A stretch of 64,000 nt of DNA from Polaromonas sp. (lineage in GTDB: Bacteria > Pseudomonadota > Gammaproteobacteria > Burkholderiales > Burkholderiaceae_C), in the NCBI RefSeq assembly GCF_013817205.1, contig NZ_JACDDD010000010.1, forward strand, positions 1 to 64,000, given 5' to 3'. Below the pieces are notes generated by a model, which ran no database searches, was not told the DNA's origin, and was given only the letters and a program-made list of their open reading frames with translations. This document shows positions 1 through 64,000 of this stretch, one piece after another; position 1 is the stretch's first letter, and the number at the start of each line of letters is the position of its first letter. A program made the position numbers and the translations under genes.

Positions 1-325
1 GCCCACGCCGCCCGCCCCCCCTGCGCCGCCGCGCACGGTAGAAGTCACCCAGGGCGAAACCGAATACATCCGGCCACCGCGTGTGGTTTACCCCTCGCTG
101 AGCCGGCGCAACGGCGAAACCGGTGTGGTGCTGATCGCGGTGTACTACAACGCCGCCGGCCGCGCCGTGCGTGGCAGTGTCTTCAAATCCAGTGGCTTCG
201 AACGCCTGGACCGCGCCGCCTACGAGGCCGTGATGGCCTCACAGGTCACCCCATTCCGCCGTGCAGGTACCGATGCCCATACCGAGTACCTGCTCAAGGC
301 CCCGATCAATTTTGTTCTGGAGTAA
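1..325 (+). CDS. tonB: TonB C-terminal fragment (5' end outside window)
   Basis: The frame is open from base 2 to the stop at 323-325, so only the last ~107 codons are present. It begins with a Pro/Ala-rich stretch (the periplasm-spanning linker of TonB proteins) and continues into a TonB C-terminal domain with the pattern YPSLSRRNGETGVVLIAVY, where the family usually has YP..A...G..G.V.V...V. This domain contacts the TonB box of outer-membrane receptors and passes on energy from ExbB/ExbD. exbB starts 6 bp after the stop, so the three genes form one operon. The N-terminal membrane anchor cannot be seen here. Confidence 0.9.
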   Translation, partial: PTPPAPPAPPRTVEVTQGETEYIRPPRVVYPSLSRRNGETGVVLIAVYYNAAGRAVRGSVFKSSGFERLDRAAYEAVMASQVTPFRRAGTDAHTEYLLKAPINFVLE

Positions 326-331
326 GCAATC

Positions 332-1045
<714 letters not shown>

Positions 1046-1070
1046 CACCGAAACCGAACGGGACTCAACC

Positions 1071-1484
1071 ATGGCTTTTGGAACACAGGACGACACCGAC
1101 GATGTCATGAACGAGATCAACATGACGCCCCTGGTTGACGTGATGCTGGTTTTGCTGATCATCTTCATCATCACCGTTCCGGTGATGAAACACGCGGTCA
1201 ACATCGACCTGCCGCGCGCCACCAACGAGGCGCAGGACAGCAAGCCCGAAACCGTGCGCCTGACGGTGGACGCACAAGGGACCTACTACATCAACGAAGC
1301 GCCCATAGCCGACAAGGACCTCGCGCCGCGCTTCCAGACCGCCGCAGCGCAGAACCCGCAGCCTGAACTGCACATCCGCGGCGACAAGGCCGTGCGCTAC
1401 GAACGTGTGGCCCAGGCCATGGCAGCGGCGCAGCTGTCGGGCCTGCGCAAGATCGGGTTTATCACCGAACCCGACAAGCCCTGA
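1071..1484 (+). CDS. exbD: ExbD, TonB energiser subunit
   Basis: 137 residues, ExbD/TolR family. It has a short cytoplasmic N-terminus, one membrane helix (about residues 19-40, TPLVDVMLVLLIIFIITVPV) and a periplasmic domain. Asp23 in the helix aligns with the proton-carrying Asp of ExbD (Asp25 in E. coli). The gene starts 25 bp after exbB and is followed by an intrinsic terminator, so it closes the tonB-exbB-exbD operon. Family assignment is clear; the choice of ExbD over TolR rests on context. Confidence 0.93.
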   Translation: MAFGTQDDTDDVMNEINMTPLVDVMLVLLIIFIITVPVMKHAVNIDLPRATNEAQDSKPETVRLTVDAQGTYYINEAPIADKDLAPRFQTAAAQNPQPELHIRGDKAVRYERVAQAMAAAQLSGLRKIGFITEPDKP

Positions 1485-1511
1485 CACCAGAGGCCCGCCT
1501 GCCATCGCGCG

Positions 1512-1544
1512 ACGCTTGGAGCCGCAAGGAGCCAGGCGTTTTTT
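1512..1544 (+). terminator. Intrinsic terminator after exbD
   Basis: An ACGCTTGG/CCAGGCGT stem (one G-T pair) around a 12-nt loop is followed by a run of six T. It sits 27 bp after the exbD stop, which separates the tonB operon from hemP. Confidence 0.75.
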
Positions 1545-1616
1545 GTTTTCCATCTCAAGTCGGGTGGTCAAGTCCAGTCGAAAAACAAAATAAAACACCT
1601 TGGTGACTTGACTTTT

Positions 1617-1638
1617 AATTGCGAATCATTATCATTAC
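1617..1638. promoter_or_regulatory. Fur box upstream of hemP
   Basis: The segment GCGAATCATTATCATTA closely matches the core of the Fur consensus (GATAATGATAATCATTATC). It lies about 50-70 bp before the hemP start and just after the tonB-exbBD terminator. Iron-replete Fur repression of hemP is the expected regulation; this is inferred from the match. Confidence 0.85.
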
Positions 1639-1688
1639 CATAACGCCAATCCAATCCACAAACCCCTATCCACCAAGCAATAAACACC

Positions 1689-1907
1689 ATGTCCCTCGCC
1701 CTTCACCCGACCACCCTGAGTTTGCCCTCTCGCGCCACTCGTCAGCCAGGGATGGCCACGCCTGCGGCACCGGCGCGCGATGTGTCGGGCAATGTACTGG
1801 AAAGCACCGAAATCCTGCGCGGCCAGAAGGCCGTGGAGATCAATCACAACGGCCTGACGTACCGCCTGCAGGCCACGCGCCTGGGCAAATTGATCCTGAC
1901 CAAATAG
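1689..1907 (+). CDS. hemP: Hemin uptake protein HemP
   Basis: 72 residues. The C-terminal ~30 residues match the HemP domain: a VEINHNGLTYRLQATRLGKL pattern and a terminal LILTK. HemP proteins are small, Fur-controlled and needed for haem uptake in several proteobacteria; in Burkholderiales they have been reported to act as regulators of haem-receptor expression. The first ~35 residues are low-complexity and not conserved. A strong Fur box lies upstream. No TonB-dependent haem receptor follows; the next gene is on the opposite strand. A GGGGCCT/AGGCCCC hairpin at about 1944-1961 and a two-way terminator at 2040 follow. Confidence 0.88.
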   Translation: MSLALHPTTLSLPSRATRQPGMATPAAPARDVSGNVLESTEILRGQKAVEINHNGLTYRLQATRLGKLILTK

Positions 1908-2039
1908 GCAGTACGCCACACCCGTTTCATCGTGGGGCGATCCGGGGCCTCAACAGGCCCCACAGATCGTTTTTTGCCAGCCAGACCTGCGCCTTCGGGC
2001 ACAAGCATTAGCCAGGCTTTTTTTCTCCACACTGCATGC

Positions 2040-2067
2040 AAAAAGCCGACCTGAAGGTCGGCTTTTT
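2040..2067. terminator. Bidirectional intrinsic terminator
   Basis: A 7-bp GCCGACC/GGTCGGC stem with a TGAA loop is flanked by A5 and T5. It serves hemP on the plus strand and the DUF336 gene on the minus strand. Confidence 0.9.
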
Positions 2068-2072
2068 CACGT

Positions 2073-2130
2073 CAAATCGGGCTCCAGCCCTTGTGCAGCA
2101 AGCGCCAGCAGCTATTGATTCAATAGCGTT
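2073..2130 (+). repeat. Dispersed repeat, copy 1 (intergenic)
   Basis: Member of a ~55-bp family defined in this window. Forward orientation runs TCAAAT, GGCTCCAGCCC, a variable centre with GCGC, AGCAGCTAT, then ATAGC. This copy has all blocks and lies 16 bp after the stop of the DUF336 gene. Confidence 0.85.
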
Positions 2131-2145
2131 CAGCGAGGGCGTGGC

Positions 2146-2553
2146 TTACAGGCCGATGGCTGCCATGCCGGCGCGCGCGATCTGCGCATCTTCGGTGGAC
2201 TTCACGCCGCTGACGCCGACCGCGCCCAGGCACTGGCCGTCCTTCATGATGGGCACGCCGCCTTCGAGCAGGCCCTTGAGCTCGGGCGCGCTCAGGAAGG
2301 ACACGCGGCCGCCATTGATCATCTCTTCATAAATGCGGCTTTCACGGCGTCCGAGCGCGGCGGTGTGAGCCTTGGCCGGCGCGATATGGGCCGAGATCGG
2401 CGCCGCGCCGTCCAGCCGCTGCAGGTGCAGCAGATGGCCGCCATCGTCGACGACGGCAATTGTCACCGCCCAGTTGTTCTTGAGGGCTTCGGCCGTCGCT
2501 GCGGCCGCAATGGCCTGCACGTCGGAAAATTCAAGCACTGCTTTTGATTTCAT
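2146..2553 (-). CDS. Heme-binding/DUF336 (GlcG/HbpS-like) protein
   Basis: About 135 residues from the ATG at 2553. The whole length is a DUF336 (Haem_degrading) domain with AVVDDGGHLLHLQRLDGA near residue 33, a KA.TA segment, and a Gly-rich end (GGVPIMKDGQCLGAVGVSG). The family includes GlcG of glycolate operons and haem-binding HbpS; the role is not settled for most members. An upstream in-frame start would add 14 residues lacking family similarity, so the later ATG is preferred, although its Shine-Dalgarno is weak. It lies near hemP and the tonB operon but on the opposite strand. A haem link is only suggestive. Confidence 0.8.
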   Translation of the reverse strand: MKSKAVLEFSDVQAIAAAATAEALKNNWAVTIAVVDDGGHLLHLQRLDGAAPISAHIAPAKAHTAALGRRESRIYEEMINGGRVSFLSAPELKGLLEGGVPIMKDGQCLGAVGVSGVKSTEDAQIARAGMAAIGL

Positions 2554-2746
2554 GTTTTTTTCGGGGTTGTAGGACAAGAGCGCAAGCATACGCAACTTTG
2601 GCGCTGTCCAAGGGTCACATTACCACCTTAAAACCTGATAGAACCCTCAAAAAAAGTCGGCAGTGCGCAGGGTTAATCCTTGAAATCTGCCGCAGTCCCC
2701 TAAAATGATCTTGCCTGCATATGCTGGCCTCTTGGAGAAGACGCTC

Positions 2747-3436
2747 ATGAATGACAATGTTCAAACCCTTGACCATGGCTACGTTGCCTCTGCCGAGCAG
2801 CGCAACCGGGTTTTGCGCAACACCTACTGGCTGCTGGCCCTGAGCATGCTGCCCACCGTGCTGGGCGCCTGGGTCGGCGTTGCCACGGGCATCACCGCCT
2901 CGCTGACCGGTGGTCTGGGCCTGATCGTGTTCCTGGGCGGCGCCTTCGGCTTTCTTTACGCGATTGAAAAGACCAAGAATTCCGCCGCCGGCGTGCCAGT
3001 GCTGCTGGCTTTCACTTTCTTCATGGGCCTGATGCTGTCGCGCATGATCGGCATGATCCTGGGCTTTCGCAACGGTTCCGAGCTGATCATGACCGCCATG
3101 GGCGGCACGGCTGGCGTGTTCTTCGTGATGGCCTCCCTGGCCAGCGTGATCAAGCGTGACCTGTCAGGCATGGGCAAGTGGCTGTTTGTCGGCGCCATGG
3201 TCGTCATGGTCGGCGGCATCATCAACGTGTTTGTCGGCTCCACCGCCGGCATGCTGGCCCTGTCGGTGGCTGTGATCGGCATCTTCAGCGCCTACATGCT
3301 GTATGACCTCAAACAGATCATGGACGGCGGCGAGACCAACTACATCAGCGCCACCATGCGCCTGTACCTGGACCTGTTCAATGTGTTCCAGGCCCTGCTG
3401 GCCCTGCTGGGCATCATGGGTGGTGAGAAAGATTAA
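2747..3436 (+). CDS. Bax inhibitor-1/YccA family membrane protein
   Basis: 229 residues with about seven hydrophobic segments covering residues ~25-225, as in the BI-1/YccA (UPF0005) family. Bacterial members such as YccA and YbhL are inner-membrane proteins; YccA interacts with the FtsH protease. The conserved Asp-containing C-terminal part is visible (AYMLYDLKQIMDGG, then YLDLFNVFQALLALLG). The ATG at 2747 is chosen because GGAG lies about 10 bp upstream and the preceding in-frame residues are not conserved. The gene is monocistronic and ends in a strong terminator. Confidence 0.88.
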   Translation: MNDNVQTLDHGYVASAEQRNRVLRNTYWLLALSMLPTVLGAWVGVATGITASLTGGLGLIVFLGGAFGFLYAIEKTKNSAAGVPVLLAFTFFMGLMLSRMIGMILGFRNGSELIMTAMGGTAGVFFVMASLASVIKRDLSGMGKWLFVGAMVVMVGGIINVFVGSTAGMLALSVAVIGIFSAYMLYDLKQIMDGGETNYISATMRLYLDLFNVFQALLALLGIMGGEKD

Positions 3437-3460
3437 TTGTCCGCTGCGCTCCAGACGGAA

Positions 3461-3484
3461 AAAAGGGGCCTTTGGCCCCTTTTC
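3461..3484. terminator. Bidirectional intrinsic terminator
   Basis: The stem AAAAGGGGCC/GGCCCCTTTT with a TTT loop is followed by a long T-rich run. It lies between the convergent BI-1 gene and rlmD. Confidence 0.92.
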
Positions 3485-3502
3485 CTTTTCTTTTTCTTTT
3501 TT

Positions 3503-4993
3503 TTAGACGGCGGCCAAATCGAACACGGCGATGGACTCCACATGTGCGGTGTGCGGGAACATGTTGACCACGCCGGCTGAAGTGCAGCGGTAACCCGCAT
3601 CATTGACCAGCACACCGGCATCTCGCGCCAGCGTCGCCGGGTTGCAACTCACGTACACGATGCGTTTTGGCGGCACCCAGTCGCCCCTCTGCAGGTTTTG
3701 CTGCCCACCCGCGTCGTCGCAGGGTACGCCCGTGATGGCCTGCTGGTGCAGCGCGGCCAATGCCTTGAACAGCTCGAACGCACCCTCACGAGGCGGATCG
3801 ACCAGCCATTTGTCGGCCGCGCCGTCCCGCACCAGCATGCCGGGTGTCATCTCGAACAGGTTGCGTGCTACAAATTTGGTAGCTGCCAGCGTCCGTCCTG
3901 CGGGGGCTGAGGCCTGATTTGACAGATAATTTTCACGCGAGCGGGCGACCAGCGCCTCGCTGCCCTCGATGCCCAGCACCTCGCGCGCCTGGGTCGCCAG
4001 CGGCAGGGTGAAGTTGCCCAGCCCGCAAAACCAGTCAATCACGCGTTCGTCACGCTGCACATCGAGCAGGCGCAGCGCGCGCGAGACCAGCACCTGGTTG
4101 ATCTGCGGGTTGACCTGGGTGAAGTCGGTCGGCCGAAACGGCATGGTGATGCCATAAGCCGGCAGCGCATAAGCCAGTTGCTGCGCAGGGTCGCTGACCG
4201 GATCGAGCAGCGTCACCGTATCCGGCCCGCCCGACTGCAGCCACCACTGCAGGCCCGGATGGGCTGCCGCAAAGGCGCGCAGCTTCGCGCGGTCGCCATC
4301 GGACAGCGGCTCCATGTGGCGCAGCACCAGCGCCGTGATGGCGTCGCCGCAGGCCAGCTCGATCTGCGGCAGGGTCTCCTTCGCGTCCATTGCGCCTATC
4401 AGCGCGCGCAGCGGCAGCAGCAGATCGCTGACATGTTTCGGCAACACATGGCATTCGCGAATGTCGGCGACGTAACCGCTTTTGCGCTCATGAAATCCGA
4501 CCAGCACCTCGCCCTTCTTGCGAACAAACCGTACCGACAGACGCGCGCGGTAGCGGTAGTTCCAGGCCGGACCTTCGATGGGCCGCATCACATTTTCTGC
4601 CTTGAGCTTGCCAAGGTGCCAGAGGTTGTCTTCCAGCACACGCTGCTTGACGGCCACCTGCGCTGCCACATGCAGGTGCTGCATCTTGCAGCCGCCGCAG
4701 GCCCCGGTGTGCAGGCCGAAATGCAGGCACTGCGGCCGCACGCGCTGCGAGGATTCACGCAGCAGCGCCATCAGCGTGGCTTTCTCGAACGTGGGTTTCT
4801 TGCGGTAGACGCTGGCGCTGACACGTTCAAACGGGAGTGCGCCGTCGATGAACACCACCTTGCCGTCCTCACGGTGGGCAATGCCCTGGGCCTCGATGTC
4901 GAGCGACTCGACGTTGAGGATGTCGGGCGGATAGTCCACGAGCGGCGTCGCGGGCGCGGATTGTTTCGTTTTGTTCTGTTGTCGTCTGGCCAT
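3503..4993 (-). CDS. rlmD: 23S rRNA (uracil-1939-C5)-methyltransferase RlmD
   Basis: 496 residues, RumA/RlmD family; methylates U1939 of 23S rRNA using SAM. There is a basic N-terminus, then a TRAM RNA-binding domain (about 24-80), then the [4Fe-4S] cysteines (C89, C99, C102 in [14 protein letters not shown]). A Rossmann methyltransferase domain follows, with [12 protein letters not shown] (SAM loop) and [13 protein letters not shown], whose Cys is the catalytic nucleophile. Residues ~358-376, after the [12 protein letters not shown] motif, are encoded by an in-frame copy of the dispersed repeat, which lengthens a loop normally shorter in the family. The reading frame is intact. In Burkholderia this gene follows nlpD-rpoS; here a VOC gene lies between. 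Confidence 0.92.
3867..3922 (-). repeat. Dispersed repeat, copy 2 (inside rlmD)
   Basis: Reverse-orientation copy: GCTACAAATTTGGTAGC hairpin, CCAGCG, GGGGCTGAGGCC, TGATTTGA. It lies in frame within the methyltransferase domain and adds residues without a stop or frameshift. Confidence 0.85.
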
Positions 4994-5054
4994 GCGCCAT
5001 TGTCTCAGGCTGCGTTACCATTTTCGGCAGGCAAAAGACCAGAAGGAATTGACC

Positions 5055-5483
5055 ATGGAACTGCGGATTTGCATCGACGTTGACGACATGGAACGCGCCA
5101 TCACGTTTTACACCCAAGGACTGGGGCTTCGATGCGGCCGGCGTTTCCAGAATGCCTTCACGGAGATTCTGGGCGCCAGCAGCCCCATCGACCTGCTGCT
5201 CAACGAGGCGGGCACGAAGCCGATCACTGGCAACGTGGCCGAGCGCAGTTACCAGCGCCACTGGACCCCGGTGCACCTGGATTTTGTGGTGGAAGACATC
5301 GATGCTGCCGTAGCGCGCCTGCTGGCACACGGCGCCGTGCTGGAAATGCCGGTCTATAAGCGCGCCTGGGGCTGCATCGCCGGCCTGGCCGACCCTTTTG
5401 GCCACGGCATCGACCTGCTGCAGTTCACCGGGCGCGGTTATGACGAACTGCTGCAACCACCGCCAACACTATCAAATCAGTAG
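5055..5483 (+). CDS. VOC/glyoxalase-family protein
   Basis: 142 residues, vicinal-oxygen-chelate fold. A βαβββ unit starts at ELRICIDVDDMERAITFYTQ, and the second half carries HLDFVVEDIDAAVARLLAHG followed by DPFGHGIDLLQF. The family covers glyoxalase I, dioxygenases and resistance proteins, so the substrate is unknown. AAGGA about 8 bp before the ATG at 5055 supports this start. The last four residues (LSNQ) and the stop codon come from a copy of the dispersed repeat, so the original C-terminus was probably different. The gene lies where rpoS is found in related genera. Confidence 0.8.
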   Translation: MELRICIDVDDMERAITFYTQGLGLRCGRRFQNAFTEILGASSPIDLLLNEAGTKPITGNVAERSYQRHWTPVHLDFVVEDIDAAVARLLAHGAVLEMPVYKRAWGCIAGLADPFGHGIDLLQFTGRGYDELLQPPPTLSNQ

Positions 5484-5524
5484 CTATCCGCGCTTGCTGG
5501 ACGGGGGCTGGAGCCTGATTTGAT
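5469..5524 (-). repeat. Dispersed repeat, copy 3 (end of VOC gene)
   Basis: Reverse-orientation copy: TATCAAATCAGTAGCTA, GCGCTTGC, GGGGCTGGAGCCTGATTTGA. It overlaps the last four codons of the VOC gene and provides its TAG stop. Confidence 0.88.
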
Positions 5525-5545
5525 CTTGAAAATGCGCGACCCATC

Positions 5546-5572
5546 AAAAAAGCCCCGCTCGCGGGGCTTTTT
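5546..5572. terminator. Bidirectional intrinsic terminator
   Basis: The stem GCCCCGC/GCGGGGC is flanked by A6 and T5. It lies between the VOC gene and the convergent nlpD. Confidence 0.92.
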
Positions 5573-5588
5573 CATGGAGGGACCGCGC

Positions 5589-6488
5589 TTATTTCGGCGG
5601 CAGATACTTCGCCGGATCCACCGGCTTGCCCTGGCGGCGGATTTCAAAATGGAGCTTCACGCGGTCGGCGTCGCTGTTGCCCATCTCGGCGATCTTCTGG
5701 CCCTTGCGCACCGACTGGTCTTCCTTGACCAGCAGGGTCTGGTTGTGCGCATAGGCTGTCAGGAAGGTGTTGTTGTGCTTGAGAATGATCAGGTTGCCGT
5801 AACCGCGCAGGCCGGCCCCGGCATAGACCACGCGGCCGTCGGCCGAGGCAATCACTGCGTCACCGGCCTTGCCGGCGATGTCGAGGCCCTTGTTCTTGGC
5901 TTCGTCGAACCCCCCCAGCACCGCGCCCTGCGCCGGCCAGATCCAGGCCACGTCCTCGTCGGTGCCGCTTGCTGCAGGTTTGGATGCGCTGGACGCAGGT
6001 GCAGGCGCACTGGCGGCGGGCGCAGGGTTGCCCGGCGTGACTGTGCTGGACGTCACGGGTCGGGCCACCGCCACAGGTTCTGGCGGCACCACGCGCAAGA
6101 CCTGGCCGACCTCGATCAAATTGGGGTTCTCCAGGTTGCTCCAGCGGCCGATGTCGCGCCAGTTCTGGCCGGTGTCCAGACCGATACGGATCAGCGTATC
6201 GCCGGGCTTGACCGTGTAGTAACCGGGTTTGCCGGCGTTTTCGGCGCCAGGCAGCAGCTTGACGCCGGCCGGGTCCACCGCCACCGACGGGGCGCGTGTC
6301 ATGCCGGTGCCACGGTCTTCGACCGGCGCGCGGCTCAGGCCGGGCGACGAGCTGCAGGCTGCCACCAGCAGCGCGGCGGCGGCCAGCAGGCAGCTCAGAG
6401 CCAGCCGAGCGGTGCCCTTGCCACCGCGGTGCTCTTCAGGGGCCGGGGAAGAAAACGCTGCCATGGGAAGCCCTGCTTGTTGATTCAT
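5589..6488 (-). CDS. nlpD: NlpD-like lipoprotein (LysM + degenerate M23/LytM)
   Basis: About 299 residues. The N-terminal signal ends in a lipobox (LLVAAC). A LysM domain follows (YYTVKPGDTLIRIG ... VGQVLRVV), then a Ser/Ala/Pro-rich linker, then a C-terminal LytM/M23 domain (~190-299). The usual zinc ligands are degenerate: the H.G.D motif reads NKGLDIAG and the HxH motif reads VKLHFE. This is typical of NlpD/EnvC-type amidase activators rather than active endopeptidases. The ATG at 6488 is preferred over a TTG 21 bp upstream. It is the last gene of surE-pcm-nlpD. rpoS, usually next, is absent. Confidence 0.9.
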   Translation of the reverse strand: MNQQAGLPMAAFSSPAPEEHRGGKGTARLALSCLLAAAALLVAACSSSPGLSRAPVEDRGTGMTRAPSVAVDPAGVKLLPGAENAGKPGYYTVKPGDTLIRIGLDTGQNWRDIGRWSNLENPNLIEVGQVLRVVPPEPVAVARPVTSSTVTPGNPAPAASAPAPASSASKPAASGTDEDVAWIWPAQGAVLGGFDEAKNKGLDIAGKAGDAVIASADGRVVYAGAGLRGYGNLIILKHNNTFLTAYAHNQTLLVKEDQSVRKGQKIAEMGNSDADRVKLHFEIRRQGKPVDPAKYLPPK

Positions 6489-6595
6489 TGATAGGTTCGC
6501 CTTTTCCAAATGCCATGAGTGACAGGTGTGACGCTTGGCGCCGGTTTGGGTTCAGGACGGCCAGTGTGCGCAATTTACATGTCTGGCACCCGACC

Positions 6596-7435
6596 TCAGC
6601 TTGTTCCCGATTTTAAAGGCACAAAGTGCACCGCCTCCAGAATCGTCTGAGTGACACCCTGCGCGGTCTTGTCCAGCACCACCAGCGCCTGGGCGCCGCC
6701 AGCCCTGCCGGCAATGTGCATCGGCGCGACCAGACGGCCACCGACGGCCAGTTGCTCCACCCAGGCCGGCGGAATCTCCTCGCCGCCCGCCGCCGCAATG
6801 ATGGCCGCATACGGTGCGCCTTTCGCATAACCCGCCATGCCGTCGCCGAACAGCAGGTGCACATTGGCCAGCCTGAAGGCACGCAGGTTCTCGCGCGCCT
6901 TGTCATGCAGGCCGCGCAGGCGCTCGATGCTGTAGACCTCGCTGGCGAGCTGAGCCAGCACCGCCGCCTGGTAGCCGCAGCCGGTGCCTATCTCCAGCAC
7001 CCGGCCCAGTTTGCCGGACGGACTGCCCGCGCCCTGGCGCAGCAGCTCCAGCATGCGGGCCACCACGTTGGGTTTGGAAATCGTCTGGCCCAGGCCAATT
7101 GGCAGGCTGGTGTCCTCGTAGGCCTGGTTGACCAGCGCGGTATCAACAAAACGGTGGCGCTCTACGTGCCCCAACGCGGCCAGCACCTGCGCATCGGCAA
7201 TGCCCTGCGCTGCCAGCTTCTGGACCATGCGGGCGCGCACCGCGCGTGAATCCATGCCGACACCGCTGGAGATCACGGCTTTAGCCGGAAGTTTGAGATC
7301 AAAAAGGCCTGTAGCCCTTTCCGGATGGGCGCGACCAGCTACATTTTTTGTAGCAGACGGGGTGCCGGCGTCAGGCGCCAGACGCACCGGAAAACCCGGG
7401 CGTTGGACGGCGGTGGGTTTTGCCGGCGGCTTCAT
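6596..7435 (-). CDS. pcm: Protein-L-isoaspartate O-methyltransferase
   Basis: 279 residues; uses SAM to methylate isoaspartyl residues for repair of aged proteins. The catalytic core runs from about residue 58 to the end with the SAM motif VLEIGTGCGYQAAVLAQL and the motif AAIIAAAGGEEIPPAWVEQL. The start overlaps the surE stop (ATGA at 7432-7435), indicating translational coupling. The protein carries a ~57-residue N-terminal extension not needed in compact Pcm proteins; residues ~27-47 of it are encoded by a copy of the dispersed repeat. nlpD follows after a ~107-bp gap. Confidence 0.92.
   Translation of the reverse strand: MKPPAKPTAVQRPGFPVRLAPDAGTPSATKNVAGRAHPERATGLFDLKLPAKAVISSGVGMDSRAVRARMVQKLAAQGIADAQVLAALGHVERHRFVDTALVNQAYEDTSLPIGLGQTISKPNVVARMLELLRQGAGSPSGKLGRVLEIGTGCGYQAAVLAQLASEVYSIERLRGLHDKARENLRAFRLANVHLLFGDGMAGYAKGAPYAAIIAAAGGEEIPPAWVEQLAVGGRLVAPMHIAGRAGGAQALVVLDKTAQGVTQTILEAVHFVPLKSGTS
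7297..7355 (+). repeat. Dispersed repeat, copy 4 (inside pcm)
   Basis: Forward copy relative to the plus strand: GATCAAAAAGGCCTGTAGCCC, GGGCGCG, CCAGCTACA..TTTTGTAGCAGA. It is in frame within the N-terminal extension of pcm. Confidence 0.83.
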
Positions 7436-8238
7436 GCAGCCAGCTGCGTTACAGCGCTGTCGTGTGTGAGTTTGGCCGCTGTTTGCGCCCAGTAAGGCAG
7501 GCGCTCATGGTCGGTCAGGTCCACCTGCAAGGGCGTGATGGCGACGAAGCCGTGTTTGGTTGCAAAAAAGTCAGTGCCCTCGCCCTCTTCCTTGGCCGGC
7601 CCGGCGCCGCCTATCCAGTACATGGTTTCGCCGCGCGGGCTGGTCTGGGTAATCACCCGTTCGGCCGCATGGCGCCGGCCCAGGCGGCAGACCTTGTAGC
7701 CTTTGAGCTGCTCGTCAGGCAGGTTGGGGATATTCACATTGAGCAGCCAGGGCGCCACCGTGGGCAATGCCTCTTCGGCAATTTTTTCGAGCGAGGGGGT
7801 CAGTTGCTGGACCAAGTCGCGAGCGCGGCGGGCTGCCGCGTCGATGTGGCCCCAACCCTTTTCGGTTTGCGAAAACGCAATGGAGGGAATGCCGAACAGA
7901 TAACCCTCCATGGCCGCGCCCACGGTGCCTGAATAAATTGTGTCGTCGCCCATGTTGGCGCCGTTGTTGATGCCGGACACCACCAGGTCCGGACGGTAGC
8001 CCAGCAAGCCGGTCAGCGCAATGTGCACACAGTCGGCCGGAGTGCCGTTGATGTAGCGAAAGCCGTTGGCCGCCGTCTGCACATACATCGGCGAATGCAG
8101 GGTCAGCGCATTCGATTTGGCGCTGTTGTTCTGCTCCGGTGCCACCACCTCCACATCGGCAATGTCCTTCAGGGCTTCGTACAGGGCGATGATGCCGGAG
8201 GCCTGGTAGCCATCGTCGTTGCAGATCAGGATTTTCAT
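7432..8238 (-). CDS. surE: 5'/3'-nucleotidase SurE
   Basis: 268 residues. SurE is a metal-dependent nucleoside monophosphate phosphatase also active on short polyphosphate. The N-terminal motif ILICNDDGY carries the metal-binding Asp8-Asp9 pair; NNSAKSNALTLHSP and VVSGINNGANMGDDTIYSGT are further active-site segments of the family. It is the first gene of surE-pcm-nlpD and overlaps pcm by 4 bp. The conserved stationary-phase cluster usually continues into rpoS. Confidence 0.95.
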   Translation of the reverse strand: MKILICNDDGYQASGIIALYEALKDIADVEVVAPEQNNSAKSNALTLHSPMYVQTAANGFRYINGTPADCVHIALTGLLGYRPDLVVSGINNGANMGDDTIYSGTVGAAMEGYLFGIPSIAFSQTEKGWGHIDAAARRARDLVQQLTPSLEKIAEEALPTVAPWLLNVNIPNLPDEQLKGYKVCRLGRRHAAERVITQTSPRGETMYWIGGAGPAKEEGEGTDFFATKHGFVAITPLQVDLTDHERLPYWAQTAAKLTHDSAVTQLAA

Positions 8239-8346
8239 GCAGCGATTTTACGGTCTCAAGGGTGACAAAGCCGGCCCCCCGCGCGGCCTATTTGCCTTTG
8301 CAAGCTCTCTATGATGTGTTCACCTGACCTCAACGGAGACCCCCTC

Positions 8347-9321
8347 ATGCATGCCTGGCTTTGTGAAGACCCCACCGGCGTTGACGCCCTGACCTGGAAA
8401 GAACTGCCCACGCCCGAGCCGAAAGCCGGCGAGGTGCGAATCGCCATCAAGGCGGCCAGCCTGAATTTTCCCGACCTGCTGATCGTCCAGAACAAGTACC
8501 AGATCAAGCCGCCCCTGCCCTTTGTGCCCGGCTCCGAATATGCGGGTGTGGTCGAAGCCATCGGTGAAGGGGTCAAACACCTGAAGGTCGGGCAGAACGT
8601 GGCCTGTCTGTCCGGCACCGGCGGTTTCGGCACCCACACCATCGCACCTGCGGCCCTGTGCATGCCGCTGCCCGACGGTTTTCCGCATGTCGATGCGGCG
8701 GCCTTCATCATGATTTACGCCACCTCGCACCATGCGCTGGTGGACCGCGCGCAACTGAAAGCCGGTGAAACCGTGCTGGTGCTGGGCGCCGCCGGCGGCG
8801 TCGGCACCTCGGCCATTCAGATCGCCAAGGCCATGGGCGCGAAGGTGATCGCTGCGGCATCAACCGATGAAAAATGTGCGCTTTGCAAATCCATAGGCGC
8901 CGACGCCACCATCAACTACAGCACCGAGAACCTGCGCGAAGCCATCAAAATCCTGACCGATGGCAAGGGCCCCGACGTGATTTATGACCCGGTGGGCGGC
9001 GAGTTCGCCGAGCCAGCCTTCCGCTCCATCGCCTGGCGCGGCCGCTACCTGGTGGTCGGCTTCGCCTCGGGACCGATCCCGTCGCTGCCGCTGAACCTCA
9101 CACTGCTCAAGGGCGCCTCCATCGTTGGCGTGTTCTGGGGCGGCTTCGCCAAGAACGAACCCAAAGCCAGCGCCGCAGCCCTGGCCGAGCTCGCACAGTG
9201 GTACGCGCAGGGCAAGATCAAACCCGTGATCGACCGCACCATGCCCATGGCCGAACTCAAGGCTGCCTACGCCCACATGGGCTCACGCGGCGTCAAGGGC
9301 AAGCTGGTCATGGTCAACTGA
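8347..9321 (+). CDS. Zinc-free quinone oxidoreductase-like MDR protein
   Basis: 324 residues, medium-chain dehydrogenase/reductase family, QOR/NADPH:quinone reductase branch. The catalytic N-domain covers ~1-120 and includes NFPDLLIVQNKYQ in place of the alcohol-dehydrogenase zinc ligands. A Rossmann domain follows with GAAGGVGTSAIQIAKAMGAK (NADPH binding). No structural zinc cysteines are seen. The ATG at 8347 follows GGAG by about 8 bp. It diverges from surE with a ~110-bp gap. Substrate cannot be deduced; related proteins reduce quinones or enoyl compounds. Confidence 0.85.
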   Translation: MHAWLCEDPTGVDALTWKELPTPEPKAGEVRIAIKAASLNFPDLLIVQNKYQIKPPLPFVPGSEYAGVVEAIGEGVKHLKVGQNVACLSGTGGFGTHTIAPAALCMPLPDGFPHVDAAAFIMIYATSHHALVDRAQLKAGETVLVLGAAGGVGTSAIQIAKAMGAKVIAAASTDEKCALCKSIGADATINYSTENLREAIKILTDGKGPDVIYDPVGGEFAEPAFRSIAWRGRYLVVGFASGPIPSLPLNLTLLKGASIVGVFWGGFAKNEPKASAAALAELAQWYAQGKIKPVIDRTMPMAELKAAYAHMGSRGVKGKLVMVN

Positions 9322-9444
9322 GCGGTGGCACGCGCTGCGGCGCGTCGGCAGCACTCAGCGGGGCCAAAGCTATCAGCGAGGGAAACATCTGCTTACGCAC
9401 ACATCTTTTAGGTATATATTGAAAATTCCTACAAGGGGCGGCTC

Positions 9445-9885
9445 ATGAACAAACCGACCATGCTGGTGGTAGAAGACAACCCTGACCACCTGGAATTGAC
9501 GCTGACAACACTGGAGGCAAACGGTGTGGATCACCACATCGTGGTGGCGCGCGACGGGCAGCAGGCCCTGGACTACCTGATGGGCGAAGGCCAGCACAGT
9601 GATCGCAATACCGACCTGCAACCGGAACTGGTGCTGCTGGACCTGAACATGCCAAGGATGAGCGGCTTGCAGGTTCTGGAGCGCATGCGCAACGACCCGC
9701 GAACACTTTTTGTGCCGGTGATCATGCTGACCTCGGCCAGCGAACAATCGGACACCGTGCGGGAACTCAAGGGCGGGCTCAACAGCTACACCAGCAAGCC
9801 GCTGGACTACGACGAGTTCAAAGCCCGGCTGGAGGAAGTCCGCGAATACTGGCGCACATCCAGCTTCGCGCCCTTGATGTCCTGA
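9445..9885 (+). CDS. Stand-alone receiver-domain response regulator
   Basis: 146 residues consisting only of a CheY-like receiver domain, of the Rcp1 type. Acidic pocket residues Glu10-Asp11, phosphoacceptor Asp66 (VLLDLNMPRMSG), Thr96 and Lys118 (SYTSKPLDYDEF) are present, so phosphorylation is expected. There is no output domain, so it should act through protein contacts or as a phosphate relay. Rcp1-like regulators usually pair with phytochrome-type or hybrid histidine kinases; none is seen nearby. An AAGGGGCGG Shine-Dalgarno precedes the ATG and a TATATT -10-like element lies at ~9412. A terminator follows. Confidence 0.88.
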   Translation: MNKPTMLVVEDNPDHLELTLTTLEANGVDHHIVVARDGQQALDYLMGEGQHSDRNTDLQPELVLLDLNMPRMSGLQVLERMRNDPRTLFVPVIMLTSASEQSDTVRELKGGLNSYTSKPLDYDEFKARLEEVREYWRTSSFAPLMS

Positions 9886-9906
9886 GCGCCAGCCGCAAGC
9901 GGCCAC

Positions 9907-9934
9907 AAAAAAAGCCCCTCGCAAGGGGCTTTTT
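9907..9934. terminator. Bidirectional intrinsic terminator
   Basis: The stem GCCCCT/AGGGGC is flanked by A7 and T5. It serves the response regulator and, on the other strand, tRNA-His. Confidence 0.92.
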
Positions 9935-9940
9935 GAATAC

Positions 9941-10016
9941 TGGGGTGGCTGATGGGGCTCGAACCCACGACAACAGGAATCACAATCCTGGACTCTACCA
10001 ACTGAGCTACAGCCAC
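9941..10016 (-). tRNA. tRNA-His (GTG)
   Basis: The minus strand folds as a complete cloverleaf: acceptor GTGGCTG/CAGCCAC, D-arm TAGCTCAGTTGGTAGAG, anticodon stem CAGGA/TCCTG with loop TTGTGAT (anticodon GTG), T-arm with GGTTCGAGCC, and an encoded CCA end. The base before the acceptor stem (10017) is G facing a C discriminator, which fits the extra G-1 of tRNA-His. Confidence 0.97.
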
Positions 10017-10069
10017 CGAAGCCTCAAATTATAGCGGGAACTGCGCGCGCGTTCGCCCCGGACCTGGCT

Positions 10070-11980
10070 TTATGCGCCGGCTTTCTGCTCGGCGGGACGG
10101 CTCACCTTGATGTCCACCTTGAAGCGTTCTTTGAGGACGTTGTAGTAAGCCAGGCTCTCTGCCGAGGTCCACCACTGCGTGTACTGGGTCTGTTCCTGCT
10201 GGGCCTGGGCCGGCGCAGGAGCGGCGCGCGGCAGCACCTTGAGCACCTTGACCACGGCGTAACCCTGGGCGCCCAGATCCACGCCCACCAAGGCCGGCAA
10301 GCCCACCGCATCGACACTGAGGGCAGCTTTCAAGGCTTCCGCTGGCAACTGCTGCGCCTGTTCACGCGAGACCACCACCGGTGCAGGCATGGCAGCCGTC
10401 GCAGGACTGGCCTTCCAGGCGGCGAGTTTTTCGGCGCCGTCTTTGCGCGCCATCTCGGCGCCGCGCTGCTGCTGCAGCCGCTCGCGGACCCGGTCCTTGA
10501 CTTCAGCCAGTGGCAGGGCGCGCGCCGCAGTGTAGTGCGTGATACGGCCCGACAGCAGTTGATTGCCGCCCAGATCCACCGCTTCGGTGTTGCGCTTTTT
10601 CTCCACAGCATCCGGCGAGAACAGGGCTTCAAGAAATTTGGGGTTGGCCAGTGCGCCGGTAGCCCCAGGGCCAGGCGCACGGGTCAGCTTGCTGGCGGTC
10701 CTGAGTTCCAGTTTCAGGCGTTCGGCAATCGGGCGCAGGCTCTCGGACTGCTCATAAACCGCATTGCTGAAGGCTTCGGCCGTCTCTGCAAACTTCTTCT
10801 GGGCCTGCTGCTGGCGCAGGTCGGCTTCAAGGGCCGGTTTCATTTCCTCAAAGGTTTTCTGTTTGGGCGCCCGGATGTCTGTCAGCCAGATGATGTGGTA
10901 GCCGAACTCGGTCTCCACCACATCGCTGATATCACCCTTCTTCATGCTGAAGGCAGCGTCGGCAAAGGGCTTGACCATGGACTTGCGGGAGAAGAAGTCG
11001 AGATCACCGCCGTTGGCTGCCGAGCCGGTATCGCTGGAGTTTTTTCGCGCCAGATCGGCAAATGAGTCGGGCGCCTTTTTGACTGCGGCCAGCAGTTCCC
11101 CGGCCTTTTCCTTCGCCTTCTGGCGATCTGCGGCGGGCGCGGAAGCCGGTGCTTCGATCAGGATATGGCTGGCACGGCGCTCTTCATTGCCGGCGAGCTG
11201 GGCCGCGTTCTGCTCGTAATAGGTCTTCAGGTCCTGCTCATTGAGGGTGATGCTTTTGGTCACCGCCTCCTGGTTGAGCAGCACGTATTCGATGTCTACC
11301 TGCTCGGGTGCCTGGAACAGGGCCTGGTTGGCCTTGTAGAACTGCTCAAGCTCTGCGTCGCTGGGGTTGACGCGCGCGGCATAATCGGCGGTGGTGAAGC
11401 GTGCGATCTGTACTTCGCGCTTTTCAAAAAAGGCATTGAGAGACGTGTCCGCCGCCCCCTTGGCCGCGAAACCGCTGCCGGCAATGCCGAGCATGACCTG
11501 CCGCGTCGCAAGCTCGGCCCGCAGGCTGGCCTCATAGGCCTCGGGCGTCATGCCCGCCTGCGCAATAAAACCCGCACGGTCGAACTTGCCGTCGGGCAAG
11601 CGGAACGATGCGATGGCCTTGTCTTCAGCATAGAGCCGCTGCAGCTTCTGGTCGGGGACGACCAGGCCACTCTGGAAGGCGGCAACCGCAAACACGCGAT
11701 CACGCACGAGTCGTTCCAGCGAGGCGTATTTGGCTTCGGGTGAGTCCAGCAACTTGGCGTCAATGGACGGCATGGAGGCACGCAGGCGGGTCACTTCGTT
11801 CTGGTGGGCCAAGTCCCATTCGGCCTGCGAGATGTCCTGGCCATCGACACGGGCGACGATGGCGGTGTTCTGGTCCGAGCGGTTGTAGCCATCCAGGCCG
11901 AACAGCACAAAGGACGGAACAATGAGCAAAAACAGCAAGCCCATCGTGACCTTGGTGTGCTTGCGAATGAATTCAAACAT
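10070..11980 (-). CDS. ppiD: PpiD-like membrane-anchored periplasmic foldase
   Basis: 636 residues, SurA_N/PpiD architecture. A short cytoplasmic N-terminus, one membrane helix at ~12-30 (MGLLFLLIVPSFVLFGL), a SurA-like chaperone region, and a PpiC/parvulin domain at ~270-365 (ASHILIEAP ... GGDLDFFSRKSMVKPF ... GYHIIWLTDI), then a long C-terminal periplasmic part. Members help fold outer-membrane and secreted proteins at the exit of the Sec translocon. It lies between two tRNA genes on the same strand and has its own start after the tRNA-Val terminator. Confidence 0.9.
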   Translation of the reverse strand: MFEFIRKHTKVTMGLLFLLIVPSFVLFGLDGYNRSDQNTAIVARVDGQDISQAEWDLAHQNEVTRLRASMPSIDAKLLDSPEAKYASLERLVRDRVFAVAAFQSGLVVPDQKLQRLYAEDKAIASFRLPDGKFDRAGFIAQAGMTPEAYEASLRAELATRQVMLGIAGSGFAAKGAADTSLNAFFEKREVQIARFTTADYAARVNPSDAELEQFYKANQALFQAPEQVDIEYVLLNQEAVTKSITLNEQDLKTYYEQNAAQLAGNEERRASHILIEAPASAPAADRQKAKEKAGELLAAVKKAPDSFADLARKNSSDTGSAANGGDLDFFSRKSMVKPFADAAFSMKKGDISDVVETEFGYHIIWLTDIRAPKQKTFEEMKPALEADLRQQQAQKKFAETAEAFSNAVYEQSESLRPIAERLKLELRTASKLTRAPGPGATGALANPKFLEALFSPDAVEKKRNTEAVDLGGNQLLSGRITHYTAARALPLAEVKDRVRERLQQQRGAEMARKDGAEKLAAWKASPATAAMPAPVVVSREQAQQLPAEALKAALSVDAVGLPALVGVDLGAQGYAVVKVLKVLPRAAPAPAQAQQEQTQYTQWWTSAESLAYYNVLKERFKVDIKVSRPAEQKAGA

Positions 11981-12041
11981 CTCGAACTTCCTGTGCAGCC
12001 GGGAACCGGCTTTGATAACAAATTTTTACGCCGCCATCAAC

Positions 12042-12069
12042 GAAAAAGGCGAACCCTCAGTTCGCCTTT
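12042..12069 (-). terminator. Intrinsic terminator downstream of tRNA-Val
   Basis: On the minus strand AAAGGCGAA/TTCGCCTTT forms a 9-bp stem with a short loop, followed by T's. It lies between tRNA-Val and ppiD and probably ends the HU/tRNA-Val transcript. Confidence 0.8.
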
Positions 12070-12079
12070 GTCCAGTTTC

Positions 12080-12155
12080 TGGTGGGTGCTGACGGGCTCG
12101 AACCGCCGACCTACGCCGTGTAAGGGCGCTGCTCTACCAACTGAGCTAAGCACCC
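12080..12155 (-). tRNA. tRNA-Val (TAC)
   Basis: The minus strand gives a full cloverleaf: acceptor GGGTGCT/AGCACCC, D-arm TAGCTCAGTTGGTAGAG, anticodon loop CTTACAC (anticodon TAC), T-arm with GGTTCGAGCC, and an encoded CCA. It lies 24 bp downstream of the HU gene and may be cotranscribed with it. Confidence 0.97.
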
Positions 12156-12179
12156 CACCTCAACTTTTAATTCATCGGT

Positions 12180-12452
12180 TCAGTTCAGGGCGTCCTTGAG
12201 CGCTTTGCCTGGACGGAACTTGGGCACCTTGGCTGCCTTGATTTTAATCGCATCGCCGGTACGCGGGTTGCGGCCGGTGCGGGCAGCACGTTTGCCCACG
12301 GCGAAAGTGCCAAAACCCACCAGAGACACGGAGCCTCCTTTTTTCAGGGTTGATTTGACGGCGCCAATGGTTGACTCCAGCGCGCGGGTCGCGGCAGCCT
12401 TGGAAATGTCAGCATGTTTGGCAATGTGCTCGATCAGTTCAGTCTTGTTCAC
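12180..12452 (-). CDS. hup: HU-family DNA-binding protein
   Basis: 90 residues from a GTG at 12452, preceded by GAGGGG. HU dimers bend and compact DNA. The family pattern is complete: [10 protein letters not shown] at the start, [20 protein letters not shown] (the DNA-gripping arm) and [16 protein letters not shown] at the end. Longer in-frame starts upstream add ~47 residues with no HU similarity and are rejected. Whether this is the HupA- or HupB-type copy cannot be decided here. tRNA-Val follows. Confidence 0.93.
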
Positions 12453-12708
12453 AAGGAGCCCCTCGTTGATAAAGTTAATCTGGTTGTCTCTGGAAATATC
12501 CCCCTGGACACCTGCAAAAAGATGGCAGCGGGAGGCGGCATGTGCAGATCGTCTGCTGCGTCCAATTAGAGCCATGGACTCCAACCGTGTCAAGACAACA
12601 TCAGATTTTTACAACGTGCGGTGGCGGATTCTAGTCTTTTTTGCGCTTCCCCGCCTGTCCATATGCACACGCAGTAATTCGGGACTCTGCCAGACCAGCC
12701 AGTTTGCC

Positions 12709-13809
12709 TCAGGCGAGTGTCTGCGCAATGGCCTTGCCCAGGTCAGTGCCACTCGCGCTGCCGCCCAGGTCGGGCGTGCGCGGCGCACCGCTCTGGGGAC
12801 TGAGCACTTGTTCGATCGCTGCGAGCACCGCATCGTGCGCGTCCTTGTGCCCCAGAAACTCCAGCATCATCGCGCCGCACCAGATCTGCCCGATCGGGTT
12901 CGCGATGTTACGTCCTGCGATGTCGGGTGCAGAGCCGTGAACCGGTTCAAACAGCGAAGGAAACTTGCGCTCGGGGTTCAGATTGGCACTGGGTGCGATG
13001 CCGATGGTGCCGGTGCAGGCCGGACCCAGGTCACTGAGAATGTCGCCGAACAGGTTGCTGGCCACCACCACATCGAAGAAGTCCGGGCGCTGCACAAAGT
13101 GGGCGGTCAAGATGTCGATGTGAAACTTGTCGAGCGTAAGGTCGGGATAGTTTTTGGCCATCTCGGCCACGCGTTCGTCCCAGTAGGGCATGGTGATCGC
13201 GATGCCGTTGGACTTGGTCGCGCTGGTCAGGTGTTTTTTCGGCCGCGACTGCGCCAGCTCAAACGCGAACTTCAGCACCCGGTCCACGCCAATGCGTGAA
13301 AAGATGCTTTCCTGCATCACGATCTCGCGCTCGGTGCCAGCGTACATGCGCCCGCCTATGCTGGAATATTCGCCCTCGGTGTTTTCGCGCACGATGTACA
13401 TGTCGATCTCGCCGGGCAGGCGCGGGCTGCCGTCGCGACGCACTACTGGCGCAATGATGCCGGGCATCAGGCGCGCGGGCCGCAGGTTGATGTACTGGTC
13501 GAACTCGCGGCGGAACAGCAGCAGCGACCCCCAGAGCGACACATGGTCGGCAATTTTTTCAGGCCACCCAACAGCGCCGAAATAGATCGCGTCATGCCCG
13601 CCAATCTGGTCTTTCCAGTTGTCCGGCATCATCTGGCCGTGTTTTTCGTAGTAGTCCCAACTTGAAAAATCGAAGTGGTCAAACTGCAGGTCGATGTTGA
13701 ATTTCGATGCGGCAGCCTCCATCACACGAATGCCCTCGGGCATGGTTTCCTTGCCGATGCCGTCGCCGGCAATGACCGCGATTCTTTTCTTTCCGCCGCT
13801 CTTGTTCAT
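12709..13809 (-). CDS. Tartrate/D-malate dehydrogenase (β-decarboxylating family)
   Basis: 366 residues, isocitrate/isopropylmalate dehydrogenase superfamily, closest in pattern to TtuC/DmlA: NAD-dependent oxidation and decarboxylation of tartrate or D-malate. Visible motifs are IAVIAGDGIGKETMPEG, LRPARLMPG (substrate-binding Arg), VRENTEGEYSSIGG (typical of tartrate/D-malate enzymes), KSNGIAI (catalytic Lys region) and SNLFGDILSDLG (metal-binding Asp). It is not in a leucine operon, which also argues against LeuB. The hydrolase upstream on the same strand is only 13 bp away, so they form an operon. Confidence 0.85.
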   Translation of the reverse strand: MNKSGGKKRIAVIAGDGIGKETMPEGIRVMEAAASKFNIDLQFDHFDFSSWDYYEKHGQMMPDNWKDQIGGHDAIYFGAVGWPEKIADHVSLWGSLLLFRREFDQYINLRPARLMPGIIAPVVRRDGSPRLPGEIDMYIVRENTEGEYSSIGGRMYAGTEREIVMQESIFSRIGVDRVLKFAFELAQSRPKKHLTSATKSNGIAITMPYWDERVAEMAKNYPDLTLDKFHIDILTAHFVQRPDFFDVVVASNLFGDILSDLGPACTGTIGIAPSANLNPERKFPSLFEPVHGSAPDIAGRNIANPIGQIWCGAMMLEFLGHKDAHDAVLAAIEQVLSPQSGAPRTPDLGGSASGTDLGKAIAQTLA

Positions 13810-13822
13810 GGTGCTTCCTGGT

Positions 13823-14746
13823 TCAGTGGGTAAAAAAATTCAGTGCTTCGTCCAGCAGCAGGGCCGGCGCTTCTTCAGCAATATAGTGGCCGCAGGGCAG
13901 CGCATGTCCCGACACATCGACGGCGCGCTCGCGCCACAGGGGCAGCACGTCAAAACACTGCCCCATCGCGCCGTGTTCGCCCCATAACACCCGCAGCGGC
14001 TGGGTCAGCTTGTGGCCGGATGCCACATCGGCGCGGTCGTGGTCAAGGTCGATGCCGGCGGAGGCCCGGTAGTCCTCACAAATGCTTTCGGCCGTTCCCG
14101 GAATTTGCACGCAGCGTTCGTACTCGGCCATGGCGTCGGGCGCAAATGCCGCCAGCCCGGCGTGGCGCTTTCCCATGACGCTGCGGATGTATCGCACCGG
14201 ATCGCTGATGATCAACGCCTCCGGCAAGGGCGGAGGCTGGATCAGAAAAAACCAGTGCCAATAGGCTCGCGCGAAAGCTTGCGAGGTGTTCTCGTACATG
14301 GCCAGCGTGGGCGCAATGTCCAGCAGCATCAGGCGCTGGACAGCCGCCGGGTGATCAGCCGCAAGGCGGTGCGCGACCCGCGCGCCACGGTCATGCGCCA
14401 GCACCTGGAAGCGCTCGAAGCCATGATGGTGCATCACCGTTATCGCGTCGAGCGCCATGGCGCGTTTCGAATATGTGAGGTGCATGGGATCTGCGCCCGG
14501 CCGCGCCGAATCACCGTAGCCGCGCAGATCCATGAGGATGACCGTGAAGCGGCGCGCGAGATCATTCGCGACGCGGTGCCACATCACATGGGTCTGCGGG
14601 TGGCCATGGATCAGCAGCAGCGGTGCGCCCTGCCCTCCCCGCAGTGTGTGCAGCGCACCGGCCGGCCCGGAAACAACCGACGGCGTAAACCCTTCAAACA
14701 GCAGGCGGGACCTGCTTGCCTTGGTTTGAATCTCTGTGGCGTTCAT
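13823..14746 (-). CDS. α/β-hydrolase, haloacetate dehalogenase-like
   Basis: 307 residues. The pattern is that of fluoroacetate/haloacetate dehalogenases: Asp nucleophile in LAHDRGARVAHR (D119, with R120 and R123 in the carboxylate-binding positions), acid Asp in LLDIAPT, halide-pocket Trp/His in AYWHWFFLIQPPPLPE, and the catalytic His in CGHYIAEE. An oxyanion segment IHGHPQTHVMWH lies near residue 47. The family also contains epoxide hydrolase-like members, so activity on haloacetate is inferred from the conserved pocket. The start at 14746 places it 78 bp from the divergent LysR gene; ttuC-like follows in the same operon. Confidence 0.8.
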   Translation of the reverse strand: MNATEIQTKASRSRLLFEGFTPSVVSGPAGALHTLRGGQGAPLLLIHGHPQTHVMWHRVANDLARRFTVILMDLRGYGDSARPGADPMHLTYSKRAMALDAITVMHHHGFERFQVLAHDRGARVAHRLAADHPAAVQRLMLLDIAPTLAMYENTSQAFARAYWHWFFLIQPPPLPEALIISDPVRYIRSVMGKRHAGLAAFAPDAMAEYERCVQIPGTAESICEDYRASAGIDLDHDRADVASGHKLTQPLRVLWGEHGAMGQCFDVLPLWRERAVDVSGHALPCGHYIAEEAPALLLDEALNFFTH

Positions 14747-14787
14747 GTGTGGATGGATTCTCCGCAATCGGTGCCCGTGATTCAAGC

Positions 14788-14809
14788 AATAATCAGGCAA
14801 TTGATTATT
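14788..14809. promoter_or_regulatory. Palindromic operator between hydrolase and LysR gene
   Basis: AATAATCA and TGATTATT form perfect 8-bp arms around a 6-bp centre in the 78-bp divergent intergenic region. A T-N11-A core fits inside, as expected of a LysR recognition site. Confidence 0.7.
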
Positions 14810-14824
14810 TCCATGGAAGCATGA

Positions 14825-15784
14825 ATGGAACGCAGTGACCTGGAACTCGTGCTCGCTGTACGCGACCAGGGCAGCCTAAGCGCTGCTGCCCTGAGCCTGG
14901 ACGTCGCGCCGCCCGTGGTCACCAAGCGGCTGGCTGCGCTGGAGGCGCGCCTGGGCCAGCGGCTGTTTCAGCGCACCACCCGACGCGTCAGCCCGACGGC
15001 CGAAGGCGAGACAGTCTGCGAGCGCGCCCAGGTTTTGCTGCGCGGCTTCAGCGAGCTCGAATCAGAGCTGCAGGAGCGCAAGTCCGAACCCACCGGCCTG
15101 ATCCGGCTGGCGGCGACGCTGGGCTTTGGCCGGCTGTGGCTGGGGCCAGCGCTGGCCAGCTTCCAGGAGCGCTACCCGCGCATCGAGATCCAGTTGCAGC
15201 TGAGCGAACAGTTGCCGGACCTCGCCGCCGATGGTTTTGACGGCGCCATCTGGCTCTGGCAGGTCGAGGGTCGGCAGGCCGCGCAGTGGGTGTCACGACG
15301 GCTGGCGCGCAACCAGCGTGTGCTGGTGGCCTCGCCGCGCTACATTCGCCAACACGGCATGCCCGCCAGTCTGGACGAGTTGCAACAGCGCGCCTGTCTG
15401 ATCGTGCGCGAAAACCGCAGCGCGAGCGGCCAGCGCTTCGACGTCTGGCCCTTGCAGAAGGAACGTGACAAAACCCCGGCGCGGGTCCGCGTGCAGGGCC
15501 CGTTGTCCAGCAATTCCGGCGAGCTGGTGCGCGACTGGTGCATCGCCGGGCGCGGCATCATGCTGCGCAGCCTGTGGGACATCGCGCCGCAACTGGCGTC
15601 TGGGGACTTGGTGCGGGTGCTTCCCGCCTATGTGATGCCCGATGCTGACGTCCACTGGCTGGCGCCCTACCGTGCGGATTCGCCGCGTCGCATCCGCCTG
15701 TTGATCGACCATCTGCTCGCGCAATTCCAGGGCGCGCCCTGGAAAACTAAACCGGCGCCTTTGAGGGCCGCACCACAAGGCTGA
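14825..15784 (+). CDS. LysR-family regulator of the hydrolase/dehydrogenase operon
   Basis: 319 residues. The N-terminal winged helix-turn-helix lies at ~1-60 (GSLSAAALSLDVAPPVVTKRLAALEARLG). The effector domain follows from ~90 (GLIRLAATLGFGRLWLGPAL). It is transcribed divergently from the dehalogenase-like/tartrate dehydrogenase pair with a perfect palindrome between them, so control of that operon is likely. The last ~38 bp overlap the convergent EamA gene. The effector is unknown; tartrate, D-malate or a 2-halo acid would fit the neighbours. Confidence 0.88.
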   Translation: MERSDLELVLAVRDQGSLSAAALSLDVAPPVVTKRLAALEARLGQRLFQRTTRRVSPTAEGETVCERAQVLLRGFSELESELQERKSEPTGLIRLAATLGFGRLWLGPALASFQERYPRIEIQLQLSEQLPDLAADGFDGAIWLWQVEGRQAAQWVSRRLARNQRVLVASPRYIRQHGMPASLDELQQRACLIVRENRSASGQRFDVWPLQKERDKTPARVRVQGPLSSNSGELVRDWCIAGRGIMLRSLWDIAPQLASGDLVRVLPAYVMPDADVHWLAPYRADSPRRIRLLIDHLLAQFQGAPWKTKPAPLRAAPQG

Positions 15785-16655
15785 CACCCAGCGCCGTGAG
15801 CGCCGTACCGGCCACCGTCACCATCGTGATGGTTTCGGAAAATAGCAGCCAGGCCATCAAGGCGGTGGTGGGCGGCACCAGATACAGCAGGCTGGTCACG
15901 GCAGTAGAGGCACCGCGCTGGATCAGCATGTAAAGCAGCGAGCTGCCGCCCAGGGTCAGGCCCAGCACCGACCAGGCCAGCGCGCCGACAAAGCCGCTGG
16001 TCCATTGCACCGCTTCCGTTTCCAGAAAAGTGAACGGCAGCGTCACCAGCAAGGCAGCGCCGAGCTGGATGGCGTTGGCGCTGCGCACATCAGCGGACTG
16101 GACAAAACGCTTCTGGTAGAGCGTGCCGGCGGTGATGCTGAGCAGCGCAAAAACCGCCCAGGCCAGTGTGTAAGCCGTGGCTTCATTGCCCGCACCAAAC
16201 TTGCGCGAAACCACCAGCAGCAAGCCGGCCAGACCCAGCATGAGGCCCAGCCACTGCCGCGCACTGACGCGGCTTTTGCCGGTGCCGGACTCGCCGATCT
16301 GCGACACCCAGACGGCTGTCAGCACTGGTTGCAGGCCGACCACCAGCGCCGACAGGCCCGAGCCCATCCCGCCCTTGATGGCAGACCAGACCCCGCTCAG
16401 GTAACCGGCGTGAATCAGGATGCCGGTGACCCCCAAGTGCAGCCACTGCATTCGGTTGGTTGGCCACGCCACCCGTGCAACAGCAATCCAGGCGATAAAA
16501 CACAGCAGGGACAGCGCATAGCGGATCGCCAGAAAGCTCAGCGGGGGCGCGTAAGGCAAGCCGTATTTGGCGACGATGAAGCCGGTGCTCCAGATCAGGA
16601 CAAAGACTGCGGGCATCGCCCGGATCAGGGCGTCATTGGATGCAAGCCGGCTCAT
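15747..16655 (-). CDS. EamA/DMT-family transporter
   Basis: 302 residues with about ten hydrophobic segments in two EamA repeats, for example VFVLIWSTGFIVAKYGLPYA in the first and LAWSVLGLTLGGSSLLYMLI in the second. Drug/metabolite transporters of this class export amino acids or small metabolites; the substrate is unknown. The ATG overlaps the pgsA stop by 4 bp (ATGA at 16652-16655), so it is translated as part of the pgsA operon. Its 3' end overlaps the LysR gene. Confidence 0.87.
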   Translation of the reverse strand: MSRLASNDALIRAMPAVFVLIWSTGFIVAKYGLPYAPPLSFLAIRYALSLLCFIAWIAVARVAWPTNRMQWLHLGVTGILIHAGYLSGVWSAIKGGMGSGLSALVVGLQPVLTAVWVSQIGESGTGKSRVSARQWLGLMLGLAGLLLVVSRKFGAGNEATAYTLAWAVFALLSITAGTLYQKRFVQSADVRSANAIQLGAALLVTLPFTFLETEAVQWTSGFVGALAWSVLGLTLGGSSLLYMLIQRGASTAVTSLLYLVPPTTALMAWLLFSETITMVTVAGTALTALGVSLVVRPSKAPV

Positions 16656-17218
16656 TTGGCGCGGGCGCGGATTTCGGGGATGGCTTTTTTCAGATAATAA
16701 ATCATGGACCACACCGTGAGGATGGCCGACAGCCAGATCAGCCAGGTGCCCCACAGGTTGGTATCGATCACCTCAAACAGTTCCCCGTCATAAAGCAGGA
16801 ATGGAATGGCCACCATTTGCACCGTGGTTTTGAGCTTGCCCAGCATGTGCACCGCGACACTTTTGGTCGCGCCTATCAGCGCCATCCACTCGCGCAGGGC
16901 GGAGATGGCGATTTCGCGGCCGATGATGATGAGGGCCACAAAAACATCGGTGCGCTGCAGGTGCACCAACACCAGCAAGGACGCACACACCAAAAATTTG
17001 TCAGCAACCGGATCCAGAAAGGCGCCGAAAGACGAGGTCTGGTTCAGCTTGCGCGCCAGGAAGCCGTCCAGCCAGTCGGTGGCTGCAAACACCACGAACA
17101 TCACGGTCGCGATCAGATTGGCCTTCTCCGGCGCGATCTCGATGTAAAAAATCCCCACAATCAATGGAATCGCAACGATGCGGGTCCAGGTCATCACGGT
17201 GGGTATGGTCAAAAACAT
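16652..17218 (-). CDS. pgsA: CDP-diacylglycerol-glycerol-3-phosphate phosphatidyltransferase
   Basis: 188 residues, integral membrane enzyme making phosphatidylglycerophosphate, the committed step to phosphatidylglycerol and cardiolipin. The CDP-alcohol phosphotransferase motif D-x2-DG-x2-AR-x8-G-x3-D-x3-D is complete (DWLDGFLARKLNQTSSFGAF then LDPVADK), giving the metal and CDP ligands. Several membrane helices follow. It sits downstream of uvrC on the same strand, a common proteobacterial order, and overlaps the EamA gene. Confidence 0.95.
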   Translation of the reverse strand: MFLTIPTVMTWTRIVAIPLIVGIFYIEIAPEKANLIATVMFVVFAATDWLDGFLARKLNQTSSFGAFLDPVADKFLVCASLLVLVHLQRTDVFVALIIIGREIAISALREWMALIGATKSVAVHMLGKLKTTVQMVAIPFLLYDGELFEVIDTNLWGTWLIWLSAILTVWSMIYYLKKAIPEIRARAK

Positions 17219-17326
17219 CGTCTGATTTTGGCATGGGCCGGCCCCAACCGCTCGGGAAGGCCGGCGGCACCCGTGAAATAGCCCGTCATCGCGGTGACGA
17301 CGTTGTTCAAAAGCGTCTTTGTCCGG

Positions 17327-19240
17327 TCAATGCAGGGCCCGGTAAATTTCATCGGCCAGCTCGCGGGAAATGCCTTCAACGGTGGCGATGTCCTCGGCGC
17401 TGGCCGACGTCACGCCGCGTATGCCGCCAAAACGCTGCAGCAAACTGGCGCGCTTTTTGGGGCCAATGCCGGCAATGTCTTCGAGCCGGCTGGCGCCGAC
17501 CCGCACCTTGGCGCGTTTGGCGCGCATTCCGGTGATGGCAAAGCGGTGCGCCTCGTCGCGGATCTGGGCAACCAGCATCAGCGCGGCCGAATCCCGGCCC
17601 AGATAGACCTTTTCCCGGCCGTCGGCAAACACCAGTTCCTCCAGGCCGACCTTGCGGCCCTCGCCCTTTTCCACGCCGGCAATCAGACCCAGATCCAGGC
17701 CGAGTTCCTCGAACACCTCGCGTGCCATCGACACCTGGCCCTTGCCGCCGTCGATCAGCACCAGGTCCGGCAAGCGCGCGGCGTTGTTGCGCGCAGCTTC
17801 CGCAAGCTTGCTGTAGCGGCGCATCAACACCTGGCGCATCGCCGCGTAGTCGTCACCCGGCGTGATGCCGTCGATGTTGTAGCGGCGGTATTCGGCGCTT
17901 TGCATCTTGTGGCCATGGAAAACCACGCATGAGGCCTGGGTTGATTCACCGGCCGTGTGCGAGATGTCGAAGCATTCAATGCGCAGCGCATCGAGGTTGT
18001 CCAGCGAGAGCTCCAGCGCCTCGGCCAGCGCGCGTGTGCGCGCCTGCTGTGAGCCCTGCTCGGCCAGCAGACGGGCCAGTTGCAAATCGGCATTTTTCTG
18101 CGCCATTTCCAGCCAGATGCGGCGCTGCTCGCGCGGCTGGTGGATGGCCGTGACCTTGTTGCCGGTCTGCATGATAAGCGCAGCGATCAGTTCCTTGTCC
18201 ACCGGTTCGCTGCATACCAGCACGGGCGGCACTGGTGTACCAACGTAATGCTGGGCAATAAAGGCTTCGAGCACCAGGGTTTCCAACTTGACGGACTTGG
18301 CGGGCTTGCCGGGCGCCACACCCTCCACGCTGTCTTCGTCCAGGCCTGCCAGATCAACAGCATGCTCGACGTGGGTCGGAAAGTAAGGCCGGTCACCCAG
18401 ATGCCGGCCGCCGCGCACCATGGCCAGGTTCACGCAGGCCTTGCCGCCAGACACCTTGACCGCGAGGATGTCCACATCCTTGTCACCGCCGGTTTCCATG
18501 GACTGCTGGTGCAGCACCTTGGACAGCGCCGACATCTGGTTGCGCAGTTCTGCCGCCTGTTCAAATTCAAGCTTCTCTGCGTGGCTGCGCATCTGTTGCT
18601 CGAGCTCGGTCAGGATGTCTTGGGCCTGCCCCTGCAAAAACCGCTCGGCATTGGCGACGTCGAGTGCGTACTGCTCCGGCGTCACATGGGCTACACAGGG
18701 CGCAGAGCAGCGCTTGATCTGGTACAGCAGGCAGGGCCGGGTGCGGTTGTTGAACACCGTGTCTTCACAGGTACGCAGCTTGAACACCTTCTGCAACAGC
18801 AAAATGGTTTCCTTCACCGCCCAGGCACTGGGATAAGGCCCGAAGTAGCGGTGCTTTTTCTCGACGGCACCCCGGTAATAGGCCACGCGTGGAAAGGCGT
18901 GGGACGCCAGCTTGAGATAGGGATAACTCTTGTCGTCCCGGAACAGGATGTTGAACTTGGGGTTCAGCGTCTTGATCAGGTTGTTTTCCAGCAGCAGCGC
19001 TTCGGCCTCGGAGCGCACCACGGTGGTTTCCATGCGCGCGATCTTGGTCACCATGTGGCCGATACGCGTGCCGCCGTGGCTTTTCTGGAAATAGGTCGAG
19101 ACGCGTTTTTTCAGGTCGCGCGCCTTGCCGACGTAGAGCACGCCGCCTTCGGCATCGAAATAACGGTAAACGCCCGGCATGGCCGGCAGGGCCGCGACTT
19201 CGCTGAGCAACTGGGGATCAAATTCGTGGGGTGCGGTCAT
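17327..19240 (-). CDS. uvrC: UvrABC excinuclease subunit C
   Basis: 637 residues; makes the dual incision in nucleotide excision repair. The N-terminal GIY-YIG nuclease domain covers ~14-95 ([20 protein letters not shown]). The UVR motif that binds UvrB is at ~205-240. The C-terminal RNase H-like nuclease half contains [20 protein letters not shown] and [11 protein letters not shown], and the end carries a helix-hairpin-helix pair ([19 protein letters not shown]). The ATG at 19240 is chosen because upstream in-frame sequence is antisense to earP. uvrC and earP are divergent, about 39 bp apart. Confidence 0.95.
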
Positions 19241-19279
19241 GGTGATGTCGAAACTAACCGTATTGTGGACAATCCGGAA

Positions 19280-20392
19280 ATGAATCGCAGCCGGCAGTGG
19301 GACATATTTTGCAAAGTGATCGACAACCATGGCGACATCGGTGTCTGCTGGCGGCTCAGCGCCGACCTCGCTGCGCGCGGCCAGCAGGTGCGGCTGTGGG
19401 TCGATGATGCCTCGGCGCTCGAATGGATGGCGCCCGACCGGCATGCGGGCGTCACCGTGCTGCCGTGGCTGGAGCCGCTGGGCCTGAACCTGCTGCGCCT
19501 GGACAGCGCGCCCTGCGAGGTGCTGGTGGAAGCCTTCGGTTGTGAGGTTGCTCCTGAATTCATAGCTGCTTGCGCAGACCAGCAAAGGGCTGGAGCCCAA
19601 ATTCCCGTATGGATCAACCTCGAATACCTGTCCGCCGAGCCTTATGTGGAGCGTTGCCACGGCCTGCCCTCGCCAGTGCAACACGGTGCTGCCGCCGGCT
19701 GGACCAAATGGTTTTTTTACCCGGGGTTGACGGCGGCCACCGGCGGCCTGCTGCGCGAACAAGACCTGGTGCAGCGGCAGGCTGCCTTCGGCCGGAAGGC
19801 CTGGCTGCAAGCGCAGGATATTGATGGGTCGGGCGTCAAACTGGTCAGCCTGTTCTGTTATGAGCCCCCTGCACTGACCAGGCTGCTGCACCAGTTTGCG
19901 CGCGAGGGATTGGCCGGCGAGCCGGTTCGCCTGCTGGTGGCGGCCGGCCGAGGCGCCGCGGCGATCAAGGCCGTGTTGATGAATGAAAATGGGCTTCAAC
20001 CCTTGATGGACAAGCGCAAGCTGCTATCAATTTCATATCTGCCCCTGCTGGCCCAGACCGATTTCGACCATCTGCTGTGGGCCTGCGACCTGAACTTCGT
20101 GCGCGGCGAGGACTCGGTGGTACGTGCGCTCTGGGCCGGCAAGCCCTTTGTCTGGCAGATTTACCCGCAGGATGACCAGGCGCATCAAGCCAAGCTGCAG
20201 GCTTTTCTGGACAGCTTGAACGCGCCGCCCTCACTGCGCGCTTTTCACCTGGCCTGGAACGGCCAGAGGCCTGATCTGCCGGCCATGGACTCTCAAGCCT
20301 GGTCCGAGTGTGTCCGCACAGCGCGGCAGGAGCTGCTGGGCCAGCCCGACCTGGGCAGCCAGCTGCTCGGGTTTGTGGCAAAAAAAAGCTAA
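19280..20392 (+). CDS. earP: EF-P arginine rhamnosyltransferase EarP
   Basis: 370 residues. EarP transfers rhamnose from dTDP-rhamnose to Arg32 of elongation factor P. The N-terminal [19 protein letters not shown] holds the conserved DN.GD.GV motif with the catalytic Asp, and [20 protein letters not shown] and [19 protein letters not shown] are further family blocks (the latter binds the nucleotide sugar). efp follows immediately, which fixes the assignment. Two copies of the dispersed repeat lie in frame, encoding residues ~93-109 and ~236-253, in opposite orientations. The frame stays open, so the protein is probably functional with two enlarged loops. Confidence 0.93.
19556..19604 (-). repeat. 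Dispersed repeat, copy 5 (inside earP)
   Basis: Reverse-orientation copy: CATAGCTGCTTGCGC, AAGGGCTGGAGCCCAAATT. In frame within earP; only one arm of the GCTA/TAGC hairpin is left. Confidence 0.85.
19986..20038 (+). repeat. Dispersed repeat, copy 6 (inside earP)
   Basis: Forward copy: AAAATGGGCTTCAACCCTTG, AAGCGCAAGCTGCTATCAATTT. In frame within earP, ~380 bp from copy 5 and in the opposite orientation. Confidence 0.83.
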
Positions 20393-20498
20393 AATCAAGG
20401 GCTTTGCGGAGAGTCCCGACCGGGCCGGCCGCACAACCCGCTGCAGAACCAGCCGCCCCGGCCAGCGTTTCGCGGCCCAGACTCAAGTAAGAACTGTT

Positions 20499-21053
20499 AT
20501 GAAAATCGCTCAGGAAATACGCGCCGGCAACGTCATCATGCACGGCAAGGACCCGATGGTTGTGCTCAAGACCGAATACAGCCGCGGCGGCCGCAATTCC
20601 GCCACCGTGCGCATGAAGCTCAAGAGCCTGATCGCCAACTTCAACACCGAGCAGGTGTTCAAGGCCGACGACAAGGTGGACCAGGTCATTCTCGACAAGA
20701 AAGACTGCACCTACTCCTACTTCGCCGACCCGATGTACATCTGCATGGACGCCGACTACAACCAGTACGAAGTCGAGGCCGAAAACATGGGCGACTCGCT
20801 GAACTACCTTCAGGACGGCATGGAACTCGAAGTCGTGTTTTACGACGGCAAGGCGATCTCGGTCGAGCTCCCAACCAGCGTGCAGCGCGAAATCACCTGG
20901 ACCGAGCCGGCCGTGAAGGGCGACACCTCCGGCAAGGTGCTCAAGCCGGCCAAGCTGGCCACAGGTTTTGAGATCGGTGTGCCGATTTTTGTGGCCCAGG
21001 GCGATCTGGTTGAGATCGACACGCGCACCGGCGAATACCGCAAACGCGTCTGA
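20499..21053 (+). CDS. efp: Elongation factor P (Arg32 type)
   Basis: 184 residues. EF-P binds the ribosome E-site and relieves stalling at polyproline. Three β-domains are present. The modification loop reads EYSRGGRN, placing Arg at position 32, the site rhamnosylated by EarP. There is no Lys34 and no epmA/epmB here, so the rhamnose route is the expected modification. The gene starts ~106 bp after earP and ends in a strong terminator. A longer upstream in-frame start is rejected because EF-P proteins begin at MKIAQEIR-like sequence. Confidence 0.97.
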
Positions 21054-21073
21054 GCCTGCCCGCTCCCCGCTAC

Positions 21074-21098
21074 AAGGCTCCCCTGTGGAGCCTTTTTT
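21074..21098 (+). terminator. Intrinsic terminator after efp
   Basis: The stem AAGGCTCC/GGAGCCTT with a CCTGT loop is followed by a run of six T. Confidence 0.92.
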
Positions 21099-21126
21099 GT
21101 GGGCAAGCGGGTGCGGCCTTCCCTTC

Positions 21127-22005
21127 ATGGACAATGCAGCCATGGAAAACACCCAAGACCTGAAAGAGAACCGCCTCGCCGACGCCTGGGCCGAGCTGCA
21201 GTCCCATGCCGACCGGGGCAACCCGCTGCAAGCCGACGCCTACCGGCTCGCGTTTGCCGACCCCGAGTTTTTGCTGCGCCGCGAGACGCGCGGCATCCGC
21301 TTCCAGCTCGAAATGCTCAAACCCGACGTTGAGCAAGTAGCCCAAGGCATTGAAAACACCATCGTGGTTTTTGGCAGCGCCCGTTTTCCGGCGCCTGAAC
21401 AGGCCGAAGCAGCGCTGAAGCTGGCCCGAGAAAGCGGCGATGCGCAGGCCATGGCGCTGGCCGAGCGGCATGTGCGCAACGCGCACTATTACGAACAAGC
21501 GCGCTTGTTCGGGCGCATGGTTGCGACCCACTGCAAAAACCGACCCCCGGCCGAACAACTTTTCATCTGCACCGGCGGCGGCCCGGGCATCATGGAGGCG
21601 GCCAACCGCGGCGCCCATGAGATGAACATGCCCACCGTGGGACTGAACATTGCCCTGCCGCATGAGCAAAGCTCCAACCCCTACGTCACGCCCTCGCTGA
21701 GCTTCAAGTTTCACTATTTCGCGCTGCGCAAGATGCATTTCATGATGCGGGCCAAGGCGCTGGTGGCTTTTCCGGGCGGCTTCGGCACGCTCGATGAGTT
21801 GTTCGAAGTCATCACCCTGGTGCAGACCCGCAAGGCCAAGCCGGTGCCCATCATCCTTTTCGGCTCAGACTACTGGAAACGCCTGCTCAACTTTGATGTA
21901 CTGATCGAGGAAGGCGCGATCTCGCCGGAAGACCTCAAGCTGTTCGAATACGTCGACGATCCGCAGGTTGCCTGGGATGCCATCAAGACCTTTTACCAGC
22001 TCTAG
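21127..22005 (+). CDS. LOG-family protein (cytokinin riboside phosphoribohydrolase-like)
   Basis: 292 residues. The central Rossmann-like domain carries CTGGGPGIMEAANRGAHE and FPGGFGTLDELFEVITLVQT, which are the PGG.GT..E nucleotide-hydrolase motifs of LOG (formerly 'lysine decarboxylase') proteins. The N-terminal ~100 residues are a helical region seen in longer bacterial LOG members. The best-known reaction is release of the free base from a nucleoside monophosphate; the physiological substrate is unknown. The ATG at 21127 is chosen, with another at 21142. It follows the efp terminator and so has its own promoter. Confidence 0.88.
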   Translation: MDNAAMENTQDLKENRLADAWAELQSHADRGNPLQADAYRLAFADPEFLLRRETRGIRFQLEMLKPDVEQVAQGIENTIVVFGSARFPAPEQAEAALKLARESGDAQAMALAERHVRNAHYYEQARLFGRMVATHCKNRPPAEQLFICTGGGPGIMEAANRGAHEMNMPTVGLNIALPHEQSSNPYVTPSLSFKFHYFALRKMHFMMRAKALVAFPGGFGTLDELFEVITLVQTRKAKPVPIILFGSDYWKRLLNFDVLIEEGAISPEDLKLFEYVDDPQVAWDAIKTFYQL

Positions 22006-22015
22006 CCTCGCGCAT

Positions 22016-22615
22016 CTACCGCACGCGCAGCGCGTCGACCATCTCCGAAACCAACTTGACCGCCTGGCGCTTGAGTTCGGTCGGCTTTGCTGCATACCCC
22101 ATCAACAACGCCGCCTCGCAAATCATGGCGCCAATCATTCGGCCCGCGACTTCGGCATTCGCAACATTCAGCACGCCGGCTTTCTTCAGCCCCGCTACGG
22201 CCGCAACTAGAAGCCCGATAGCACTCGCGTCCTCGATCTCTCGGCAGCGCCGCGTCCCCAGCACGGCCGGCGCGTCTTCAATCACCAAGCGGCGGTAAGC
22301 GGGCTCGCTGCACTCGTCGAGGAAAGCTGCCACGCCCACCTTCATCTGCTGGAGCGGGTCGCGCTCGACCGAGGCCAAATCACGCACGCGCAGGGCCACC
22401 TGTTCCTGCAATTCCACCACCAGAGCCTCGAACAGCGCCTTCTTGTCGGTGAAGTGGTGGTACAGCGCTCCGCGCGTAACGCGCGCGGCTCGGGCAATGC
22501 CCTCGATGCCGGTCGCATGAAAACCCTCGGCGGCAAACATCCCGCCCGCAGTTTCAAGCAATGCCGCGCGAGTGGCCTCGGCATATTCCTCACGGCGGGT
22601 TCGGGTGTTGTCCAT
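22016..22615 (-). CDS. TetR-family repressor
   Basis: 199 residues. The N-terminal helix-turn-helix spans ~12-58 (EATRAALLETAGGMFAAEGF, then ARVTRGALYHHFTDKKALFE). The C-terminal ligand domain resembles TetR_C members of the AcrR group. It is divergent from the SnoaL-like/metallo-hydrolase pair, with a perfect ATACC/GGTAT palindrome in the 109-bp gap, so repression of that pair and of itself is likely. The ligand is unknown. Confidence 0.88.
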   Translation of the reverse strand: MDNTRTRREEYAEATRAALLETAGGMFAAEGFHATGIEGIARAARVTRGALYHHFTDKKALFEALVVELQEQVALRVRDLASVERDPLQQMKVGVAAFLDECSEPAYRRLVIEDAPAVLGTRRCREIEDASAIGLLVAAVAGLKKAGVLNVANAEVAGRMIGAMICEAALLMGYAAKPTELKRQAVKLVSEMVDALRVR

Positions 22616-22664
22616 GTAGCCGTAAGCATACCGCTTGACTTTATTAATACTATCGTTATTATAA

Positions 22665-22677
22665 ATACCGTTGGTAT
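22665..22677. promoter_or_regulatory. Candidate TetR operator
   Basis: ATACC-GTT-GGTAT is a perfect 5-bp inverted repeat in the AT-rich divergent region, preceded by the related AATACTATCGTTATT. It lies between the TetR gene and its divergent neighbour. Confidence 0.55.
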
Positions 22678-22724
22678 GTCAAATTTGGAAAGTATCCGAA
22701 TGCAAGACCGGCGAAGGAGTTTTT

Positions 22725-23210
22725 ATGACGTCGACAAGTCTTCCCAACGCGCGCCCGCGCGGCTACCAGCCGCCCACCCCCCAGCAGGTGGTCGCTGCAC
22801 GCGACTTGGTATCTCGATTCGAGACGCAGTGGCAACGCGGTGACGCTGAAGGGCTCCGGGATCTGATGCACGAGGACACCCGCAACCTTATCCCGCCCAT
22901 GACGCAGCCGGCCGACCGCGAAGGCGTTGTCGCGCATTTCGCGCAAGTGCTTGCGCGGTTGCCCGACCTGCGGCTGGCTGTGCTGCGCTGGGGTTTGACC
23001 GGCGACACCGTGATGATCGAATGGCGGGCTACGGCCACCGTTGCGGGCGCGCCGCTCAGTTGGGAAGGCATGGACGTGATGCGGCTGCGCGATAACCGCA
23101 TGTACGAGGCGCAGGTGTACTGGAATACCCGCCTGCTCGAAAATCAGGTGGCGTCGCGGATCGCGGCGGCTACCGCGAAAGCAAAGGCACAGGTGCAACA
23201 TGCGCAGTGA
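22725..23210 (+). CDS. SnoaL/NTF2-like protein
   Basis: 161 residues. An α+β barrel of the SnoaL/NTF2 type is suggested by DLVSRFETQWQRGDAEGLRD at ~27, the central EGVVAHFAQVLARLPDLRL and the β-rich MIEWRATATV ... GMDVMRLRDNRM. Such proteins are small polyketide cyclase, isomerase or ligand-binding domains. GAAGGAG 6 bp before the ATG supports the start. The 3' end overlaps the metallo-hydrolase gene by 11 bp, so the two are coupled. Function is unknown. Confidence 0.78.
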   Translation: MTSTSLPNARPRGYQPPTPQQVVAARDLVSRFETQWQRGDAEGLRDLMHEDTRNLIPPMTQPADREGVVAHFAQVLARLPDLRLAVLRWGLTGDTVMIEWRATATVAGAPLSWEGMDVMRLRDNRMYEAQVYWNTRLLENQVASRIAAATAKAKAQVQHAQ

Positions 23211-24126
23211 CGCATTTTTTGCATCCGGTCGGCAGGCGGCGTTGATGGCCGGCATCGCACTGTTCATGAGCGGCTGTGCCGGGGTCGGTAGCGGCGTACC
23301 TGACAGCCCGCTCTGCTGGGTGGAGTTCGCGCGCGGCGACGCGCCAGGTGCGCTCGGGGCCGCCGGCGCTACTGCCGCGGTCTGGCACAACACCACGTCC
23401 GGCCTCCTGGTTCGGCATCCGTCAGGCAACGTGCTGATCGACGCGGGTTGGAGCGCTGCGGCCGCGCAAGAGATGGACGAACTGCATCCGATGAAGGCTG
23501 CGGTAGCGCGCCGGGTGCTGGGCAGCCTGGCCTGGCGCACCAACGCGCCTCAGGCGCTGGGCGCTGCCAGCATCACGCCTCAAGAGCTTCGCTACATTAT
23601 TCCCACCCACGGCCACTACGACCACATGGCCGGCGCAGTCGACCTGCCGCACGTGCCCGTGCTGCTGTCTGCGGCGGAGCGCGGCTACCTGCAGGTCCAA
23701 GCGGCGCAGCCGGATATCGTTCCCGCGTCGAACATCCGGGCGCTTGCGCATCGCATGCAGACGCTGGAGTTTGCGACCAAGCCATTCCTTGGATTCGAAC
23801 GCAGCTTCGACCTATACGGCGACGGGAGTATCGTGATCGTGCCGCTGGCGGGTCACACGCCGGGCAGCGTGGGCGTGTTCATCCATTCGGGCGAGCGGCG
23901 AATCTTCCATGTGGGAGACGCGGCGTTTGTCAATGAGGCCATCGCCAGGTCTCTGCCCAAAAGCGCCGCTCTGAGGACCTTCGCCGATCACGATCCCCTG
24001 TCGGCGGACGCCCAGGTGGTGAGGCTCGCGGAGTTCGCTCGCACCCATCCGCAATATGCGATGCTGCCCGCACACGATCGCACCGCCTGGCAGGCAATCT
24101 TCGGCGACCAACCGGGTTGCCGCTGA
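23200..24126 (+). CDS. Metallo-β-lactamase-fold lipoprotein hydrolase
   Basis: 308 residues. A signal peptide ends in a lipobox-like LFMSGC (Cys26). The zinc motif THGHYDHMAG gives His137, His139, Asp141 and His142; GHTPGS supplies the next His and HVGDAAF the bridging Asp. The final ligand is in PAHD. This arrangement occurs in lactonases and other hydrolases of the family; resemblance to N-acyl-homoserine lactonases is possible but unproven. A predicted lipoprotein location would put it in the periplasm or outer membrane. It overlaps the SnoaL-like gene. Confidence 0.82.
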   Translation: MRSDAFFASGRQAALMAGIALFMSGCAGVGSGVPDSPLCWVEFARGDAPGALGAAGATAAVWHNTTSGLLVRHPSGNVLIDAGWSAAAAQEMDELHPMKAAVARRVLGSLAWRTNAPQALGAASITPQELRYIIPTHGHYDHMAGAVDLPHVPVLLSAAERGYLQVQAAQPDIVPASNIRALAHRMQTLEFATKPFLGFERSFDLYGDGSIVIVPLAGHTPGSVGVFIHSGERRIFHVGDAAFVNEAIARSLPKSAALRTFADHDPLSADAQVVRLAEFARTHPQYAMLPAHDRTAWQAIFGDQPGCR

Positions 24127-24155
24127 CAATCGCGGGCCCGCAACCCGCGGCGCAC

Positions 24156-25328
24156 CTACTGCGCGTCTGCCGGCCGCAATCCCCAAGCGGCACGCGCGCC
24201 CGCACCCACCAATGCGCCGGTAGCCCAGAACACGCCGGCGATGCCGATCACGGCGCCCATAGTGCCGAACAGCAGGGGCATCACCACGCTGGACGCGTTG
24301 ATAGCCATCAGGCGCAGGCCCAGCGCCTCGCCGTGTCGCGCTTCCGGCGTTATTTGGTGCAGCATGCTCATGATCATGGGCTGAACCGTGCCCAGCGCAA
24401 AACCCAGCAGCACCGAACACACACCCATGCCCAGCGCCGTGCCCATGAATGGGTAAACAGCAAACAATACGGCAGTCATCAGCATCGCGCCCACCAGCAC
24501 GCGCCACTCGCGCAGGTGCGCGGCCAGCAAGGGCATGACCATGCGGATGGCGGCCGCGGCCACGGCAAACGCGCCAAGGATGGAGCCGATCACTGAGGCG
24601 CTGATGCCTTTTTCAAAGCCCAGAACGGGCACCACAAAAGTGTGCACGTCCCAGCAAGACGACAGAAACCAGTTCACCAGCATGAGCCGGCGAAAAGCCG
24701 GATCGCGCAGAAGGTCCCAAGCCCTGGGCGGCGCGCTTCCCGGCGGCGCGACCACCGGGGCCAGCTCGCGCGTGGGCCGCACCAGCAACCAACTAGCCAG
24801 TGGCAACACCGCCATCAGGAAAAAGGCCGCGCGATAACCGGTGGTGCTGTTGGGCAAGGCGCCCGCGTGGTCAATGAGCAGCCCGGCTGCGAAGGGACCG
24901 ACGAAGTTGGAGACCGCCGGCCCGATGGACAACCAGCTGAACACGCGCCGCAGTTGCAGCGCCCCCTCTGCCGCCCGCCCCACATGGCGCTGCAGTGAAA
25001 TCACCGCGACGCCGGTGGCGCCACCAGTGAGCAGCGCGGCCAGGCACAGCACGGGGAAAACCGGGTATGCGACCGCCATCCCGGCGCCCAGCATGGCGGC
25101 AACGACGCTGTAGCCCATGGGGCGCTTGAGGCCGTGGCGGTCGGCAAACCGCCCGGCCGGCAGGGCCAGGAAAACCTGCGTCAACGCAAACATGGCCAGC
25201 AACACACCCACTGCCGCCGGACTGTAACCCTCGCGCAGCGCCAGCAAGGGCGCGGCCATGCGGGTGCCGGCCATGCAGGCGTGCAGGCAGACCTGCGCAA
25301 AAATCAGGCGGGCCAGCTCAGGGGTCAT
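24156..25328 (-). CDS. Major facilitator superfamily transporter
   Basis: 390 residues with about twelve hydrophobic segments. The MFS signature loop between helices 2 and 3 is present (GRFADRHGLKRPMG). It resembles drug- or metabolite-efflux members; substrate unknown. It is convergent with the metallo-hydrolase gene (29-bp gap), so all four genes from TetR to here may form a detoxification locus, although this gene has a separate promoter. A dispersed-repeat copy lies just upstream of its start. Confidence 0.87.
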   Translation of the reverse strand: MTPELARLIFAQVCLHACMAGTRMAAPLLALREGYSPAAVGVLLAMFALTQVFLALPAGRFADRHGLKRPMGYSVVAAMLGAGMAVAYPVFPVLCLAALLTGGATGVAVISLQRHVGRAAEGALQLRRVFSWLSIGPAVSNFVGPFAAGLLIDHAGALPNSTTGYRAAFFLMAVLPLASWLLVRPTRELAPVVAPPGSAPPRAWDLLRDPAFRRLMLVNWFLSSCWDVHTFVVPVLGFEKGISASVIGSILGAFAVAAAAIRMVMPLLAAHLREWRVLVGAMLMTAVLFAVYPFMGTALGMGVCSVLLGFALGTVQPMIMSMLHQITPEARHGEALGLRLMAINASSVVMPLLFGTMGAVIGIAGVFWATGALVGAGARAAWGLRPADAQ

Positions 25329-25336
25329 AAAATAGT

Positions 25337-25395
25337 GATCAAATCAGGCTCCAGCCCCCGTCCTTCGGGCGTGATCAGCTATCAAATCAGTAGCA
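25337..25395 (+). repeat. Dispersed repeat, copy 7 (intergenic)
   Basis: One of the best copies: GATCAAATCAGGCTCCAGCC, CCCGTCCTTCGGGCGTGATC, then AGCTATCAAATCAGTAGCA. It lies between the MFS start and the rmuC stop and overlaps neither. Confidence 0.92.
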
Positions 25396-25402
25396 TCTCG
25401 AA

Positions 25403-26743
25403 TCAATCATCCAGTCCGTCGGCATCAGCCACCGGCGGCAGCAGGGTCTGGGATTCGGCATCAGGCAGAGCCTCGACCTTGCGCAGGGCCAGCCGCATCT
25501 GCTTGGCGCGGGTGTCAGCCTTGTCCAGGGTGTCGGACGCCTTGGCCACCTGCTCCTTGATGCGTGCCACCCATTCGCCATACCGCTCGAACTCGGTCTT
25601 GACGGCGCCCAGCACCTTCCAGACCTCCGAGGCCTGCTGTTCCAGCGCCAGCGTGCGAAAACCCATGTGCAGGCTGTTGAGCATGGCCAGCAAGGTCGTC
25701 GGCCCGGCCAGCGTCACGCGGTGCTGGCGCTGGATGGCGTCCATCAGGCCGGGCCGGCGCAGCACTTCAGCATACAGGCTTTCGACCGGCAGAAAAAGAA
25801 TCGCAAAGTCGGTCGTATGGGGCGCTGCTAGGTAGTTCTCAGCAATCGACTTGGCCTCGCTGCGGATACGCGCTTCCAGCGCCTTGCCGGCCAATTCGAC
25901 CGCGGCGGGGTCCACGCGTTCATGCGCGTCGAGCAGGCGTTCGTAGTCGTCGCGCGGAAACTTCGCATCAATCGGCAACCACACCGGCGAGCCGTCATCG
26001 CCACGGCCGGGAAAGCGAATCGCAAAGTCCACGCGCTGTCCGCTGCGCGGTTTGGTCTCGACCTGCTTGGCGTACTGGTCAGTCGTGAGCACCTGCTCAA
26101 GCAGGGCTTCGAGCTGCACCTCGCCAAACACACCGCGCGTCTTGACATTGGTCAGCACGCGCTGCAGGTTGCCCACCCCCACCGCCAGCGACTGCATCTC
26201 GCCCAGGCCTTTGTGCACCTGTTCGAGCCGGTCGGCCACCTGCTTGAAGCTTTCGCCCAGGCGCGTCTCCAGCGTGGTCTGCAGTTTTTCGTCGACGGTC
26301 TTGCGCATCTCGTCGAGCTTGGCCGCGTTGGTCTGCTGAAGTTGCGCGAGTTGCTGCTCCAGCGTCTCGCGAACTTCCAGCATGCGCCTGGCGTTCGATT
26401 CGCTGACAGCCTGCAACTGAGTACTCAGGGTGTCCGAAAGGGTTTTCTGCAGCAGTGCGAGCTGCTGACCAAAGGCGTCAATTTGCGTGTTCTGGGTCCG
26501 CGTCGCTTCGGCGGCCTGTTTGACCAGAGTCTCCTGGAAGGTCGCCAGGCTGTGCGTCATCTCCTGGCGCGCGCCACGTGAGGATTCACTAATCTCGCGC
26601 CGCAGCTCGCGTTCCAGCCGCTCGCTGGCGGCCAGCAACTCGGCGCGACCGTTGTCCTGCAAAGCGGGTTTGCGCACCAGCAGCACGATGACGGCCACCA
26701 GAATGGCCAGCGCCAGGCCGATGAGCACCCACAATTCAATCAA
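25403..26743 (-). CDS. rmuC: DNA recombination protein RmuC
   Basis: 446 residues. An N-terminal membrane helix (~4-23, LWVLIGLALAILVAVIVLLV) is followed by a long coiled coil (~40-190, rich in Gln, Leu and Glu) and a C-terminal nuclease-like RmuC domain with KTRGVFGEVQLEALLEQVL and LPIDAKFPRDDYERL. RmuC limits rearrangements at inverted repeats in E. coli; the biochemical activity is not well defined. The stop lies 7 bp from a dispersed-repeat copy. It is close to the hydroxyacid dehydrogenase upstream (9 bp), so they are cotranscribed. Confidence 0.93.
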   Translation of the reverse strand: MIELWVLIGLALAILVAVIVLLVRKPALQDNGRAELLAASERLERELRREISESSRGARQEMTHSLATFQETLVKQAAEATRTQNTQIDAFGQQLALLQKTLSDTLSTQLQAVSESNARRMLEVRETLEQQLAQLQQTNAAKLDEMRKTVDEKLQTTLETRLGESFKQVADRLEQVHKGLGEMQSLAVGVGNLQRVLTNVKTRGVFGEVQLEALLEQVLTTDQYAKQVETKPRSGQRVDFAIRFPGRGDDGSPVWLPIDAKFPRDDYERLLDAHERVDPAAVELAGKALEARIRSEAKSIAENYLAAPHTTDFAILFLPVESLYAEVLRRPGLMDAIQRQHRVTLAGPTTLLAMLNSLHMGFRTLALEQQASEVWKVLGAVKTEFERYGEWVARIKEQVAKASDTLDKADTRAKQMRLALRKVEALPDAESQTLLPPVADADGLDD

Positions 26744-26752
26744 GACGAGTCC

Positions 26753-27736
26753 TTACCCACCGAGCACCGCGGGGTTCAGCGGTGTCAGTGGTTTTTTGTC
26801 CTTGAAGAAACTGATCAGGTTGTCAGCCGCCAGATTCGCCATGGCCAGGCGCGTCGGCACGGTGGCGCTGGCGATGTGCGGCGTCATCACCACGTTGGGC
26901 ACGGTGAGCAGGTCGGGATCCACCTTGGGTTCTCCTTCAAACACGTCGAGACCGGCGGCGGCGATGGTCTTGTCGCGCAGGGCTTGGGCCAGCGCGGCAT
27001 CGTCCACTATGCCGCCGCGCGCGATGTTCACCAGCGTTGCGGTGGGTTTCATCATGGCCAGCTCGGCCGCGCCAATCGTGTGGTGCGAGGCAGGCGAATA
27101 CGGCAGCACCAGCACCACATGGTCGGCAGTTCTCAAGAGATCTTCCTTGCTCACGTAGCTGGCCTTGCATTCGGCTTCCAGCGTGACATCAAGGCGCGAA
27201 CGGTTGTGGTAAATCACCTTCATCCCAAAACCGTGGGCACCCCGTTTGGCAATGCCCTGCCCGATGCGGCCCATGCCCAAAATACCCAGCGTGCTGCCAT
27301 GGATGTCCGAGCCGGCGAACATGTCGTAGCTCCATTTGCCCCATTTGCCAGCGCGCAGAAAATGCTCGCTCTCGGTGACGCGGCGCGCCGTTGCCATCAG
27401 CAGCGCAAAACCAAAATCGGCAGTGGTTTCGGTTAGCACGTCCGGCGCGTTGGTGGCCAGCACACCGGCCGCGGTCATGGCGTCGATGTCGAAGTTGTTG
27501 TACCCCACCGCCATGTTGGCGCAGATCTTCAAGCGCGGGCAGGCGGCCAGCACTTCGGCATCAATGCGGTCTCCTCCCGTGGTGAAGGCGCCGTCCTTGT
27601 CCTTCAGCTTCTCCGCCAGCTCGGCCTTGGACCAGATGGCGTCGGACTGGTTGGCCTCGACCTCGAAGTGCTGCTCCAGGCGGCTGATGACTTCGGGGAA
27701 AATCGCGCGCGCGACGAGAATCTTGGGTTTGCTCAT
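26753..27736 (-). CDS. D-2-hydroxyacid dehydrogenase (glyoxylate/hydroxypyruvate reductase-like)
   Basis: 327 residues. NAD(P) binding is shown by LGILGMGRIGQGIAKRGAHG. The catalytic Arg/Glu/His set of the family is present: NIARGGIVDDAAL, DVFEGEPKVDP and MTPHIASAT. The pattern is closest to GhrB/GyaR-type reductases that convert glyoxylate to glycolate or hydroxypyruvate to glycerate; substrate choice is inferred. It is followed after 9 bp by rmuC and preceded after 10 bp by the NhaD-type gene, so the three are likely an operon. Confidence 0.88.
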   Translation of the reverse strand: MSKPKILVARAIFPEVISRLEQHFEVEANQSDAIWSKAELAEKLKDKDGAFTTGGDRIDAEVLAACPRLKICANMAVGYNNFDIDAMTAAGVLATNAPDVLTETTADFGFALLMATARRVTESEHFLRAGKWGKWSYDMFAGSDIHGSTLGILGMGRIGQGIAKRGAHGFGMKVIYHNRSRLDVTLEAECKASYVSKEDLLRTADHVVLVLPYSPASHHTIGAAELAMMKPTATLVNIARGGIVDDAALAQALRDKTIAAAGLDVFEGEPKVDPDLLTVPNVVMTPHIASATVPTRLAMANLAADNLISFFKDKKPLTPLNPAVLGG

Positions 27737-27746
27737 GATGTATTTC

Positions 27747-29156
27747 CTATTTGAACCAGATGAAGGTCATCACGACAAACAGGGGAATCAGCACCGCGCC
27801 TGACCAGGCCATGTAGCCGAAGAAGCTGGGCATGTTAACGCCGCGGTCCTCGGCAATCGCCTTGACCATCAGGTTGGGCGCATTGCCGATATAAGTGTTG
27901 GCGCCCATGAACACCGCACCGGCTGAAATGGCTGCCAGCGTCGGCGCCAGCGCACCCATCAACGCCTGCGGATCACCGCCGGCGGTATTGAAGAACACCA
28001 GGTAGGTCGGCGCATTGTCGAGAAAAGAACTCAAGGCGCCAGTAGCCCAGAAGTACATCGCGGGGTCGGGCTGTCCATCCGGCCGCGTGACCAGGGACAC
28101 CACGGCGCCGAATGGGCCGCTGGTACCGGCCTTGAGCATGGCAATCACCGGGATGATGGTTAGAAAGATACCGGCGAACAGCTTGGCAACCTCGGCCATC
28201 GGACCCCAGGAAAACTGATTGTCCTCGTGCACCTTGTCGGCGGTGAGCTTGAGCGACAGCAGCGTGATCGCAATCAGCCCGGCATCGCGCACCAAGCCCG
28301 GCAGTCCGACTTCGGTTCCGTAGATGTCGAACACCACGGGCGACTTCCAGAAACCACTGAGCAGTACCAGACCGGCGATACCCGCCAACAAACCGAAGTT
28401 AAAGGCGCCGTCGAAGCCCAGCCGCTGGGTGTCAGGCGTCGGGTCCACCGGTTGCACACCCTCGTTGCGATAAAACCAGTTGTCCAGCAGGTAGAAAATT
28501 ACGAGCAGGCTGCCGATCAGGAACAGGGTTTCCGGAAAGATGTGCTTGAGGGTCCAGAAAAAATCCACGCCCTTCAGGAAGCCGAGGAACAGCGGCGGGT
28601 CACCCAGCGGCGTCAGTGAGCCGCCGGCATTGGACACGATGAAGATAAAAAACACCACGATGTGCGCGCTGTGCTTGCGGTTGTCATTGGCGCGGATCAG
28701 TGGCCGGATCATCAGCATGGAGGCGCCGGTGGTGCCCATGAAACTCGCCAGCACGGCACCGATCAGCAGCAGGCCTGCGTTGAGCGCGGGACTGCCGTGC
28801 AGATTGCCGCGGATAAAAATACCGCCGGCGACGGTGAACAGCGCCGTCAGCAGGATGATGAACGGGATGTACTCCGCCACCAGCGCATGCACCAGGCTGA
28901 TACCGGCCACCGAGGGCCCGAACATCACGGCAAAGGGAATGAAAAATGCCAGCGTCCAGGCGGCGGCCACCTTGCCGAAATGGTGATGCCAGAAGGCAGG
29001 CATCAGCAAGGGCATCAGCGCGATGGACAGCAGCAGGCCGGCAAAGGGCACGCCCCACAGCGGCGAGAGCTGGCTGCCGTCGAAGTCGGCCGCCAGGGCC
29101 AGCCCCGGCCAGACCAGAACCAAAGCCGCGACAGCGGCCCAGCGTGATTTTTTCAT
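27747..29156 (-). CDS. nhaD: NhaD-type Na+/H+ antiporter
   Basis: 469 residues with about twelve membrane segments, ion-transporter superfamily. A cleavable-looking leader (MKKSRWAAVAALVLVWPGLALA) precedes the first helices. Typical NhaD blocks are FMGTTGASMLMIRPLIRAN, NAGGSLTPLGDPPLFLGFLK and GANTYIGNAPNLMVKAIAED. The reaction is exchange of cytoplasmic Na+ (or Li+) for protons. An arsenite or citrate permease is a less likely alternative. The ATG at 29156 is chosen over an in-frame start 18 bp upstream. Probably the first gene of a three-gene operon. Confidence 0.85.
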   Translation of the reverse strand: MKKSRWAAVAALVLVWPGLALAADFDGSQLSPLWGVPFAGLLLSIALMPLLMPAFWHHHFGKVAAAWTLAFFIPFAVMFGPSVAGISLVHALVAEYIPFIILLTALFTVAGGIFIRGNLHGSPALNAGLLLIGAVLASFMGTTGASMLMIRPLIRANDNRKHSAHIVVFFIFIVSNAGGSLTPLGDPPLFLGFLKGVDFFWTLKHIFPETLFLIGSLLVIFYLLDNWFYRNEGVQPVDPTPDTQRLGFDGAFNFGLLAGIAGLVLLSGFWKSPVVFDIYGTEVGLPGLVRDAGLIAITLLSLKLTADKVHEDNQFSWGPMAEVAKLFAGIFLTIIPVIAMLKAGTSGPFGAVVSLVTRPDGQPDPAMYFWATGALSSFLDNAPTYLVFFNTAGGDPQALMGALAPTLAAISAGAVFMGANTYIGNAPNLMVKAIAEDRGVNMPSFFGYMAWSGAVLIPLFVVMTFIWFK

Positions 29157-29201
29157 GGTATCTCCGAAGTTCAAGAAGCAGGGTCAGCCCCCGACCCTCA
29201 A

Positions 29202-30398
29202 TTATCCCGGTGAGGCGATGTCAAAAACCTGACGCAGATAGGCCAGGTATTTCTCGTCGTCACACATGTTTTTCGACGGCGTGTCCGACAGCTTGGCCAC
29301 CGGCTGGCCATTGCAGCGCACCATCTTGATGACGATCTGCAGCGGTTCGTAACCGAGGTCATTCGTCAGGTTGGTGCCTATGCCGAAAGCCAGCTGGCAG
29401 CGTCCCTTGAACTGCGAATACAGCTCCACGGTGCGCGGCACCGTCAGGCCGTCACTGAAGATCAGGGTCTTGGTTTTGGGATCGACGCGATTTTTGGCGT
29501 AATGCGCCAGCATGCGTTCGCCCCACTGGAAGGGGTCGCCACTGTCATGGCGCGCGCCGTCGAACAGCTTGCAGAAATACATGTCGAAGTCGCGCAGGAA
29601 GGCGCTCATGCCATAAACATCGCTGAGCGCAATGCCCAGGTCGCCACGGTACTCCTTCGCCCAGGACTCGAAACCGAACACCTGGCTGTCGCGCAGCCGC
29701 GGTCCGAGGGCCTGGCAGGCCTGCAAATACTCGTGCGCCATGGTGCCCAGCGGCGTCAGCCCAAGTTTCATGGCAAACAGCACATTGCTGGTGCCCGCAA
29801 ACTGGCCGTTGGAGCCGGTACCCAAGCGCGCGCTCAGGGTCCGCAACACCTCTTCATGCCAAGCCTTGCCAAAGCGGCGGCGTGTGCCGTAGTCGGCGAT
29901 CTTCAGCTCGGCCAGTCCGTTGGCCTTGAGTTGCCCGATCTTGGTGTCAAGGCGCTTGCGCCCTTCCATCACGTCGGCCAGCTTTTGCGTGTTCCGGAAG
30001 TAGACCTCGTTAATGATGGCCAGCACCGGAATCTCGAACAGGATGGTGTGCAGCCAGGGGCCTTCGATCACCACTTCGATCTCACCGGACGGCAGCGCGG
30101 TAACGCTGACGTATTTTTCGTTGAGGCGAAACAGGCCGAGGAAATCGACGAAGTCACTCTTGATGAAGCGCATGGCGCGCAGGTAAGCCAGTTCGGCGTC
30201 CTGGAACTGCAGGCTGCACAGCAAGCGTATCTCTTCGCGGATCTCGCGGACATACGGCGCCAGGTCACCCATGCCGGCCGCGCCCGCGTTGCGGCACTTG
30301 AAACGGTATTCGACCTGCGCACCGGGAAACTGGTGCAGCACGACCTGCATCATGGTGAATTTGTACAGGTCAGTGTCAAGCAGGCTGGTAATGATCAT
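29202..30398 (-). CDS. pncB: Nicotinate phosphoribosyltransferase
   Basis: 398 residues; makes nicotinate mononucleotide from nicotinate and PRPP in NAD salvage. The N-terminus [20 protein letters not shown] is the classical PncB start. The His loop (GTMAHE) and AFRDSG-equivalent [20 protein letters not shown] are visible, followed by [11 protein letters not shown] for the PRPP phosphate. Starts further upstream add unconserved residues. The gene appears monocistronic. Confidence 0.95.
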
Positions 30399-30475
30399 CG
30401 GCACATCCGTAAATTCATTTTTCGGGCGAATTGCTGCACTGAGCACCAGCGAACACCTTGCATTCGGCGGTGCTC

Positions 30476-30510
30476 GCAATCCTCACGTACCCCAAGTACG
30501 TTCCGGTTGC
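30476..30510. repeat. Imperfect inverted repeat upstream of pncB
   Basis: ACGTAC (30485-30490) and GTACGT (30496-30501) pair around CCCAA, and flanking GCAA/TTGC extends the stem imperfectly. Similar 'CTCACGTAC...GTACG' segments are common between genes in betaproteobacteria. It sits ~80 bp upstream of the pncB start. Role unknown. Confidence 0.5.
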
Positions 30511-30588
30511 TGCGCGCGGCGCGCCTTGCACTTCATCCCAAAAAAATGAATCTCTGGAAATGCCCGGCCCGCGTGCAATCAAAAAAAA

Positions 30589-30939
30589 TCAACCCAGAAA
30601 ATCAACCTCAAACAGCAGCGTGGCGTTAGGCGGAATCACGCCGCCGGCGCCGCGGGCACCGTAGCCGAGTTCGGCCGGGATCACCAAGCGACGCGTGCCG
30701 CCCACCGACATGCCCTGCACGCCCTCGTCCCAGCCCTTGATGACCTGGCCGGCGCCCAGTGAAAACTGGAACGGATCGCCCCGGTCTTTGCTCGAATCAA
30801 ACTTGGCACCCTGCACGCCATCGTTGTACAGCCAGCCGGTGTAATGCACACGGACGTTTTGGCCGGCCTTGGCGATCGCGCCGGTGCCGAGCACGGTGTC
30901 TTCGTATTGGAGGCCGGACGGTGTGGTGGTCAATGCCAT
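30589..30939 (-). CDS. FKBP-type peptidyl-prolyl isomerase
   Basis: 116 residues, a single cytoplasmic-type FKBP domain: GLQYEDTVLGTG at the start, VHYTGWLYNDG, KFDSSKDRGDPFQFSLGAGQ, VIKGWDEGVQGM and GYGARGAGGVIPPNATLLFE. These cover the conserved rotamase pocket (Tyr, Asp, Phe, Val-Ile, Trp, Tyr, Phe). No signal peptide is present from the ATG at 30939. Longer in-frame starts are rejected as they extend beyond the domain into unconserved sequence. Confidence 0.93.
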   Translation of the reverse strand: MALTTTPSGLQYEDTVLGTGAIAKAGQNVRVHYTGWLYNDGVQGAKFDSSKDRGDPFQFSLGAGQVIKGWDEGVQGMSVGGTRRLVIPAELGYGARGAGGVIPPNATLLFEVDFLG

Positions 30940-31036
30940 GATTGCTCTTTCAAAATGTGAGTTAGTTGCGCGGTTGCGCGAACCCCTGACTTTACCCGCT
31001 AGAGCCCACCTACCGGCTAGCGTTGGTTTTCCATAC

Positions 31037-31205
31037 AAGCCGGGGCCGCGGTTCCGGCTCCGCCGGGCCGCAGGCTGCGGCTCCGAGCCCGCCTGCGCGG
31101 GCTTGGACAGCCTTCAGATACGCCGCCTCTGGCGGCGTGGCGCCCTGCAAGGGCAGCGCCCTCATGGGCGGCAGCGCAGCACAGGCAAGGCAAGCGTGGG
31201 GGCTA
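31037..31205 (-). repeat. GC-rich palindromic intergenic element, copy A
   Basis: About 170 bp of clustered short hairpins (CCCGCC..GCGGGC, GCCGCC..GGCGGC, GCCCTGCAAGGGC) ending at GCGTGGGGGCT. Read on the minus strand it starts AGCCCCCACG and contains G+C hairpins like the element at 36411, so the two look like members of one family. It fills most of the gap between the FKBP and nitroreductase genes. Confidence 0.6.
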
Positions 31206-31206
31206 T

Positions 31207-31908
31207 TCAGTCCAGCCAGGTCGTGAATTCCCGCGGGCTCACGCGCGGGGTGCGGAAGGTGTTGACCAAGGCGCTGTCATCGGCGTAACCCAGCGCCATG
31301 CCGCAGACCAGCATTTCATCCGGTCCGGCGCCCACGTGCGGTAGGATGATGCTGGAAAAGCCATTCCAGGCGGCCTGCGGGCAGGTGTGCAGCCCATGGC
31401 CACGCGCAGCCACCATCAGGTTCTGCAAAAACATGCCGTAGTCCACCAGACTGCCACGCCCCATCACGCGGTCCAGCGTGAACATCAGGCCCACGGGCGC
31501 GTCGAAAAACGTGAAGTTGCGGTGATGCTGGGCATGCATCTTGTCCTTGTCGCCCTTGCCGATGCCGAGCAGGCCGTACAGGCCCCAGCCGTTCTCGCGG
31601 CGCCGGTCGATGTAGGGCGAGACCCATTTTTCAGGGTAGTAGGGGTACTCCTCCGGGTACTGCGCCGCCAGATCCGGGTTGGCGCGGATGGCGTCGTGCG
31701 CGCTGCAGACCTTGCCCACCAACGCGTCGCGGCTGGCGCCTTGCAGCACATAGACCTTCCAGGGCTGGGTATTGGTTCCGGACGGCGCGCGGCTGGCCAG
31801 CGTCAACAGATGTTCCAGCGTTTCGCGTGCAACCGGTGTGGGCAAAAAGGCCCGGGTCGACATGCGGCTGTCGATGGCCGCGTCCACGGCGTTCAGGGTT
31901 TCGGTCAC
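31207..31908 (-). CDS. Nitroreductase-family protein
   Basis: 233 residues from a GTG that overlaps the thioesterase stop (GTGA). The FMN-binding pattern is present: [40 protein letters not shown] and the Gly-rich MALGYAD near the end. Such enzymes reduce nitroaromatics, quinones or enones with NAD(P)H; the natural substrate is unknown. It is the third gene of the coupled deacetylase-thioesterase-nitroreductase set. Confidence 0.87.
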
Positions 31909-32360
31909 TTGAGTTGTTCCAGTGCTGACAGGAGTTGGGAAGGCAAGGCGACGGGCCGACGCGTCTGTTTGTCGACGTAGACATGAATGAAATGCCCCTT
32001 GGCCGCAGTCAGTTCTGCGGACGGATCCGCGGGGTTTCCGGAGAACAGGCCGACTTCGTAACGCACGCTGGACTTGCCCACCTGCGCCACGCGGATGCCG
32101 GCGTGGACAGGGTCGGGAAAGGCCAGCGGCGCAAAGTAATTGCATTGGGTTTCAACCACCAGGCCGATCACCGCGCCCGCATGGATGTCGATGGCCCCGG
32201 ACTCGATCAGATAGCCATTGACGGCGGTGTCGAACCAGCTGTAGTACACGACGTTGTTGACGTGGCCATAAACATCGTTGTCTGACCAGCGTGTGCCGAT
32301 GGGGCGGAATACGGGATAGGCGCTGCGGGGCTCAGCTTGTGGGCGCGAGGGGGGATTCAT
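31905..32360 (-). CDS. Acyl-CoA thioesterase (4HBT hotdog fold)
   Basis: 151 residues. The hotdog motif [20 protein letters not shown] contains the catalytic Asp of 4-hydroxybenzoyl-CoA thioesterase/YbgC-type enzymes; the rest is the β-sheet, ending in [18 protein letters not shown]. It hydrolyses acyl-CoA thioesters, chain specificity unknown. The ATG at 32360 lies 5 bp after the deacetylase stop and the stop overlaps the nitroreductase start, so all three are translated from one message. Confidence 0.88.
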
Positions 32361-32365
32361 CGCCG

Positions 32366-33322
32366 CTATTTTGCCAGCGCCCGCCAATGTTGCCAGTACT
32401 CCAGCGCAGCCCGGAAGGTATTGACCTGCACCTGAACCGTGTCCTCAATGTTGACGCCATACCCACCGGCCATGGCCAGCGCCAGCGGGATGCGGCGCCG
32501 GAAGGCCCAGTCGAAGACGCGCCGGTCACGCGCCTCCAGACCATCCCAGCTCAGTTTGAGTCGTCCCAAGCGGTCGCCTTCGTGCGGGTCAGCGCCAGCG
32601 AGGTATATCACCAGACCCGGTGAAAACCGCCGGTCCAGTTCGTCCATCGCAAGTCCCAGCGCGTGCAGATAGGCGTCATCGCGGCAGCCGTCGGGCAGTT
32701 CCACGTCCAGGTCGCTGGCCTCCTTGTGGAAGGGAAAGTTCTTCTGGCCGTGCAGGGACAGCGTGAACACGCTCGGGTCGCGGCTGAAAATGCTGGCCGT
32801 GCCGTTGCCCTGGTGCACGTCGAGGTCGATGATGGCAACCTGCAGTGGAGGCTGCCCGCTGCGGCGCAGCCGCGCATGCTCTACCTGCATCAGCCGTGCG
32901 GCGATGGCGGCGTCGTTGAACACACAAAAGCCGCTGCCTTTGGACGCCGACGCATGGTGGGTGCCGCCGGCCATGTTGGCGGCCATCCCCTCCGCCGGCT
33001 GGCCGCCCAAGCCCATGGCGACGCGCGCAGCAGCCACCGTGGCACCGGCCGAGCGGCGCGAGCGCTCCACCATGGCAGCGCTCCAGGGGAAACCGATCTC
33101 GCGCATGGCCGCAGCGCTCAGGCTGCCGTCCACCACGGCCTGGATATAAGCCGGGTCGTGCGCCAGCGCCAGTTCACCGTCGCTGACCGGCAGCGCCACA
33201 CCCGGCCGTACCTGCGGCAGTTCGAGCGCCACGCGATCACGCAGGCGCGCGTACTTGCCCATGGGGAAACGGTGCCCGTCCGGCAAGGGCAACACGAAGT
33301 GGTCGGCGTAGAAAGCTTGCAT
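32366..33322 (-). CDS. Histone deacetylase-superfamily amidohydrolase
   Basis: About 318 residues from the ATG at 33322; in-frame starts at 33361 and 33370 are possible. The fold is that of class II HDAC-like bacterial deacetylases: [20 protein letters not shown] (His-His charge relay), [17 protein letters not shown] (zinc Asp/His), [14 protein letters not shown] (zinc Asp) and AMAGGYG near the end. Bacterial members act on acetylpolyamines or other acetyl-amides, and AcuC on acetyl-lysine. It heads the three-gene set. Confidence 0.87.
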
Positions 33323-33457
33323 GGATCGGATGGATTCGAAAGCCCGGCGAAAGGGGAGCATTGTGGCCACAAGGCGGAAAGTTCGTCTTTGGCGGCCCCT
33401 GTCAGCTCAGCCACAGGGCGAAACATCAGCGTGCCAGATAGAGCCTCACCCCTAATA

Positions 33458-33472
33458 TGCTGCACTGCAGCA
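33458..33472. promoter_or_regulatory. PhaR-type site 1 at the phasin promoter
   Basis: TGCTGCACTGCAGCA is a near-perfect palindrome matching the TGC-rich sites bound by the PHB regulator PhaR. It overlaps the region just upstream of the -35 element. Confidence 0.75.
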
Positions 33473-33480
33473 AAAACACC

Positions 33481-33508
33481 TTGCAAACGCCCGGGTAATC
33501 CCTATACT
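33481..33508 (+). promoter_or_regulatory. Sigma-70 promoter of the phasin gene
   Basis: TTGCAA (33481-33486) and TATACT (33503-33508) are separated by 16 bp. Both match the -35/-10 consensus well, and the pair is flanked by two PhaR-type palindromes. Confidence 0.75.
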
Positions 33509-33517
33509 TGAGTCATG

Positions 33518-33531
33518 TTGCAGTGCAGCAA
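33518..33531. promoter_or_regulatory. PhaR-type site 2 at the phasin promoter
   Basis: TTGCAGTGCAGCAA is the inverted counterpart of site 1 and overlaps the expected transcription start. Binding here should block initiation. Confidence 0.75.
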
Positions 33532-33609
33532 TCGACAAAAGCAAACCAGCAGATTGTCCAGCAGCGCAACTATTTGAAATCATTAACTACCTATATCGGA
33601 GATTTAAAT

Positions 33610-34152
33610 ATGTTGACCGCTGAACAAATCATGGCTTCCCACAAAGCAAACATCGAAACCCTGTTTGGTCTGACCAGCAAGGCTTTCGAAGGCGTCGAGA
33701 AACTGGTTGAACTCAATGTCCAGGCCTCCAAGGCTGCCCTGGCTGAGTCCGCCAACCACACCCAGTCGCTGATGGGCGTCAAGGACGCACAGGAACTACT
33801 GGCCCTGCAAGCCGGCCTGTTCCAGCCTCTGGCTGAAAAGACCGCTGCCTACAGCCGTCACCTGTATGACATCGCCACCGCTACTGGTGCTGAAGTCGGC
33901 AAGTCCTTCGAGGGCCAGGCTGCCGAAGCCCAGGCCAAATTCATGGGCCTCGTCGACAGCGCTTCCAAAAATGCACCTGCCGGTTCCGAAACCGCCGTTG
34001 CCGTGATGAAAAGCGCCGTGGCTGCCGCCAACAACGCTGTCGAATCCATGCAGAAAGCCGTCAAACAAGCCACCGACATGGCTGAAGCCAACTTCACCGC
34101 TGTGACCAACACCGCCGTGAACGCTTCCAAGACCGCTTCGAAAAAGCGCTGA
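33610..34152 (+). CDS. phaP: Phasin (PHB granule-associated protein)
   Basis: 180 residues. A phasin_2-like amphipathic helical protein, rich in Ala and Lys with no Cys: [20 protein letters not shown] at the start and a TKASKKR-like basic tail. Phasins coat polyhydroxyalkanoate granules and control their number and size. GGAG lies ~8 bp before the ATG. The promoter has two TGC-rich palindromes matching PhaR operators, so derepression when PhaR is bound to polymer is expected. No phaC or phaA is in the window. Confidence 0.92.
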
Positions 34153-34263
34153 TTTTTACGGGGCTTGAATTCGCCGGCGGCAACGCCAGCTGATTCCCGT
34201 CAAGGGCAAGCCCCTGCCAGTTGTCTCCTCGGGTCCTTCCAGAAATCAGTTCACGGACCCCTT

Positions 34264-34293
34264 AAAGCCTGATCGCAAGAGCGGGCTTTTTTT
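34264..34293 (+). terminator. Intrinsic terminator after phaP
   Basis: The stem AAGCC/GGCTT extended by CGC/GCG with a bulge is followed by eight T. It lies ~110 bp after the stop. Confidence 0.65.
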
Positions 34294-34299
34294 TGGTCA

Positions 34300-34354
34300 T
34301 TTTGGCCTCTGGCCCCCGTCCCGAATGCGTCACCAGCTATCAAAAACGTAGCAT
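34300..34354 (+). repeat. Dispersed repeat, copy 8 (3' of patatin gene)
   Basis: Forward copy: TTTTGGCCTCTGGCCCCCGT, CCGAATGCGTCACC, AGCTATCAAAAACGTAGCA. It ends exactly at the patatin stop codon, with which it abuts. Confidence 0.85.
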
Positions 34355-35322
34355 CAACGGGTCTGCAGCGTGGCCAGCCGGGCACGCAGGGCTGGCAGTG
34401 CGGCGAGCATGGCGGCGCGCCCCGCATCCATGGCGCGCTGGCGCGCCGAGAAGTCCGCACTTTTGAGGCCAAGCTGCGAAGGCTGCACCAGCACATCCGC
34501 GTCCTTGAGCTCATAATGGTTGATGCTTTTGCCCATGATGGCAAAGGTCTGCAGCAGGATCTGCAAGGTGCCATCGGCCGGGTTGGCCTCGGGCGGAGCC
34601 GAGATGTCCACGGCAATCACCAGGTCGGCGCCCATCTGCCGCGCAAAACGCACCGGCACCGGCGAGACCAGGCCGCCATCCACATATTCGCGGCCATTGA
34701 TCTTCACGGGTACAAACACCGCCGGCACGGAACTGGACGCACGCACCGCCGTGCCGGTGTCGCCACGCTGGAACAGCATGGCCTGCCCACTATGGAGGTC
34801 GGTGGCGACTATGCCCAGCGGGATCGCCATGTTTTCCATCCGCCGCCCTGCCACCAGCCCGTTCACGTAGCGGGCCAACGCTTCGCCGCGAAGCATGCCG
34901 CGCCCGAAGATGGGCAGCATCCAGTCGGTGATGGCTACCTCCTCCATGGTCAACGCCGTCTGCTGCAGTTGTGCAGAGGTTTGGCCACTGGCATACAACG
35001 CGGCAACCAGGCTGCCGGCCGAGGTGCCGACCACCAGCGAGGGCTTGAGGCCGGCTTCTTCCAGTGCGGCAATCACACCGACATGCGCGAACCCGCGCGC
35101 CGCGCCGCCACCCAGCGCCAGGCCGATTTTGACCGGCTTGGCCGAGGCCACAGGGGCCGCCGGGGGCACGCCAGTTCCGGTTGTCGCACACCCGCCCAGC
35201 AGCAGCACGGTTGTTGTCCCCAGCGCGGCCAGCACCGCACGGCAGAGCACCGCTGCCGCAAGCCATGCCCTCGCCGCCCCACAGGTCTTGCGATTGAGAT
35301 CAATTCTTGTTTGTATTAACAT
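34354..35322 (-). CDS. Patatin-like phospholipase lipoprotein (RssA-type)
   Basis: About 322 residues. A signal peptide ends in a lipobox (LLLGGC). The patatin domain follows: LALGGGAARGFAHVGVI (oxyanion hole), GTSAG (nucleophile Ser) and YVDGGLVSPVP (catalytic Asp). Hydrolysis of phospholipid acyl esters is expected, probably in the periplasm because of the lipoprotein signal. An in-frame start at 35337 is possible. It is divergent from fbpA with only ~32 bp between them. The stop abuts a dispersed-repeat copy. Confidence 0.87.
   Translation of the reverse strand: MLIQTRIDLNRKTCGAARAWLAAAVLCRAVLAALGTTTVLLLGGCATTGTGVPPAAPVASAKPVKIGLALGGGAARGFAHVGVIAALEEAGLKPSLVVGTSAGSLVAALYASGQTSAQLQQTALTMEEVAITDWMLPIFGRGMLRGEALARYVNGLVAGRRMENMAIPLGIVATDLHSGQAMLFQRGDTGTAVRASSSVPAVFVPVKINGREYVDGGLVSPVPVRFARQMGADLVIAVDISAPPEANPADGTLQILLQTFAIMGKSINHYELKDADVLVQPSQLGLKSADFSARQRAMDAGRAAMLAALPALRARLATLQTR
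35293..35311. promoter_or_regulatory. Candidate Fur box before fbpA
   Basis: ATTGAGATCAATTCTTGTT matches 14 of 18 fixed positions of the variant Fur pattern AATGAGAATNATTCTCATT. It lies ~44 bp before the fbpA start, within the first codons of the divergent patatin gene. Confidence 0.5.
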
Positions 35323-35354
35323 CCAGATATCCGCCACTTCATTTAACTGATTCC

Positions 35355-36410
35355 ATGTTCAAAAACGCATCCTCCCTGGCCGTAGCCGCGCTCGCAGCCA
35401 CCACCCTGTTCAGCGCTGTCAGCATCGCCAGTGCTCAAGAGCAGGTCAACCTGTATTCTGCACGCCACTACCAGACCGACGAAGGCATGTACGAGGCCTT
35501 TACCCGTACCACCGGCATCAAAATCAACCGCGTGGACGCCGACGACGCCGGCATTCTGGCAAGACTCAAGGCCGAGGGCGCCGCTTCTCCCGCCGACGTG
35601 ATCCTGCTGGTGGACGCCGCCCGCCTCGCCTCGGCAGATGCCCAGGGCATGTTCCAGCCGATCAAGTCCAAGGTGCTGGACACCGCCATTCCGGCCAATT
35701 TGCGCGCCTCTCCCACCGCTGACGGCGTGACCTGGACCGGCTTTTCGACGCGCGCCCGCGTGGTCGTGTATGACCCGGCACGCGTCAAGGCCACCGACGT
35801 CGACACTTACGAAAAACTGGCCGACCCCAAGCTCAAGGGCCTGCTCTGCACCCGCTCCGGCTCGCACCCCTACAACCTGTCGCTGTTTTCCACCGTGGTC
35901 GAACGCCTGGGCGATGCCAAAGGCGAGGAATGGCTCAAGGGCGTGGTCGCCAACATGGCGCGTGCGCCCAAGGGCGGCGACACCGACCAGATCAAGGCCG
36001 TGGCGTCTGGCGAATGCGGCGTGGCATTGACCAACACCTATTACGTCGCCCGGCTGATCAAGTCCGACAAGATCGATGACAAGGCTGTAATGCAGAAGGT
36101 CAAGGTCATGTTCCCGAACCAGGCCACCACCGGCACCCACGTCAACATCGCTGGCGCGGCCGTCGCCAAACATGCCAAGAACACGGCCAACGCCGTCAAG
36201 TTCATGGAGTTCCTGTCCAGCCCCTTTGCCCAGGACTACTTCGCCAATGGCAACAACGAGTTCCCGGCCAGCAAAGGCGTGACCGTCAACAACCCGGCCA
36301 TCGCCGCCATGGGCGGCGCCAACTTCAAGTCCGAAACCATCCCGCTCGGTGTTGTGGCGAAAAACCAGGTCAAGGTGCAGCAGATGTTGGACCGTGTCGG
36401 GTACAAATAA
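35355..36410 (+). CDS. fbpA: Iron(III) ABC-transporter substrate-binding protein
   Basis: 351 residues. A signal peptide ends near SIASAQ. The mature protein starts EQVNLYSARHYQTDEGMYEA, the FbpA/FutA1 signature in which the first Tyr/His residues bind iron; ALTNTYYVARL supplies the paired Tyr ligands near the C-lobe. The periplasmic protein delivers Fe3+ to an inner-membrane ABC permease, but no fbpB or fbpC is nearby. A GC-rich element and a terminator follow immediately, so it is monocistronic. A candidate Fur box precedes it. Confidence 0.9.
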   Translation: MFKNASSLAVAALAATTLFSAVSIASAQEQVNLYSARHYQTDEGMYEAFTRTTGIKINRVDADDAGILARLKAEGAASPADVILLVDAARLASADAQGMFQPIKSKVLDTAIPANLRASPTADGVTWTGFSTRARVVVYDPARVKATDVDTYEKLADPKLKGLLCTRSGSHPYNLSLFSTVVERLGDAKGEEWLKGVVANMARAPKGGDTDQIKAVASGECGVALTNTYYVARLIKSDKIDDKAVMQKVKVMFPNQATTGTHVNIAGAAVAKHAKNTANAVKFMEFLSSPFAQDYFANGNNEFPASKGVTVNNPAIAAMGGANFKSETIPLGVVAKNQVKVQQMLDRVGYK

Positions 36411-36500
36411 AGCCCCCACGTTCGCTCGCTGCGCGTAGCTCTCTGCCCCCCAAGGGGGCGCTGCGCCTGCGGGCCGGCGGAGCCGAACCCGCGGCGCCTG
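36411..36500 (+). repeat. GC-rich palindromic intergenic element, copy B
   Basis: It starts AGCCCCCACG and contains GCTCGCTGCGC, CCCCCCAAGGGGGC and CGGGCCGGCGGAGCC. The same ordered set recurs between genes in many Comamonadaceae genomes. It follows the fbpA stop directly. Copy A at 31037 is the reverse-orientation relative. Confidence 0.7.
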
Positions 36501-36523
36501 TTTGAAAGGGCATCCGCCTATCG

Positions 36524-36560
36524 AAAAGCCCGACCATTGATCGATGGTTGGGCTTTTTTT
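36524..36560. terminator. Intrinsic terminator downstream of fbpA
   Basis: The stem AAAAGCCCGACCAT/ATGGTTGGGCTTTT with a TGATCG loop (one G-T pair) ends in a T tract. It closes the fbpA unit. Confidence 0.88.
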
Positions 36561-36582
36561 ATGCCCGATAATCCGTGTTGAC

Positions 36583-36600
36583 GTTGACGTTCACGTCAAC
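36583..36600. promoter_or_regulatory. LiuR-like palindromic operator upstream of the SDR gene
   Basis: GTTGACGTTCACGTCAAC is a perfect palindrome apart from its 2-nt centre, 43 bp before the ATG. It matches the TTGACGT..ACGTCAA shape of operators for the MerR-family regulator LiuR, which controls branched-chain amino acid breakdown in proteobacteria. The regulator is not in the window. Confidence 0.65.
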
Positions 36601-36643
36601 TCCCCAACGCCCCTCTCCCTTTCACACTTCCTAAGGAATTCTC

Positions 36644-37402
36644 ATGGACATCGCAGGCAAAGTATTCATCGTCACCGGCGGCGCGTCGGGCCTGGGCGAA
36701 GGCACGGCACGCATGCTGGCAGCCGAAGGCGGCAAGGTCGTGATCGCCGACATGCAGGTTGAAAAAGGCGAAGCAATTGCGAAAGACATCGGCGGGGCCT
36801 TCGTCAAGTGCGACGTCAGCCAGGAAGCCGACGGCCAGGCTGTCGTCGCCAAGGCTGTGTCCATGGGCAAATTGATGGGCCTGGTCAACTGTGCCGGCAT
36901 TGCGCCCGCGGAAAAAACCGTGGGCAAGAACGGCGCGCACAAGCTCGACGTGTTCAGCAAAACCATCATGGTCAACCTGATCGGCAGCTTCAACATGATT
37001 CGCCTGGCCGCTGACGCGATGTGCAAGAACGAGCCCGAAGCCACCGGCGAGCGCGGCGTGATGATTTCCACCGCATCCGTTGCGGCTTACGACGGCCAGA
37101 TCGGCCAGGCCGCCTACAGCGCCTCCAAGGGCGGCATTGTTGGCATGACCTTGCCCATCGCGCGCGACCTGGCACGCAACGGTATCCGCAACATGACCAT
37201 CGCCCCCGGCATCTTCGGCACACCGATGATGTTCGGTATGCCGCAGGAGGTGCAGGACTCGCTGGCGGCATCGGTGCCCTTCCCCAGCCGTCTAGGCACG
37301 CCGCAAGATTACGCCAAACTGGCGCAGCACATCTTTGAAAACGACATGCTCAACGGCGAGGTAATTCGCCTTGACGGCGCGATTCGCCTGGCGCCGCGCT
37401 AA
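36644..37402 (+). CDS. Short-chain dehydrogenase, 3-hydroxy(-2-methyl)acyl-CoA type
   Basis: 252 residues, classical [22 protein letters not shown] binds the coenzyme, followed by [13 protein letters not shown], the catalytic Ser in [12 protein letters not shown], and YSASKGG (Tyr and Lys). The sequence is most like type II/HSD17B10-like 3-hydroxyacyl-CoA dehydrogenases ([13 protein letters not shown]... then [16 protein letters not shown]), which oxidise 3-hydroxy-2-methylbutyryl-CoA in isoleucine breakdown. The LiuR-like operator supports that role. The stop overlaps the convergent LysR gene by 4 bp. Confidence 0.87.
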
Positions 37403-38319
37403 GCCCCCGTACGCACGGCTGCCAGCTTTTCCTCGAACAGCGCGGCCAGCCGGTCGATGACTTCGGTCACCCGCGCTGGCACATAACGCCTGCTGGGCAG
37501 CACAACGTAAAGGGGTGCGGGCTCACCCTGATACCCGGGAAACAGCCGCACCAGTGCGCCGCAAGCCAGCGCCGCTGTCAAACCCAGTTCCGCTTGGTAA
37601 ACAATGCCTCTGCCTTCCACCGCCCATTGTTGGGCGATGGAGGCGTCGTTGCAAGACAAGCGCCCCCGCACCCGCACATCCATTGGCGCGCCATCGGCTT
37701 TGAAATGCCAGGTATCCAGCCGGTGGCCGCGTACGTGATAGACCAGGCACTCATGCTGCGCCAGCTCGCACGGAGAAACTGGCGTGCCACGCTCTGCCAG
37801 ATAAGCCGGGCTGGCGCAGGCCACACGTTGTGCCGGCGCCAACAGCCGCGCTGTGTGGCTGGAGTCGGCCAGCGGCCCGTTGCGCAGCGCCATGTCGATG
37901 CCCTCGCGCACCAAGTCCAGCTGGGCATCACTGACCTGCAGATCGATGCTGATGCCGGGGTTGGACTTGGCGAATTCAGCCAGCCACCAGGCCAGCATCT
38001 CGCGCGCCAGCGCCGCCGCCACCGTGATACGGATAGTTCCGGTCAGACCGTGCGTGCCCACCCGCACCAGCGCCTGACCTTCGGACACCAGTTCCAGCGC
38101 TCGCCGCGCATGGTCGATCATGACCTCGCCCTCTGTGGTGGGCCGCACTGAGCGCGTGGTGCGTTCGAACAGAAGCACACCAATTGACTTCTCCAGCCGC
38201 TTGAGAGCGGCACTAACGGCAGCCGTGCTAAGGCCGCAGCGCTTGCCGGCGGCTGTGAGGCCTCCGGTCTCGGCGATGGCCAAGAGCACGCGCAGGTCGT
38301 CGAGATTGTGAAATTCCAT
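37399..38319 (-). CDS. LysR-family transcriptional regulator
   Basis: 306 residues from the ATG at 38319. N-terminal winged HTH at ~1-62 ([29 protein letters not shown]). The effector-binding part starts at ~90 ([19 protein letters not shown]). The class is the 'CrgA/DmlR' group by its length and the [22 protein letters not shown] block. It diverges from the ggt leader region by ~110 bp and is convergent with the SDR gene; the target is unknown, with ggt the nearest candidate. Confidence 0.87.
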
Positions 38320-38429
38320 GGAAGAGTTAATTCTGCTTGCCTGCATTGTGGACCGGCGCCCAGGCTCGTATAGTGAGCGCTGCAGGCCGCGAGCCTGCGC
38401 ACCTTGCCGACCACAACACAGGAGATTCT

Positions 38430-38513
38430 ATGGGCCCCCGTTTCATTTGTTTGTTGCTCTCCAAGGGAGCGTATGCCACGTTTGAGGCCCATCGGCAGGA
38501 GTCAGGGACATGA
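38430..38513 (+). CDS. 27-residue upstream open frame coupled to ggt
   Basis: ATG at 38430 is preceded by CAGGAG with normal spacing. The frame codes MGPRFICLLLSKGAYATFEA followed by seven more residues and ends with TGA at 38511-38513, which overlaps the ggt ATG (ATGA at 38510-38513). This arrangement is typical of translational coupling. The peptide has no recognised domain, although residues 5-12 are hydrophobic. ggt also has its own GGCAGGAG upstream. Whether the peptide is made is unknown. Confidence 0.45.
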   Translation: MGPRFICLLLSKGAYATFEAHRQESGT

Positions 38514-40378
38514 AAAAACCCGTCTTCACCGCCCTCGCCGCGGCCGCCCTGCTTGCGGCCTGCGCCTCAGCGCCCTCCAACTTCAGCTACCAGATCCCCG
38601 CCGACGAGGTAGCACGGGGCAACAAATATCTGCAGCCTGAAGGCTCCTCCGGCTACACCGACAAACCCGGTTGGGCCACCACCAAATATGCCGTCGCTGC
38701 CGCCAACCCGCTGGCCACCGACGCTGGCTACCAGGTCCTCAAAGCCGGCGGCTCAGCCATTGACGCAGCCATTGCCGTGCAGATGGTGCTCACACTGGTC
38801 GAGCCGCAATCAAGCGGCATCGGCGGCGGCGCTTTCCTGCTGCACTCCAGTGGCAGCAAGGTCGAGGCCTTCGACGGCCGCGAAACCGCACCTGCGGCGG
38901 TCGACGAAAAACTCTTCATCGGCGCCGATGGCAAACCGATGGCGTTTATCGACGGCGTGGTCGGCGGCCGCTCTGTCGGCGTGCCGGGCACCGTACGTAT
39001 GCTGGAGATGGCGCACAAGCAGCACGGCAAGCTGCCATGGGCGCAGTTGTTTGCGCCGGCCATCACGCTGGCCGAAGGCGGCTTCACGGTCAGTGCGCGC
39101 CTGGCCACCCTGCTCAAGACCGAGCCACATCTGAAAAAAGACCCGGTTGCGGCGGCCTATTTTTACAAGCCCACCGGTGAGCCCCTCGATGTGGGCACCA
39201 GACTGCGCAACCAGCCGCTGGCCGACGTGCTGAAGAAAATTGCCGCCAGCGGCTCCAAAGGTTTGCTTGAAGGCGAGGTTGCGCAAGCCATCGTCGACAA
39301 GGTGCAAAAACACCCGACCAACCCTGGCAAGCTGAGCATGGCCGACCTGGCGGGTTACCAGGTCAAAACGCGCGACCCGATCTGCCACGACTACCGAGCC
39401 CAAGCACGCGACTACCGCATCTGCGGCATGCCGCCCCCCAGCTCAGGCGCCATTGCTGTTGGGCAAATTCTCGGCATTCTGAACAACACCAACGCAGCCA
39501 AGCTGCCGCTGGGCACAGGATCAGGCGGCGTCCCAGGCACCGTCGGAGCCGCACCGTCCGCCGACTGGCTGCACCTGTACACCGAGGCCTCGCGCCTGGC
39601 CTTTGCCGACCGCGCGCAGTACCTGGGCGACCCAGACTTTGTGCAGCCTCCGGGCGGCAGCTGGATGAGCCTGCTGGCACCCGCCTACCTGGCGGAGCGC
39701 GCCAAGCTGATCGCGCAGGAGCCTAACGGTCAAAGCATGAAAACCGCCAAACCGGGCGTTCCCGGCACGGTGAAACTTGCCTACGCACCCATGCCCGACC
39801 AGCCCGAGTACGGCACCTCGCACATCAGCATCGTCGATGGCTATGGCAATGCCGTGGCCATGACCACGACGATTGAAGACGCGTTTGGCTCACGCCAGAT
39901 GGTCCGAGGCTTCCTGCTCAACAACGAGTTGACCGACTTCAGCTACGCACCCACCGACGCTGACGGCAAACCAGTTGCCAACCGCGTTCAGCCCAACAAG
40001 CGGCCGCGTTCGTCCATGGCACCTACGCTGGTGTTTGACAAAGCCACCGGCCAACTCGTGATGAGCGGCGGCAGCCCGGGCGGTGCGCTGATCATTCACT
40101 ACACCGCCAAGACGCTGTACGGCGTTCTGAACTGGGGAATGATGCCGCAGCAGGCGATCAACCTGCCCAACTTCGCCTCACTCAACGGCCCGACGCTGCT
40201 GGAAGAAAAACGTTTCTCGCCAGACACCGTCGAGGCTTTGAAATCCCGTGGTGCAGAAGTGCGCGAGATGAACATGACCAGCGGCCTGCAGGCGATTGCC
40301 CGCGGCCAGGCACATGGCACACCGATGCTGCTGGGCGGCGCCGATCCGCGCCGTGAAGGCGTGGTGATGGGTGACTGA
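38510..40378 (+). CDS. ggt: γ-Glutamyltransferase
   Basis: 622 residues. A signal sequence with a lipobox (LLAACAS) suggests a lipoprotein, less common than the soluble periplasmic form. The large subunit region starts near ASGGNAIDAAIA-like GGSAIDAAIAVQMVLTLVEP. The autoprocessing nucleophile is Thr436 in EYGTSHISIVDGYGNAVAM. Family blocks MPPPSSG and LLNNELTDFSYAP and GGSPGGALII complete the active site. The enzyme hydrolyses or transfers the γ-glutamyl group of glutathione. A strong terminator follows; a dispersed-repeat copy lies at the 3' end. Confidence 0.93.
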   Translation: MKKPVFTALAAAALLAACASAPSNFSYQIPADEVARGNKYLQPEGSSGYTDKPGWATTKYAVAAANPLATDAGYQVLKAGGSAIDAAIAVQMVLTLVEPQSSGIGGGAFLLHSSGSKVEAFDGRETAPAAVDEKLFIGADGKPMAFIDGVVGGRSVGVPGTVRMLEMAHKQHGKLPWAQLFAPAITLAEGGFTVSARLATLLKTEPHLKKDPVAAAYFYKPTGEPLDVGTRLRNQPLADVLKKIAASGSKGLLEGEVAQAIVDKVQKHPTNPGKLSMADLAGYQVKTRDPICHDYRAQARDYRICGMPPPSSGAIAVGQILGILNNTNAAKLPLGTGSGGVPGTVGAAPSADWLHLYTEASRLAFADRAQYLGDPDFVQPPGGSWMSLLAPAYLAERAKLIAQEPNGQSMKTAKPGVPGTVKLAYAPMPDQPEYGTSHISIVDGYGNAVAMTTTIEDAFGSRQMVRGFLLNNELTDFSYAPTDADGKPVANRVQPNKRPRSSMAPTLVFDKATGQLVMSGGSPGGALIIHYTAKTLYGVLNWGMMPQQAINLPNFASLNGPTLLEEKRFSPDTVEALKSRGAEVREMNMTSGLQAIARGQAHGTPMLLGGADPRREGVVMGD

Positions 40379-40383
40379 GAGCA

Positions 40384-40438
40384 AAAAACGACTTGCGCCC
40401 ATATTCCACGGGCGCAAGTAGCTACATTTTTAATAGCA
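40384..40438 (+). repeat. Dispersed repeat, copy 9 (3' of ggt)
   Basis: Forward copy: AAAACGACTTGCGCCC, CACGGGCGCAAGTAGCTACA, TTTTTAATAGCAGATCAA. It starts 6 bp after the ggt stop. Confidence 0.85.
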
Positions 40439-40444
40439 GATCAA

Positions 40445-40475
40445 GCTGGCCGGCGGCTTTGCCGGCCAGTTTTTC
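40445..40475 (+). terminator. Intrinsic terminator after ggt
   Basis: The stem CTGGCCGGC/GCCGGCCAG with a GGCTTT loop is followed by TTTTTC. Confidence 0.9.
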
Positions 40476-40481
40476 TTTTTC

Positions 40482-40857
40482 CGTTTCGCCGGTGCACCTT
40501 GGTTCGAGGGGCGAATAGGCTGGCCTTCAGAAGTTAGCCGCCATCGCCAAACACGCTTAGGGCGACGTCCGGCCACACGATCACAGCCGTCCCTGGGACC
40601 GCTAACAACACACTCACAAAGATGACGGGCGCGCCAGTCAGGTGGCCTGAAGGGGGGGTTCCTTCACAGCCATACCCCGCGCATATTGCCCGGAGGTCCC
40701 GATTCGCGCGTAGCCTGAAACCATCTGAGCGCCCAACCAACCGCGGTCCGCGCCCTCACCCAAACAATCTGCGCGGGCACGTACGATTTCGCACATCCGT
40801 CTGCCCGCCTCCGGCCATAAGCTGCAGCTGTCTTCAACCACCATCGAAAGAACAGCC
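40482..40857. other. Region without an intact gene; possible gene remnants
   Basis: No frame here matches a family over useful length. On the minus strand a hydrophobic stretch near 40540-40640 (FVSVLLAVPGTAVIVWPDVA) resembles the end of a membrane transporter, but it is short and isolated. Next to it lies a clearly decayed Crp/Fnr gene, so this is probably eroded sequence. Confidence 0.4.
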
Positions 40858-41541
40858 ATGAACAGGATTACAAAACGAGTGGCTCGCCACCGACCGACGA
40901 GGCGATTGAGCGCGTGGCACGCGTCTGTTCATGGCGGCGGTATGAGGCCGGCCAGGCCGTCATCACGCGCAGTTCAGTGAGTTGCGATCTCTGCTTTCTT
41001 ATCTCGGGTCGGGTACGTGCAACCGTTTACACCGCCTCGGGCAGGCAGGTCACTTTCCGCGACCTGGCCGAGGGCGAGACAGTCGGCGCCATCGCGGCCG
41101 TTGACGGCGGGCCGCGTTCGGTCGATGTCGTGGCGCTGACGGAGGTGCTCGTCGCCGTGATGACGCCGCCGGATCTCAACGCCCTCTTGCGCGAAAACCC
41201 TCTCGTCGCCGAACGGTTCACCCAACACCTCGTTCAGCTCATTCGCCGCCTGACCGAGACCGTCATTGAACTGAGCACCTTGGGCGTCGTGAACCGCATC
41301 CACGCCGACTTGCTCCGACTGGCGCGCGAGGCCGGCGCGGAGCCGACCGGCCCCTGCGTGTTAGCCCGCGCCACGCCACGCGGACATCGCCGCGCGGGCC
41401 AGCACGACACGCGAGCAGGTTACGCGCGAACTGTCTTCACTGGCCAAGCTGGGCCTGGTGGTCAAGCATCCGGACGGCATGCTGATCTGCGATGTGACCA
41501 CACTTGAGCGCATGGTGGAGCGGGCGAGCTACGATGCGTGA
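40858..41541 (+). pseudogene. Decayed Crp/Fnr-family regulator (several frameshifts)
   Basis: Family similarity is spread over several frames. The main frame (40914-41364) encodes the cyclic-nucleotide-binding-like domain (SCDLCFLISGRVRATVYTAS, FRDLAEGETVGAIAAVDGG) and the dimer helix. The DNA-binding helix-turn-helix continues in the next frame from ~41371 (HADIAARASTTREQVTRELS, SLAKLGLVVKHPDGMLI) to a stop at 41539-41541. The N-terminus also changes frame: an ATG at 40858 opens MNRITK, but DEAIERVARVCSW lies in the main frame. At least two, perhaps three, indels break the gene. Confidence 0.8.
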
Positions 41542-41545
41542 TTCA

Positions 41546-41606
41546 AAGTAAAAAGTGGTCTGCGCCCTTTACCGACTGGCGCATGCAGCTACCATTTTTA
41601 TAGCTT
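41546..41606 (+). repeat. Dispersed repeat, copy 10 (intergenic)
   Basis: Forward copy with divergent left end: TGGTCTGCGCCC, GACTGGCGCATGC, AGCTACCATTTTTATAGCT. It lies just after the Crp/Fnr pseudogene and abuts a different palindromic element. Confidence 0.82.
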
Positions 41607-41607
41607 T

Positions 41608-41697
41608 TTTGTCATTGCGGACTTGATCCGCAATCCACGCCGGCATATGCGCGAGAGTAGTTGATGCACGTGGATCCCGGATCAAGAATGGAATGAC
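41608..41697. repeat. ~90-bp palindromic element (REP-like)
   Basis: GTCATTGCGGACTTGATCCG at the left and its partner ATTCTTGATCCGGGATCCAC-type sequence at the right form a long imperfect inverted repeat around a ~25-nt centre. Elements with the frame pattern of TCATTGC..GATCCGCAATCC..GGATCCCGGATCAAG..GAATGAC are widespread in proteobacteria. This copy lies in the gap between the pseudogene and yihY. Confidence 0.75.
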
Positions 41698-41711
41698 ACT
41701 GCGGGCCTCAC

Positions 41712-42620
41712 TCAGCCCGTTCGCATCGGCTCGGCCGGCGCATCCTGCTTCGCGGTGCCTACACGCTCGTACTCCGAGATCACCTGCGCGCCCAGCAGCA
41801 GCAGGGTGGCCGCGATTTCCAGGCTGAGCAACACCACGATGGAGGTGGTGAGCGAGCCGTACACCAGGCCCACCTGCGACAGGGTTCCGAAGTACCAGAC
41901 CAGCAGGTGCCGCGTCACCTCCCAGAGCAATGCCGCCGTGATGCCGCCTATCAGCGCGTGGCGCAGTGACGGCTTGCCGACCGGCATCACCATGTAGACC
42001 GAGGTCAATACAAAAATCTCTCCGCCGAGTCCGAGCAGGTAGAGCAGCACGCCGGAAAATCCATCGAGCGACCAGCTGGTGCCGAAAAACTCGATACTTT
42101 GGTCGCCCAGCGCCGCAAAACTGCCCGAGACTAGCGTGACCAGAATCAGGCCGGCCCCCAGACACAGGATGTAAACATAGGGCAGGATGGCCGACACCAG
42201 AAAATGGCGGCGCCGAATGGCCACTCGGTGCAAAAAGATCACCGACATCGCGTTTTCCAGCACGGTGAAGGCCAGCGAGCTGAAAAACAGCATGGTGATC
42301 AGCAGCACCCAACCCATCAGCTCGCGGTGCGCCAGAAAATTTTTCAGCTCGCCGACGATGAAGTCGGACTGCCCGGGTGCTAGCCAGCCGATGTAGCGGC
42401 CCAGCGCCTCCAGCAGCTCCGACTGGTCCACCACATGCGACAGTGCAATCGCCATCAGGATCAGCAGCGGAATGATGGACAGCAAGGCGTAATAAGCCAC
42501 GGCACCGGCCAGCAGCAGTCCCTGGTTGGCGCGAAAACCCAGCAGCACCCTCAAGGCAAAAGTGCCGGGGTGGCGGATCACATAGGCAGCTTTGGGGCCA
42601 GGAGTCATTGGTGAGGTCAT
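41712..42620 (-). CDS. YihY/UPF0761 family membrane protein
   Basis: 302 residues with about six membrane segments, YihY (formerly annotated RNase BN) family: GAVAYYALLSIIPLLILMAI in the first, LLITMLFFSSLAFTVLENAM, and ALIGGITAALLWEVTRHLL in later helices. No ribonuclease function is supported for this family; transport is suspected. Dispersed repeats flank the gene at both ends (copy 10 downstream, copy 11 upstream). Confidence 0.88.
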   Translation of the reverse strand: MTSPMTPGPKAAYVIRHPGTFALRVLLGFRANQGLLLAGAVAYYALLSIIPLLILMAIALSHVVDQSELLEALGRYIGWLAPGQSDFIVGELKNFLAHRELMGWVLLITMLFFSSLAFTVLENAMSVIFLHRVAIRRRHFLVSAILPYVYILCLGAGLILVTLVSGSFAALGDQSIEFFGTSWSLDGFSGVLLYLLGLGGEIFVLTSVYMVMPVGKPSLRHALIGGITAALLWEVTRHLLVWYFGTLSQVGLVYGSLTTSIVVLLSLEIAATLLLLGAQVISEYERVGTAKQDAPAEPMRTG

Positions 42621-42635
42621 TTTTTAACAATAAAA

Positions 42636-42690
42636 AACTGCCTCAAACCCTTATTGCACGGGCGCCAGCAGCTATATTTATCATAGCAAA
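42636..42690 (+). repeat. Dispersed repeat, copy 11 (between yihY and acyl-CoA synthetase gene)
   Basis: Forward copy: ACTGCCTCAAACCCTTATTG, CACGGGCGCCAGC, AGCTATATTTATCATAGCAA. It lies 26 bp from the acyl-CoA synthetase stop. Confidence 0.85.
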
Positions 42691-42715
42691 TATACCTGCC
42701 ACAGACGCCCTGGCA

Positions 42716-44362
42716 TCACACATCGATGGCCGCTGCCGAGCCCGCCTGCTTGCGCAGCTCGAACTTCTGAATCTTGCCGGTGGCGGTTTTCGGCAATTCA
42801 CCAAACACGACCGCTCTCGGCACCTTGAAGCCCGCCAGGTACATTTTGCAGTGCGCCACGATGTCGGCGGCCGTAGTGGCTGCGCCGGATTTCAGCTCAA
42901 CGAAGGCGCAGGGCGTTTCATCCCAGCGCTCGTCAGGCTTGGCCACCACGGCCGCAGCCAGCACGTCGGGGTGGCGGTAGAGCACGTCCTCGACCTCGAT
43001 GGAAGAGATGTTTTCACCGCCAGAAATAATGACGTCCTTGCTGCGGTCCTTGATCTTAATGTAGCCGTCAGGGTAAGTCACCGCCAGGTCGCCGGTGTGG
43101 AACCAGCCGCCAGCGAAAGCTTCCTCGGTGGCCTTCGGGTTCTTCAGGTAGCCCTTCATCGTGATGTTGCCGCGGAACATGATCTCGCCCATGGTCTCGC
43201 CGTCTTGCGGCACAGGCTGCATGGTTTCGGGGTTGATCACGCAGGCGCCTTGCTGCAAGTGATAACGCACGCCCTGGCGCGCGTTCAGGCGGGCCCGCTC
43301 GCCAATGTCCAGCTCGCCCCAGGCCGCGTCCTTGGCGCACACGGTCGCCGGGCCATAGGTTTCGGTCAGGCCGTAAACGTGAATCAAATCAAAACCCAGT
43401 CGCTCCATGCCTTCGATCATCGAGGCCGGTGGCGCGGCGCCCGCCACCATGGCCTTGACGCCGCGCGGCAGGCCAACCTTCATCTCATCAGGCGCATTGA
43501 CCAGCATGCCGTGCACGATGGGCGCGCCGCAATAGTGGGTCACGCCATATGTCCGGATCGAATCCAGGATGGCGCCCGCCTCGACTTTTCGCAGGCAGAC
43601 GTTGACACCGGCTCGCGCCGCCACCGTCCACGGAAAACACCAGCCGTTGCAGTGAAACATCGGCAGCGTCCACAAATACACCGGGTGTTTGGGCAAGTCC
43701 CATTCAAGAATGTTGCTGATCGCGTTGATGGCTGCGCCGCGGTGGTGGTACACCACGCCCTTGGGGTTGCCGGTGGTGCCGCTGGTGTAGTTCAGCGCAA
43801 TCGCGTCCCACTCGTCGTCCGGCAGGCGCCAAGCAAAGGTCGCATCGCCGGTGGCTACAAACTCGTCGTAGAAGATGCTGCCGAGGCGCTCCACCGGTCC
43901 GGCGTACAGCGTGTCCTGCACGTCAATCACCAGCAGCGGCGTGGTGGCCTGGCGCAGGGCCAGCGCTTTTTTCATGACACCGGCAAACTCCGGGTCAACG
44001 ATGAGCACCCTGGCTTCACCGTGGTCCAGCATGAAGGCAATGGTTTCGGCATCCGGCCGCGTGTTCAGCGCATTGAGCACCGCACCCGTCACCGGAATGC
44101 CGAAATGCGCCTCCACCATCGGCGGCGTGTTGGGCAGCATCACGGCCACCGTATCGCCCTTGCCTATGCCGTGCTTCTTCAGCGCACTGGCCAGTTGCCG
44201 GCAGCGCGAGAAAAGCTCGGCCCAGTTCCTGCGCAGGCCGCCGTGCACCACGGCCAGGCGGGTCGGGTAGACGTCGGCTGCGCGTTCGATGAATGACAGC
44301 GGCGACAGAGCCGCGTGGTTCGCCCCGGTTCGGGGCAGATCCTGGTCAAAAATGCTGGGCAT
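42716..44362 (-). CDS. Acyl-CoA synthetase (AMP-binding)
   Basis: 548 residues, ANL superfamily: forms acyl-AMP then acyl-CoA. The P-loop-like YTSGTTGNPKGVVYHH, the HVYGLTETYGPATV motif, WFHTGDLAVTYPDGYIKIKD (Asp hinge) and GGENISSIEVEDVLYRHPDV are visible, and the A10 lysine is in PKTATGKIQKFEL. The pattern fits the branch containing medium-chain ligases and DmdB-like 3-methylmercaptopropionate-CoA ligases; substrate uncertain. AGGAGA is ~7 bp before the ATG at 44362. It is divergent from dnaG. Confidence 0.88.
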   Translation of the reverse strand: MPSIFDQDLPRTGANHAALSPLSFIERAADVYPTRLAVVHGGLRRNWAELFSRCRQLASALKKHGIGKGDTVAVMLPNTPPMVEAHFGIPVTGAVLNALNTRPDAETIAFMLDHGEARVLIVDPEFAGVMKKALALRQATTPLLVIDVQDTLYAGPVERLGSIFYDEFVATGDATFAWRLPDDEWDAIALNYTSGTTGNPKGVVYHHRGAAINAISNILEWDLPKHPVYLWTLPMFHCNGWCFPWTVAARAGVNVCLRKVEAGAILDSIRTYGVTHYCGAPIVHGMLVNAPDEMKVGLPRGVKAMVAGAAPPASMIEGMERLGFDLIHVYGLTETYGPATVCAKDAAWGELDIGERARLNARQGVRYHLQQGACVINPETMQPVPQDGETMGEIMFRGNITMKGYLKNPKATEEAFAGGWFHTGDLAVTYPDGYIKIKDRSKDVIISGGENISSIEVEDVLYRHPDVLAAAVVAKPDERWDETPCAFVELKSGAATTAADIVAHCKMYLAGFKVPRAVVFGELPKTATGKIQKFELRKQAGSAAAIDV

Positions 44363-44497
44363 GAATGTCTCCTCCGGGTCGGTCGCCGGCTTCGCCGGTG
44401 GTCCGGCCATGGTAGCCCCACGGCGGCTCTGAAGGCTGACAGTCTTGCAACATCCTGGGCGGGGCGTGGTGTCAGGCACCCGGGGCACAATACAACT

Positions 44498-46459
44498 GTG
44501 ACCATTCCCCAATCATTCATCCAGGAGCTGCTGGCGCGCGCTGACGTGGTGGACATTGTCGGGCGTTATGTGCAGCTCAAAAAAGGCGGCGCCAACTTCA
44601 TGGGGCTGTGCCCCTTCCACGGCGAAAAATCGCCCTCTTTCAGTGTCAGCCCGTCGAAGCAGTTTTACCACTGCTTTGGCTGCGGTAAAAACGGCAATGC
44701 CATCAGCTTTTTGATGGAGCACGGCGGCATGACTTTCGTCGAAGCCGTGAAGGACCTGGCCCAGCAGTATGGCCTGCAGGTGCCCGAAGACGACGTCTCG
44801 CCGCAGGAGCGCGCCCGCGCCGCCAAGCAACGCGAGCAGCAGTCGACATTGACCACCGTGCTGGAAAAAGCTGGTATGGCCTACATCAAACATTTGCGGG
44901 CGACGCCGCGGGCCATCGACTACCTCAAGGGCCGCGGCCTGTCGGGCGAAATCGCGAAAACCTTCGGCCTGGGCTACGCCCCCGAAGGCTGGCGCGCGCT
45001 GGCCAGCGTCTTCCCTGACTACAACGACCCGCTGCTGGTCGAAAGCGGCCTGGTCATCACCGGCGAGCCAGGCGAGGAAAACGCGCAAAGCGAAACCAAG
45101 CGTTACGACCGCTTCCGCGACCGCATCATGTTCCCTATCCGCAACGTCAAGGGCGAATGCATAGGGTTTGGCGGTCGGGTACTGGGCGACGAAAAGCCCA
45201 AGTACCTGAACTCGCCCGAAACCCCGGTGTTCAGCAAAGGTCGCGAGCTCTACGGCCTGTTCGAGGCGCGCAGCGCCCTGCGTGAACATGGCTACGCGCT
45301 GGTCACCGAGGGCTACATGGACGTGGTGGCGCTGGCCCAGCTTGGTTTTGCCAACGCGGTGGCCACCCTGGGCACGGCCTGCACCAGCGACCATGTGCAA
45401 AAGCTGTTCCGCTTCACCGATGCGGTGGTCTTCAGCTTCGACGGCGATGGCGCCGGCCGGCGCGCCGCGCGCAAGGCGCTCGACGCGGCCCTGCCCTTTG
45501 CCAGCGACGTGCGCAGCGTCAAGTTTTTGTTCCTGCCGGCGGAGCACGACCCCGACAGTTTCATCCGCGCCAACGGCCAGGACGGTTTTGCCGCTGCGGT
45601 GGCCAAAGCGGTGCCGCTGAGCAAGTTCATGCTGGAGGCCGCTGGCGAGGGCTGCGAGTTGGACACCGCTGAGGGCCGCGCCCACATGGCCAGCAACGCG
45701 CGCCCGCTGTGGAGCCTGCTGCCCGACGGCACGCTCAAACGCCAGTTGCTGGCCGAGATCGCCGACCAGGTGCTGATCGACAGCCGCGAGCTGCTGCAGA
45801 TCTGGCAGCCGGCAAACGCGCGGGACTATAAAAACAATAGCAGCTTGCGCCCATCCGGCAAGAGCCAGAGGCCAAAAACACCCGAAATATCGACTTCCAT
45901 GTCGTATGAAGAGGCGTTTTCCGGCAACTTTTCCGACCTGCATGACGAGGGTGCTTATGCCGCCTCGCTGCCCATGGTTGCCAGCCCGTCCGGCCGCAGC
46001 TTTGCCGCCAAAGGTGGCAGCACCCGGCCAGTCCGGCGCATCGCCGGCCGCGTTCTGCCCGCCAGCCGCGAGGACCGGGTGCTGCGCCTGATGCTGACCG
46101 ACCCGCAGAGCTGGGAAAAGCTCAGCGGCGAGGAGCATGCGCTGCTGTGCGAGCTGCCGGCGCCGCACGGCCCGCTGTTTGTCTGGCTGGAAAGCCAACT
46201 GCATGAACACGGCCCGCAGCCCTGGGCGGCGTTGCGCGAGGGCTTGCGCGAGCACCCGCACGAGAAGCACGCGATCGACCAGATCGCCCAGCTCCTCGAG
46301 GGCATTGAGTGCGACTGGGACGAGGTGCGCGCCATTCTGGACCAATTGCTCAAGCTCAAGCGCCAGCAGGACATGGTCGATTTGCTGCCCCATGTCATGA
46401 CCGACCCGGCCGCGCGCCAGCGGTACGAAGAACTCTCGGCCTTGCTGAAAAAAAGCTGA
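44498..46459 (+). CDS. dnaG: DNA primase
   Basis: 653 residues from a GTG at 44498. It synthesises RNA primers for replication. The N-terminal CHC2 zinc ribbon is complete (C38-P-F-H41, C59, C62). The TOPRIM core has TEGYMDVVALAQLGFANAVA and FSFDGDGAGRRAARKALDAA (metal-binding acidic residues). The C-terminal ~150 residues form the DnaB-binding domain. Residues ~443-461 in the linker between the core and this domain are encoded by an in-frame copy of the dispersed repeat. The gene lies upstream of rpoD in the usual macromolecular-synthesis order; rpsU is not in the window. Confidence 0.94.
   Translation: MTIPQSFIQELLARADVVDIVGRYVQLKKGGANFMGLCPFHGEKSPSFSVSPSKQFYHCFGCGKNGNAISFLMEHGGMTFVEAVKDLAQQYGLQVPEDDVSPQERARAAKQREQQSTLTTVLEKAGMAYIKHLRATPRAIDYLKGRGLSGEIAKTFGLGYAPEGWRALASVFPDYNDPLLVESGLVITGEPGEENAQSETKRYDRFRDRIMFPIRNVKGECIGFGGRVLGDEKPKYLNSPETPVFSKGRELYGLFEARSALREHGYALVTEGYMDVVALAQLGFANAVATLGTACTSDHVQKLFRFTDAVVFSFDGDGAGRRAARKALDAALPFASDVRSVKFLFLPAEHDPDSFIRANGQDGFAAAVAKAVPLSKFMLEAAGEGCELDTAEGRAHMASNARPLWSLLPDGTLKRQLLAEIADQVLIDSRELLQIWQPANARDYKNNSSLRPSGKSQRPKTPEISTSMSYEEAFSGNFSDLHDEGAYAASLPMVASPSGRSFAAKGGSTRPVRRIAGRVLPASREDRVLRLMLTDPQSWEKLSGEEHALLCELPAPHGPLFVWLESQLHEHGPQPWAALREGLREHPHEKHAIDQIAQLLEGIECDWDEVRAILDQLLKLKRQQDMVDLLPHVMTDPAARQRYEELSALLKKS
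45824..45879 (-). repeat. Dispersed repeat, copy 12 (inside dnaG)
   Basis: Reverse-orientation copy: ACTATAAAAACAATAGC, AGCTTGCGCCCATCC, GCCAGAGGCC. It is in frame in the interdomain linker of primase. Confidence 0.85.
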
Positions 46460-46499
46460 TTTCAGGCGCATTTTGATGCCCAAAAATGAGGCATCAGGG

Positions 46500-46762
46500 T
46501 ATAATCCGATTTTCCGCTACGGCAAGCGCGACAGCAGCACCTCCGGCAACCGCCCCCCGCAAGAACGGGACCGCACTGGTTGAGGGCAATATCTCCGCAA
46601 GGACTGCACACCAAATGTTCGCCCAAACAACTTGCCTGGGGGCCTGAAAAGGCCCCTGAATGCCCAGCCCTCCGGCTCCGGGCATTTTTTGTGCCTGAGC
46701 CCCGATTACGCCGGTGCCGGGAACCCAGTCTGTTGAAGGAAGTTTCATACCGGGAGTTCGTC
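46500..46762 (+). promoter_or_regulatory. rpoD promoter (-10) and structured leader
   Basis: TATAAT at 46500-46505 is a perfect -10 element just after dnaG; no well-spaced -35 was found. Transcripts from here would carry a leader of ~250 nt before the rpoD ATG. The leader contains GGGGCC-TGAAAA-GGCCCC at 46639-46656, followed by a terminator-like hairpin. CCTGGG at 46636-46640 could pair with the left arm of that hairpin as an alternative fold. Confidence 0.6.
46658..46690 (+). terminator. Terminator-like hairpin inside the rpoD leader
   Basis: AATGCCC (from 46659) pairs with GGGCATT (46680-46686), and a tract of six T follows (46685-46690). It lies 73 bp before the rpoD ATG, so it should stop or attenuate transcription into rpoD, or end a ~180-nt leader RNA. 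Confidence 0.7.
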
Positions 46763-49162
<2,400 letters not shown>

Positions 49163-49177
49163 CGCCAGGCCGGCAAC

Positions 49178-49217
49178 AAAAAAAGCCGCATCCCGTTTGA
49201 CGGGTTACGGCTTTTTT
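49178..49217 (+). terminator. Intrinsic terminator after rpoD
   Basis: AAAAAAAGCCG pairs with CGGCTTTTTT around an inner CCCG/CGGG stem and a short loop. Confidence 0.9.
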
Positions 49218-49236
49218 CATGGGCGAAGTTACAAGC

Positions 49237-49295
49237 ATTTTTGGCCTGCAGCCCTTGTCTGGATTGCATGAGCAGCTATTATTACGATAGCAAAT
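49237..49295 (+). repeat. Dispersed repeat, copy 13 (end of aldo/keto reductase gene)
   Basis: Forward copy: TTTTTGGCCTGCAGCCCTTG, GGATTGCATGAGC, AGCTATTATTACGATAGCAA. It covers the last four codons and stop of the aldo/keto reductase gene on the other strand. Confidence 0.87.
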
Positions 49296-50313
49296 CACGC
49301 CTGCGGTTGCAGACGTCAAATTCCTCGGTATCCACTTCGCTGGCGCTCTGGGCGCTGTAGCGCTGGCCGGTCACCGTCTGCTGGTTGATCAAGGCCTCGA
49401 GCTTCGCCAGCAACCCGACATCCAGCTGTACTTCCACCGCGCCCAGATCGTCCTGCAGATGCACCACACTGGTGGTGCCGGGAATCGGCACGATGTGCGG
49501 TGCCTTGTGCAGCAGCCAGGCCAGCGCCAGTTGCGCCGGCGTACACCCGGCCTCCAGCGCCAGGGCCCTGTACGGCGGCAGCAGCTGGAGATTGGCGGCG
49601 TAGTTGTCGGCGGCAAAACGCGGCATGGCAGCGCGGATGTCTTTGGCCTGCAAGGTGCTGACATCGTGCAGCGCGTCGCACAGAAAGCCGCGCGCCACCG
49701 GGCTGAAGGCGACAAAAGCGGCGCCGATCTCGCGGCAGGCATCCAGCACCGCGATCTCGGGGTTGCGGGTCCACAGCGAATACTCGGTCTGCACCGCGGC
49801 AATGGGGTGCACTGCATGGGCCTTGTGCAAGGTCGCTGCCGATACCTCGGACAAACCAATGCTGCGCACCTTGCCCTCACGTACCAACTCAGCCATGGCC
49901 CCCACGCTGTCTTCAATCGGCACCTTTTTATCCCAGCGGTGCAGGTAATACAGGTCGATCACATCTGTCTGCAGGCGCTTCAAGCTGTCTTCGCAGTTTT
50001 TGCGAACGGTCTCGGGCCGGCCGTCGATGACACGTTTGATACCGTCGTCAAACTGCACACCTGCCATGCCGCCCTTGCTGGCCAGCGTGAAACGGCTGCG
50101 GTGTTTGGACAAGACCTTGCCCACCAGGGTTTCGTTGGCGCCAAAGCCATACAGCGCCGCCGTGTCGAACAGGGTGACGCCGGCATCGAGCGCCGCCAGC
50201 AGCACACGTTCGCCCTGCTCTGCCGTGGGTGGCGTGCCGTAAGCATGGCTCAGGTTCATGCAACCCAGGCCTATGGCTGAAACGTTGAATCGGCCTATGG
50301 TTCGCTCTTGCAT
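49282..50313 (-). CDS. Aldo/keto reductase
   Basis: 343 residues, (βα)8-barrel. The start has GRFNVSAIGLGCMNLSHAYG; the catalytic Asp/Tyr are in LFDTAALYGFGANETLVGKV, the Lys in FTLASKGGM, and the His in YYLHRWD. The C-terminal NADPH-binding block is VPIPGTTSVVHLQDDLGAVE. The group includes YajO/YhdN-like oxidoreductases acting on aldehydes or ketones. The last four residues (DLLS) and the TAA stop are supplied by a dispersed-repeat copy. ATG at 50313 is chosen. The next gene upstream is on the same strand, 10 bp away. Confidence 0.88.
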   Translation of the reverse strand: MQERTIGRFNVSAIGLGCMNLSHAYGTPPTAEQGERVLLAALDAGVTLFDTAALYGFGANETLVGKVLSKHRSRFTLASKGGMAGVQFDDGIKRVIDGRPETVRKNCEDSLKRLQTDVIDLYYLHRWDKKVPIEDSVGAMAELVREGKVRSIGLSEVSAATLHKAHAVHPIAAVQTEYSLWTRNPEIAVLDACREIGAAFVAFSPVARGFLCDALHDVSTLQAKDIRAAMPRFAADNYAANLQLLPPYRALALEAGCTPAQLALAWLLHKAPHIVPIPGTTSVVHLQDDLGAVEVQLDVGLLAKLEALINQQTVTGQRYSAQSASEVDTEEFDVCNRRRDLLS

Positions 50314-50322
50314 CACTCAAGC

Positions 50323-50795
50323 TTAACTGGAAACGAAACTGCTCCGGGGAGCCCTCATCCGCTGACCTGCGAGCAGCAGCCACGCGCTTCCCCCATATGC
50401 AGCCACCAGGTCATGCGTGGCCTCAGCCCATGCGGGATGGCTAGTGTCCACGCCCAGTTCCTGGATGAAATCCGCCTGAACGACCATGAACTGGCGCCGG
50501 TAAGGCAGCAGGAAGGCTTGCGGATCGGCCTCAAGCGCCGCCCGCGCCTCCTCGTACCTTGCCAGCCACAGGTTCAGCAGAATGCCTGTCCGCGGCGCGT
50601 GCCAGAAGGTCCCCATGTCGTCGTCCCGCGCCGCCACGCCTCCCAGCACCACCCGCGCGTGCTCCCAGTGGGCAAAGCCCACTTCGCGCGCGACCTGGTT
50701 TAGGCAATAGCGCAGGCGCATCCCGGCGGAGCCCGCCGGGCGGCGTTGAGTCGAAGCCGCGCACGTGTCTTCAACTCATCCAGCAGCGCTGTCAC
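50323..50795 (-). pseudogene. Frameshifted conserved gene of unknown function downstream of marR
   Basis: A GTG at 50795 overlaps the MarR stop (GTGA) and opens a frame coding TALLDELKTRARLRLNAARR. That frame ends at 50700. The rest of the same protein continues in another frame from ~50721 (MRLRYCLNQVAREVGFAHWE, HARVVLGGVAARDDDMGTFW, then DTSHPAWAEATHDLVAAYGG) to a stop at 50323. The break lies at a GC palindrome, CCCGGCGGAGCCCGCCGGG, around 50722-50740. Either a one-base indel inactivated the gene, or translation restarts at the ATG at 50721 giving a 132-residue product. Family not recognised. Confidence 0.65.
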
Positions 50796-51217
50796 GTGAG
50801 CTCCAGCGCGCTGCTGCGGCATAGCTGTGACAACACGCTCCTCAAGCTCTCGCGCGCCGCAGCATCCGTGCCCGCCAGCGCGTCTGAACAAACAGCCTCG
50901 GCGGTCACTGCAGCCTCGGTCACCCGCGCACGTCCGGCCGGCCGCAGGGTCACCACGCGCCCGGGCTCACGCTGCAGGTAGCCCGTCTTTTCCAGAGGCG
51001 CAAGCTGCCGGAGCACCCCCGACATACGCACACCCAGGGGGCGCTCAAGGTCAACCAGCGGCAGGCGCCCGCCTTCGGCCTTCGACAGGAGGCGCAGCAG
51101 CATGAACTCGCCCAGGCTCAGGCCATGAAAAAGGCCCAGAACGTCGTCCAGTTTCAGTGTGAGGCTTGAATGAGCAAGGCTGACCCTCAGGCAATCGTCA
51201 AGTGCATCGGTTTTCAT
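50792..51217 (-). CDS. MarR-type transcriptional regulator
   Basis: About 141 residues. The winged helix is visible in the middle: GLSLGEFMLLRLLSKAEGGR, then PLVDLERPLGVRMSGVLRQL (recognition helix) and KTGYLQREPGRVVTLRPAGR (wing). The ATG at 51217 overlaps the GIY-YIG stop by 4 bp, and the stop overlaps the next gene's GTG by 4 bp. All three are therefore coupled. The ligand is not known. Confidence 0.82.
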   Translation of the reverse strand: MKTDALDDCLRVSLAHSSLTLKLDDVLGLFHGLSLGEFMLLRLLSKAEGGRLPLVDLERPLGVRMSGVLRQLAPLEKTGYLQREPGRVVTLRPAGRARVTEAAVTAEAVCSDALAGTDAAARESLRSVLSQLCRSSALELT

Positions 51218-51594
51218 ACGCCCAGCTCCTCGCGCCACATCGTCAGCAAACCGGCCAGCTCCGCCTTGTAATCGAAGGCGGGGTCGTCCCGCCGCTTGAC
51301 GAGGTCTATGACCTCGAAGCGGCAGTTGTCCGGCCCGAGGGCCAGCCAGTCGTTCTGCAGTTGTTTGTCGCGGTGGGACTTGTGGTCCAGCTCGAAGCGG
51401 GCGCGGTTCATCGCCGCGTGCACGTTCATGCTGGCCTCCACGATCACGCGGCCACTGGACAGGCTGCGGATGGCGTAGATGCCCATGGGCGGCGGGGTTT
51501 CCCGGTACTGCTTTTTAAGCTCGCTGCGGCTGCGGCCGGCAGAAGCCGGCGCGGGGATATCAGGGAAAGAAGGGGCAGAAGAGGCAGATGCCAT
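51214..51594 (-). CDS. GIY-YIG nuclease-family protein
   Basis: About 126 residues from the ATG at 51594. The core is PPMGIYAIRSLSSGRVIVEA followed by NRARFELDHKSHRDKQLQND and FEVIDLVKRRDDPAFDYKAE. It is a short, degenerate GIY-YIG domain of a type often found in Burkholderiales next to regulators. The second Tyr-Ile-Gly half is changed, so nuclease activity is doubtful. A -10-like TATAAT on the minus strand at ~51735 precedes it. First gene of the three-gene operon. Confidence 0.7.
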   Translation of the reverse strand: MASASSAPSFPDIPAPASAGRSRSELKKQYRETPPPMGIYAIRSLSSGRVIVEASMNVHAAMNRARFELDHKSHRDKQLQNDWLALGPDNCRFEVIDLVKRRDDPAFDYKAELAGLLTMWREELGV

Positions 51595-51759
51595 GACAAG
51601 ACTCCTGGGTACGTTGGAGGCCAATCCCGCGCTTGGCCAACGAACCCGTGATCTGTCAGGTTGAAAAGAGAATGAATGAAGGAGGGTGAGAGCCTCTTGT
51701 GCGGGCAGGCGCCCCTCAGCGCCTGAACCGCAATTATAAACACCCGCGTGGCCAACACC

Positions 51760-52713
51760 CTAATTGAGCTGCTGCTCAAGCTTGTGCAGCACTTCATAAC
51801 AAGCCAGTACCTGGGCCACGTTGCTGTTGGGTTCACGCCCCTCGCGGATGGCAGCAAAAAATTCGCGGTCCTGCAGCTCTATGCCGTTCATGGACACATC
51901 CACCTGGCTGACGTCGATTTTTTCTTCCTTGCCGTTGAACAGGTCGTCGTAACGCGCGATGTAGGTGGCGCTGTCGCCGATGTAACGGAAGAAGGTGCCC
52001 AGCGGACCGTCGTTGTTGAAGCTCAACGACAGCGTGCAGATCGCGCCATTGGCGGCCTTGAGTTGAATGCTCATGTCCATGGCAATGCCCAGGCCCGGGT
52101 GAATCGGCCCCTGCATGGCGTTGGCCTGAACAACCGGGCTGCCACACTGGTAAGCAAACAAATCAACCGTGTGCGCTGCGTGGTGCCACAACAGGTGATC
52201 GGTCCAGCTGCGCGGCTGGCCAAGCGCGTTCATGTTGCTGCGGCGGAAGAAATAGGTCTGCACATCCATCTGCTGGATGTTGAAGCGGCCCGCCGCAATT
52301 TCCTTGTGCACATACTGGTGACTCGGGTTGAAGCGGCGGGTGTGGCCGCACATGGCGACCAGGCCGGTCTGCTTCTGCAGCGCCACCACCTCCTGCGCGC
52401 CCTTGAGCGTGTCGGCCAGCGGGATTTCGACCTGCACGTGTTTGCCGGCCTTCATGCAGGCGATGGACTGCTCGGCGTGCATCTGCGTCGGCGTGCACAG
52501 GATCACGGCATCGACATCCTTTAGCGCCAGGCTGGCGGCCAGGTCGGTGCTGACGTGGGCGATGCCGTATTTGGCAGCGACTTCTTTGGTCTTCTCGAGA
52601 TCACGGCTGATCAGCGAGACAACTTCCACGCCGTCTATGTTCTTGATGCCGTCCAGGTGTTTGATGCCGAAGGCGCCGGCGCCTGCCAATGCGACTTTGA
52701 TGGTTTTGCTCAT
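51760..52713 (-). CDS. ligC: 4-Carboxy-2-hydroxymuconate-6-semialdehyde dehydrogenase (LigC/PmdC)
   Basis: 317 residues, Gfo/Idh/MocA fold. It oxidises the hemiacetal of the ring-cleavage product to 2-pyrone-4,6-dicarboxylate with NAD(P). The N-terminal dinucleotide motif is VALAGAGAFGIKHLDGIKNI; the family block VQVEIPLADTLKGAQEVV and TFFRYIGDSATYIARYDDLF follow. It is last in the lig operon and starts right at the ligB stop. The last gene of the operon is followed by a ~100-bp gap. Assignment is confident through context and pattern. Confidence 0.93.
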   Translation of the reverse strand: MSKTIKVALAGAGAFGIKHLDGIKNIDGVEVVSLISRDLEKTKEVAAKYGIAHVSTDLAASLALKDVDAVILCTPTQMHAEQSIACMKAGKHVQVEIPLADTLKGAQEVVALQKQTGLVAMCGHTRRFNPSHQYVHKEIAAGRFNIQQMDVQTYFFRRSNMNALGQPRSWTDHLLWHHAAHTVDLFAYQCGSPVVQANAMQGPIHPGLGIAMDMSIQLKAANGAICTLSLSFNNDGPLGTFFRYIGDSATYIARYDDLFNGKEEKIDVSQVDVSMNGIELQDREFFAAIREGREPNSNVAQVLACYEVLHKLEQQLN

Positions 52714-54026
<1,313 letters not shown>

Positions 54027-54028
54027 GG

Positions 54029-54955
54029 TCAGCTTGCCCAGTAAAGCCGTGTCGGGTTATCGACCAGCAGTTCTTGTTGCAACTCGGGGGTGGTGGCGAT
54101 CTGGGGAATGTAGTCCACCAGCAGCCCATCGTCGGGCATGTGGTCTTTCAGATTCGGATGCGGCCAGTCGGTACCCCAGAGCACGCGGTCAGAAAAAGTC
54201 TCCACCAGGCGCCGCGCAAAGGGCACCACGTCCTGGTAGGCGTGCTGCTGGCCGTTCAGGGCCGGCGGTCCGCCCAGGCTCAAGCGCTCGGGGCAGCTGA
54301 CCTTGCTCCAGATGTTGCTGTGCTCACGCATCATCTTCACAAACAGCTCGAACTCGGGGCCGTCCACCGGCTTGCTCACATCAGGCCGACCCATGTGGTC
54401 CACCACCACCGTGGTGGGCAGCGCGGTGAAAAAGTCGTAGAGCTCGGGCAAGTCCTGCGCTTCAAAGTACACCACCACATGCCAGCCCAGCGGCGCGATG
54501 CGATTTGCAATTTCGAGCAGCACTTCACGCGGCGTGAAGTCAGCCAGACGCTTGACAAAATTGAAGCGCGTGCCACGCACACCGGCGGCGTGCATGTCCT
54601 GCAGCTCCGCATCAGATACATCCCGCCCGACCGTGGCCACACCACGTGCCTTGTTGTCCGAATGCCTGAGCGCATCGACCAGCGCGCGGTTGTCGCTGCC
54701 ATGGCAGGTGGCCTGCACAATCACGTTCTTGTCAAAGCCCAGGTTGTCTCGCAGCGCAAACAGCTGCTCTTTCGAGGCATCACACGGGGTGTATTTGCGC
54801 TCTGGCGCATAGGGAAATTGCGCACCGGGGCCGAACACGTGGCAATGCGCGTCGACTGCGCCAGCCGGCAATTTGAAACGCGGTGTGGCGGGGCCGTCAT
54901 ACCAGTCCAGCCAGCCAGGCGTTTTGGCGAAGTCGCCGCTTGCAGCTTTTGTCAT
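54029..54955 (-). CDS. ligI: 2-Pyrone-4,6-dicarboxylate hydrolase
   Basis: 308 residues, amidohydrolase superfamily. It opens the lactone of 2-pyrone-4,6-dicarboxylate to 4-oxalomesaconate. The HxH motif VDAHCHVFGP and the catalytic Asp in LWGTDWPHPN are visible, with the Arg/Tyr substrate block ERKYTPCDASKEQLF. LigI needs no metal. It is located between ligK and ligA in the tight operon, as in Comamonas pmdD. Confidence 0.94.
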   Translation of the reverse strand: MTKAASGDFAKTPGWLDWYDGPATPRFKLPAGAVDAHCHVFGPGAQFPYAPERKYTPCDASKEQLFALRDNLGFDKNVIVQATCHGSDNRALVDALRHSDNKARGVATVGRDVSDAELQDMHAAGVRGTRFNFVKRLADFTPREVLLEIANRIAPLGWHVVVYFEAQDLPELYDFFTALPTTVVVDHMGRPDVSKPVDGPEFELFVKMMREHSNIWSKVSCPERLSLGGPPALNGQQHAYQDVVPFARRLVETFSDRVLWGTDWPHPNLKDHMPDDGLLVDYIPQIATTPELQQELLVDNPTRLYWAS

Positions 54956-54975
54956 GGTCAGAGTCAGTCCGTATG

Positions 54976-55659
54976 TCAGTCGATGTATTTGAGGCCAGCT
55001 TTGGCCAGCGGCTCACGCATGTTGTACATGTCCAGGCCCAGGATACCGGAAGCGAGTTTGTTGCGTTTTTCACCCTCGTTGGCCTCACGCGCCCGCGCGG
55101 CATCCAGCGTTTTGCCGGCCAGCGCCGCCGGCACCACCACCACACCGTCGTCGTCGGCCACCACCACATCACCGGGGTTAACGATCATGCCGGCACACAC
55201 CACCGGAATGTTCACAGAACCCACCGTGGCCTTGATCGTGCCCTTGGAACTGATGACCTTGCTCCACACCGGAAAGCCCATCTCGGTCAGTGTTTTCACG
55301 TCACGCACACCGGCATCGATGATGAGGGCACGCGCACCATGCGCCTGAAAGCTGGTGGCCAGCAGGTCACCAAAATAACCATCGGTGCATTCGGCGGTGA
55401 TGGCAGCCACCACGATGTCACCGGGCTGAATCTGCTCGGCCACGACATGCATCATCCAGTTGTCGCCGGGGTGCAGCAGCACCGTCACCGCGGTGCCGGA
55501 CACCAGGGCGCCCGCATAAATCGGCCGCATACATGGCTTCATTAGGCCGACACGGCCCATGGCCTCATGCACTGTGGCTGAGCCCAGCGCCGCCAGGCCG
55601 TCGGCGGCTGCGCGGTCGGCGCGTGTGATGTTGCGGTAAACAACGCCCAGTTCGTGCAT
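54976..55659 (-). CDS. ligK: 4-Carboxy-4-hydroxy-2-oxoadipate aldolase
   Basis: 227 residues, RraA-like fold. It splits 4-carboxy-4-hydroxy-2-oxoadipate to pyruvate and oxaloacetate with a divalent metal. The family pattern is [15 protein letters not shown] near the start, [20 protein letters not shown] and [20 protein letters not shown], in which the G.RD motif binds substrate and metal. The ATG at 55659 is 1 bp from the ligJ stop. Longer starts upstream are rejected as they lie inside ligJ. Confidence 0.94.
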
Positions 55660-55660
55660 G

Positions 55661-56695
55661 CTATTTCCCCTTCTTTTTGAGCAAGGTATCCAGCCGCGAA
55701 AACACGCGGCGCGCATTGCCTTCGTAAATCTGGTGCTTGTCATCGGCGCTCAGTATCTTGCTGGCTTCGATGTAGCGCTTGGTATCGTCGTAGTAGTTGC
55801 CGGTGGTCGGGTCAATGCCGCGCACCGCACCAATCATCTCGGACGCAAACAAAACGTTTTTGACGGGGATCACCGTGTTCAGCAGGTCAATGCCCGGCTG
55901 GTGATAGACGCAGGTGTCAAAGAAAATATTGTTCATCACATGCTCGCTCAGCAGGGGCTTTTTCATCTCCTGCGCCAGCCCGCGAAAGCGCCCCCAGTGG
56001 TAGGGCACGGCGCCGCCGCCATGGGGAATCAAAAACTTCAGGGTCGGAAAGTCCTTGAACAAATCACCCTGCACACACTGCATGAACGCCGTGGTGTCGG
56101 CATTCAGGTAGTGCGCGCCGGTGGTGTGAAAGCAGGCGTTGCAGGATGTAGAGACATGGATCATGGCCGGTAGGTCGTACTCCACCATTTTTTCGTAGAT
56201 CGGGAACCAGTGTTTGTCGGTCAACGGCGGGCTGGTCCAGTGTCCACCCGACGGATCCGGGTTCAGGTTGATGCCAACCGCGCCATATTCCTTCACACAT
56301 TTTTCCAGCTCGGGAATGCAGGTCTTGGGGTCCACGCCAGGTGACTGCGGCAACATCGCCACCGGTACAAAATGATCGGGGAAAAGCTCGCTGACGCGGA
56401 AACACAACTCATTGCAGATCGCCGCCCAGGTGCTGGAGACATTGAAGTCGCCGATGTGGTGCGCCATGAAACTTGCACGCGGCGAGAACAGCGTGACGTC
56501 GCTGCCGCGCTCTTTCATCAGCTTGAGCTGATTCGTCTGAATGCTTTCGCGCAGCTCGTCGTCGCTGATTTTGAGGTCTGCCGCTTTCGGCATGACGGTC
56601 GCATCCTTGATGCCGGCAATCTGCTTGTCGCGCCACTCTTCCAGCGCCTTGGGCGCCGTCGTGTAGTGGCCGTGACAGTCAATGATAAGGCTCAT
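55661..56695 (-). CDS. ligJ: 4-Oxalomesaconate hydratase
   Basis: 344 residues, amidohydrolase-fold family (ACMSD-like group). It hydrates 4-oxalomesaconate to 4-carboxy-4-hydroxy-2-oxoadipate. [20 protein letters not shown] starts the protein, with metal-binding [22 protein letters not shown] and [18 protein letters not shown] carry further ligands and active-site groups. It sits first among the catabolic genes in the same order as Comamonas pmdEFDABC. Confidence 0.94.
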
Positions 56696-56718
56696 GCTTG
56701 CTCCTGTATTTTCATTTT

Positions 56719-57432
56719 TCAGGCCGGGTCCATGCCCTGGCGCTTTTTGGCTTGGTCGGCCTGCTTTGATGTCATGTGGTCCAGCATGGCGCGCACGCTC
56801 TCGCTGTGCGGAGAGCCGGCCACCACACTGCGGTGTATGCCAGCCGAAAAAGTGGCGAGGATCTGGATGGCTGGCGGCAGCGGGCCAACCAGCGTGATGC
56901 CTTCGACGTGCAACAACTCGCTGAGCTGCTGAAATCCCAGCGCCACCTCGCCACGCGCCACCATTGTGCCGACCGGCACGCCAGGCGGCGCCTGCACCAT
57001 GCGGCCTGCCATCTCGCTGGTGATGCCCCAGCGCTCAAACAATCTGGCCAGCGCAACGCCGCTGGGCCCGGTCGAATAACTGACGCTGGTCGCGACCAAC
57101 ACGGCGCGTTTCACCGCGTCTTCCGAGCTGATATCGGGCACCGGCTCACCGGCACGCACCGCCACGGCAACGCCGGAGCGCACCAGATCGCGCCTGCTGC
57201 CGACCTGCAAATGACCTGCCGCAATCAGTTTGTCGATGGCGTCAGAGGCAAGCACCACCACATCGAATGTTTCGCCGGCCTGCACACGTTTGGCAGCATC
57301 CACACCGCCCACCGCTTCTATCGCTACCGTGCAACCGGACTGCTGCTCAAAGGCAGACACCAGTTCGACCAGCACCTGGCGGGTGGCCATGGAAGAGATG
57401 CCCTTGATGATTGCGGGTGCCGTGTTTGCCAT
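56719..57432 (-). CDS. ModA-like substrate-binding-domain protein without a signal peptide
   Basis: 237 residues of periplasmic-binding-protein type II fold, similar in pattern to ModA/sulfate-binding domains: VLVELVSAFEQQSGCTVAIE at the start, SGVAVAVRAGEPVPDISSED, and FQQLSELLHVEGITLVGPLP. The N-terminus MANTAPAIIKGISSMATRQV is not a signal peptide, and no permease or ATPase is present, so a cytoplasmic role is indicated. It is the promoter-proximal gene of the lig operon, 23 bp before ligJ, in the slot where Comamonas has pmdU/pmdK. No tautomerase (LigU/GalD-type) is found. Function unknown; sensing or handling a pathway acid is conceivable. Confidence 0.75.
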   Translation of the reverse strand: MANTAPAIIKGISSMATRQVLVELVSAFEQQSGCTVAIEAVGGVDAAKRVQAGETFDVVVLASDAIDKLIAAGHLQVGSRRDLVRSGVAVAVRAGEPVPDISSEDAVKRAVLVATSVSYSTGPSGVALARLFERWGITSEMAGRMVQAPPGVPVGTMVARGEVALGFQQLSELLHVEGITLVGPLPPAIQILATFSAGIHRSVVAGSPHSESVRAMLDHMTSKQADQAKKRQGMDPA

Positions 57433-57488
57433 GGCCTCATTCTGGTGGCTTCCGCGCGCCAGACAAAGGCCTTGCCCCGACTATCAGG

Positions 57489-57505
57489 TATGCCAGTTGG
57501 GCATA
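57489..57505. promoter_or_regulatory. LysR-type operator upstream of the lig operon
   Basis: TATGCC-AGTTG-GGCATA is a perfect 6-bp inverted repeat with the T-N11-A spacing of LysR sites. It lies between the divergent ModA-like and LysR genes. Confidence 0.75.
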
Positions 57506-57537
57506 ATTAAACAAAGGTTATCTAAAAAGACAAAACC

Positions 57538-58467
57538 ATGGACCTCAAACAACTCGAGTACTTTGTGCGGGTGGCCGAACTCGGCAGCTTCACACGCGCC
57601 TCCATTGCGCTGGACATTGCCCAGCCAGCGCTGAGCCGCCAGGTTCGCCTGCTGGAAGTCGAGTTGCGGCAAAACCTGCTGACCCGCACTGGACGCGGCG
57701 CGATACCGACCGAAGCCGGCAAGCTGCTGCTCAAACACGGGCGCGGCATATTGCACCAGGTGGAAGTGGCGCGCGAAGAACTGGCTGCCGTGCGCGGCGG
57801 GCTGGCGGGGCGGGTGTCCATCGGCCTGCCGCCCAGCCTGTCCAAACTCATCACCGTGCCATTGACGCAGGCCTTCAGGCAGCACCTGCCGCTGGCGCAA
57901 CTGACACTGACCGAGGGCTTTTCGGTGTTGATGCAAGAAGGCCTGCGTGTCGGCAACCTCGACATGGCCGTGCTTTACAACTCGGAACGCTCACCCGAGC
58001 TGGAAACCATCACACTGCATTCGGAAGAACTGGTGCTGATTTCACGCAGGGACAGCGTCAAGCCGTCCACCAAAAAAACCGGCACAGGCAAGCGCCAGCC
58101 CATCAGCCTGGTCGAAGTCGCCGCCCTGCCCCTTATCCTGCCGAGCCGCCCCAATGCCTTCCGCATTCTGGTCGAAGGCGAAATGATCACGATTGGCTGC
58201 AAGCCGCAAATCACACTCGAGGTGGACGGCCTGAACGCCATCCTGAGTCTGGTGCGTGAGGGCATGGGCCATGCGGTGCTGCCCAGCTACACGCTGAGCA
58301 ACGTGGAAGACCCGGCCCCCTTTACCCTGCGCAGCATTCGCTCACCGCGCATCATGAGTGAACTGATGCTGGTGCGTTCTGCCCGCCGCGCCAGCACCGA
58401 CACGCAAAAAATGGCGGTTGAAGTGGTGACCTCGGTGGTGGTTGACACGCTCAAGCCCTACGCCTAA
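57538..58467 (+). CDS. LysR-type regulator of the protocatechuate operon (PmdR-like)
   Basis: 309 residues. N-terminal winged HTH (~1-60: GSFTRASIALDIAQPALSRQ, VRLLEVELRQNLLTRTGRGA) and a co-inducer domain from ~90 (GRVSIGLPPSLSKLITVPLT). It is divergent from the lig operon across a 105-bp gap with a perfect T-N11-A palindrome. Activation by protocatechuate or a ring-cleavage product is expected from known regulators of these operons. It is convergent with the DUF1932 gene (15-bp gap). Confidence 0.9.
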   Translation: MDLKQLEYFVRVAELGSFTRASIALDIAQPALSRQVRLLEVELRQNLLTRTGRGAIPTEAGKLLLKHGRGILHQVEVAREELAAVRGGLAGRVSIGLPPSLSKLITVPLTQAFRQHLPLAQLTLTEGFSVLMQEGLRVGNLDMAVLYNSERSPELETITLHSEELVLISRRDSVKPSTKKTGTGKRQPISLVEVAALPLILPSRPNAFRILVEGEMITIGCKPQITLEVDGLNAILSLVREGMGHAVLPSYTLSNVEDPAPFTLRSIRSPRIMSELMLVRSARRASTDTQKMAVEVVTSVVVDTLKPYA

Positions 58468-58482
58468 CACCGCGGCCGGCTG

Positions 58483-59388
58483 TTACGGCAGTTTGGGTGT
58501 GGCAGCCAGCAAGCGATCCGCATAGTCCTGCCAGCGCGCGTCTTTGCCAATACCGCTGAACAGGCCCTGCTTGGCCTGATCGGCCACCCACTGCTGCTTG
58601 CCGGCAATGGCTGAAGCCATGAAGGGCTCAAAGCCCGGCCCGGCCTCATGCATGGTGTGGGCCGCCTCGCGCATTTCCTCGGCCCGGCGCTGGCCGTGCT
58701 GCACCACGCGGCTGAAAAAATAAGCGCCCTGCTTGTCCCAGTCAATGCTGGGAAAGGTTTCGGCCAGCGTCGGCAGTACAAAATCTTCCACGCCGTAGGC
58801 GCGTGCGGTGGTGTAACTCTCGATCACCAGCGCCTCCAGGCCCTTGATCATCACGCTGCGGCACATCTTGATAGCGCTGGCCACGCCGACCTGCTCGCTG
58901 ACAGCCTTCGCATTCATGCCCCACTCCGTCAGCACGGCAGCCAGTTCGGCCCCGCGTGCGCCGCCCAGCAGCATGGGCACCTTGATGCCATAGGGCGGCA
59001 CCGAGGTCATCACCCCAGCCTCGATATAGTGGGCATCCGCAGCGGCTATCAGCGCCGCCGCCTGCTGCTTGGTGCCCGGCGAGGCCGAGTTGAGGTCCAG
59101 AAAAATCGCGCCCGGCCGGATGTGCGCTGCAGCCGCCTGTGCCACCGCCAGGGTCCTGGACGCCGTCACGGCGGAAATGATCAGGTCGGAACGCCTGCAC
59201 AGCTCCGCCATGGAACTGCATGCATGCACACCCGCCTGCGCCGCATGGGCCATCGGCTCGCCGCGCAGTGCCGCCGTTTCGAATTGGATGTCCCATGTGC
59301 TGGCGCCCGCCAAGCGGTCCTTCAAGCCGGCCGTGAATATCCGGCCAACCTCGCCGTAGCCAACCATGCCCAGGTGTTCAAACTTCAC
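58483..59388 (-). CDS. NAD(P)-binding DUF1932 oxidoreductase
   Basis: 301 residues. The N-terminal Rossmann domain (LGMVGYGEVGRIFTAGLKDR) resembles 6-phosphogluconate/β-hydroxyacid dehydrogenases; the C-terminal half is DUF1932 (IKMCRSVMIKGLEALVIESY, TTARAYGVEDFVLPTLAETF). The conserved Lys in IKMCRS is a likely catalytic residue. A role in handling a 2-hydroxy acid from the aromatic pathway is possible but not shown. It is 32 bp from the Bug gene upstream and cotranscribed with it. Confidence 0.8.
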   Translation of the reverse strand: MKFEHLGMVGYGEVGRIFTAGLKDRLAGASTWDIQFETAALRGEPMAHAAQAGVHACSSMAELCRRSDLIISAVTASRTLAVAQAAAAHIRPGAIFLDLNSASPGTKQQAAALIAAADAHYIEAGVMTSVPPYGIKVPMLLGGARGAELAAVLTEWGMNAKAVSEQVGVASAIKMCRSVMIKGLEALVIESYTTARAYGVEDFVLPTLAETFPSIDWDKQGAYFFSRVVQHGQRRAEEMREAAHTMHEAGPGFEPFMASAIAGKQQWVADQAKQGLFSGIGKDARWQDYADRLLAATPKLP

Positions 59389-59420
59389 GACGGACGCTCC
59401 TATAGGAACCGGTTTGTAAC

Positions 59421-60401
59421 TTATTGCGCGGGGATTCTCGCGCGGACAATCACCTCGCCCCAGCGCTTTGTTTCGCCAGCCAGCAGCTCCGCCGCCTGCT
59501 CGGGCGAGCTGGCACGGGCCTCGACGTTCAGGTCGGCCAGCTTCTTTTTGACATCCGGCGAGTTGAGCACAGCGGTGATGTCCTTGTTGAGCCGGGCGAT
59601 CACGTCTTTGGGAGTTTTGGCCGGCGCGGCCAGCGCGTTCCAGCTGGACGCCACAAATGCCGGCAAGCCGCTTTCCTTCGCGGTGGGCACATCCGGCAGC
59701 ACGGCAGCGCGTTTTTCGCCGGTGACTGCGAGCGCACGCAGGGTGTTGGCCTTGATCTGCGGCAGCACCGGGCCCAGGATTTCCAGCGCAGCATCGATCT
59801 GCCCGCCGCGCAAAGCGGTGATCACCGCCGGCGTACCGTTGAAGGGAACAATCTGCATGTCCACACGCGCACTGGTCTTGAACAGCTCGGCCGCCAGATT
59901 TTGTGTGCTGCCGACGTTGATGCTGCCGAGGTTGAGCTTGCCGGGGTTGGCTTTGGCAAAGGCCAGCAGTTCGCCCAGGTTTTTGAACTTCGAGTCGGCC
60001 GGCGTGATGATGGCAATATCAAAAAAGCCCAGCGTGGACACCGGCGCAAAATCGCGGACGGTGTCAAAGGGCAAGGACTTGAACAGGCCCGCGCTGACTG
60101 CCGTGCCGTTGGACATCAGCAGCAGCGTATGGCCGTCCGGCTCGGCCTTGGCAACCGCGTCACCGGCCACCACGCCCCCGGCGCCCGGCTTGTTTTCGAT
60201 CACCACCGCCTGGCCGAGCGACTCACCGAGTTTTTGTGCCACCGTCCGGGCGGTGAGGTCGGCCACGCCACCGGCGCCAAAAGGCACGACAATCCTGACG
60301 GGTTTGGACGGGAAGTTTTGCGCGCTGGCCGAAGAGGCCAGGAGCAAAAAGGCCACCAGGCCGGGGGCAAGGGGGCCGGAGGCAAGGCGTAGAAAAGTCA
60401 T
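59421..60401 (-). CDS. Bug-family (TctC-like) periplasmic solute-binding protein
   Basis: 326 residues. A signal peptide ends near SSASAQ. The tripartite tricarboxylate receptor pattern follows: FPSKPVRIVVPFGAGGVADL, then LGQAVVIENKPGAGGVVAGD and KAEPDGHTLLLMSNGTAVSA. These proteins bind carboxylates for TctAB or act as sensors; no TctA/TctB is nearby, as is usual for Bug genes. Next to the lig regulator it may bind protocatechuate or a related acid. Promoter likely lies in the repeat-containing gap upstream. Confidence 0.9.
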   Translation of the reverse strand: MTFLRLASGPLAPGLVAFLLLASSASAQNFPSKPVRIVVPFGAGGVADLTARTVAQKLGESLGQAVVIENKPGAGGVVAGDAVAKAEPDGHTLLLMSNGTAVSAGLFKSLPFDTVRDFAPVSTLGFFDIAIITPADSKFKNLGELLAFAKANPGKLNLGSINVGSTQNLAAELFKTSARVDMQIVPFNGTPAVITALRGGQIDAALEILGPVLPQIKANTLRALAVTGEKRAAVLPDVPTAKESGLPAFVASSWNALAAPAKTPKDVIARLNKDITAVLNSPDVKKKLADLNVEARASSPEQAAELLAGETKRWGEVIVRARIPAQ

Positions 60402-60482
60402 GGCGGTGTCTCCTGTTTGGTGTTCCTGATACCGGGCATCCGTCCACGGCGGGGGCCGGATGCAGTTAAAAATGAAGAGAGA

Positions 60483-60537
60483 AACCGGCTCCAGCCCCCG
60501 TCAGTATTGCGTGAGTAGCTACAAATTCAATAGCATA
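60483..60537 (+). repeat. Dispersed repeat, copy 14 (intergenic)
   Basis: Forward copy, well preserved: AACCGGCTCCAGCCCCCGTC, AGTATTGCGTGAGT, AGCTACAAATTCAATAGCA. It lies upstream of the Bug gene. Confidence 0.9.
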
Positions 60538-60540
60538 GCG

Positions 60541-61109
60541 GATGGGTCTCCCGGTCGACCTACATCACCCAACGAACTTGACCAGCCAGACAGGCAATGC
60601 GGATTGTCGCCGTGCACATGCCCGGAGGTAACCATAGACAGGGCTCTAGCAGTTATACGGTTTTGATATAAGTCGTCTCGGGATATCTCGATTGCCGTCG
60701 CCGGCCTGCCTTCGTCTCCTTGAGCAGCCTAATTCGGGGCACCAGGAAGAATCCAACGGCTTTTCCAGCACCCCGCACGACAACGCTATCGCCTTCGAAG
60801 CCGAGCACACCAAGCTGCACCTCGCGAACCAGACTGACCGGTTTGTTTCTGGACCAGGGCATAGACCATGGGGAAAGGACCTTGGGCGGCAAGCCGCGCG
60901 GACGCAGCCGGGACGTAAAGGACAAGCCACCACCCCTGCAGGTCGCCCCGGTGCGCCCGGCTCGTACGAACGTTGCCCGCTTTGCGACGTGGGACCACTC
61001 CCACACAAGCTCAGGTATTGCAGCGGTGGCATGAAGACGATGTGCAGCGCACTATGAAGGAACAGGTCCACACAGGCCTGCACTTCTTAGCCCAACCCCA
61101 CAGGACCCC
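60541..61109. other. ~570 bp without a recognised gene
   Basis: Frames of 100-145 codons exist on both strands, but none shows a domain, a good ribosome-binding site or the codon pattern of the neighbours. On the minus strand a segment near 60650-60850 (VVVRGAGKAVGFFLVPRIRL) looks protein-like but no family is recognised. G+C falls relative to neighbours at the left end (60541-60680). It may be a gene remnant or transferred DNA. Confidence 0.4.
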
Positions 61110-61298
61110 ATGACCGACCCACGCAACATTGCCCACGACAAAAAAGTCCAGCAGGAAAAGAAGCACCGCGGCGAAGAGATCGCGCCCGGCGCGGAACATG
61201 CCGTTCAGCCCGGCAAGAAGCCTCATCTTGTGACCACCGACGAGAAGCCTGAGACCGACAGCGAGACGGCTGAGAAGGACGAACAGCCTGCGGGCTGA
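61110..61298 (+). CDS. Small charged hypothetical protein
   Basis: 62 residues: MTDPRNIAHDKKVQQEKKHR then a Glu/Lys/Pro-rich tail ending DEQPAG. No hydrophobic segment or cysteine is present, so it is a soluble, probably disordered protein. ACAGGA precedes the ATG by ~6 bp and a perfect-stem terminator follows 28 bp after the stop, so this looks like a real monocistronic gene. Family not recognised. Confidence 0.65.
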   Translation: MTDPRNIAHDKKVQQEKKHRGEEIAPGAEHAVQPGKKPHLVTTDEKPETDSETAEKDEQPAG

Positions 61299-61326
61299 GC
61301 CCCGACCCCCTATATAGCCGCCAAAC

Positions 61327-61360
61327 AAAAAGCCTGCTGCACATGTGCAGCAGGCATTTT
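61327..61360. terminator. Intrinsic terminator, bidirectional
   Basis: GCCTGCTGCA/TGCAGCAGGC is a perfect 10-bp stem with a CATG loop (61332-61355), flanked by A5 and T5. It serves the small gene and possibly the convergent aminotransferase gene. Confidence 0.92.
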
Positions 61361-61409
61361 TATTCCCGGGCGTCCACGCACCTCTCCGGCGGAAACAGTC
61401 CAGATCGAT

Positions 61410-62603
61410 TCAAAGCGCCTTGCCGAGACGGGTCACGCCCTCTTCAATCTTCGCAACATCCGCCGTTGCAAAACTCAGCCGGAACGTACTCAAGTCCGGA
61501 CTCTCCGCATAAAACGGCGCCCCCGGAACAAACGCCACACCCTGCTCAATCGCCTTCTTGGCAAACTCGCCCGCATCTTTGGTTCTGCCACCCGCGCCGG
61601 TGAGCCTGGCCCAGAAGAACAGGCCACCCTGGGGTTGGGTTAACTCCACCGCGTCGCCGAGTTCGCGCTTCAGGGCCGCGCCCATCGCCAGCGCACGTTC
61701 GCCATAGGCCTTGCGCACTTTGGCCAGCGTGGCGGGCATGCGGCCTGACTTCAGGTACTGGGCGGCTGTCGCCTGGGCGAAGGTGCTGGTGTGCGCGTCG
61801 CTGAACTGTTTGCACATGGTGGCCTTGGCCAGCAGCTCGGCGGGGCCGATCATCCAGCCCACGCGCAGGCCGGGGCTCAGGACTTTGCTCATGCTGCCGC
61901 AGTGGGCGATGAGTTCCGTGCTGCCCGGAACGTCCTTCGACAGGCTCAGGATGCTGGGAGGGGGCGCCGCGTTGAAGTAAAGGTCGCCGTAGGGATCGTC
62001 CTCGACAATCAGGGTGTTGTATTTAACGGCCAGGGCCAGCACTTTTTTGCGGCGCTCCAGGCTCAGCAGTGCGCCGCTGGGGTTGCCGAAGGTGGGGATC
62101 AGATAGACAAACTTGGGTTTGTGCTCGGCGATCAGCTTTTCCAGCTCGTCGGTCTTGACACCGTTGGCGTCGATGGGCGCACTGATGAGTTCTGCGCCAT
62201 AGAGGCGAAAACACTGGATGGTGGCGAGAAAGGTCGGGCCTTCGACAATCACCTTGTCGCCGGGATCGATCATGGTTTTGCCCAGCAGGTCCAGCGCCTG
62301 TTGGCTGCCGGTGGTGACGATCAGTCCATCGGCCGCGACCTCTACCCCCTTGCTGCCCATGAAGGCGGCGAGCTGTTCGCGCAGCGGGTTGTAGCCTTCG
62401 GTGGCGCCGTATTGCAACGCGGCGCCGGGCTCTTCGGTCAGGGCTTTGTTTGCGGCCACTTGAATGCCGGCCACGTCAAACATGGCGCTGTCTGGAAAAC
62501 CGCCAGCAAAGCTGATGATGCCGGGCTTGCCCAGCAGCTTGAACAGTTCACGAATGGCAGAGGTTTCTACGTTGTTGAGGCGGTCGGCAAAGGGCAAGGG
62601 CAT
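61410..62603 (-). CDS. PLP-dependent aminotransferase (class I/II)
   Basis: 397 residues. Fold-type I pattern: FAGGFPDSAMFD near the start, YGATEGYNPLREQLA, YLIPTFGNPSGA, VEDDPYGDLYF, and the PLP lysine in GSMSKVLSPGLRVGW. The GGFP.. and YG.TEG motifs are those of the LysN/ARO8-like group (2-aminoadipate or aromatic amino acid transaminases). An 18-bp copy of a ubiquitous proteobacterial repeat (61934-61951) is embedded in frame and encodes ILSLSKDV. ATG at 62603 chosen. Substrate not settled. Confidence 0.88.
   Translation of the reverse strand: MPLPFADRLNNVETSAIRELFKLLGKPGIISFAGGFPDSAMFDVAGIQVAANKALTEEPGAALQYGATEGYNPLREQLAAFMGSKGVEVAADGLIVTTGSQQALDLLGKTMIDPGDKVIVEGPTFLATIQCFRLYGAELISAPIDANGVKTDELEKLIAEHKPKFVYLIPTFGNPSGALLSLERRKKVLALAVKYNTLIVEDDPYGDLYFNAAPPPSILSLSKDVPGSTELIAHCGSMSKVLSPGLRVGWMIGPAELLAKATMCKQFSDAHTSTFAQATAAQYLKSGRMPATLAKVRKAYGERALAMGAALKRELGDAVELTQPQGGLFFWARLTGAGGRTKDAGEFAKKAIEQGVAFVPGAPFYAESPDLSTFRLSFATADVAKIEEGVTRLGKAL
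61934..61951. repeat. Ubiquitous TTCGACAGGCTCAGGA-type repeat inside the aminotransferase gene
   Basis: CCTTCGACAGGCTCAGGA is a well-known short repeat spread through many proteobacterial genomes. Here it lies in frame and encodes part of SILSLSKDVPG. Confidence 0.7.
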
Positions 62604-62677
62604 GGCGGTCTCTCTTTCTGCTGAGGATTGTCGCCAATTTGCGCGCAGCTTTCCTGCGTGGCGGCAGAATGTGGGGC

Positions 62678-63094
62678 ATGAGTACACCCGCCCTGCTTAT
62701 TGCCGCCAGCGCAGCTGTCATTTTTGTACTGGGTTTCTTGCACCTGGTCTTTACCTTCTACGGCCCCAAGTTTGATCCGCGCGACGCGGAGCTCAAGGCC
62801 AGGATGATGGTGGTCTCGCCAGTCATCACACGCCAGACCACCATGTGGCGCGCCTGGATAGGGTTTAACGCCAGCCACTCTTATGGCGGGATTCTGTTTG
62901 GTGCGGTGTGGGCCTATCTGGCGCTGGTACACCCGGCATTTTTGTTTCAGTCGGTCTTTTTGCTGGCGTTGGGCCTGCTTGTGCTGCTGGGCTATGTGGT
63001 GCTGGGCAAGATTTACTGGTTCAGCATTCCGTTTCGCGGTATTTTGCTGGCGACGGTTCTGTATGGCCTGGGGCTGCTGGTTTACTTTGTTTGA
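62678..63094 (+). CDS. Small integral membrane protein of unknown function
   Basis: 138 residues with four membrane segments (about 4-22, 57-80, 86-107 and 115-137). Between the first two is a conserved-looking PKFDPRDAELKARMMVVSPV and WRAWIGFNASHSYGGILFGA; the latter pattern (GFN.SHS.G) is typical of a small uncharacterised family. It is divergent from the aminotransferase gene and 9 bp upstream of the dienelactone hydrolase gene, so those two are cotranscribed. Function unknown. Confidence 0.75.
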   Translation: MSTPALLIAASAAVIFVLGFLHLVFTFYGPKFDPRDAELKARMMVVSPVITRQTTMWRAWIGFNASHSYGGILFGAVWAYLALVHPAFLFQSVFLLALGLLVLLGYVVLGKIYWFSIPFRGILLATVLYGLGLLVYFV

Positions 63095-63103
63095 GGCTTG
63101 CCC

Positions 63104-63838
63104 ATGATTGAACAACACATTGACATCCCCAGCGCTGACGGCGCGATGAACAGTTTTGTGGTTTACCCCGAAGAACGCGGGCCGCACCCGGTGGTGCTGT
63201 TTTACATGGACGCACCGGGCAAGCGTGAAGAGCTGCACGACATGGCGCGGCGTATTGCGGCGGTAGGTTATTACGTGGTGCTGCCCAATCTGTATTACCG
63301 CCGCTCGCGCGACTTTTGGTTGACCGAGCGCACAGAGGCGCAAATGGCGGTCGTGTTTGAACACATGAACTCTCTGACCAACGCCATGCTGGTGCACGAC
63401 ACCGAAGCCATGCTGCGCTTTGTAGATGCGCAGCCGCAGGCCGACGCCAGCCGCGTGGGTGCGGTGGGCTACTGCATGAGCGGGCCGTTTGTCATGGCGG
63501 CTGCCGCTGCCCTGCCAAACCGCATCAGTTGCATTGCCAGCATTCACGGCGCCAACCTGGTGACTGACCGCGACGACTCGCCGCACCTGATGGCCCCAAA
63601 GATCCGCTGCGAAAGCTACTTTGCCTGTGCAGAAACCGACCGCTGGGCACCGCCAGAGATTGTGCAAACGCTGCAGGATGCTTTGGTGGCCGCTGGCACA
63701 CCGCACCGCATTGAGTGGTACCCGGGCACCGAGCACGGTTTTGTCTTCCCCAGGCGTGAAGGCATTTATCACCAGGCAGCAGCCGAGCGGCATTGGGAGC
63801 GGCTGTTTGACCTGTTCAGGCGCACCTTGCAGGCCTGA
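63104..63838 (+). CDS. Dienelactone hydrolase family protein
   Basis: 244 residues, α/β-hydrolase. The Cys nucleophile is in VGAVGYCMSGPFVMAAAAAL, the acid Asp in CAETDRWAPPE, and the His in GTEHGFVFPRREG. Dienelactone hydrolases open lactones in chlorocatechol breakdown, and related carboxymethylenebutenolidase-like proteins occur widely, so the substrate is open. The ATG at 63104 is preferred over a TTG 6 bp upstream. Follows the membrane-protein gene. Confidence 0.87.
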   Translation: MIEQHIDIPSADGAMNSFVVYPEERGPHPVVLFYMDAPGKREELHDMARRIAAVGYYVVLPNLYYRRSRDFWLTERTEAQMAVVFEHMNSLTNAMLVHDTEAMLRFVDAQPQADASRVGAVGYCMSGPFVMAAAAALPNRISCIASIHGANLVTDRDDSPHLMAPKIRCESYFACAETDRWAPPEIVQTLQDALVAAGTPHRIEWYPGTEHGFVFPRREGIYHQAAAERHWERLFDLFRRTLQA

Positions 63839-63876
63839 CATGCGCCGCGGGGGGACCAGCCCGTCAAAATATCCAC

Positions 63877-63908
63877 TTGACTAGAGTGTAACTCTGGAGT
63901 GATACTCC
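63877..63908 (+). promoter_or_regulatory. Promoter with two tandem palindromes upstream of a TetR gene
   Basis: TTGACT (63877) and GATACT (63901) are 18 bp apart. Between and over them lie AGAGT-GTA-ACTCT and GGAGT-GAT-ACTCC, perfect inverted repeats with centres 13 bp apart. This fits autoregulation by the TetR protein that follows. Confidence 0.6.
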
Positions 63909-63912
63909 AATC

Positions 63913-64000
63913 ATGGAAGCCGTCACCACCAAAGACAAGCTGCTGGACGCCGCCACGCGGGTGTTTCTGGCGCACGGCTTTGCCGCCGCGTCCATGGACA
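63913..64000 (+). CDS. TetR-family regulator, N-terminal fragment
   Basis: The first 29 codons are present, MEAVTTKDKLLDAATRVFLA then HGFAAASMD, which is the start of a TetR helix-turn-helix domain. The gene runs out of the window. It follows the tandem palindromes described at 63877. Confidence 0.8.
   Translation, partial: MEAVTTKDKLLDAATRVFLAHGFAAASMD

Follow-up and report, generated by a model that had tools for sequence, protein, structure and literature searches.

The 14 related repeats in a 64,000-nucleotide stretch of Polaromonas DNA (the window) are copies of a site of about 66 bp which may, with the chances roughly balanced, be a new kind of genome-wide site. Some 60 bits in content and near-constant at one per 5–6 kb, it would have arisen and been preserved in situ, within genes and between them; a putative machine that sets the lineage dialects would recognise it by the shape of the double-stranded DNA; and Comamonadaceae clades would keep or lose it as a set. 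It would then be either a further, unrelated uptake code or a chromosome-organising system. If so, its presence and absence across clades would let the reader protein be found, and the origin of hundreds of complex sites without insertion becomes testable.

An earlier note on this DNA had claimed a dispersed family of 14 copies in both orientations, and all 14 are there, 10 on the + strand and 4 on the − strand, in an ungapped alignment of 63 columns. A profile made from them returns from the window the same 14, each with E ≤ 1.5e-10, the next match (E 0.00095) being part of the copy at 49241 read on the reverse strand. A stretch of 447.5 kb of the source genome (G000), the window included, has 79 matches of at least 15 bits, and one set of order-1 Markov shuffles gave 0 matches of at least 10 bits. 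The extent of ~55 bp first given was too short, there being an A/T tract 8–11 bp ahead of the start then proposed. At fixed spacing the site comprises that A/T tract (columns −7 to −4), an A-tract (4–7), a GGC-like block (10–12), GCCC or GCGC (17–20), GCGC (32–35) and GCTA-N9-TAGC (41–57), and holds 58–69 bits; indels are present in 2 of 301 sites from five genomes. Adjacent bases in the tracts show swaps of AA and TT with avoidance of TA, which in those tracts with TA among the listed steps stands at 0.0–0.4 of expectation, and this resembles the readout of double-stranded shape. A 10.5-bp periodicity of the A/T tracts was also considered and set aside, its peaks being weak and mixed. Strong columns vary less than weak ones, with 14/207 against 87/216 differences between G000 and G017, and 36/276 against 144/288 between G000 and G004, figures that lean to constraint since only pairs scoring as sites in both species enter the comparison and the columns were defined on G000. 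Very probably a protein or complex acting in trans recognises the site in double-stranded form, sensing sequence plus shape, with constraint or drive acting site by site.

Is the inverted repeat instead the stem of a hairpin, as the earlier note supposed from its GCTAT/ATAGC pair? The repeat is real and a spacer of 9 is strongly preferred, but covariation gives no support for base pairing, being not above that of shuffles (the score was reached in 484 of 500), and the consensus fold of 71 copies is at −0.54 kcal/mol, so that a hairpin is unsupported as the working form. When genomes are pooled, links between columns 19 and 31 and between 21 and 30 appear and are put down to the dialects described below; a weak link of columns 22 and 53 in G147 is within the range of permutation maxima. 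That the site acts in transcribed form, as an RNA hairpin, terminator or mRNA-stabilising element, is very improbable. The inverted repeats are 80.3% paired, against 21–44% when slid, and there is the placement after stop codons (copies lie near gene 3′ ends, at a median of 17 bp in G000, 1 bp in G147 and 31 bp in G014) and, in G000, an enrichment between convergent genes: of the 42 flanked copies that are intergenic or overlap a gene, 14 lie there, against 12.6% of the intergenic length. Against these stand not just the covariation and fold but also an Rfam search of the window that found two tRNAs and nothing at the sites, an orientation that varies with respect to the gene before the copy (9/21, 13/25, 14/20), and the many copies in genes on either strand (the in-gene counts, 33/76, 15/48 and 16/63, are approximate, since the ORF caller assigned the EarP region to the incorrect strand).

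In the window, five of the 14 copies lie within ORFs, which corrects the earlier note; the in-house gene caller scored just three as in-gene. One is in a tRNA-U5-methyltransferase-like ORF (copy 3861..3923, −; ORF 3503–4993, −) and one in a PCMT ORF (copy 7298..7360, +; ORF 6596–7435, −) ahead of its Pfam domain; both have orthologous copies in G017 and G004, as do the intergenic copies at 2071..2133 (+; from profile and alignment) and 5462..5524 (−). Two are in the EarP domain, each without insertion: that at 19544..19606 (−) has a counterpart in G017, G004, G014, G019 and G024, that at 19983..20045 (+) in G004, G014, G019 and G024 plus a weak one (13 bits) in G017, and G013 has neither. The copy in the primase linker of dnaG (45819..45881, −) is matched in G017, G004 and G014. 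Among the intergenic copies, that at 25338..25400 (+) has a counterpart in G017 and none was found in G004, G014, G019, G024 or G013, and that at 34296..34358 (+) has one in G017, G004, G014 and G024, a weak one (14 bits) in G019 and none in G013. The copy directly 3′ of a gamma-glutamyltranspeptidase gene (40381..40443, +) recurs in G017, G004, G019 and G024, and a single G004 copy matches both it and the intergenic one at 41548..41610 (+). The intergenic copy at 42631..42693 (+) is in G004 and G014 and missing from G017, that following rpoD (49235..49297, +) is in G014 and G019 with a pairing in G004 via the downstream flank only, and that at 60478..60540 (+), also intergenic, is in G004 via one flank. 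Overall, of the 12 window sites for which G017 has synteny, 9 have an orthologous copy there and one more a weak one; such a copy is found in G004 at 12 of 14 window rows, in G014 at 7 of 9, in G019 at 6 of 10 and one weak, in G024 at 5 of 10, and in G013 at 0 of 7. Sharing of the sequence by orthologous sites, which the earlier note had held would tell against its reading, is largely what is found, many sites being common to several species. The dialect at column 19 is C in G000 (76/79) and G014 (61/71) and G in G147 (45/60), G019 (13/14) and G024 (16/18), and both EarP sites follow the dialect of their own genome. Sites are kept in place across species, with lineage dialects.

How, then, did the copies come to be where they are? 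The earlier note had a mobile or amplified element in mind. Eight in-gene copies (two in EarP, three in PutA and one each in PurL, LpxB and MCC-beta) were aligned with homologues, a second PurL copy (alignment cut), L034 (no match at the strict limit) and L032 (none at the limit set) being left out. The proteins differ in length by 0, 0, 0, +1, −2, +4, +7 and +11 residues, and none of the eight sites has the 19–22-residue gain expected of an insertion; those in LpxB and MCC-beta align gap-free with solved homologues over the whole site, on homologous residues. The length-gain test rests on in-gene sites, those between genes not being decisive; the DnaG copy is uninformative on insertion because the DnaG linker varies, and G043 was dropped as an element-free EarP comparator as it bears the site by model R2. 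(Model R1, trained on the source genome itself, undercounted other dialects, and R2 was used instead for the plasmid, family and class counts.) Four Comamonadaceae plasmids totalling 1.31 Mb, in a count that for the hosts JS666 and T118 covers the plasmid alone, carry 4 sites, with 3 on pPNAP01 of Polaromonas naphthalenivorans CJ2. Copies are also on one Comamonas plasmid and in integron cassettes that sit on plasmids of other bacteria, and so mark Comamonadaceae DNA there. With orthologous copies, no insert of about 20 residues and plasmids nearly free of sites, the mobile or amplified element did not survive in the form proposed. A modified form, an ancient MITE- or REP-like element whose spread took place early in the history of the family and whose copies were then retained, the host proteins being trimmed to length, is improbable. 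It has in its favour that 58–69 shared bits with partial sites near-absent are easier to reach by copying than by stepwise growth, and that 20 of 25 genomes contain a gene for a Y1 transposase, one such gene in G012 having two weak copies upstream in inverted orientation. The gap-free LpxB and MCC-beta sites, the missing length gain and the plasmids count against it, as does the source genome's own transposase locus (3.3 kb), which has no site copy, and the presence of Y1_Tnp in G005, G007 and G013, all without the site. The opinion that the repeat is neither an insertion sequence nor a classical REP is upheld: the RAYT locus of the source genome has no copy, G012 with its two weak ones being the exception, and a RAYT-driven REP was rejected because the distribution of the Y1 gene does not follow that of the site.

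The five genomes of two genera (G000, G147, G014, G019, G024) have 301 sites in 1.67 Mb, one per 5.05–6.32 kb in each, with neighbour strands about even (36/69, 38/69, 44/92, 17/38 and 7/18). By model R2 the site is present in 132 of 398 Comamonadaceae genomes (39 of these positives having fewer than 12 matches listed, and 15 of the 39 a single one) and in 2 of 377 of a class-wide sample, both Comamonadaceae, so that the earlier assignment to this family is borne out in both samples. Within a genus, presence is bimodal (25 genomes): most members of one genus carry the site (17 genomes), and two sister clades, G005/G009/G018 and G007/G013/G022, are without the set. Might it be a chromosome-architecture site, where a protein or complex inside the cell that bends or loops DNA binds every 5–6 kb or so and host-level selection keeps each copy? 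This is a possibility to be held with some reserve. The similar density, the shape-like readout, the nearly free plasmids and a high information content that suggests several bound subunits all fit, and spacing is more even than random in two genomes (P 0.0005 for G147, P 0.049 for G019); however, it is random in G000, G014 and G024, and the clades without the set show it to be dispensable.

As to mechanism, the most likely, though still tentative, is that the site serves in the manner of a DNA uptake sequence. The complex that imports DNA would prefer site-bearing fragments, and recombination of the imported fragments would spread site-bearing alleles. Such molecular drive, it is proposed, would have sites gather where they are least harmful, just after genes and in tolerant protein segments, would leave them rare on plasmids, and, with drift of the receptor, would change the dialect at all sites together. 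In its favour were counted the eight in-gene sites free of a ~20-residue insert, the 2 indels in 301 sites, the orthologous copies, the smaller variation of strong columns, the coherent dialects, the AA/TT swaps, the few sites on plasmids, the even strands of neighbours and the closeness to 3′ ends, in agreement with published features of uptake sequences. Apart from full sites, half-sites do not exceed background in G000 and G147, with a small right-half excess in G014 alone; this lack of half-sites from stepwise growth speaks against drive in a simple form. The core of known uptake sequences (DUS in Neisseriaceae, USS in Pasteurellaceae) is some 10–12 bases, and 58–69 bits, far beyond the need of a tag, were counted against the uptake reading, as was a density below that of DUS. 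Pilins with the ComP_DUS domain (PF16732) occur in 32 of 33 genomes whether or not these bear the site, and so do not discriminate and point to no receptor.

In Polaromonas naphthalenivorans CJ2 a motif pair, ATAGCT(N)22CAAAAG, has 125 copies, 101 intergenic and 18 in genes (PMC5217627 Table 7). It is the reverse complement of site columns 45–40 and 17–12 in the dialect of G019 and G024 and, compared by its published motif, is probably a prior sighting of the site; the paper (PMC5217627) lists it only as a potential novel motif pair and gives neither its extent nor a mechanism. The BRE repeat of Betaproteobacteria, reported in Polaromonas, Delftia, Rhodoferax and Acidovorax (PMC3110155), is short too, but by its description is set apart, with ~90 bp, ~69% GC, a tandem arrangement and no more than 29 copies in any genome. 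REP and REPIN sequences with their RAYT (PMC2817692) are likewise short, dispersed, palindrome-bearing and mostly outside genes, whereas the present site does not flank the Y1 gene of the source genome and is without sign of insertion or covariation. Genomes tagged throughout with uptake sequences have been described for Pasteurellaceae and Neisseriaceae; DUS occur at one per 400–1100 bp, above the density here (PMC3630211, PMC7811141, PMC1939737, PMC7371117), and graded mismatched forms of uptake sequences are over-represented (PMC1939737). While the site differs from them in its length, information content, two inverted repeats, wider spacing and almost complete lack of partial forms, it shares with DUS and USS the hundreds or more of chromosomal copies, the absence of strand bias, lineage dialects, a preference for non-coding DNA and for tolerant parts of coding sequence, low numbers in acquired DNA, and rigid A/T tracts beside the core (PMC3630211, PMC7811141, PMC1939737, PMC7371117).

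The 14 window copies reported in the earlier note are borne out, with 63 columns aligned without gaps, and a profile built from them recovers just these 14 in the window and nothing else of similar score. A wider search gave 79 matches of at least 15 bits in 447.5 kb of the own genome (G000), none with an indel; a Markov shuffle of the same DNA gave none at 10 bits or more. A whole-genome search found at least 150 candidates, and the 150 that were scored all have E ≤ 2.6e-9. That there is a repeat family stands, but not the length of ~55 bp: the conserved stretch is about 66 bp, from an A/T tract at -7 to -4 through column 58. Five element-bearing genomes hold 301 sites of at least 12 bits, one per 5.05–6.32 kb, and 2 of the 301 have an indel; extrapolation puts the own genome at about 660 sites. 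Information per site, computed on profile-selected copies, is 58.0 bits in G000, and 65.9 and 68.7 in the compared genomes G014 and G147.

Did these copies arrive by insertion, as the suggestion of a mobile element had it? Orthologous copies, and in-gene copies lying over homologous residues, do not bear this out. Among compared genomes, copies at orthologous places were found for 9 of the 12 window copies with synteny in G017 (one more is weak), 7 of 9 in G014, 6 of 10 in G019 (one more weak), 5 of 10 in G024 and none of 7 in G013, which has no sites in 240 kb; for G004 it was 12 of 14 rows, two rows being one common site. About 85 bp, site included, are absent from G017 at window 42631-42693, likely a deletion. 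A simple ORF caller places 33 of 76 G000 copies within genes, though the calls make 90% of the DNA coding, and homologous residues span the site in coding DNA. Eight of the 33, those with a usable host-protein alignment, were aligned: LpxB and the methylcrotonyl-CoA carboxylase beta subunit are gap-free across it against solved relatives, and length differences, read by eye from printed alignments, are +1, -2 and +7 residues at PutA sites, +11 at one PurL site, and +4 and 0 at the EarP sites.

What is held constant, then, and how might it be read? With lost or weak sites left out and columns classed on G000, differing letters number 14/207 in strong columns against 87/216 in weak ones between G000 and G017 (9 sites), and 36/276 against 144/288 between G000 and G004 (12 sites); strong-column differences in small sets with G014, G024 and G019 (3/46, 14/69 and 10/46) agree. 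Lineage differences sit at the centre of the site. Column 19 has C in 76/79 copies of G000 and 61/71 of G014, and G in 45/60 of G147, 13/14 of G019 and 16/18 of G024, and both EarP sites have, in species with a recovered site, the letter that their own genome uses. This is concerted change in place, as expected if a trans-acting reader drifts. As to the GCTAT/ATAGC hairpin claimed for most copies, the site has two inverted repeats, 80.3% of cells being paired against 21–44% when slid, but covariation is no higher than in shuffles. The consensus fold of 71 copies has -0.54 kcal/mol, and the strongest column links within genomes are between adjacent columns. In G000, GCTA-N-TAGC is present 50 times at spacer 9, and every other spacer in the range 4–16 is seen 0–3 times; G147 and G014 have a second, smaller peak at spacer 16 (13 and 7). 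In 242 copies the tracts consist of AA or TT, and TA, where listed, stands at 0.0–0.4 of expectation. We infer that a protein senses the site as double-stranded DNA, through sequence and shape.

Right half-sites outside full sites number ~12–25 per Mb in G014 (stretches L148-L167 and L329-L332) against 0–8 in G013, a small excess unlike G000 and G147. The window also has a GC-rich inverted pair, 31031-31075 and 36465-36509 (45 nt, 82% complementary), perhaps a BRE-like repeat. A single Y1 transposase (RAYT-like) gene in the own genome (L115) adjoins an ORF that reads, in the author's judgement of its translation, as glutamate-synthase-like; one in G012 (L119) has two weak site copies upstream in inverted orientation.

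A search with R2, the pooled profile, found the site in 132 of the 398 genomes of the family, spread over 53 of 115 genera, 93 of the 132 having at least 12 scored matches and 15 a single one, and in 2 of 377 genomes across the class, both Comamonadaceae. Carriers named among the matches listed in a scan (80 of at least 118 stretches, several named at higher rank only) include Polaromonas, Rhodoferax, Acidovorax, Simplicispira, Giesbergeria, Diaphorobacter, Ramlibacter, Ottowia, Paenacidovorax, Paracidovorax, Xylophilus, Variovorax and Curvibacter. Of 25 genomes from the own genus, 17 have from 72 to at least 150 matches and 8 have 0–10; in an rpoD tree covering 20 of the 25, the six element-poor genomes fall into two clades, and site presence changes twice against 5.3 times with labels shuffled.

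For G000 copies outside genes the median distance is 17 bp to 3′ ends and 104 bp to starts, with convergent neighbours enriched. Relative to the upstream gene, copies point either way (9/21, 13/25, 14/20). Spacing is random in three of five genomes; in G147 and G019 it is more regular than chance would give. Four Comamonadaceae plasmids (1.31 Mb) have 4 sites. A strong copy (47.8 bits) at L044:15822-15879 lies within an MmeI-like restriction-modification gene; the site can thus be borne by recently mobile genes as well. Plasmids from Escherichia, Agrobacterium and an uncultured host have copies in class 1 integron cassettes, at 2484-2536 and 3686-3741 in L348, at 2488-2538 in L349, and in L350 as six copies ~319 bp apart over 2349-3996, a 319-bp tandem array. 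Where checked, the cassette site codes for the N-terminal part of DUF1010 (PF06231), which makes that family partly a translation of a DNA site.

Table 7 of PMC5217627 probably holds a prior sighting, and in searches of the open-licence PMC literature no description of the element itself was recognised. Partial sites are almost absent and information per site is very high, both of which count against molecular drive, and a site of chromosome architecture is a close rival, a possibility of some substance though doubtful. As for known systems, one tested trait of the DNA uptake sequences of Neisseriaceae and Pasteurellaceae (DUS/USS) is lacking, so the site is not filed among them. Its traits match features of uptake sequences published in PMC7811141, PMC1939737, PMC3630211 and PMC7371117, and on that likeness an uptake-like tag under molecular drive would be, tentatively, the most likely reading.
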